Shown piece after piece: positions 1-40,000 of a stretch of 40,000 nt of DNA. The stretch is from Chromera velia (Eukaryota; Sar; Chromeraceae): NCBI GenBank assembly GCA_018398765.1, contig JAHBMJ010000039.1, positions 5,799 through 45,798 of the forward strand, given 5' to 3'. A model generated the notes under the pieces. That model searched no databases. It was not told the origin of the DNA and saw only the letters and a program-made list of their open reading frames with translations. Both the position numbers and the translations under genes were made by a program. The first letter of the stretch is position 1; every line of letters begins with the position of its first letter.

Positions 1-12
1 CCTTGTACTCAC

Positions 13-3000
13 GTGGGTGTCTGCGTAGTCGTACAGGCACAGAGAATTGAAAGAGGCCCCAAAAACCCTGCAGATATGCATGCCAGAGAGAATGAATGAG
101 TAATGAAATCTCTCAAGCCGACTTTTATCCCTCCGAAATATTTTCAGAGACTGATCTCGAGAACTTAGCAACAAGGACCAAAAGAAATGCAAAAAGAGGG
201 TATGAAGATGAAGAGATCTTGGAAAAAAATGAGCCACAGATTTTCGATGAGGTCGCAGATATCCGCATTACTCCGGGCTTAAAAAATATCTTGTGGGTCC
301 GGGAAAGAAGACCAGTTGGCAAAGGAAGAAAGCAGTCAAGCGGAGAAGGGCGGCAAGCGCACCAAGAAATAAATGGTCCTGTTTTACTTAATTGAGTCTT
401 CTGCAGAAAGACAGACCTTTTGATCGTGTGTGCAACGCAAAAAGCGTTGAGTTCGTGCAGCGTCTCTGTGCCACCAAACGAGTGGACAGCCCGGAAGTTC
501 CGCATGTCCCAGAGCTTCAAACTGCCCGCAACATCTGCAGATGTATATGTAATGCATTTAAGACAGATACGCAACTCGGAAGTGGCAAAACAAGCACAAA
601 TAAGTGCGCAGCAGGGTGCAGGGGGCTTGCGATTGGAAGACGACGGCTTTTTTCTTGTGATTGTGCGCATCCTGCGGCCGGAACGGCTGGCATTCTAGTT
701 GCGGACGTGCCGGCAAAGTTCACGAACGAATCACATCAAGGCTTCCAGACAGGACGGAGCATAGCTACGGAACGCGGAGCTCACAGGCCTAGAATTTGAG
801 TGGTGTTCGGGGATCTCATACCAAGATGAAGCTTTGTTCCAAAAGATGCCTTAAGTTTATGAAATACTGTGCGTGCATGCATGCACACGTACGTACCTCC
901 CGTGATGATCTGTACCGTCCCAGGCACAGTGACAACACCCACCAGGGCGTGGGCGTGGCCCTTCAGCCTGCACTTGGGGGAGGTGAGAAGATGATGAATG
1001 CGAGGAATTAAGAGGCTGTATCGGAATTTAAGTATGACCCACCATCCTTGCCTTCCTGGGATCGCGTGAATGTGCCCCCAGACAAAGAAGGAAAATCGAA
1101 GGAGACGATTACGAAAGTGGCGCAAGATCATTTCATGGGAGAGGGAAGGACTCTCTCTTTAGTTAGACCACAAAACAAGAGATGCCTGAAGACTATGAGA
1201 GTGCAGAAAAGTCACGTTGGTATATGAGGCATCCCGACAGGTACGTGAACTCCGACAGTCACAAAAAATGTTCAATGTGTCTGAGACATTCCGATCTCGC
1301 AGGCTGCCCATGAGTCTATCTATGCACATGCATACAAAATGCTGGTGAGACTCCTCGGTGCCCACTGACTTGAAGATAGGGTCCCTCTGCACGTACGGAT
1401 TCCACGCGATTGCGTCCTGGTCCATCCCCGCAGACAGGAGACAGTTGAACTGACGGGAGTACGCGAGGGAGCCTACCGCCTTCTGGTGACCCTTCGCTCC
1501 TCCGAGCTCTCCAGCAAGTCTGCATGTGGCTGCGTCCCACAGCTGCACGACCCCTCCACGCTCTCCGGCATCGAGGGCGGATGCCAGGACTTCCATGTCT
1601 GCATGACAATGCATGCATAAATGAAAGTAATGCATGCATTCAGAATTCTGTATGAAAGTAAATGCAGGCATCGAGAGCCGATGCCAGGACTTCCATGTCT
1701 GCATCCATAAGTTCAAGTCCCTCCGGCATGTCATCATCGATCGATCGTGGATCATCACACAAGCAAGTGCACCGACAGTCGCAGAGTCCAATCATGCCCG
1801 ATTCCATGAGGATGCAGATACACGAGAAAAAATGGCGGCCTGCCCAAAGTCTGAGGCGCTCCTTTCCACTTCTCCTACTCTACAGGAGACTGCAGACTCT
1901 TATGATCTCAGGTTTCTCTCCCCCCCCCCCACCCCCCCTCTGACATGCACACACAAACACTCACACAGAGACATTCGCGCATATGTGATTGATTCATTCT
2001 CTACTCACCTGGAAGCAGCAGCAGAGCGTTTACTGATGGGGGATTGTTCTCTTGACTCTGAAGAAGTTCTTTCCTTTCAGTCAGCGTCAGCAAATCCCAG
2101 AGAGTCACGATGCCATTCGTCGCACCTCTGCAAGCGTCAAAAAAACGAGACAGATGAAAAATAGAATATGTGACCCTACCCAAAGAAGAAAAAAAGAGAA
2201 TGACGAGAAAAAGGAAAGCGAGGACAAGTCCCACTATCGAAAATACAAAATAAGCGAACCACTCAGTTCATTGTCAATCGATCACACTCCCTTTCGAAAC
2301 AACTCTCGCAGTCTGCCTTAAATTACTGACTGGCTGACTCACGTTGCCAGAAGTTCCCTTCCAGCCGCCCCCCCTTCTCCCATCCACTGTAAGCACATCT
2401 GAACGTCCTGGCATGCGATCCGTTGTCGGAGGGTCATCGTGTCGGCACTCCAGAGGCAAACGCTCATGTCGGCAGCAGAAGTCGCAACCTGCACACTCAC
2501 TCACAGAAACATATGCCACAAACAGACGCAATAAAACAAAATAAGGATCGACACTTGCCGCAGCTGGACAAAGGGAGAAGCCAGGGGCTGAAAACAGAGA
2601 GAGCGCCGACGACATTTATAGAATGCTGAGAACGCAAAGAAAAGTTCTCTCTCGAATTCACCTTTCTCGCATGTAAGCTTTTGTCCCACGACAAGACAAC
2701 CCTGAAGCCGCCCAGGCTTACATGTACACAAAAAACTCCTTCCAGACCTTCAGAGAATACAAGCGACTCTCGGACAAAGCAGAGAAGAGAGAAAGTCTTT
2801 TTCCTTCTTTTTTCTTCATCTTTTCCGTCTTTGTGCCCTCCAACCTCGCACCTCTCTGCGGGTGTTCAGATGCTGACAGTGTTTTCTCCCCTCACAAACA
2901 AGATCAATCAAACTCCTACAGCCGCTCTCCTACCTGTCCGTAGCTCCCCACGTGACAGGCCGTGATTGCCGAACCCCTGTGGCCCGAGACGTCCTTCTTG

Positions 3001-6000
3001 ATGGTGCACGTGTGGGGGTCATAGAGCTTGAACGTCTTTGCGCCAGAGTGAAACACCGCAACGCTGTCGAGAGCTTCCAAGAAGACGGCACTGCATTGGA
3101 CAAAAACGTCAGTGTATTCGTTTACTTTCATACAGAATTCTTTTTCTCTGAATGTATGAAAGTAAACGCAGGCACTGCATTGGACAGAAACGTCTGAGTG
3201 AGTGGAAATAGAAGGAGAAAGACAGAGAGAGGAAAGAGGGAAATGGGTGTGTGCATATGTGTTTGTGTTCATAAAAAGAAAACAAGCAACCCATGCATTT
3301 GCAGTCAGCCAGATTGCCCCACGAAACACAGGACGCTGCAGCAAGGAGGATCAGACCTACAGACGACTACCCCTCCAGTCTCACTCTTCACTCCCTTTCT
3401 CCTTCTCTCACTGTGTCTCTTAGTCACTGCATCTGCCGCTAAATGTCTTCTCAACAATTTCGCTCTGCTCTTCTGACAGGACCTTGATTGAAGAAACTGA
3501 ACGAGAAATTCTCGGCTGACTTGTCAATCGTGCTCTCGTGGTGAGTGAGGTCGTCGACCCTCGACTGTTCGTACTGCAAATGTCAAGGCAAAAGGGAGGA
3601 TTCATCATGAGTTTTGAATTAACTGTTGTGAAGGGAATCCGTTGATCTAGTCAAGCTGTTCCGCTGTCATCTGCCCACCCTCAACTGCCCAAATTCGAAA
3701 CCTGTATGCGAAAGGGAGACCTTGACTTTGTGAAGTGGATTGCGAACAATTATGAAAATCCGTTGGACAGAAGAATGCAAGAAAACTAAGATTATACAAA
3801 CCATTGAATGGGCACAGAAACTTAGGAGGAGAAGTCGAGGGAGAAAAACAAGATACCCTTGTTTTTATCGTCTTTCCAGCTGGCTTTGAGAGATGGTCAC
3901 AAAATATTGTGCTCACACGCCAAATCGACATCACATGCCAAATGACTGACCCGTTTCATTTTGTCCACCACATCATCTTGCCTGCACAGCCGGAGAGACG
4001 GAAAGAAAGAAAAGGGATTCCTTGTTGCTAATCTCTGTTCACTTTCGTTCATCTACCCTTTGGTGTGGTTGGCATATGCATACAGGGAGAAAGTCAAAGA
4101 ACGCCAATTGGAAAACAGACCACACAAGCAGAAAGAATTGAAGAAAGTCATTTTGGAGCGACACAAAGAGATATCCGAAGGAGGAAAAAGATTTCTGTGG
4201 CTTGAATTCACAGGACCAAAACGTTCAAACGAAAGTCAAACACAATCCACTCACTCACCTTCCTGCCATTCCGGCGTCAATCAGATAATCCGAGAACTCC
4301 TGCAAAACCCAGAGAGAGGACCAAACACACACACAGGTTGGGGTAGAAGACCTGTTGCCAAACGGGAGTCTTGAATGGACGGAGGAAAGCGGAAGATAAA
4401 ACAAACAGACACGAATGCAGACAGACAAAATATGTTTCCCCTGACTCTTTTCTACAGAGGGATAAAGAAACGAAACACACAACATTCAGCCTGAAAGGAA
4501 AGATAGGCATAGCATAATATTGCAACCATGCAAGTGAGTCAGGAGACGCACGCAGAGGGTTCGATTGAGTCCCCCCCTTTATATTTCACAGACTTTCTTA
4601 AATATCTTCCCTCTTCATGAAGCTCCTCAAAACCTGCGACAGAAGACTTCTTCTCTCTATTTCTGTCGTGTTGATGATCCCATCGAAAAGACTTTCCTCA
4701 TTTTGTCTATCGGTTGAAACAGACCAGCGACAACGAAGGAAACCGAAAAGCAAAAAAAGAGGAATGACCTCCCACCCAAGTCTCCCATCACAATCACAAT
4801 CTGCCCACTCGAACATTTCGACTGTGGCAGTTGCGACTTTGCCTGCACGAACACATTCAAACAGCCTTGAGAAGAAAAACCAGAAAACCAGAGTTCAAAA
4901 AAACGGTAACAAAAAAAACCTCCGGTCGTCAACGAAGGAAACTGGGTGTTCCGATCATCTCACATCCACATCGTGTTTTCCATCCCACCTCCAAGTCGCT
5001 GCTCTACATTCCAAACTTCATTTGCACTGAAAAAAAAAGAAAAACCTATTCAGCTCTGTCATTCACGCTCTCCCTCCACGCCACTCATAATTCACGGCCA
5101 ATTCCACATCAACTAGAGGAAGCTATTTGAGTCAGCACCAAAAAATCAAAATGAACGCACTGACCCAAGCCCTCTTCAGTCAGCCAATAGGACCCCGGGG
5201 GGATGTGGGGCCTCCCTTCTCTCCCTCCTCCAGCAGCAGATACCAAACCTTCAGAGATCCCTTTCCGTCCTCGAGAAGAGGCGTCAGGAATCACAGGTGA
5301 TCCAAGGGGGGATACCAATGGATCTCCTGTGGAAGGGTTCGGCACTGACAGGGCGCCTGCGGGTGAAGGCTTCCCCTTAACGTTCGTGTCAAAAGCAGCC
5401 AGAGCAACCACGCTGGTGGGTGCCTCGAGAGAAATCGGAGGAGGTGCTGGAGAGGGGGGGATTGATGGAGGATTCTCGTTGGCTGTGTCCATCTGTGTCA
5501 AGAAGGCCCCGGCATTGTCATTCAGAGGGGCCCCGGCACCCTCTCCATCGGGCCCGTCTCCCTCGAATCGTGGGCCCTTTGGGCCTCTCCCCCTCTCCCC
5601 CGTCTCCTCTTGGCCTTCTGCACCTTCGTCTTGGAGTGCAGCGAGTGCTGGTTTGGGGAAGGCCGGAAGGTCAGAGAAGATGTCCCTCTGGTGTTGTTTT
5701 TGCCTCTCGAGGGAATACTCTCGAAGTTGCTCCTGCAAGAAAGACCTCATGCAGTAGCATGGAGGGACGTCGGACGGAGTTGTGAAAAAAGCTACTTGCA
5801 TTGATGTACAAGGTATCCACAATCGCAAACAGACATACACTTATTCGATCGTCACGTGGAACCTCCCAACCATCCGCTGAAGTTCTCAGCCCACACTCCC
5901 CCCTTCCTCCTTTTCTCCTGCTCGGTTGCTTTTTTTCTCTGAGATCTTTCAATCATGCATCTTCGTCCATTCGAGAGAAGAAGAAGGAAGTACGTAAGTA

Positions 6001-6602
6001 AGTGAGGAAGGAGGGAAGGAAAGAGGGAAAGGGAGAGAGACAGAGGAACCAAAAAAGAAGTAAACAGAGAAAAAGAGGAAAAGAGAAGGAAAGCAAGAAA
6101 GAAGTGGAGAAAGGGGAAGGGGGGCGGGGGCAAGAGGCGTGCCTTGGAATGCCAGGAATACCAGCACAGCAATGAAGTAAAATACAAAAACAGGCATTAA
6201 CCCGACCTTATCAATTCCCAAGTCAAGACTCTCCAGCATGGCACGAACAAACGAAGGACACCCAAGTCGGCCCCCTCCCGCATTAAACGCATGTCTCAAA
6301 GATGCCATTGCAGAAGCGTCAACCAAGGGCACGATGTCCACCTCGGCCCTTGTCCGCTCTTTCCGTCTGTCCTCTTCCTCGGGAGACAGCTTTTGCTTCC
6401 CCCCTTTCGACAGTTCCTCCTCTAACTGGGCAGCAGAAGGCCCCCCGCCCCCCGTGGAACGACCGGGAGATCCCGAGGGGCCCAGGTTGGCTGCTCCTGT
6501 GGGGTCGTCTCCGTCTCCCTGCCTGTCCAGTCTTTCGCGGTCCGCGCCTGCACCACCCGCAGCCGCCTGGAGCTGTGCGGTTGTGGAGGGCCCTTGTGAA
6601 TC
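13..6602 (-). CDS. EF-hand plus WD40-repeat protein (partial, multi-exon)
   Basis: Exons read on the minus strand, with phases that join: 6207-6602, 5165-5732, 4769-4842, 4259-4299, possibly 3428-3573, 2934-3090, 2343-2488, 2009-2127, 1370-1598, 897-967, 417-534 and 13-67, then off the edge. The first two exons encode a Gly/Pro/Glu-rich low-complexity region. Exons 4769-4842 and 4259-4299 join to make a canonical EF-hand loop (DCDCDGRLGWEE) followed by FSDYLI. Later exons are WD40 blades: GIVTLWDLL, GGVVQLWDAATC, LKGHAHALVGVV, GSLKLWDMRNF. The order EF-hand then WD40 resembles the WDR49/WDR64/EFCAB8 group, usually scaffold or ciliary proteins; that assignment is inference. The phase between about 3428 and 3090 does not close, so one small exon is missing from my model. 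The 5' end is unresolved: the exon at 6602 starts in phase 0 after GCATGCAG, and more exons probably lie upstream to about 7.2-7.8 kb. Two exons (start 3090 and 1598) carry acceptor-duplicating inserts. Confidence 0.75.
1567..1704 (-). repeat. Palindromic insert between duplicated acceptor/exon starts, locus I
   Basis: A 38-bp stretch at 1667-1704 recurs at 1567-1604 with two mismatches, exactly 100 bp apart. Between them lies a 62-bp insert (1605-1666) which on the coding strand begins TGCATTTACTTTCATACAG and contains GAATTC and TGCATGCAT. Each 38-bp copy contains the 3' splice site ATGCAG|ACATGG and the first 32 or so exon bases. Phase fits either acceptor (1598 or 1698), but only the downstream copy (1598) reads on into the WD40 exon without the insert, so the upstream copy and the insert are probably intronic. 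Confidence 0.85.
3087..3194 (-). repeat. Palindromic insert between duplicated acceptor/exon starts, locus II
   Basis: A 24-bp direct repeat (3087-3110 and 3171-3194, one mismatch) flanks a 60-bp insert at 3111-3170. The insert has inverted ends: TTTACTTTCATAC on one side and GTATGAAAGTAAA on the other. On the coding strand each 24-bp copy spans the acceptor CAATGCAG plus the first four exon bases. The acceptor used is probably at 3090, giving the exon that reads AVFLEALDSVAVFHSG. Confidence 0.85.
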
Positions 6603-7897
6603 CTGCATGCATGCATGCATGCATACATGCAGGCACATTTGTGAAATGAGGTGCTTGATTCAAAGGGTGTGAACGGTCATGGTGAAGGTCAAAGTTGGTC
6701 TTCCAGAGATGCCCGTGGTCGTGCGTGCAGTTGTCGAAGGTCCATGTGAATCTTGCCCACGCGCGAAGAAGAAAGGAAGAGCGTCATCAGTCAAAAGGAA
6801 GAAAAGGGGGGTGCTGAACGTGCCTTAGCCCCATCCGCAATGAAGGAAGATCATGTCTGTCTCCAAACAAACGAAGGAGCGAGAAGAACAGTTCGCCCCA
6901 CAATATCAATCTGTCAATGCGTCTGTTTGGATATCAAGGTATCGGGCCGACGTCCTGCTTCCTCTTTGGCACCCTCGAGCCACCGTCTCGGCATCTCTTC
7001 TGCTGTGAAACACACAAGAGAAATTTTTTGTGTGACTTCTTCGTTTTGATTTGATTCTATAGAATACCCCTCCCTCAAATTACACGCACACCCGCACCCA
7101 CCCACCCTTTGTCTGGGACCTCTGTTCTCGAGAATCGCCGGACGCACAGAGGACTTCGTCGGCACCGCCACACCGGCACCCACCTGCAATTTGCGTAAAA
7201 AGCAGAAAAGTGATCAGCGAGCAGAAAGGTCCGCGCGCAACTGGGGAATTACAACAAGCACAGATCCACCGGAAAGGAGGGGCGACGAAGGATGGCAAGG
7301 ACGTGCCACTCATCGAGCCGTCGTGTAGACGGAGAGCAATGGAACCCAAACAGACGTGTGTCTGGTTATATCTGAGACAAACAGATAAACAGCCATTCGA
7401 AGAAAGGAAACCTGCCAGAGCTTCCGTGGTACCCAGCAGCAGTCGCACAGCAAGAAGAAAAGACAGCGACACGCATGAATCGAAATGCACAACATGCATG
7501 TGTTGCATGCATGCAGAGATCACATCTTCATGTGTCTTTGTGTGCCTGTACACCGACCGGAACTTGAAGATTGAGGCTTCCCTCTGCTTTCATCTTCTCA
7601 AAAGCACCTGGTCACCTGTTCCAGGAAGTTGTCCGCTTGTGTTTACTTGCGTCAGTGGTGTGTTTGCCTGAGGCTTTTATGTACACATTCGAAAAACTCT
7701 GAGATATGAATATGTACGTGAGCAACACCTGGACTGCAGAGCAAAAACATGAGAGGGGAATTCAATGACTTGCCTGACTCTGAAGAAGCACTTCTGATCC
7801 TGGGGGGCTCAAAAAGTCTGACAAGTCTGAAGGAAGATATTTGTCTGTCAGACAAACTAGCTTAGTAGTATATATATAACACAAGTCGGTCTGTCAT
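6603..7897. other. 5' part of the minus-strand gene, and divergent promoter
   Basis: This stretch probably holds 5' exons and introns of the EF-hand/WD40 gene. One candidate exon on the minus strand is about 7131-7183, preceded by TTGCAG and followed by GTCCC, but its frame cannot be fixed. A (GCAT)n run at 6605-6628 abuts the acceptor of the exon at 6602. Other TGCATGCA motifs lie at about 7494-7512. I see no further recognisable domain. Confidence 0.4.
7856..7897. promoter_or_regulatory. Compact TATA-like region upstream of the RING-RRM start
   Basis: A TAGTAGTATATATATAACA tract at about 7864-7882 lies 15-30 bases upstream of the ATG at 7898. If the minus-strand gene starts nearby (an ATG reading MSDRQISSF lies at 7855), the two genes share this region head to head. 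Whether it is a TATA box or part of a 5' UTR cannot be decided here. Confidence 0.35.
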
Positions 7898-10800
7898 ATG
7901 GCGTCGGATGAACGGGTGAATCAATTTAACGCATGCATGAATTTCCTAGCTGTAAGTACCCCACAAGCATCCCACAAGCAACTTGCCGAGCATGCAGTCG
8001 CCGAGCTCAAGCTGGGAGACGGCTCTTCAATGCATCACTTTCCGGTTTTTTGATCTTAAATTAATTTTCGGGAGATCCGACTTTTCTGCAAATTTCACAA
8101 CTCAAGATTTTCCAAGGCGCTTAAGGCTGATGGATTTCGTCAGTGACAACGGCAGAGGAGGGGAAGCAGTACGGCAGGAAGGTACCCCTGTACTCGTCTG
8201 CTCGGTTTGCGAGGTGTCTGATCGCGATGATTATTTGAAGACAGGACTTCATGTGTGAGATTATGCTCTCTTCTTTTCTCCCCAAGGATGATCTTGAGAT
8301 GCTCGCTTGACCTGCGTCGTCAAGCTGCTTCTATTTTGGAGACCAGTACTGCTGACATGACAACTTCGCTGTGACGCTTTTTCGATCAGAGAGAGCATCA
8401 AAGAAAGTAATGTCGAGACGTCCCTTCCAGTCTTCTTCCCTTCTGCACTGCTGGAGGGCATTCGAGGAGGCTCTGCTGTGCCCTTCCTGTCACAGCAGCT
8501 GCACGCATCTTCGTCTGTGCCCCTGCTCTCACATCATCTGTGCCATCTGCTTCTCCAGAGGGTTTGATGAAGTCCAAGGGACAGTCACCTGCGTCCTCTG
8601 TCTGAAGAGCTTCGAATCTGTCAGTCTCTGTTAATATATCGGTCGGTGAGACAGTCGGTCACTTTAGCGAGTGATAGCTGGTCACTTTAGTGAGTGACAG
8701 CTGGTCACTTTAGCGAGTGACAGTCGGTCACTTTAGCGAGTGACAGCTGGTCACTTTAGTGAGTGATAGTCGGTCACTTTAGCGAGTGAGTCAGTCAGCC
8801 AGCGACAGTGGGGGGATGTCTCAGACAGTGACCCAGTGGGTCACTTATTGAGTCATGTGCTCGTTCATTCACCTCTCCCGGCGTGTGTCTTCATTTAGCA
8901 CTCATGTTCTTTTCCGCTTCCTGTGAAGGTTTCCTCTGGGGATCCTTAAGCGCGTGCCGTGATATATGTGTGACCTGTGTGTTCAAGCAAGTACGTGCTT
9001 GTTTTGTCTGTGTGCAAGAGTCTGAATGGACTTTCGCTGAATTGGTTGCAGATGAAGGTGGTGAGAATCACCCCCCTGAACAACCTTGTGGATGTCCTCA
9101 ATCGGACTCCGGAGCTTCGTCGGAGAATCGAACAGAGTTTGGTCAGTCTGTCTTCAAATCTTTCTTCTTCGTCGTCTTTGTCTACTTAATATTAGTCTCT
9201 CTCAAACTGACAGAAGCTTAAAAAACCATCAGTCCATCGTTGGTGTGTTTCTCATTTTTTGTCTATCGGCCTGCGTGTTTTGAGCGGGCTTCTCTGACCC
9301 TGTTCGGTAAAACAACGGAGCACAAGCAAGCACACGTAATGGATGTTTTTTTTTTTACTTGCATGATCCTCCAGTCATTTGTGCTGATTGTGTCGTGCAG
9401 ACCCTTGCCGACCAGCAGCAAAGGCTAGAAGGGCAAAGGGCTCCCCACACAACCACCTATGTCCATCCTCCTCCTCCTCACGGCCCCCCACAGACAGATC
9501 CAGCAGAAACGGTCCAGAGAGATCAACCCCCCCCTTACTCAACGGAGGAAGCCGATTTCAGCCTTCTGTTCCCCTCTCAACACTCCAGAGAGCGGGTTGA
9601 CAGAACGGCCGCGATGTCGAGCGAATTTGTTGCCCTACCGGGGTGGGAAGTAGAAGAAATCAGGCGGCGGTCGTCTCTGAGCCAGCTGCCCAGGACAGAG
9701 ACGGCGTCTGCCTCTTCTGCTGTTCCGCAGAACAGTCACAGGAGTCAGTATCTTCCTCCTCAGTCGGAAATCCCAAACACCAATTTTGAACAGTCAGGCA
9801 CCAGCCAGGAGGCCCCGTTGGGTGTCACTCTGCCACCCGGTTTGGGTTTGGGTTTGCCCACCCTTGAACATCAAAATTTAGATCAACAAAATCTGAGTTC
9901 TTCTTCCCATGTGCCCCAGAGAAATCAGGCCCCTCCCCAATACGGCCCTCGAAAAGTTCTCCGAAAACGTGCAGCTGCACCCGGTGTGGGACCTCAACCT
10001 TTCCCCCACCCTCCGAATTCTCATTCCTTCAGCGGGCCCTTGCAATATCGTCCCGTCCCTATAGCCCCCCTTCAATCTGGGTACGGGAACGATTCTGCCC
10101 CCTCTTCTTCGCGGGAAGGCCTCCCAAGTCGAAGTAACCGTACAGCCACTCCTGTACAAGAACGGAAAGACGGAGAACTACAGCAACGGCGGCAGTTTGT
10201 CCCTCCTCCTCGGCCGTTGTTTCCGCCGCCCCCGAATTCTTTTCTCGGGGACGCACACCCTCGGCCCTCTGCTGCTGCTGCTGTTGTTGCTGCTGCGCCT
10301 GCCACTGGCTTTTCGGCCTCTGGGCGTTCTGCAGCAACGCAACTTTCTCATCCTCCCGGTCTTTGGGGGCAGGGGCAAGGGGGTAGGAGCGGGATCAGAA
10401 CCGACGACAGTGCCCCGACAGCTTCGGTCGCAGCAGGGGTAGGGGCACAGGAAGGGATAGGGGAGGCGGCCGCACCGCCTTCTTCTTCTTTGTATGTGAT
10501 GGAGACAGTGAAAGGACGGGGGAAAAGAGGGAAGAGGAGCCGGAAAGACGAAATGATCGTCGGGACCTCTCATCAGGGGACACGGACGGAGACGGAGAGA
10601 CACGGAGGGCATGCGGGAGGAGGAGTGAAGCAGCTGTACGATCCTGTCGTGGGGCCTCCTGGGTCGGTCAGTCACGGAGAGAGTGAGGGAGAAAGGGGGG
10701 TGGGTCCGTTTCGTTCGGCCATTCGACTCACGCATGTATTGGTCTTCTGTGTTGATGATGATGATGTGTCCGTGCGTGCGTGCGTGTGTGTGAGAGAGGG

Positions 10801-12495
10801 AAGGAATGAGAGGGAGGGAGATAAAAAATGCATGTGCACGATGGTCTTCTTAATTGTTAGTTTGTCCTCGGGGGTCCAAGGAAGGGTCCCCCCTTCTTTC
10901 CTTTCTTCCCCATCTTCGTCAAAGAAATCAGTCAAGACTATCTGTGTATGCAGAGAGGACGCTGATCGTTCCTGGTGAAACATGACGATTGCTTTCCAAC
11001 TAGCCGCTTGCTTTTTGAGAATAACAGAAAGAAGCTCGGCATTTCCCGGGAGGAGAGACTATTCCACTCTTATTGATTTCATACAACGAACGTATGGGCC
11101 GTGTGCATGCGTGTATGTTGACGTGAATGTCTGAGTGTCACTGTGATGGATGTGAATGTAACCCCTCGTGCTCACACCGACCAATTATTTATTAATAGCG
11201 GGGATGATGCGTGGTCAGAGAAGCAAATAAATGAACGGGATGATTAATCGATGCAGGTGCAATCTGTTCATCTGCGCTCTTCCCAAATGGGCCTGCGGGG
11301 AAGACATCAAGAGGCTGATTAGGAACTGTTTGGGTGCGGAGGCTGAGGAGGCGGTGCTGGGGGTACAGGTCTACAGACACAGCAACGGTCCGTCAGGAGG
11401 ACGTGGGAGGGCGGGGATTTCTTTTCTTGCTGCGTTTTGGGGCGGTCGTTCTTTCTTTCCTCATCGATGTGACGACAATCGACTTGTGCTCGGAAGGCGG
11501 CCTCTCCTGTCGGTTTCTCTGTTCATGCTTTCATTTCCGCTCCAGCTGTTTTTCTGGTCTTCTCTTCCCAATCCGGGTTGTTCGTTAGCTGTCTTGCCGG
11601 CGAGAGTGCAGGGTTTCTTTCGTTCTTCTTGTATAGCCTCCTCGTGTCAGTGTGTATGTATGTGTGTGTGAGAGAGAGAGAGAGCTTTCCTGGAAGACCG
11701 AAAGAAGAATTTGCCCCCCTGATGAAATACTGAAATGAATCTGTGCCCGCCCAATTGTTTTTGCAGGGAGGTCGAAGAGTATGGGAGTAATCGCCATGAA
11801 AAGTCCTCGACAAGTCGCACGGACGATCAGAGAATTGTCAGGAAAGGAAATGGTGATGGACCCTTCAGATCCTCGGTCGGTCGGTTTTGGCACCTTTTCT
11901 TTTCTTTTCTTTTCTTCGTTTGTTTGAATGAAGACTTTGTGAAGAAAGAACATGCAAAGAGATGACACATTAAAATGCGTGAGTCAGATAAAAGAGAACC
12001 ACGTGCCGGCACCCCAGCTCATACATCTGTGTGACGACGTGATAGTCTTTCTTTCTTTCTTTCTTTCTTGATTGATTTCTTTCTTTCTTTCTTTCTTTCT
12101 TGATTGATTGATTGATGGATGGATGGATGGATGGATGGATGGATTGATTGACACACGGAGATGTTTGTATGTGAAAGGGAGCTTCTGGGGATCGATGAAC
12201 AGATAGATGTTTCCATGAACGCATACAACACCCTCCTCTTCACCTACCTGTCAAACAGTTTCTTTCGAATTGAAGACGTTGGACAGACTCTCTTTCCGTT
12301 GCATGCTGGAGAAACAAACTTGACATCGATGTCTGTGTCAATTCCTCTGCAGGTACTCCGAGTCTGCCCCCCCCCAGTCGAGAAACATTACGATAGTCCC
12401 ACGGAAAGTGGACCTCGAACCTCTCCTTTCTCAGCTGCCGGCTGGGAGCGCAGAGGACATCGCTAGTTTGTCCCTAACGAAGAGAGACGAGTCTT
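7898..12495 (+). CDS. RING-finger and RNA-recognition-motif protein (3' end uncertain)
   Basis: Exons with closing phases: 7898-7951 (MASDERVNQFNACMNFLA, donor GTAAGT), about 8431-8619, 9052-9141, 9401-10666, 10925-10974, 11257-11387, 11767-11875, and from 12353. The second exon encodes a C3HC4-like RING: CPSC, then CPCSHIICAIC, then CVLC. The long exon 9401-10666 is a disordered Pro/Ser/Gln/Gly-rich linker of about 420 residues. The exons at 11257 and 11767 make an RRM: RNP2-like NLFICALP, helix EDIKRLIRNCLG, RNP1-like SKSMGVIAMKS, helix RQVARTIRELSG. Known RING plus RRM proteins such as NOT4 are E3 ligases that bind RNA or the CCR4-NOT complex; here the RING type and the long spacing differ, so I do not call it NOT4. 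The frame after 12353 stays open past 12495, so the gene probably continues; see the candidate exons downstream. Confidence 0.7.
8653..8790. repeat. Six 23-bp tandem repeats, each with a dyad
   Basis: Six units of 23 bp inside the intron 8620-9051 of the RING-RRM gene. Each carries GGTCACTTTAGYGAGTGA, an imperfect dyad (GTCACT/AGTGAC). Units alternate between AGTCGG and AGCTGG starts. Confidence 0.9.
12041..12146. repeat. Compound microsatellite (TTTC)n-(GATT)n-(GGAT)n
   Basis: Runs of TTTC, then TGAT/GATT, then GGAT tetranucleotides, inside the intron between exons ending 11875 and starting 12353. Confidence 0.95.
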
Positions 12496-12547
12496 GATTG
12501 TCGGACCTGTTTGGATTGCGAATATTTTTCCTTTGCTAGTTTTCTGT

Positions 12548-12745
12548 CTGTCTGGCTGTCTGTCTTTCTTTCTTTCTTTCTATTCTTTCTTTCTTTCTTT
12601 TCTTTCTTTCTTTTTTTCTTTCTTTCGTCTTTCTTTCTTGCTTGCAATTCTTTCTTTTCCTTCTTTCTTTCTTTCTTTCTTTCTTTTCTTTCTTTCTTTG
12701 TTTCTTCCTTCCTTCCTTTCCTTTCCTTTCCTTTCCTTTTCTTTC
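12548..12745. repeat. Pyrimidine-rich (TTTC)n tract
   Basis: About 200 bases almost wholly T and C, dominated by TTTC and later CCTTT units. The long Phe/Leu/Ser reading frame here is a by-product of the repeat and not protein-coding. Confidence 0.95.
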
Positions 12746-12936
12746 TTCTTTGTTCTGTATTTAAGCGGAAGAAAAAAGGTTTCATCTCTCGAAGAGAGAG
12801 GGTACGTCTCACGGCGGCAGACCGGCTGCACGTCTTTCTTGCTAACTTGCAGGACTGGCTTGCGGGTTGCTGTTTCTTTCAGCCGATGAATACTGGGGTG
12901 AATGGAAGGAGAGACGAGGGGCAAAAAGTTGGTCAG

Positions 12937-13802
12937 GGTAACACGAAGAAAGGGAAGTCTTCAATGCCTTGTGGCCATGGTTCTGAAATCCATAGAAATT
13001 TCACCACTCCAGAAATATCATCAGGCATGCAGGCTGGCGCTTGTTGCGCACATCTACGTTCGTTCGGGCCAGTCTGCACGCTATGTGGGCGCGCGATGTT
13101 TTGACTGACTCTGGGGGTTCACAGGGCCTGGGGAAAGGTCGGGGGCGAAAGGAATGCAACCGACATCGCCTTACTGCATTTCACGGTATCTTTATTTTCC
13201 ATATCAAAAAGAGACAATGAGTCATTGCCGTCTCTGTCTCTCTCAGTCTGTCTCTTTCTGTGTCTCTGTCTGCGTATCTGGGTTTTCTTTTCTGTTTACT
13301 GGCACATTCTCATTCACTTTGGCCTTTTCTGTACCCGCGTCAATCACCACCATCCACACACACATACACCCAATCGTATCGTGTACCCCCTGCCCGCCTG
13401 TGTCGACAATTGGGCGTCAACATCGGAGTCTGCATGAGGCTCTGCTGACAATTGGGCGTCAACATCGGAGTCTGCATGAGGCTCTGCTGACAATTGGGCG
13501 TCAACATCGGAGTCTGCATGAGGAGACGGATGAAAGGATGGATGGGGGGGGTTGGATGGATGGATGGATGGATAGCCCTGTAAATGGGCTGGGTGGTAGG
13601 AACTGTGTGGGAGAAGAGAAATTAATGTGGGGAGTTTCTGATGAATCGTGAACATCTGCGTGTACGTGCTGATTTCTTTCAGGGGTGCTTGCACGTGCAG
13701 GTGCACGTCTGTGTGAAATGTACAAGACAAGAAGCCGATCCGTTAGAGCTCAAAAAACCCGAGAGCGAGGACAGATTGGAATGGAAGGAAGGAAGGAAGT
13801 AG
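12937..13802 (+). CDS. Candidate last exons of the RING-RRM gene
   Basis: Two exon candidates. One runs from about 12937 (after TTGGTCAG) to 13084 (before GTGGGC) and reads CLVAMVLKSIEISPLQKYHQ then VAHIYVRSGQSARY, which looks like helical protein. The other starts at 13683 after GATTTCTTTCAG; in phase 0 it ends at TAG 13800-13802, and in the next frame it stays open to about 13863. No domain is recognised. The link to the exon at 12353 would need a donor such as GTCCCT near 12470. Treat it as a hypothesis; it could also be a separate small gene. Confidence 0.35.
13405..13524. repeat. 42-bp tandem repeat, three copies
   Basis: Copies start at 13405, 13447 and 13489 with GACAATTGGGCGTCAACATC and are essentially identical; the third diverges after CATGAGG. 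An uninterrupted plus-strand frame reads TIGRQHRSLHEALL per unit, but there is no other sign of coding. It lies between candidate exons of the RING-RRM gene. Confidence 0.9.
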
Positions 13803-13883
13803 GGGCGTCCGGTTCACTGCCTGTGTACTTTCTTGTTCACAGAAATGATTGGATGCATGCGTGACTGTGTGGAGGAAAGGCAG

Positions 13884-13958
13884 TTGGGGGGTGGCATAGA
13901 TTAGTGCGGTTGCCTCTCATGTTGGGGGGGTGGCATAGATTAGTGCGATTGCCTTTCA
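13884..13958. repeat. Duplicated 36-37-bp unit with a tRNA A-box-like core
   Basis: Two copies, 13884-13919 and 13922-13958, share GGGTGGCATAGATTAGTGCG followed by RTTGCCTYTCA. The TGGCATAGATTAG part resembles a Pol III A box, and the unit resembles the sequence near 39790. It may be a SINE head fragment. Confidence 0.6.
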
Positions 13959-14434
13959 GGCTGGGAGGGGAGGGGAGGTGAGGGGCTTGTACGGGCTGGG
14001 GACAGAGAGGCAGCTCATTCATACGAGTGTTTTTTTCTTCTTGGTGGTAAATGGCTTCCCTGACTTCCTGTGTGTAAAACTGTGTGGGAATGAAACTTCG
14101 TCCTTCAGTAATAATAGAACAGAAAGGGAAAAGAGGGGCAAAACGAAAGCAACTAACTCATGCAAGCAGAGAGACCTGATCGGAAGGACAGACAGGAACC
14201 GGCAACGACACGGGTCCGGCATGAGAAGAAACAAGAAAGAAAAGAAAAAAAGGAAGGAAGGAAGGAAGCTAAGAAGGAAGGAAACGAGGGAGACTCCGAT
14301 TGTACAAAAGTGAACTTTGAATTTATTTGAAGGTATTATGCTAAGTTTCATGATAATCTCTGGGATAATCTTTCTTAGAAAATATAAAAAAAAATATAAG
14401 TGTTATACTATTTAAGAAACAATGCCCAAAGAGG
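13959..14434. other. Intergenic stretch, G-rich then A-rich
   Basis: Contains GGGGAGG runs near 13970, a purine-rich AAG/GGAA tract at about 14225-14285 and an AT-rich end. I see no gene. Confidence 0.5.
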
Positions 14435-14442
14435 GGTGTAAC

Positions 14443-14606
14443 CAGTGTTTCTAGGACCCGCCGCGAAAACTTGCTCGACCGGCACCGCGCCGCTCCACGG
14501 CACGTCGCAGGGGCGCGTCGCGGTCCTCCTCTTCTCCTCCAAGTTTTTTCCCCGAAGGGCGCACCGCGGCGTTTACACAGAAACGCCGCGGTGTCTAGAA
14601 ACACTG
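14443..14606. mobile_element. hAT-type MITE
   Basis: A 164-bp GC-rich element in AT-rich flanks. Its ends are CAGTGTTTCTAG (14443) and CTAGAAACACTG (to 14606), a perfect 12-bp terminal inverted repeat. It is flanked by the 8-bp target duplication GGTGTAAC at 14435-14442 and 14607-14614. CAGTG-type ends with an 8-bp duplication are the hallmark of hAT transposons. There is no coding capacity, so it would need a transposase in trans. Near the right end a perfect 13-bp inverted repeat (CACCGCGGCGTTT) forms an extra hairpin. Confidence 0.9.
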
Positions 14607-14614
14607 GGTGTAAC

Positions 14615-14859
14615 GTGTTATTTAGTGCTATTACGTTAACGCTATGTGTTAGACTCGCGGCTCGGAGAGCTGGGTGCTGACGTGTATATGAACGCAATTA
14701 TATACAATTATATAAAGCCTACAAGAGTTTAGGATTTGGATTTATATTTCGGAGATCAGTTGAGGCTTTCTACCAAAATGTTACAAAACGATGTTACAAA
14801 ATGCCGAATATCGAATGTGCATTTCTAAGGGTATACCAAGGAAAACGTCTAGAAACATC
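14615..14859. other. AT-rich gap between MITE and LTR element
   Basis: No gene seen. It contains a short internal duplication (AAATGTTACAAAACGATGTTACAAAATG) near 14778-14802 and ends with CATC, the left target-site copy of the LTR element. Confidence 0.5.
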
Positions 14860-15012
14860 TGCTTTGTCCCTCCTGTCCAGCCACCTTACGGCGTCCAGAC
14901 AGAAGGTAAAGTGAGGACAAGAACCTTAGGAACAATTTAGATAAAGAACGTGAACAACACTCAGTCAGGCAACAGTTTACAGCAGGTTTGGCTCTACATC
15001 AGTTTAAGTTCT
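14860..15012 (-). repeat. Left LTR, first part
   Basis: Matches 24466-24618 with roughly 6% substitutions, mostly transitions. The match ends at AGTTCT, where the nested element begins. Confidence 0.9.
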
Positions 15013-15328
15013 AGTTCACGCTTAGGCAGCTCACACTGCCTAAAAGAACTCAGACCCGCGCTAACCTCCTCTCTTGAAGATTTGCTATAGAAAGTATAAC
15101 CTAAGGTTTTTTCGTTACTTACTTATTCAAGTAAGCAAGGAGAGAAGCAAGGAACGATCTGAGGGTTGGGTGTACGCGCTGCTAACAGCGGTGTCACCCT
15201 AGCTAAATGCTAGATGAACAAACCTTAGCCTGACCGCGGTCAAGGTCTCGGTTTTGTCATTAGCACTGATCCGCCCGGCCTTTGAACTCCGGGGCGGTTC
15301 AACCCAGAATCGTTCCTACTAATCCCAA
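15013..15328 (-). repeat. Split direct repeat B2 (terminal copy)
   Basis: Begins TTCACGCTTAGGCAGC and ends CTACTAATCCCAA. Pairs with 16114-16430. Confidence 0.85.
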
Positions 15329-15752
15329 AACTCAAATCTATGCCAACCGTAGTCTGCCTCGCGCAGATATAACCGGGGAAAGATTGGAGAGGGAATCATA
15401 ATTTGAAAGTTTAGTAAAATTTAAGAATTTTACTAAATTTTTATGTGTTTTACCTGATAATGCATAACCAATAAACCTATAGTCGTAGGTATGGTGTCAA
15501 TCATATCTGCTTACGTACGTGTTACATTATAATTAGTATATAACCACAGATGATAAACTATATGGGGCGGGCACAGGGTGGGAAAAAAGAACAGGAGCCG
15601 AGCAACTCACTGACCGTTGTAGAGAAACGATTAAGAATGAGTGTTTCAGAACTTTCAAATATGACAAACGGAAGACCCAACCTACTAAGTCAGGCCTGAC
15701 CATTCCACTGCTTTACTTTTAGATTGTCAGAGCCGTTTTTTCAAAAAAGAAA

Positions 15753-16113
15753 TTGATCTCTTTTTACGGGGCGTGGCCCCCGATCGCAGCCTGAGACATG
15801 CCGAGGCCGTAAAGTACCGGCTGGGGTAAGTTTATGCGCGCTGTTTCTGACAACCCGCGCCGCGCCACACAGCCCTTTTATCTCTTATCTACGTGGGCTG
15901 GTGGCGTAAACCTTCGTGCAAACGCGCACTTCTGCTGGCCGAGCAGGCCTGGCCGTGCGCTATCCACGGTTTCGGGGCTAGACATCTAAGAGAGAGGAGC
16001 GCAAGCTCCAGCTTATCTCAGCTAAGGAGCTGTAGCTTGTCTAAACCTTTTTCCAGTGTGCTACTCCCGCGTGAACCGCATGCTATACGAAGGCAAGCCC
16101 TCGGCCGTACTAG
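15753..16113 (-). repeat. Split direct repeat A2 (internal copy)
   Basis: Begins TGATCTCTTTTTACGGGG. Pairs with 19911-20270. Directly abuts the B copy at 16114 across CTAG. Confidence 0.9.
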
Positions 16114-16430
16114 CCATTCACGCTTAAGCAGCCGACACTGCCTAAAGGAACTCAGACCCGTGCTAACCTCCTTTCTTGAAGATTTGCTATAGAAAGTATA
16201 ACCTAAGGTTTTATCCTTACTTACTTGTTCAAATAAGCAAAGAGAGAAGCAAGAAACGATCTGAAGGCTGGATACACGTGCTGCTAACGGCAGTGTTGCC
16301 CTAGCCAAATGCTAGACGAGCAAACCTTAGCCTGATCGTGGTCAAGGTCTCGGTTTTGTCATTAGCACTGATCCGCTCGGCCTTTGAACTCCGAGGCAGT
16401 TCAACCCAGAATCGTTCCTACTAATCCCAA
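16114..16430 (-). repeat. Split direct repeat B1 (internal copy)
   Basis: About 316-bp direct repeat of 15013-15328; differences are mostly transitions. Confidence 0.85.
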
Positions 16431-16701
16431 CCCTGCACGAGTGGCACGCCGGTGCCTTGCAATGATTGTCATGCCTTTTAAATATCAGACTAATATACCG
16501 TCTAACCGCAAACCCGCGCAAACTGCATGAGCAAAGCATGTTATTATCGGGCCCATTTTTAAACCTGGTCGTATGAACGATGCCATAAGGTACGTAGAGT
16601 TACCTTTTTTATGCTTCTAACAACCAAATTGATGTAAACATATTGCAAACTAGCACGTTGAATCGTCGTTGATCAAAGGCTAGGATGCAAGGTTCATTTG
16701 T

Positions 16702-17717
16702 TCAAATCCTTTGCAGAGCGTTCACCTGGGTGGTCCACGATCTCTTGACGTAGCAGAGGAACGCGTCGGATTTATTATGCCCCAGGATGTCAATCGCGAC
16801 ATCCATTGGAACCTCCTCCAGTGACATCAGTTCGGTGAACCCCCCTTTGCGGAGACTGTGAGTGGAGAGTTCGTAAAAATCAGCATCTGGTATCGCTGCA
16901 CGAATCGCATCACTTAATGCCCATCTCCACGTATCCTCGGGCCCTCCAGTAGCTGGTCTGTCTTCCATTTAAAACCGCGCAAGCTGAAAAGCAAATAGCC
17001 CTCAGACGACTTACCTGGACCGTTACCCTCGGCAGGCGTAATACTCAAGTAGTGCTCGATGATTGCGGTGATGGGTATTCCGTCTTTGCCAACCTCTGGG
17101 AGGTACACGTATTGCCCCCTTCCATACGGATCGTTTTTTTGACGAACGATGCAAAGGCGGAAACATTAACCCGGTAAATGAGTCAGGACCCCGTCCTCTG
17201 ACAGACTGTCTTGAAGTAACGATGGAGCTAACTCAATGTCGCACCGTCAAATCCGGCGGATGTCGCTAAACCGACAGGCACCATAAAACTGTAAAACAGC
17301 CAGAAAGGAGCTGCGGGCTGCGGCGAGGGAGGGCCGTTTGGACTAGTGGTAGAGGAGGCAAAGGAACTCTGACTTCGACAGGGGGCGTTTACCTTTGACC
17401 CCCGTATGGTCTAATTGCTTCCTCCAACCACGGAAGAAGTCTCTCAAGCTTGGGTCATGAAAAGGAGGAGAGGGATAGTTGTGGACGCGATGGTACCAAA
17501 CCAAGGCTGACCGTAGCTGATTCTTTAATGAAGCCTTCGGTGGGACGGGTTTATTTGCTACGAAGGCTGTAAACAACATCATCAATTTGAAAGGGGAACT
17601 GGCCGGGAGAAACCAGTCAGGGTGAGCCCTTTTAATGAAGTTGATAGTCGATTGGTAATGCAACTTTGTCCCTGCGACCAAGGTTTCTTCGCAAATACGG
17701 AGAGACGTAGGAATCAA
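16702..17717 (-). pseudogene. Tyrosine recombinase (YR) of the DIRS-order element, broken
   Basis: Pieces on the minus strand: 17717-17343 (N-terminal, SAM-like core-binding part with LVAGTKLHYQSTINF and LRDFFRGWRKQL), then a frame-broken stretch with YGACRFSDIRRI carrying the likely box I arginine, then 17108-16914, then 16968-16702 with box II HSLRKGGF (H-x-x-R), ILGHNKSDAFLCYV (second His and catalytic Tyr). All catalytic residues of the family can be seen, but stops and frame changes separate them. In intact DIRS-order elements this enzyme integrates the circular cDNA by site-specific recombination. It lies downstream of RT and RNase H, the usual order. Confidence 0.8.
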
Positions 17718-18365
17718 GTGTCAAAGCTCAGCTGGCACGGAAGCCAACTCCGCATCCGACTCCCAGGACAGAAGCGGATGAGTAACTCTAGCCATAATGA
17801 AGCCAAAGAACGATGAAGAACATGAAAGCTAGGAAGTCCCGTGTCAGGCAAAAGGCTCCTATAAAACTAAATCAGTATGCGGAGATCGAAAGTGTGCCAG
17901 CTCAATTATGAAAGAGCTGAGAGGCATCCAAAATGAACTAAAAAGTAAATTAAATTTGACTATATGGCAAGGATAACCAGATGTACATCAGCTTTTAGGC
18001 AAGATAATCAAGCTGAGACTGGTTGAGTTTAAGTTAAATCCACTCATGGTAGTCTTATGCAGCTTCAGAGCTAGAAAGTCACTCAACGATAAACGCTATC
18101 AGATCGATCTCCAATTTGAAATTCTACTGATTGCTTCCACCATGCGCCTGCATCCGGGCCCAGGAGTTGCTTTCTAACCCTTTGAAACTCAGCTGCAGAC
18201 AAAGGCCATCCATGGCCCGTCGGTCCGTACCGGGATCACCAAAGGGGACCCCAAAACCCCCGGAAGGTTCAAAGTTACCTCGCTCTCCAGCATGTGCATG
18301 CCTTGTGCTAGGGGCCAGCACCGGACATGGGAAAGAGTATTTGACGGCCTGGGGATAAATTGAGA
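17718..18365 (-). other. Interval between RNase H and recombinase parts
   Basis: No recognisable domain. Short minus-strand frames are present; this is probably degraded linker or recombinase N-terminal sequence of the retroelement. Confidence 0.4.
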
Positions 18366-19910
18366 CTACGTGGTGAAGGGAGCATTTGAAAAGAGGAAAA
18401 CCTCAATACTTTCTGCTGTTGTTGCTGCTGCTGCGGTGGCTCGGCCCTCGTCGTTACCTAGCTGTGCCGCCTTGGCTGTCAGACGACGGGCTACTCCCTT
18501 GTAACATACTGGTGAAGGTAACCAGACGACAGGACTGTGTGGGGCCCGTCCCGGAAAGCACACATCCACCAGGGAAGTGGATTCTGTACTAAACAGTGGC
18601 TGAAAAGCCCAGAACTCTTCCATGATATCCCAGTGCGGTGCCCAGCGAGGGCAGCACTCACTGATCTGCTGACAAATCCATCTTTTGAAGGACTTTGCTA
18701 GCTTACGCTGTTTAAACATAGGGAGAGCTGCCCTGGACAAGGCATCTGCTTCCTCATTTTGAATCCCTGGGAGATGAACAGCGGTAATTTCTAACATGTG
18801 GCGGCGGGAGAGGGAGAATAAGGACTCCAAGATGGGGCATATCGCTGGAGTTTAAACATACCCCCTTCTGACAATTGCTACTGAGCAAGTGTTGTCACAC
18901 TGAACCAGAATGTTAAAACCATGGAGCGAAGGTGACTTGGCGCCCGGCGAGGCGTGTTGCCGCCGGGGGTCCAGAGCTAAGAGAACTACTCTGAGGGACC
19001 TCTCGATACCCTTGAATTCCCGCCAGTTAGAGTGGGCGGCAGATTGCAGGGCTGACCAAACTCCAGCATAGCGGAGTGGGGTTAGAAGCGACGGGTGGAA
19101 CAAAGGACCACCGTCTCCCAAACTTGCTGTATCTGTAAGCAGGATGGTGATGCGTAGGGGGAAAGGGTTAGGTATACGGGGCATGGTGTCAGGGGCCCAG
19201 ACGTTTAACGTCCCTCCTGGTCCCACTGGAAAGAGACGGCGAGAGAGACCCTTCTGGTTTAAAAGTTTAACCCACCATCGCAAATCGAGACCAAGTGCCA
19301 AACTTGCTGAGTAATCAGAAAGAGGCACGGCCTGATTGCGGATTCTATTCCAGTACGAGGGGCCAACAAATCCCATCCGGTCATGAGGTAATAGGGTGCT
19401 TCATGCGACAAAATTAACAAGTGGTTGAGAAAATCAATAAGTTTAGCAAGGTCGCCAAACGATGGGGGCGGTTCATTGTCGGAAGGATCAACGAACTTAG
19501 CCAAAAGGCCAAGGGCTTTTGCTTTCTTCTTTTCGGAGAGGGACAAATGAGGTAATGTGCCCCCCTCTCCCGTAGAAACATCTACCTCCAAAATGTCTTA
19601 TGAGCGGGCTGGGAGACAGAGCTTCTTTAGGTGGACTTTCTAACCCCATAGAAACTCTAAAACAACCCAAATTAAGATAAGGGCAGCTGAGCAAGCGGCA
19701 GCGGTGGGAGCCACAATCATCCAATCGTCTATATATACCAGCACAATCGGTACCCCAATAGTATAGAAAAACGCTCTGAGACTCATATGCTCAGCAAAGG
19801 CTTGAAACAAAAACGGAGCGACTTTCAGCCCGAAGGAGAGGTAGCCGTACGTGTAAAACCGGCCTTGCCGAAAAGGGTGACGAAACCCCAAGAATGTGCG
19901 ATGGGAAGGG
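18366..19910 (-). pseudogene. Reverse transcriptase and RNase H of the DIRS-order element, broken
   Basis: Coding order: near 19880-19640 the RT palm motif (YGYLSFGLKVAPFLFQAFAE) and catalytic box VYIDDWMI; then the connection region in another frame (19591-19259, FLNHLLILSHEAPYYLMTGW); then 19376-18852 with RNase H motifs TDTASLGDGG, NWREFKGIERSL and ILVQCDNTCSVAIVRRG; then 18830-18366 with EADALSR. RNase H residues D, E, D, D are all recognisable. RT begins directly at the end of the terminal repeat and lacks the fingers and the first catalytic motif, so the 5' part and any gag are deleted. There are at least two frame changes. Confidence 0.8.
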
Positions 19911-20270
19911 TGATCTCTTTTTACGGGGCGTGGCCCCTGATCACAGCCCGAGACATGCTGAGGCCGCAAAGTACCGGCTGGGGTAAGTTTACGCACGCTG
20001 TTTCTGACAACCTACGCTGCGCCGCACAGCCCTCTTATCTCTTGTCTACGCGGGCTGGTGGCGTAAACCTTCGTGCAAACGTGTACTTCTGCTGGCCGAG
20101 CAGGCCTGGCCGTGCGCTATCCGCAGTTTCGGGGCTAGACATCTAAGAGAGAGGAGCGCAAGCTCCAACTTATCTCAACTAACGAGCTGTAGCTTCTCTG
20201 AACCTTTTTCCAGTGTGCTACTCCCGCGTGAACCGCGCGCTATACGAAGGCAAGCCGTCGGCCGCGCTAG
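19911..20270 (-). repeat. Split direct repeat A1 (terminal copy)
   Basis: About 360-bp direct repeat of 15753-16113. Ends in GCGCTAG, where the host LTR resumes. Confidence 0.9.
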
Positions 20271-20620
20271 CTATGCGATCTGGTATTTCAATCAGCTGCA
20301 TTCATTCTATTATGCATAGTTTCTACTCATTCCTCTCTCTCAGACTCTTAAGTACTCTTAGGGGCTCTCTTAATCTGTGACAAACAGACATCAAACTCCA
20401 ACGATGCTATCCATTACTTAAGTGACGTGTTGCTTAAATGCAAAGGTCATATGCAGACTCGACTTCGACAACTTTGATCGACGCATGCGACACGTACATG
20501 CATATAAGTCGATTGCGTATATATGCATGCGGCGGCGGAGCATGGCGTCGGCATGCAGGCTCATTCAGATACAGCGTATGCGAGGGTCCAGAAGGCGGCA
20601 CCACAGGGTAGGACTCCACA
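20271..20620 (-). repeat. Left LTR, second part
   Basis: Matches 24619-24967; ends GACTCCACA. Differences are nearly all transitions. Confidence 0.9.
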
Positions 20621-23600
20621 GATCCCCCCCGGCCACGAACAAGAAAATCGCGTCTCCACGTTCAGTCAGACACATTCGAGCATGCGCGGAAAGGGAAAAA
20701 AGGCAAGCAAAAGGACATGATCAACCATGCAGACGCAATGCAAACCCATATAACCAACAGAACACCTTCAAGGAGGTAGTCGAAAAAATCCAGGCGCGAA
20801 AGCTGACAGACAAAAAAGTTTCCTCCCATTGATGCAAGTCAATCAGATTAACGTACACAAAGGTACTATCACCACTGCCTTACCGGCAACGCTAACCCGC
20901 CAGGCCTTTCCTCGAAAAGCCTGTTTTAGGGACGTCGGCTTGCTCGGGGTCTGCAGAAGCATACCCTTCCTATCTAACAGCAGGGTCCGTCATTGGACGG
21001 CCGCAAGTTTCCCAATGCAAGGTCTTACGGCTCCCCAGCTTTCCATTAACCTTTCGTACCCCCCAGAAAGAAAGAACGAGACAAAAATACTAAACAGAAA
21101 GAGCAACACAGAGCAGGACACAGTCAGGCCTGCGCGGTATCCGTGTGGTCACATACATGCATGCATCTCCACGCCGATGCATGACATTACGCTTGCAGTC
21201 GTTTACTTTACTCTTTTTTTTTTTTTCATCTCCCTCTCTTTCGCTCTCCTACTTCTCACTCCCACTTTGCTTTCCCCTCTCTATCTTTTTTCCTCCTCCA
21301 AGGCGCCGGCCTCGCACTAATACGGCAAAGTTAGACGAGCAAACGCGGCTACATGGAGGCAAAAGTAAAGGAAATACACTCTCAACAACACATCCCGCAT
21401 GACAAGAGTTCGTTTCGATGCTACTAATAGAAAAGACAGCCACAGCAAGAAGCCAGAGAAGCAAACGGCCGAAACTGAGAAAAGAAAAGGGCAGACCGAT
21501 CAACCTTTTACAGAGCAATAAGCAGATTCAGTGGGACATGTGCGGCCAACCAAAGAACTAACAGAGCAAAAGTTCAGGCATGCACGTGCACACGTACACG
21601 CTCCCACCATATCAGATCTTCATATTCGTAAATGGGACAGTATCAGAGGGCACCGGAAGGCGGTAGATTAGAAAGCGGAGACGGCGCCAATGCAAAAATT
21701 CTAAGAGGGACAGACAGGCTCATTCCGCTAAATCCCCACTCTCCAAACTCTAAGATTTGTGCAGTTCCACCGTTTCCTTTTTCTTTCGTTTCTCTTTCAC
21801 GCTGCCTTCGTTTCCCTTAAAGCGAGATGGAAAAACAAAGCTGCACTTCCTACACCTCTGTGGTCTCAAAACAAAGATGTAAATCGAACACCACCAATGA
21901 TAAAGTGATCGAAAAGAAAAAAGCGGAACCGGTGGAAGGAGAGAGGTAGCCAACTCCATTTTCCGACTTCGTTCCACCTTCTCTCACTCTCTCTCTCTCT
22001 CTTTCTCAGACCAGCCTGCCGGAAGGAAGCGGGCGACAGACAGAAAAGTACGTCTGCAAGCAATCTCCTTCCGGCTCTCTTAATTTTTTGAATGCAAGTA
22101 GACGGGCAAACGGAGGTATGCACAAAACGTGAAGAGACGGAGAAACCAGAGGGTGGCAGCAGAAAGCCTCACACACATATATTCACACACATATATTCAT
22201 ATCTCTTCCTCCTCTCTCTTCTATCTCACTTCCTTCCCAAAGACTGCATGCGCGTCTTCACCTGTTGTCAATAACTATGTTACACCGTCGATCGACCGAA
22301 CATACAAGAACAGACATCAACGAATGAATGGTACCCGGTCAGACCTATCGGAGGGAGACGCCTAGCAGTACACCATCTGGCTCTATACAGATGCTTGCGC
22401 AGAGACGGCTGGCTCCACCAAGGCTCCCATCAACTCCCGTACTATGAGGGGGAAAGGCGATACCCAGAAAACCCAGAGGGCCTCCAAAGCACCGGCATCC
22501 CCCTGCAGGGAGAAGATGCAGAATGGACACAGAGGCATGCATGGGCTGTCCGCTCGCTTTTTCTTTTTTTCTTGTCGAACCAGACGTCTCTTTCAAGATT
22601 TCTTCCCTCTTTACTCCTCCTCCACTCATTTTCTCTCTGCCTCTTCCAGTCTCTTTTTCTCAAAGGAGGAAGCCAGGGATAACCCGAAACGTTTCAAAGC
22701 AGCAGAAGGAAACAAGAAGGAAACAGCGGATGAAGGCGCCCCCTCGTGCGCTCGTGCTCTCAACCACACGAGGGGTCTGACTCCCAAGTCATGTACAAAG
22801 AAGAGAAGCCGAGAGAGAAGAAAGGTTACTCTTCCAAAACGAGCTCCAGAAGTTCCGAATGCGCGGCACATGCGGCGCTCAGCTTGTTGTTCTCGCAGTC
22901 CGCCTTTTTGACGCTCAGCTTTGCAATGAGCTCACTCCCCCCCCAAGTTCAGTGCAGGGGCGTAAGGGTGGTCACAGGCAGTCACGGGCACACGCAGGCA
23001 TAAACGGATAGCGGCGACAATCAGGCAGTCCTCTGCCTTTTTCACACGTAGCTGACGTAGGGGTAGGCAATCGAGTTGGAGTTCTCGTCGACAGAAGGAC
23101 TCGACGGTCTCGTCGAGCACAAACACACTCTGCGTGTGTCAGTAGCTGCATAAAGGGAGGGAGGGAAGGGACCGGACACATTACAGACTGCCCCGCTGGT
23201 CTTTTTTTATCTTGTCTCTTCTTTTTGTCTCGTTTCATCCCTTTGCTGCTCCTTTCGATACATGAACTCTCAACTCCGGACAAAAGACGTTCCAGTCACA
23301 CTCAGTCGCTAGTACTTCGTATGCTCTCGGCCAGCCTCGATTCGATTCACCCCCCCACCCCGAAGCAACCCTCCTTTCCCCTTCTTCTCCTCCCTTTTTC
23401 CCTCCCCTTCCCTTCCCCTTTGTCCCCCACTTTCACCCCGTCTTCCCCCTTCTCCCCCCTTTTCCCTCCCCTTCTTTTCCCTGTTAGTGGAAAATGTGCG
23501 CGGCGCCGGCGAAAGACGAGGCGGCAGCTGCCGTGTGCCCTACTCTGTCTCTTAGTAGGTCTGCTATGACCCTTCTACCTCTCTTGCCATCGAGGGCAGG

Positions 23601-24465
23601 CTCGATATCATTTCGTACCCCTTCTTTACTTCTTCTTTCTTCCTACTCCAGGCTCCCCGCATCAAGGTCCCAGAGCAGAAGGCCTTCCCCAGCTGGCACA
23701 CCGGCCGTCACTGCGTTGTTCCATATGGTACACCACCACCTATCTCTTCTGTCTGTTTAACATACATGCAGAGTCTTATGCACCCGATCGAACGGCCACT
23801 TATCGAACGATCCACGCGATAGCCAGACAGCCAGAAGCGATAAGCTCACTCTTGGAAGAAAACGGCAGCATCGCAGATATATAGAGAGACGAAGGGCATC
23901 TTCCTCTGTTTGAACACTGTCAGAGGACCAGTCCAGACAGACCCAGACATGCTGAAGGTGTTTACAGGCCACAAAGGTGGTCAGCATCTTGCAGACAAGC
24001 AAGCAACCAACAGCAAAAGACAAGCGAAGGTGATCAGCCGACACTCGTCCGGAAGACTGAGACAGTTGTAAAATTAAGAAACATTAGAAAAGTACTCGAC
24101 TGGCCGTTTGGATTGCTCTGTGCTTGTAGGCGGCAGTCTTGGTGAACTTAAGCTCCTCGATCGAAAGCCTAAGCAATACTAGACAACATCTTCGCCATCG
24201 GCTTTGGCGACCTCCACCAATCCTCGGGCTCTCCACCTAAGGACAAAGGCAAAGTCCAGGATCAGACTCGACAGAGATCTCCAAAAGGGGACCCCAGGTA
24301 GCTTGGGATGTAAGAGGACGCTGAATTCCCCCACTTACGGTCTTTGCCTGACCGTGCCCATATCGTTGTAATCGGTTTTCTACTGTTGCGTAAAAGGATA
24401 TATCTGATCTCCATCACAGAAGATACACGAGAGTCGACACTTATTGAGCTGAGCGGTCACCACAA
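20621..24465 (-). other. Interior of the LTR element, no coding domain seen
   Basis: About 3.8 kb. On both strands I see only short frames with no gag, protease, RT or integrase motif. Pyrimidine-rich tracts occur at 21212-21300, 22200-22240 and 23340-23485. It may be a scrambled or replaced interior, as in large retrotransposon derivatives, or a captured host segment. Confidence 0.6.
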
Positions 24466-24967
24466 TGCTTTGTCCCTCCTGTCCAGCCACCTTACGGCAT
24501 CCAGACAGAAGGTAAAGTAAGGATAAGAACCTTAGGGAAAATTTAGACAAGGAACGTGAGCAACACTCAGTCAGGCAACAGTTTACAGCAGGTTTGGCTC
24601 TACATTAGTTTAAGTTCTCGCGCGATCTAATATTCCAATCAGCTGCGTTCATTCTATCATGCATAGTTTCTACTCATTCCTCTCTCTCAGACTCTTAGGG
24701 ACTCTTAGGGGCTCTCTTGATCTGTGACAAACAGATATCAGACTCTAACGATGTTATTCATTGCTTAAGTGACGTGTTGCTTGAATGCAAAGGTCATATG
24801 CAGACTCGACTTCGACAACTTTGATCGACACACGCAACATGTACATGCATGCAAGTCGATTGCGTATACATGCATGCGGTGGTGGAGTATGGCGTCGGCA
24901 CGCGGGTTCATTCAGATACAGCGCATGCGAGGGTCTAGAGGGTGGTACCACAGGGTAGGACTCCACA
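24466..24967 (-). repeat. Right LTR, intact (empty-site reference)
   Basis: Contains the uninterrupted junction AGTTCTCGCGCGATCT at 24613-24628. Comparison with 15007-15016 and 20265-20281 defines the insertion point of the nested retroelement. Confidence 0.9.
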
Positions 24968-25521
24968 CATCATTATATATCACTATTACCTTAATACTGA
25001 ATTACAGTAATCAGCGCATTGAATTAACAGTAGAGTTACCAGAGTATTGTGCAAGCCGGTCCTTCGAGTGCGTATAAGTGCGAGATGTAGTAGATGGTCA
25101 GAAAGGATTTGGCTGCATGATGTTAGCTTATGTTAGCTGATGTGTTATATCATGTGTACCTGGCGAATCCTGGCGGGCGGGGNGGCCGGTCGCTGCACCC
25201 CCGGCGGCCCCCGTGAAAAAACTTAGCACGTACTCCGCGGGATCCGCACATCTCCGCATGCACCAACGCGCAGACAAATGACATGAACTGCCTCATACTG
25301 CCTCCGACGCATTAATTCTTGATGGTATTTGCAGTTTGACGCGTACTAGATCGTACTAGTCCAGGTCACTCTGTGCCTTTCGATTCTTCTCAGCAGAAGA
25401 ACGTTTCCACGTCGACACCTTTTCTAGTGTTGACAACACCAGAGTGCGTTGATCAAGCTTCCTGAATTTCATGCAACAGTGAGGGGCCAGTTGTAATTTT
25501 TTCCCGTGCGACACCTCCGTG
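24968..25521. other. Upstream region of rsmG, one ambiguous base
   Basis: Starts with the right target copy CATC. AT-rich to about 25060, then mixed. An N at 25183 sits in a very GC-rich stretch. No gene is recognised. The part nearest 25522 should contain the rsmG promoter or 5' UTR. Confidence 0.4.
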
Positions 25522-27585
25522 ATGCTCTTTCCGGGCTTTCTCCTCCTCTCGGTGAGTTTCTTAGCCAGTTTCTCTTGCGCAGCTCTGTGTCCTGGCTTCA
25601 AATAACACTCCGTACCCATGTTTGCAGGCCGCTTTGTGGAGCGCTTCAGAGGCCTTTTTGGTCTCGCTGGTGCCGTCTCCGTTTCGCCGTCCGGTGTTCA
25701 CTCCAAGTGCTCGGCTGTTTGCTGGACTGTTGGACTGCGATAAACTCGAAACGCCTCGTGGGACAGAGAAAGAGGAGCAGAAAGAGATGGCAGTCCCGAG
25801 ACGGCAACCGCCACGATGGAAATCTCGAAAGTCTTCGGATCCCAGAGGAGACGCCGCACGGTCTTCATCAGGTCGTCGTGCCAACGGAGACGTCATACAG
25901 TCGTGGCCCCCGAGTCCTCCGAGACGATTTGAAGGGGCACGGGTTGGGGGGGGACAGCGTCGGGAAAGTGGGAAGGGACAAGGTTGGGGGGGTGAGAGAG
26001 ACCAAGACGTCGGACGGGGTCATGAAAGAAGGGAGAGAGACGGAAGAGGTGGGTGGCAAAGGGAGGGGGGTGGTGAGAGACGGGAACGCTTTCACAGGCA
26101 CGGGGACAGTGAGAGAAACGGACGATTACATCGGGGAGGGGACAAAGACGGGCAGAGAGGCTGGCAGAGGGGCCGAGGAGATAGAGATGGAAGGGACAGA
26201 GACGGGCAGGGAGGCTGGCAGAGGGGCCGAGGAGATGGAGATGGAAGGGACAGAGACGGGCAGGGAGGCTGGCAGAGGGGCCGAGGAGATAGACATGGAA
26301 GGGACAGAGACGGGCAGGGAAGCTGGCAGAGGGGCCGAGGAGATAGAGAGGGAGGGGACAGAGACGGGCGGGGGGGGTGGCAGAGGGGCCGAGGAGATAG
26401 AGAGGGAGGAGACAGAGACGGGCGGGGGGGGTGGCAGAGGGGCCGAGGAGATAGAGAGGGGGGAGACAGAGACGGGCGGGGAGGTTGGCAGAGGGAAAGA
26501 GGAGACAGAGAGGAAAGACCGCGCTGGCAAGAAGGAAGGGGAGAGGCAAACAGATTCCGCCAGCGGAAGACACGAGATGGAGACGGACACTGGGAGAAAT
26601 TTGGTGACTCCAGTGAGTCCAGAGGTGGAAGAGAAAGAAGTTCTTTTGGAGAAAGCAGAGAAGATTTTGGAGATGATGTGAAGGATCCGGGTGGGGACGT
26701 TGATCTGGAGAAGGGGGGGGCAGCGGCTCCTGATGTTGTCTATGAGGGTCCGACTGAGGGGGAGTTGGAAGGACTCAGGGCGTGCTTGGGCCTGACTGAC
26801 CTTCAAGCATGGCAAATGTCGTCTTTTTCTGATATGATCGCTGAGTGGAATAAGAAGGTCAATCTGATCAGCAGAAAGAACATTGACAAGCTTTGGGAGA
26901 ACCATATTCTGCCTTCTGCGGCTCTTGCCGGCCTATTGCTTGAGAAGGCTGGAGAAGGGAGAGGAGATGACGACGAGACGGAAAGTGAAATTCCAACATG
27001 CGTTTCAGAATGCCTAGATGGTGCTGAATTCATTGACGTCGGCACTGGTGGGGGGTTTCCTGGTATCCCGCTGGCTATCTGTTTTCCGCGTGCGCGGTTT
27101 GTGTTAGTCGACTCTGTAGGGAAGAAGATTGACGTGGTGAAAGACGTAGTCAACCGACTGGGTCTCGAGAATGTTGAGACAGTGCAGACTCGAGCAGAGG
27201 GACTTGAAGGGAAATTTGACTTCGTAGTCGGAAGGTCAGTAAAAATCTTTTTTGCTGTTCGTTCGTCTGCCTGTCTGTCTTGTGTGGAAGCAGGCGTCAT
27301 GCTGTGGCGAGACACATCATTGATCGGGGGAGGGAAATGGTGTCGTGAGTTGCTTCTTTACGTTTCGGGGAAAACTCCTAGGTTGTTCGAGTGCATGACA
27401 GTTTCGTTCGTCTTGTCTGTCTTTGTTGTTTCTTTCGTTGCCTCCTTTCGTTCCTCCTCCCTCCCTTCTTCGTTCCTTCCTTCTTGTTTCTATTCAAGTT
27501 TTTTTTCTTCCTCACTTCCTCCCTTTCTTCCTTCCGTCCTTCCTTCCTCCCTTCTTGCCTTTCTTTCTTTCTTTCTTTCTTTCTT

Positions 27586-27620
<35 letters not shown>

Positions 27621-27733
27621 TTCTCTCTCTCACACACACACGCGCACTCTTGTACGTGAAAAGAAGAAGACCTGGAAGAATAAAGAAGCCTGCAGTCTGT
27701 CTGTCTGTTTGTCAGTTTGTCTGTTTGTCTCTT

Positions 27734-27765
<32 letters not shown>

Positions 27766-27957
27766 GGGAGGTGGAGAGGCAAGGGGCACTTAACTCTCAC
27801 CTTTCGGGCCCCCTGCTCACGCTGTTTGATTGTTGGTGCTGTTCTTTTGTCTTTGTTCTTTCTTTCTTTTTGTCTGTTGTGTTCACGAAGAAACGGAGGG
27901 AGAAGAGGAAGAAACATATAGTCTGTCTGTCTGTCCGTCTGTCTGTCTGTCTGTCTC

Positions 27958-27998
<41 letters not shown>

Positions 27999-28974
27999 TT
28001 CCAAGCTGTCTCTCTCTGTCTCTCAGTCTCTGCGTGTGGATGCATCTATCAAGTCTTTGTCCATTTGTTTCTCTGTCGCGCAATATGCGTGTTTGTATTG
28101 GTCTCCATGTGTAAGCATGTTGATGTTCGTTTGTCTCCTCATCTCTTTTTTTCTGGAATTGTCTTGGGTGGCACCTCTTTTCCGTTCCACATCCGAAGTC
28201 GTTCTCTCCAGTCAGCCTTCTTTCAACATGAGCCCAAAGAATGTGTTGAGACAGGCGTCATCCATTCAGATCATACACCCGGCCGCGTACACATCCCCTT
28301 CTGTCATTTCTCTCTGCCGTCCTGTGGATTTGCCTCTCCTTCGCCGTTTGCATTTACCCTTCCTTCCCGTCTGTTTGTCTGTCTGTCTGTTTGTCGTTTT
28401 TTGGATCCACAATTCCTCCCTTCTCTTTCTTGTCTTCCCTGTCGCCCTCCCTCCCTGCAGGTCTGTCTCCTCTCTCTCTGATTTCTGTGAGTGGACTTTC
28501 AAGAACATGCGCCTTCCTTCTGACTACCGTCAAGGAGAAGGAGACGGAGGAGACGCCGATGAGGGCCCAGGGGGGCGCCTGAAGACCGGGTTTCTCCGAG
28601 AGGAGAATCTTCGATGGCAACGGTGGGGGTCAGTGCGGCCGGGGCTTTTATACATCAACGGGGGGGACCACAGGGAACAGACGGATGGCCTGGGGGTTCC
28701 CCCAGAAGGGATTTTCCCCCTTTCGGACACGCTTCCGAATGTGTACTTGGGAGACAAGTACGTCCTGCACTACACAGCCAAGCAGCTGTGGCTGAGTCCC
28801 AAATGCCGAAAGAGACGGTCAGAGGCGCGCAAGCGAGAGTGGTTGCTTGAAGAGAAACGAAAACGAAAAGGAGAGTCAAGTCTCCAGCTCAACAGAAAGA
28901 GCATCAGTGCCAGATTAGATCGAGCACACGCAGCACGACGACGCGAGGCATTCACTACGCAGTGGCGTTGGTGA
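25522..28974 (+). CDS. rsmG: 16S rRNA (guanine-N7) methyltransferase RsmG, plastid-targeted
   Basis: Three exons: 25522-25551 (MLFPGFLLLS, donor GTGAGT), 25628-27234, 28461-28974 (stop TGA). The phases join at GR|S. RsmG methylates a guanine of 16S rRNA using S-adenosylmethionine. Motifs: LQAWQMSSFSDMIAEWNKKV and NLISRKN at the start of the domain, SAM-binding EFIDVGTGGGFPGIPLA, FVLVDSVGKKIDVVKDV, VQTRAEGL, FDFVVGRSV, and GLLYINGG in the last exon. The N-terminus reads as a signal peptide followed by SASEAFLVSLVPSPFRRP, a plausible signal-plus-transit presequence with Phe after the cleavage site, so the enzyme probably acts on plastid ribosomes. Between presequence and enzyme lies a roughly 300-residue Arg/Gly/Asp-rich region with seven 18-residue repeats. 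The tail is rich in Arg and Lys. The domain is longer than bacterial RsmG because of inserts. Confidence 0.88.
26150..26527 (+). repeat. Seven 54-bp (18-residue) tandem repeats in rsmG
   Basis: Unit GQGGWQRGRGDRDGRDRD, with later units GRGGWQRGRGDREGGDRD. Since 54 is a multiple of three, the frame is kept. A second plus frame (EGTETGREAGRGAEEIEM) and a minus frame also stay open, a consequence of the repeat. RG/RGG-like composition suggests RNA binding, which is inference. Confidence 0.9.
27430..28030. repeat. Pyrimidine microsatellites (TTTC)n and (TGTC)n in rsmG intron 2
   Basis: Runs of TTCC/TTTC to about 27586, TGTC at 27587-27620, TGTC/TGTT at about 27695-27763 and TGTC at 27920-27990. 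All are pyrimidine-rich on the coding strand, within intron 27235-28460. Confidence 0.95.
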
Positions 28975-30767
28975 ATCGATCGTCATTTTATGAACTCTTA
29001 CAAAAATTCAACAAGGGAGCTATAAGCATGCATTCTTAGTATCAAGACTCAGTTCTCCTAAGAATCTACTTCATGACCGTGACGGTTTACGAGATTGATT
29101 GATTCATTGATTGATTGATTGATTCATTGATTCATTGATTAATTGATTGATTGATTAGTTCCGTACAATGTGTCTTTCCACTATATCGATCTGTCGCTGA
29201 TCAAATTTCTTTAAAATTATAGGATTAGGACCAGGATTGATGTTTGTATGAATCATGTTTTGGCCGCGGAACTTTCGCCTGTCTTTCAGGTTTCTGCGCG
29301 GTCGACTTACATAATTCCTAGCATAATTCCTAGTATAATTCTTCCTAGTAAGAATTAAGCTAAAATTGTTCTGGCATTGATGAACTCTAGCCAGACCAAG
29401 AATATAACTTGAAGCTTAGTTTGAAGCCAATTAGTCCTAATGATACTAGCAATGACCTAGGCAATGACGGCAGAATCTAAGGCGTAACTTTGAATTGATG
29501 ATTCTCTATAGATAATTTTTTGAACTTTCTAAATTGAGTCGTTTAATTGACTAGCTGACTACTCTATTTTTTTTTTTAATCTTTTTTTAATTTTTTGGTA
29601 ACTATATAATAGTTAGAATAATATTAAATAATATATCAGATAGCCTGTACCTAGGTCTGCACTAGAGCGTACATCTAGGCCTATGTGAGATAGGATTTAT
29701 ATCATATGGATCAAAGACCCAGGATTGAGAGTAAGTCCCCGCAGCCCACTGCGAGGTGTGACTTAAAACGTAAAATCTGCTTGAAAAGATGTTGTTTTTC
29801 TTATCAGATTGCTTTATAATAGCAATGTGAACCTCATCATCTTTAAATCTGTTTTGACTTTTCAACTTTCAAGTCTAAAACTTTGGTGCGCGTATCCACC
29901 TTAGAAGTTCTTAGGTACTGGCAGTGGTCCGCGACGGTCTGTGGCCCCAGATGCGTGTATGCCTCTTGCCGCCAAGATTGTTGACCCTACTATGAGGTCA
30001 GACGTGCATCTCTGTACGTAATTGAAGTCACCGGAATGCCCATGTGTGGGTGTTGTAGGGAGACGAGAAGAACGATGGCGGGATGGGACCCCAAGTGCGT
30101 CCCTGTGCCCACATGCCGTTGTAGCTCGCTGCGTTGTGAAGGGGAACCTGGCGGCCCGCCTCCTCGAATTCATTGGAGATGCCCATGCGTTCGGAGTATA
30201 CTGCATGCACAGATACAGTGAGAGTGTGCAAGAGGAAGGAGAAAGAGAAAGCACCGTGGTGTCAAGCTGCCCCTTGGGTTTGTCAAGAGACTGTCGTGTT
30301 CTTGCTCATGAGCGTGCACAACCACAGCAAAACAAACGCCTTTGTTGACTCGCACTCAAATAAGCAAAGCAAAGGAGAATTGCAAAAATGACGCAGCATG
30401 AAATCGTGCATCAGTTTGAAATTGTCAAATTGAAGGTGACAACATGATTCAAGATCAATCAAATGACGACTGCATCTGCTTTTTCCTTGAAATGGTGGAT
30501 CCACAATGCATTTATGGATGGATGGAGAAAAAAAAAAGTACAGGAAGATGCTTGGAGACAGATTGTTTGTATGTTCTCTATTCAGACAACTTCCTGAAGA
30601 CTCGAACACATACGTTGGCCACATCACCCTTTGCTTTCTGACTTCTGTGGCCGCACTCGCTCTCTTGCTCATCTTTGGCAGACAACTACAGAGCAGTAGT
30701 GACTCTTTCTTTCTTCATTCTTCCTGCGATGGTGACTTATTTCAAAATACTAATTTGTACTCGTCCT

Positions 30768-30815
<48 letters not shown>

Positions 30816-30939
30816 ACTGTCTGTCTGTCTGTCTGTTTGTCTCTCTGTCTGTCTGACCTTTGGTTCTCTGTACGTAGTCCTTGATCTGTTGCTTGTCTGC
30901 AAGCGTTTGGGTGTGTGTGGGATGAAGAAGGGGGTAAAT
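28975..30939. other. Gap between rsmG and the EF-hand gene
   Basis: 28980-29890 is AT-rich, with ATTGATTG/ATTCATTG repeats at 29094-29156, repeats of ATAATTCCTAG at 29310-29350 and a poly-T stretch near 29565. Both neighbouring genes converge on this gap. 29890-30700 is mixed and holds a minus frame ending GATDRRGPLPVPKNF preceded by an acceptor-like TACGTACAG, possibly a degraded exon. A (TGTC)n run lies at about 30769-30857. No gene can be supported. Confidence 0.45.
30769..30857. repeat. (TGTC)n microsatellite
   Basis: TGTC units with occasional TGTT or TGAC, downstream of the EF-hand gene. Confidence 0.95.
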
Positions 30940-32577
30940 TTACGGAGGGCCCTGTGCTCGAATATCCTTGTACGAAGAAAGAGAATGAATAATGAAGGCA
31001 GGAGGAAAATGGCAAGAGCGGAAAGAAGGAGGCAAGACAAGACACGATTGATCGAGAAGGATGCATCCATCAGGCGTGGACGGGACGATAGACCACACGA
31101 ACTCCATGTCTGTACGTAATCAGTGATCTGCCTTCGGACCGGGTTTTCTTTCTTTTATCATTTTCCTTTTAGAACTGACCGATGTGGTTCTTGCAGTGCG
31201 GACACTCGAAGGGCTCGTTCCCTGTCGGCCATAACTGGGCAGCGGCGGCGCTGTAGGAGAGAGGGAGGGAGGGAGGCAGAGGAAGAGAGAACCAGACAAT
31301 CGCATCAATGAAGCAAATGTTTGTTCTCTTTCTCTTTTTTCGCTTTCTTTTTTCCTCAGTTTCTTACATTTCCACAGTGAGGGGATTGCGTGAAATTCGA
31401 ATGCGATCTTCATCCCGGCGAAAGGGAATTGCTGTTTCAGGCACTGAATGACTGGCTGGCTGGTCTAGCTTGCTTATCTACACACTCACTCACTCATCAA
31501 CCGTCTCACTTAGTCGCTTACTTCTGGACTGGCCTGCTGGCTGACTGACTTGTATCCCTTCTGTGCGGTATCTAGGGCTTCCTTCTTCTTCTTTTCGTTC
31601 TCTGGGACGGAGGCCTTGCGGGGAGGTGCACGCTTCATCCCGGGGGGGGGGCCGCTGCCTCCCGCTCCTGCGCCGCCTGTCTGGGACGCTCTTCGCACCT
31701 TCGCTCTATCCTGCAGGACAAACCAGTTTTGTGCATTGAATGTTTTCTTCTGTCATGCCTTTGATGGAGCCTACAGCAGAATTGAAGTGCACATGTCGTC
31801 ACGGACTAATGGGGTGCCAGCGAACGTCACGAAGGTATTCTTCTGACAGGCCCTTCGACTGGTCTTGCAGGGAGAGAAAAAGAATCTGTCCTTCACGAGC
31901 AGAAAAGACGAAAATCAACATCTGTTCATACACAAGGACACTCGCCCGCTGATGCACTCCCACAGTGAGTGCCCTTAGTGTTCTGTCCCTCCCTCCGACC
32001 TCGTCGATCCTCTGTTTGGAGTGTTTGTAGAATTCGTTGAACAGCTCTTTGAACTCCTGCCAATCGACCTTCCCTGAATTGTCCGAATCCAATTCATCGA
32101 ACACCGCTTGGACGAACTCATCAGATAAAGGGGTGTCGTAATCTTTCTGCATGAACATAAAGTCATGCAGAGAGTTCATGTAAAGATGCACATGCAGAAA
32201 GGACAAGAGCCCACCGGATGAACCCTCGCGGGAACATGACACGAGGAAGAGTGAATGGAGGAGGAAGTTTAGGGGGGGGCATCCCCGAAAGGAACAAACA
32301 AACCTACAATGGAGGCCGATGCATGCATGCAGAATGCAACGTGGACCCGTCTACGTTGATTCAAGAAATTTCACGGACAGTCAAGTCTGTCCATTTGACT
32401 ACAATGCACCCTGCCCCCATCCTCTTCCCCTCGCTACGAACGAACGTTCAGCTCATTGAGAAGAAGTTCGCACTCGTCCAGGTCCAGAGTGCCCGTCTTG
32501 TCCCTGTCATACTTGTTCCACAACTTTCTCAGCTCGTCGTCAGACAGAGCGGCAGCAGTTGACTCTCCATTTCCCAT
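30940..32577 (-). CDS. EF-hand protein with a myristoylation-type N-terminus and a CPHC motif
   Basis: Exons on the minus strand: 32446-32577, 32000-32146, 31550-31710, 31180-31250, 30940-31109; phases 0, 0, 2, 1 close. About 226 residues. The start MGNGES fits the N-myristoylation pattern (Gly2, Ser6). Two EF-hands: DRDKTGTLDLDE in exon 1 and DSDNSGKVDWQE in exon 2, both with complete calcium ligands. Exon 3 is a Pro/Gly/Lys-rich linker. Exon 4 contains FECPHCKNHIG, half of a zinc-binding site with no clear partner cysteines, so the structure is uncertain. The last exon is less secure and could be read differently. It is probably a membrane-associated calcium sensor. It shares its upstream region with the GAD gene. 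Confidence 0.7.
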
Positions 32578-33389
32578 CTATCTTGTTGTTTCAAAGGCTT
32601 CTTACAAATTTGAAGAGGATGGAGGCTGAAGCTATAGGCTGGTCAAGAACTGGTGCAGACGAACGATGCAACAGCATGCAAGACGCCAATCGTTTTGGAG
32701 GATGGAGAACTGATCTTGCCGCGCCTGTTTCCGAGCTCAGTGTCTTGGCTGTGAGGCGATCGCTGGCAATTGAAAAGCAGGACTCAGAACTGAAAAAAAG
32801 AAAAGGTTCTCTGTACGCAGCATCCATGTCAAATCATGCAAGGCATCAAAGAAAACACCTCTTATATTTGCCTCGATCGGGATGCATATGCAGTACGTTC
32901 AATGTCTTCCGTACGTATCGGTAGGCCAATTCAGAAGCGACGGTGAAGCTGTACAGCTATATCGGGGACCGGCCAACACTTCGCGCGGCCGAGCGCGCAG
33001 CCATGCGCGGCCTGGGTAATAATGCATGGAGACGCGGCCATGCATGCAAAGACGGAAGGAGACGGGGGAAAACGCGAAGGAATGATTATATAGTCACCGT
33101 ATCCCTTCGTTCTGTTTCAAGACATCTTCAAGCTCCAGCCGCGGCAAGCATCTGCCAGAGAAAAGTGTCCACCTCTCTTCTCCTGTTTCCTCAAAGCACT
33201 GCGATCAACCTGATCCTGCAGAGACGGGCGCTTGAATTTGAGGCCGGACGGAGCCTTTGAGTTGAAGGCCTTGGAAAGACTTTTCCAGAGGAGCTCCAGC
33301 TTGCCTGTGATTCTGCTTTGCTTGTTCTGCACGTTTCTATTTAATCTTCCGACTGCAGCCCGCCCTCATTGAATCTCAGTCCTCTCAAA
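32578..33389. promoter_or_regulatory. Divergent promoter between the EF-hand and GAD genes
   Basis: The 812 bases between two outward-facing start codons. Contains TGCATG motifs at about 33023-33028 and a TGCATGC-type motif at 33042-33048, and a GC-rich stretch at 32980-33020. TGCATGC is a known ApiAP2 binding motif in apicomplexans. Function here is inferred from position only. Confidence 0.45.
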
Positions 33390-36300
33390 ATGGCGACAGA
33401 GAACGAAGTACAGCGTCAGGAGATTGAGAGGTTGAAGAGACAGATATCCGAAATGCAGCACCACACCACCACGATGAGAGAAGACTCTTACTTCTATGCG
33501 AGCCAGGTTGCGAGGAAGCCTCCAGTAGATCGAAAGGACCCCCGGTTCCCTTCGTGTGGCCTCCCCGGGAGATTCGTGAAGCAGCTAATCGTCAACACCC
33601 ACCTCCTTGACTCGAACGAGTACCTCAACACCAGCTCCTACGTCAACGTCGTGTTCGAACCAGAAGAATCTGAAATTGCCAAACTAGGGCTGTCTATCAA
33701 CATTGCCGATCAGACAGTGTATCCCTGGACGTTCCGTCTCCACGACGATGTGGTCAACATGATTGCCGACCTCTGGCACTGCCCCCGTCTCCCTGCAACG
33801 ATTGCTGCAGGAGTCTTTGCGGGTGCAGGCACAGTAGGATCCACAGAGGCCTGTCTCCTCGCCGGCCTGGCTCTGAAGTTCAGGTGGCGCACGTGGTACG
33901 CGCAGCAGAAGGGGCTCAGTGAAGCTGAGGTGCGTCACGCCTGTTCAAATGAAATATAGCACAGGTCGAGCTGAGCTCCGATTCGGGTTGCGCCGGCGGT
34001 ATGTGAGGAAAAAGGAATGGCCTCAGTGGGATTGAAGTTGATGATTTGCTTCCCGTGGGAGCTGTGTTTTGGGTACTCCGTCTGCACGCACCTCCATCCA
34101 CAATGCACTCGAAAGTTCCTGCGGGCTGCCTCTCCCGACTCCTTTCTGTTTACACCCCTACCCCCCCGGAATTCTTTCCACAGGTGCTTGTATCCGCCCA
34201 TGTTTCCATTACGGATCTTCTGGAAACCCATCCGTGCGTGCATTTCGCCTGCTTGATGATTCCTCTTCTCATGTCTTCTCTTCGCTCCCGCCCTCTAACT
34301 TGCCTCTCCGTTCTCTCTCTGAAAAGTTTCCCTTGGGTCTCCAAACTCCCCCCCCCCTCCATTCCCCAAACAACCTGATGCACACACATGAAGTTGTCCC
34401 TCCCTCCCTCCCTCCCTCCCTCCTTTTATCTCTGCAGGTCCGCAGAGAGTACCCAAACATGATCATCTCATCCATGTACCAGGCCTGCTGGGAGAAACTC
34501 TTCAGGTACGTACCTCAGGGGGGAGGGGGAATCGGTGATCATTTTTTAATTTTTTCGGTTTCCAGTCTGCCCCCATGTGTTTGTTTTTGGGACTCTTTGT
34601 GTTTTTCGCCCTGCCACTTTTCAGGCCATCGATCGATGAGCATCTCGATCGAGAGCGATTCCTGAAAGGTGCCGAGAGTGACGTGTGCAGTCCACAGACG
34701 CATTACCCGCCGGGTAGAGAGACGCGCGCACGCAACAGATGAATAGACAATCACGGAATCATGTAGTACAGATATGCGACACTATTCCCGTTTTCCTGTC
34801 TGCCATGAAGACCGACCCCTCCCTCCCCCGCGCCACGCATACAGATACCTTGACATCGAGCCCCGACTGGTGCACCCCCGCTCGAACGAGATGGCCATCA
34901 CAGCCGCCGACGTGGAGCCTTTCATAGACGACCACACGATTGGGGTCGTGTGCATCCTTGGAAACCACTACAGCGGTCACTACGATCCTGTGAAGGAGGT
35001 CGACGCTCTTCTCCAAAAAGTGAACGAGAAGAAAAACCTGCAGGTGGGTACGTGGGAGGGAGGGCGGGGTGGAAGGAAAGCGGTGGGCGTGAGAAGCTGG
35101 ACAAACCTCGGGGGGTCCTTTCATTCATTCATTCATTCAGGGTCTGCAGGACACAAGCGTTTGGATGAATGCTTCAGCATTGGATTTCGAAGGCACAAAA
35201 ACGAATGGAATGTTGGTTTTTGGATGGATAACGTGTCTGTCTCTTTTTCACTTTCAAGGTGTCCATATGAGAGAGAATCCACGTGACTCTTCCCTTTGTC
35301 CCTTCCCCTCCTTTGGTGACTTCCTTCCTCTTTGTCCCTCGATCAAGCAAGCAGGTAGGCATCCATGTAGACGCAGCCAGTGGAGGGTTCATCGCCCCCT
35401 TCCAGGAGGACGTGGAGGAGTGGGACTTCCGGCTCCCCAACGTGCTCTCCATCTCTACATCGGGTCTGTCGGTGTGAGTGAAGCCTTTGTGCTGAACTGG
35501 TTGCACGTGTACACATGCGTGCACACACACCCACCCCGATTCTACTTACATGTAGCTGTCGCTCTCGGTCTGTATGCATATGGAAGTGTCTCTCCCTGTA
35601 CGTGGGTCTGCTTCTGTGCCGGAGTGGTTGTTGAAATGAGGTCCCCCGATTCGACGCAAAACTGGAGGGGGGATTTGTGGATGTCATTCGTCTTCACGGA
35701 TTACAGCAAGAACCATTCCTGTCTGTTTGAAATGATTCACGACGTTTTTGTTGTTTGTCCATGCAGGACACAAGTTCGGCGAATCCTGTTGCGGGACTGG
35801 TTGGGTTGTGTGGAGACAGAAGGAGGACCTCTCGGAGCACGTGTCCTGCTCTGTGACGTATTTGGGGGGACAGGGAGACTCGTATACGCTGAACTTCTCC
35901 AGACCCGCATCGGGCATCATGGTTAGTTCCGTGGATTCATACCTTTATTTTGTTTTTCCTCTTCGCTTCCAAGCTCCCTCACGTCTGTGACTTTGCATGT
36001 TCTTAAATGAATGACTGCCCTCGAGGTGTTTTTTGCCTTGCAGGTTCTAGCTGGCTCATGCCTGTAATGCAAATGACTCTCTGCACCGTTTACATCTCCC
36101 CCGTAGCCAGCAGAAACTCACTGAAGCTGATTGTTTGGCCGTCTGCCTTTGTGTGCACCCGTCCATCCATAGAAGATGTTCCCCTCCTCTTTTTGTTTCT
36201 TCTCTCTCTTGCTTTGCTGCAGGTCCAGTACTACAAGATCCTGCGCCTCGGTAAAGAGGGGTACAAGGCGAAGGTATGTTCGTCCTCTCAGTCCATCGTT

Positions 36301-37870
36301 TGGTCTTTCTTTTCTTCCCTTCCTCCCTCCCTGCTGGCCTGCACACATATCTCTCTGCACCTGTGTGGTTGCCGGCCTGCTGTTCGCCTTTCTTCCCGCT
36401 CATCTGCCTGCCTTCATGCCCACTCAGGCCGGACTTTGTTTCTATCACTCGTCAACTCTCCTATCCGTGCCCTTTACATTGGATCTCAACTGCACATTAA
36501 ATTGTGTGTGCCTCTTTTGACCTCGCAAGAAAGACTCACGATGGCAAGTTTTTCGCGGTTCACTCTTTCTCCCTCTCCTCTTTTCCTTTCTTCAAATGTA
36601 TCTCAATGCCTGCAACAATAACTCTATACTTCTTCTTTCCCATTGGTCTCTTGCTTGTTTCAGGTGAGGAACCAACACCTTGTGGCAAAGCAGATCAGAG
36701 ACGGGTTGAAGCGGATGAAGTGCGGGGACGCCCCCAGATTCCGGATCCTCGATGCTGGGGACTTCAACTGCCTCCCTGTCGTGACTGCGATGCTCAACCC
36801 CGACCTCAAACTCCCATACGACGACATCGACCTCCAACACACCATCGGTCAGCCAGTCAGGACGATTTGGGTGGGGTTTTTTTGTGCGGAAGGAAAAGCT
36901 CTCTCCGCACTTGTATCCTGTTGGAAAACTTTCGAGTGTGTGACTCTGCATGTGCATCCACGAACATGCCTATGATATCCTTTATAGTCCTGTACGCCTA
37001 GCGAAGAGCAGCCCTTCATTTCTTTGCTCAGTATTCCCTTGTGCAGTCATCCGCATTCGGAAACAGGTTTTTTGACCCGTCACACATGGGCAGGTAGTTC
37101 GAAAGCTGCAGAATGAAAACAGACCATTCCGGTTGGTCTGCTGTTCTGAAAAAAAGTTGCGAATGCGTCAAGAGTGAATGAATTTCTCCGGTTGATCTGA
37201 AAAGGCAGCGTCTCTGGGAACGAAATGCACTTTTAAGGAGAGGCTCAGTTACCTGCTTCTGTTGCTTTTTCTGTCTGTGAACGAACAATTGACTGCAGGG
37301 GACGACGACCAGTGGTACGTGTCTGGATACAGAATGCAGTTCATGCATTTTCTTCTGTATGAAAGAATTCTGTATGAAAGAAAATGCCTGCAGGAGACGA
37401 CCAGTGGTACGTGTCTGGATACAGAATGCAGTTCATGCATTTTCTTTCTGAAAAAGAATTCTGTATGAAAGACAATGACTGCAGGAGACGACCAGTGGTA
37501 CGTGTCTGGATACAGAATGCAGTTCAACCACCCGCACACAGAGGAACTATGCGCGCTGTTCAAGGATATGATTGGTAGGTCTGTGCGCCTGTACTTCTGC
37601 CTCTCTGACTGTGTGTGTGCGTCTTCCGGCCTCCTTCCAAGTTGTTGGACGGACTTTTCTGTTCGATCTTCGACTGATTGATCGAGTTATCTTCAGATTG
37701 GATCTCCGATTGGGCGTCCCTAATCTGAGAAGAAGAAGAAGAAGAAAACGTGCAGTCTGTCTGCCTGGCTATCAGCCTGTACCCGTATCCACCCTCCTTG
37801 ACCTTGACGTCACCCGATGTCCTTCGGTGTTCTTTTTCTTCTTTGAGAGCTGGCTTTTCAATTGAGCCGC

Positions 37871-37908
<38 letters not shown>

Positions 37909-38340
37909 CTTGCAGGAGAGCAGACGATGTTCCGCATTGTGTGCAAATCCAACCTGACCCTGGACATGGCGGATGCCCTCGTTGAGGTCATCGAGAGAGC
38001 CGTCGGGTGGCTGGACTGCCACGTATCCCACAGCGTCTCCATGTTCACACTCGCAGAACAGGAAGAACAGAACGGGACCGAAACAGCAGACAAGCTGCGG
38101 GACTCCGATATCCCTCCGTCTCCCCCGTTGCCTCCTCGCATTGCTTCTGCACCAAGAATGGCTCGTCGGACTCGCAGAGAGACGGCACCTCTTCTCCGCA
38201 CGGCCATGTCTGTAAGTCCAGACGCCTTCCCCGATCTTCTGGAGGGTGCGGGTGCCCAGTCACTCGTGTCTACTCCCCGCATGTCGAAGCCCCGATTTGG
38301 AAGGACAGGATCTGCCATTGTGGGTCATGTGGCATGCTGA
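33390..38340 (+). CDS. GAD: Glutamate decarboxylase (PLP-dependent), 9 exons
   Basis: Exons: 33390-33929, 34438-34505, 34845-35043, 35355-35463, 35767-35921, 36223-36273, 36664-36847, 37485-37574, and 37916 to either 38211 (donor GTAAGT) or the TGA at 38338-38340. All phases join. The enzyme converts glutamate to GABA and CO2. Family motifs: [46 protein letters not shown] (Asp that holds the pyridine N), SGHKFG with the PLP-binding Lys across the 35463/35767 junction, GTGWVVWR, and [12 protein letters not shown]. An N-terminal coiled coil ([20 protein letters not shown]) precedes the enzyme. The C-terminal tail is basic ([11 protein letters not shown]), a possible regulatory tail; plant GADs bind calmodulin there, but no tryptophan anchor is seen. 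The intron before 37485 holds two extra copies of the exon start. Confidence 0.88.
37293..37526 (+). repeat. Triplicated acceptor/exon start with two palindromic inserts, locus III
   Basis: Copies of the segment that begins CTGCAG at 37293-37343 (51 bp), 37388-37435 (48 bp) and 37479-37526 (48 bp). Copies two and three are identical; copy one has an extra GAC. Inserts at 37344-37387 (44 bp) and 37436-37478 (43 bp) both begin TGCATTTTCTT and contain GAATTCTGTATGAAAG. Only the third copy continues into the exon (NHPHTEELC), so the first two are intronic by position although each keeps a usable acceptor in the same phase. Confidence 0.92.
37872..37904. repeat. (GT)n microsatellite
   Basis: About 16 GT units just upstream of the acceptor of the last GAD exon. 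Confidence 0.95.
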
Positions 38341-39787
<1,447 letters not shown>

Positions 39788-39832
39788 GTGGTGGCTCAGC
39801 GGCTTTAACCGCCTCTCAATTCAATTCAATTT
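39788..39832 (+). repeat. SINE-like head with a Pol III A box
   Basis: GTGGTGGCTCAGCGGCTTTA then ACCGCCTCTCAATTC. TGGCTCAGCGG fits the tRNA A-box consensus. It is followed by CAATT repeats and AT-rich sequence. No clear B box, so it is a fragment or a divergent SINE. Confidence 0.5.
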
Positions 39833-40000
39833 ATACATAGTTTGTCAAAATGATTTTTAAGTAGATTTTTAATTTTATTTTTTTCCTCCGGTTTAGTACT
39901 CCAGTTATTCCCTGTCTTGCCTTCAAATTGATAGTTCCGTCAAACAGTTTTGTGTGTCCACTTCCGTGTTTTGCCTTCAAATTTACAATGTATACACGAA

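Follow-up and report, generated by a model that had tools for sequence, protein, structure and literature searches.

What are the short inserts that lie at intron/exon borders of Chromera velia, and why do they sit between direct repeats carrying a second copy of the splice site? The question arises from a 40,000-nucleotide stretch of the C. velia genome, called here the window, in which an initial annotation had reported four inserts at three borders in two genes. All four were found where it had placed them.

Inserts and duplicated acceptors in the window

Sites A and B belong to a WD40-repeat gene (897..6572, minus strand; modelled exon span, some exons of A0A0G4F186 being missed or mis-ended), the model of which is 94% identical to the C. 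velia protein A0A0G4F186 over 94% of the model, with some exon parts missed. Insert A (62 bp; 1605..1666, minus strand) lies in the intron upstream of an exon of this gene, between 38-bp repeats that are 95% identical. The repeat adjoining the exon body (1567..1604, minus strand) contains the acceptor ATGCAG, with the first exon base at 1598, the one chosen by the C. velia gene model; the repeat within the lengthened intron (1667..1704, minus strand) also has ATGCAG, with the first exon-like base at 1698. Insert B (60 bp; 3111..3170, minus strand) carries two complementary arms, CGTTTACTTTCATACA and TGTATGAAAGTAAACG. Its repeats are 24 bp long and 96% identical, one adjoining the exon body (3087..3110, minus strand), with the acceptor used and the first exon base at 3090, and the other lying within the intron (3171..3194, minus strand). 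Site C is found in a glutamate decarboxylase (GAD) gene (33390..38211, plus strand), modelled with nine exons, whose product is 100% identical to A0A0G4F0K1 of C. velia CCMP2878 over the modelled 564 aa. Two inserts on the plus strand, C1 (44 bp; 37344..37387) and C2 (43 bp; 37436..37478), separate three plus-strand copies of the acceptor and exon start. Copies 1 (37293..37343) and 2 (37388..37435) are now intronic, copy 1 being set apart from the other two by one substitution and a 3-bp indel; copy 3 (37479..37526) is joined to the exon body and provides the acceptor used, with the first exon base at 37485. At the three sites, about 390-640 bp separate the acceptor used from the donor upstream. 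Exact GTATGAAAG is confined to the four inserts within the window, which agrees with an earlier by-eye search that had found the core nowhere else in it. Other tandem repeats were also noted in the window, namely eight in-register copies of a 162-nt reference with 54-bp spacing (18 codons), 63-94% alike (26027-26566); 23-bp units of type GGTCACTTTAGCGAGTGACAGC with alternating variants (8627-8810); and, close together, a 42-bp unit present three times and a 39-bp unit present twice (13398-13523 and 13886-13963).

The inserts had been proposed to leave the mRNA intact. Indeed, as judged from gene models, the insert and the extra exon copy are absent from the database proteins at all three borders. 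At site C, splicing to copy 1 would stay in frame but meet a stop codon in insert C2, and splicing to copy 2 would cause a frameshift. The GAD protein P0071, also found in the mmetsp and eukprot listings, carries an 11-residue stretch encoded via the third copy, and the six homologues examined share the 6-residue spacing given by copy 3, where copy 1 would give 7. The WD40 database protein P0191 reads across A and B with splicing to the acceptors next to the exon body; its gene model has no mmetsp source and hence constitutes weaker splicing evidence than the GAD protein, gene models being the evidence throughout except for this mmetsp listing. Concerning the splice sites themselves, TGCAG ends 10 of 11 acceptors in the WD40 model and 5 of 8 in GAD, and the GAD donors match GTNNGT in 7/8 introns.

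A genome-wide insert family between long direct repeats

The assembly containing the window (Chromera velia CCMP2878, 177.8 Mb, 4,040 contigs) was searched as a whole. The 16-base core GAATTCTGTATGAAAG occurs in 1,441 places at no more than one mismatch, compared with 3 for the reversed pattern, and CTTTCATACAGAAT occurs exactly in 924 places versus 0 for the control; the suggestion of a repeated family is borne out by these counts. Two further patterns, CATACAGAATTCTTTTTCAGGG (116 places at no more than one mismatch) and ATGAAAGTAAATGCA (334 places), each gave 0 for the control. The first 100 core places fall into about 72 clusters, from which we estimate that the genome may contain on the order of a thousand loci. 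A viral source of the insert was also sought, and the viral contigs gave zero exact matches to CTTTCATACAGAATTCTTTTT.

For analysis of the flanks, a first sample of 78 clusters was composed of core places taken in contig order, three places from a 19-base pattern, the window sites and further arm motifs nearby, 13 overlapping duplicate loci having been removed before repeat scoring. A held-out sample comprised 11 sites from the CTTTCATACAGAAT list, chosen as new. Local alignment of left and right flanks revealed a direct repeat with a score of at least 30 at 73 of the 78 clusters but at only 13 of 176 random positions, and at all 11 held-out sites (scores 46-116). The initial annotation had asked whether copies elsewhere in the genome lie between direct repeats, and had named copies found equally in intergenic DNA without such repeats as a refuting case; with respect to the repeats, the sampled clusters do not match that case. 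With a threshold of 36, repeats were retained at 70 sites (10/176 in the control) and measured 42 bp on average (sd 10.5, range 20-68, n=70), in keeping with the long and variable duplications described in the window. Repeats scoring below 30 (5/78) were excluded before junction calling and those below 36 (8/78) before length statistics. In all, 84 repeat-bearing sites were available, found via one 16-base core, one 14-base pattern and the 19-base pattern. The repeat copies diverge by up to 21%. A target motif at the cut sites was considered and rejected, as none of the bases is markedly favoured there in the sample.

At 58 of the 70 sites with a repeat score of at least 36, the insert is shorter than 125 bp, with a median of 61.5 bp and a range of 24-113 bp. 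The arms are TGCATTTACTTTCATACAGAATTC-like; both 9-base arm motifs are exact in 22 of 60 inserts, and in the rest the second arm is imperfect or missing. Folding with DNA energy parameters gave hairpins with z < -2 relative to dinucleotide shuffles in 42 of the 60 single inserts. Covariation at the arm tips is weak (137/192 matches; shuffled mean 126, maximum 139), and inspection by eye did not find a common 3' tail, either poly(A) or simple repeat, among the 60 inserts. Some inserts of 24-33 bp (L063, L031, L037) have one arm and are still flanked by repeats of 30-49 bp. In two others, L061 and L051, a second block, ATATCTTTTAAACAA, is present in nearly exact form beside the usual arms and may be the remnant of a longer parent element.

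At some sites, repeat and insert are organized in tandem arrays, L034 carrying as many as seven copies of the repeat. At least 7 arrays have three or more repeat copies, a count which misses diverged copies, more arrays being visible. At G000:C135:68097-68623, nine arm motifs are spaced by exactly 64 bp, and the unit forms an extended tandem array. One of the six insert units of L034 differs in the hairpin interior, the repeat copies being identical; template switching within the palindrome could yield such a pattern.

Predicted splice junctions within the repeats

To locate junctions at the sampled sites, we used an ab initio caller which looks for a splice motif in the repeat with coding sequence on the exon side and non-coding sequence on the intron side, its codon model being derived from the two window genes. 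It recovers 62% of known junctions, these belonging to the training genes themselves, gives 5% false calls inside known introns, and scores the presence of a junction call, not its correct position. When either copy was allowed, a junction was called in 36 of 73 repeats compared with 273 of 2,190 windows located 20-350 bp away (Fisher p 9e-14, with two tries per site versus one); controls farther off gave 161 calls in 1,320 windows. Taken one copy at a time, 30/73 left and 35/73 right copies were called. After removal of the three window sites, the left and right copies gave 27/70 and 32/70; over 200 control replicates the average was 9.3 and the highest value 18. The control windows come from a shared set of loci, sampled many times, and hence are not independent. 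With either copy allowed, the corresponding figure is 33/70; controls given two independent windows averaged 16.8 and reached at most 25.

The held-out sites behave in the same way, with 7/11 called for the left copy, 8/11 for the right and 9/11 for either. Reading by eye also gave 9/11 spanning repeats, in a set that differs by the addition of L084 and the omission of L089; at L086 and L088 the called junction differs from that read by eye, and caller and eye fully agree at six held-out sites. Once the sensitivity of 62% and the false-call rate of 5% are taken into account, roughly 63-75% of the repeats would truly span a junction, leaving a quarter to a third of them without explanation by a spanned junction.

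The 36 calls comprise 17 donors and 19 acceptors. The initial annotation had described duplications that always span an acceptor; the spanning of splice sites exceeds that of controls, but its restriction to acceptors does not extend beyond the window. Nor is the orientation uniformly that of the transcript, as had been claimed, since by-hand comparison assigned 12 sense and 5 antisense among the 17 one-arm inserts for which a gene strand had been called. In called repeats, the junction is 5-29 bp from the intron-side edge of the repeat, and a wider scan peaks at 6-29 bp above a low background. All acceptor calls have at least 5 intron bases within the repeat; for donors, the caller itself demands the whole motif. 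At four donor-type sites (L014, L062, L078 and L046) the repeat ends exactly after GTNNGT, the shortest stretch holding a whole donor, shorter cases being uncallable by a caller that requires this hexamer. Decay of the spare splice site was examined as a proof of the copy used and proved uninformative, the motif being kept in both copies at 29 of the 36 called sites, in the exon-side copy only at 4 and in the intron-side copy only at 3.

Several exon sides could be identified by the proteins they encode. At L062, the exon encodes part of the succinate dehydrogenase flavoprotein subunit up to NWKSQ and is followed by GTCGGT inside the repeat (PDB match, E 1.9e-39), the alignment to the PDB protein continuing to the exon end. 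Pfam assigned L017 to EGF and L084 to cyclin, with a weak EF-hand match under the curated cut-off for L090, a weak match only for L087 and none for L067, L091, L092 and L078. The gene of L017 contains three sister EGF exons with the same acceptor phase, a single acceptor and no insert. No exact empty paralogue of L017 was found; five other partial matches are 73-77% identical, three of them in the same locus and unduplicated. Among all 84 sites, neither flank is coding at 30, one flank at 48 and both at 6. Since none of the uncalled sites among these 84 has both flanks coding on one strand, insertions into exon interiors seem rare, and no newly made intron was observed.

Proposed origin of the inserts and of intron growth

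MITEs and foldback elements resemble the C. velia inserts in being short, non-coding, armed with inverted repeats and present in high copy number. If an ordinary MITE were spread evenly and its exon hits removed by selection, the association with junctions would be mere survivorship. The inverted arms and hairpin folding suit this explanation, as does the presence of at least 5 intron bases in the repeat at every acceptor call, which survival would demand. However, with modelled window introns of 215-865 bp, even insertion followed by loss of exon hits is expected to leave only about one sixth of tolerated genic hits at a junction, compared with the estimated 63-75%, and therefore an additional bias towards exons or their edges has to be assumed; even insertion would also leave mostly intron-interior and intergenic copies. 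In addition, the duplication length of MITEs is set per family, whereas that of the C. velia inserts is not fixed (sd 10.5 bp) and some inserts have one arm. The 20-68 bp duplications are also unlike the short ones cited for MITE-type elements, 10-15 bp according to Farhat et al. 2021 (PMC7789003), and we consider an evenly spread MITE quite unlikely. Introners of Micromonas, Aureococcus and dinoflagellates, as surveyed by Gozashti et al. 2022 (PMC9860276), share more features with the C. velia inserts: many similar genic copies in the genome of an aquatic protist, inverted arms in some families, splice sites from the duplicated target and a mostly intact mRNA. An introner would turn exon sequence into a new intron, and the repeats of C. 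velia do carry splice motifs, in the way that introners recruit sites from duplications (PMC9860276). Nevertheless, the characterised families in that survey make new introns and have duplications of 3-9 bp, short target duplications being also expected of TIR transposons, instead of a mean of 42 bp. At the three window sites, with the donor far upstream, the intron is not the insert and does not end at or near the element ends; the inserts lengthen an existing intron, so that the distinction from introners drawn by the initial annotation holds. With no uncalled site coding on both flanks of one strand, this explanation is very improbable. The elements of Amoebophrya (Farhat et al. 2021, PMC7789003) are also found in an alveolate, with hairpin-forming inverted repeats and direct repeats over exon/intron boundaries, but these direct repeats measure 3-5 nt, and the intron is formed by the element itself, which was defined among non-canonical introns. 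By design, the introner survey left out most secondary insertions into introns that were already present (PMC9860276), and its procedure would likely pass over the C. velia inserts. In the titles and abstract openings of the literature listed on Chromera, introners, MITEs and splice boundaries, no description of this insert family appeared.

Variable duplication length is also a property of target-primed insertion by LINEs and SINEs, which produces truncated copies. The variable length is found in C. velia, but a common poly(A) or simple-repeat tail is not; inverted arms are present, and some inserts are one-armed. The inserts lack at least one tested feature of each of three groups, namely introners, fixed-duplication MITEs and LINE/SINE elements. 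Patch-mediated break repair with filler DNA generates long, variable tandem duplications with material between the copies, the filler not being known to belong to one recurrent family. The inserts could then be repair products, in which staggered or paired single-strand breaks are filled to give a tandem duplication and free hairpin DNA, not self-promoting, is captured as filler. The variable duplication length and the lack of a marked target motif would fit, and the one-arm inserts with their long repeats, unexpected from a two-ended transposase, argue against an enzyme requiring two ends and keep hairpin capture alive. On the other hand, what fills the C. velia sites is a single sequence family, with 1,441 core places, and not varied local or genomic sequence, though the sites showing this recurrent core were sampled by that very core. 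On balance, a pure repair origin seems improbable to us, though less so than an evenly spread MITE or an introner. An artefact of assembly at repeats can be given hardly any credence: arrays are hard to assemble, and the published C. velia assembly is described as built with velvet from short reads (PMC4501334), but the repeat copies are diverged, and in the database proteins, one of which is also listed under a transcriptome, the inserts are handled as intron sequence.

We regard it as probable that the inserts constitute a family of short, hairpin-like elements, flanked by 20-68 bp repeats that lie over predicted donors or acceptors far more often than controls do, and characterised by long duplications, a preference for exon edges and the lengthening of introns. 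They are likely mobile and non-autonomous. Since the duplication is long, variable and without a marked motif, two nicks about 42 bp apart followed by fill-in appear plausible. A putative enzyme would nick opposite strands at this distance, independently of any motif, either at the margin of exonic DNA or close to it. A copy of the element in hairpin form would then be joined in, and filling of the gap would produce the long repeats. Selection would purge any insertion that interrupts an exon but duplicates no complete splice site. Where the duplication contains a complete acceptor, often TGCAG, or a donor, mostly GTNNGT, splicing could use the copy beside the exon body, and the insert with the spare exon piece would become intron, leaving the protein unchanged. 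Later, slippage or unequal exchange between repeats might multiply the unit into tandem arrays.

A bolder version of this hairpin-element reading, which we put forward only tentatively and consider rather doubtful, is that the mobile DNA is directed to exon edges themselves, for instance by branched structures in which the gene is paired with spliced RNA, or with a copy of that RNA, up to each exon border. Such an element would cut about 20 bp to each side and place a hairpin there, so that introns would expand from their edges at no protein cost.

Should the inserts be mobile hairpin elements of the kind regarded here as probable, they would represent a second route, besides the making of new introns, by which a mobile element can persist cheaply in genes, namely by duplicating a splice site, and could account for part of the intron length of C. 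velia. The duplicated sites would also provide a natural test bed for the choice of the splicing machinery between two near-identical sites about 100 bp apart. Furthermore, they would point to an enzyme or a chromatin cue by which exon edges are distinguished at the DNA level.
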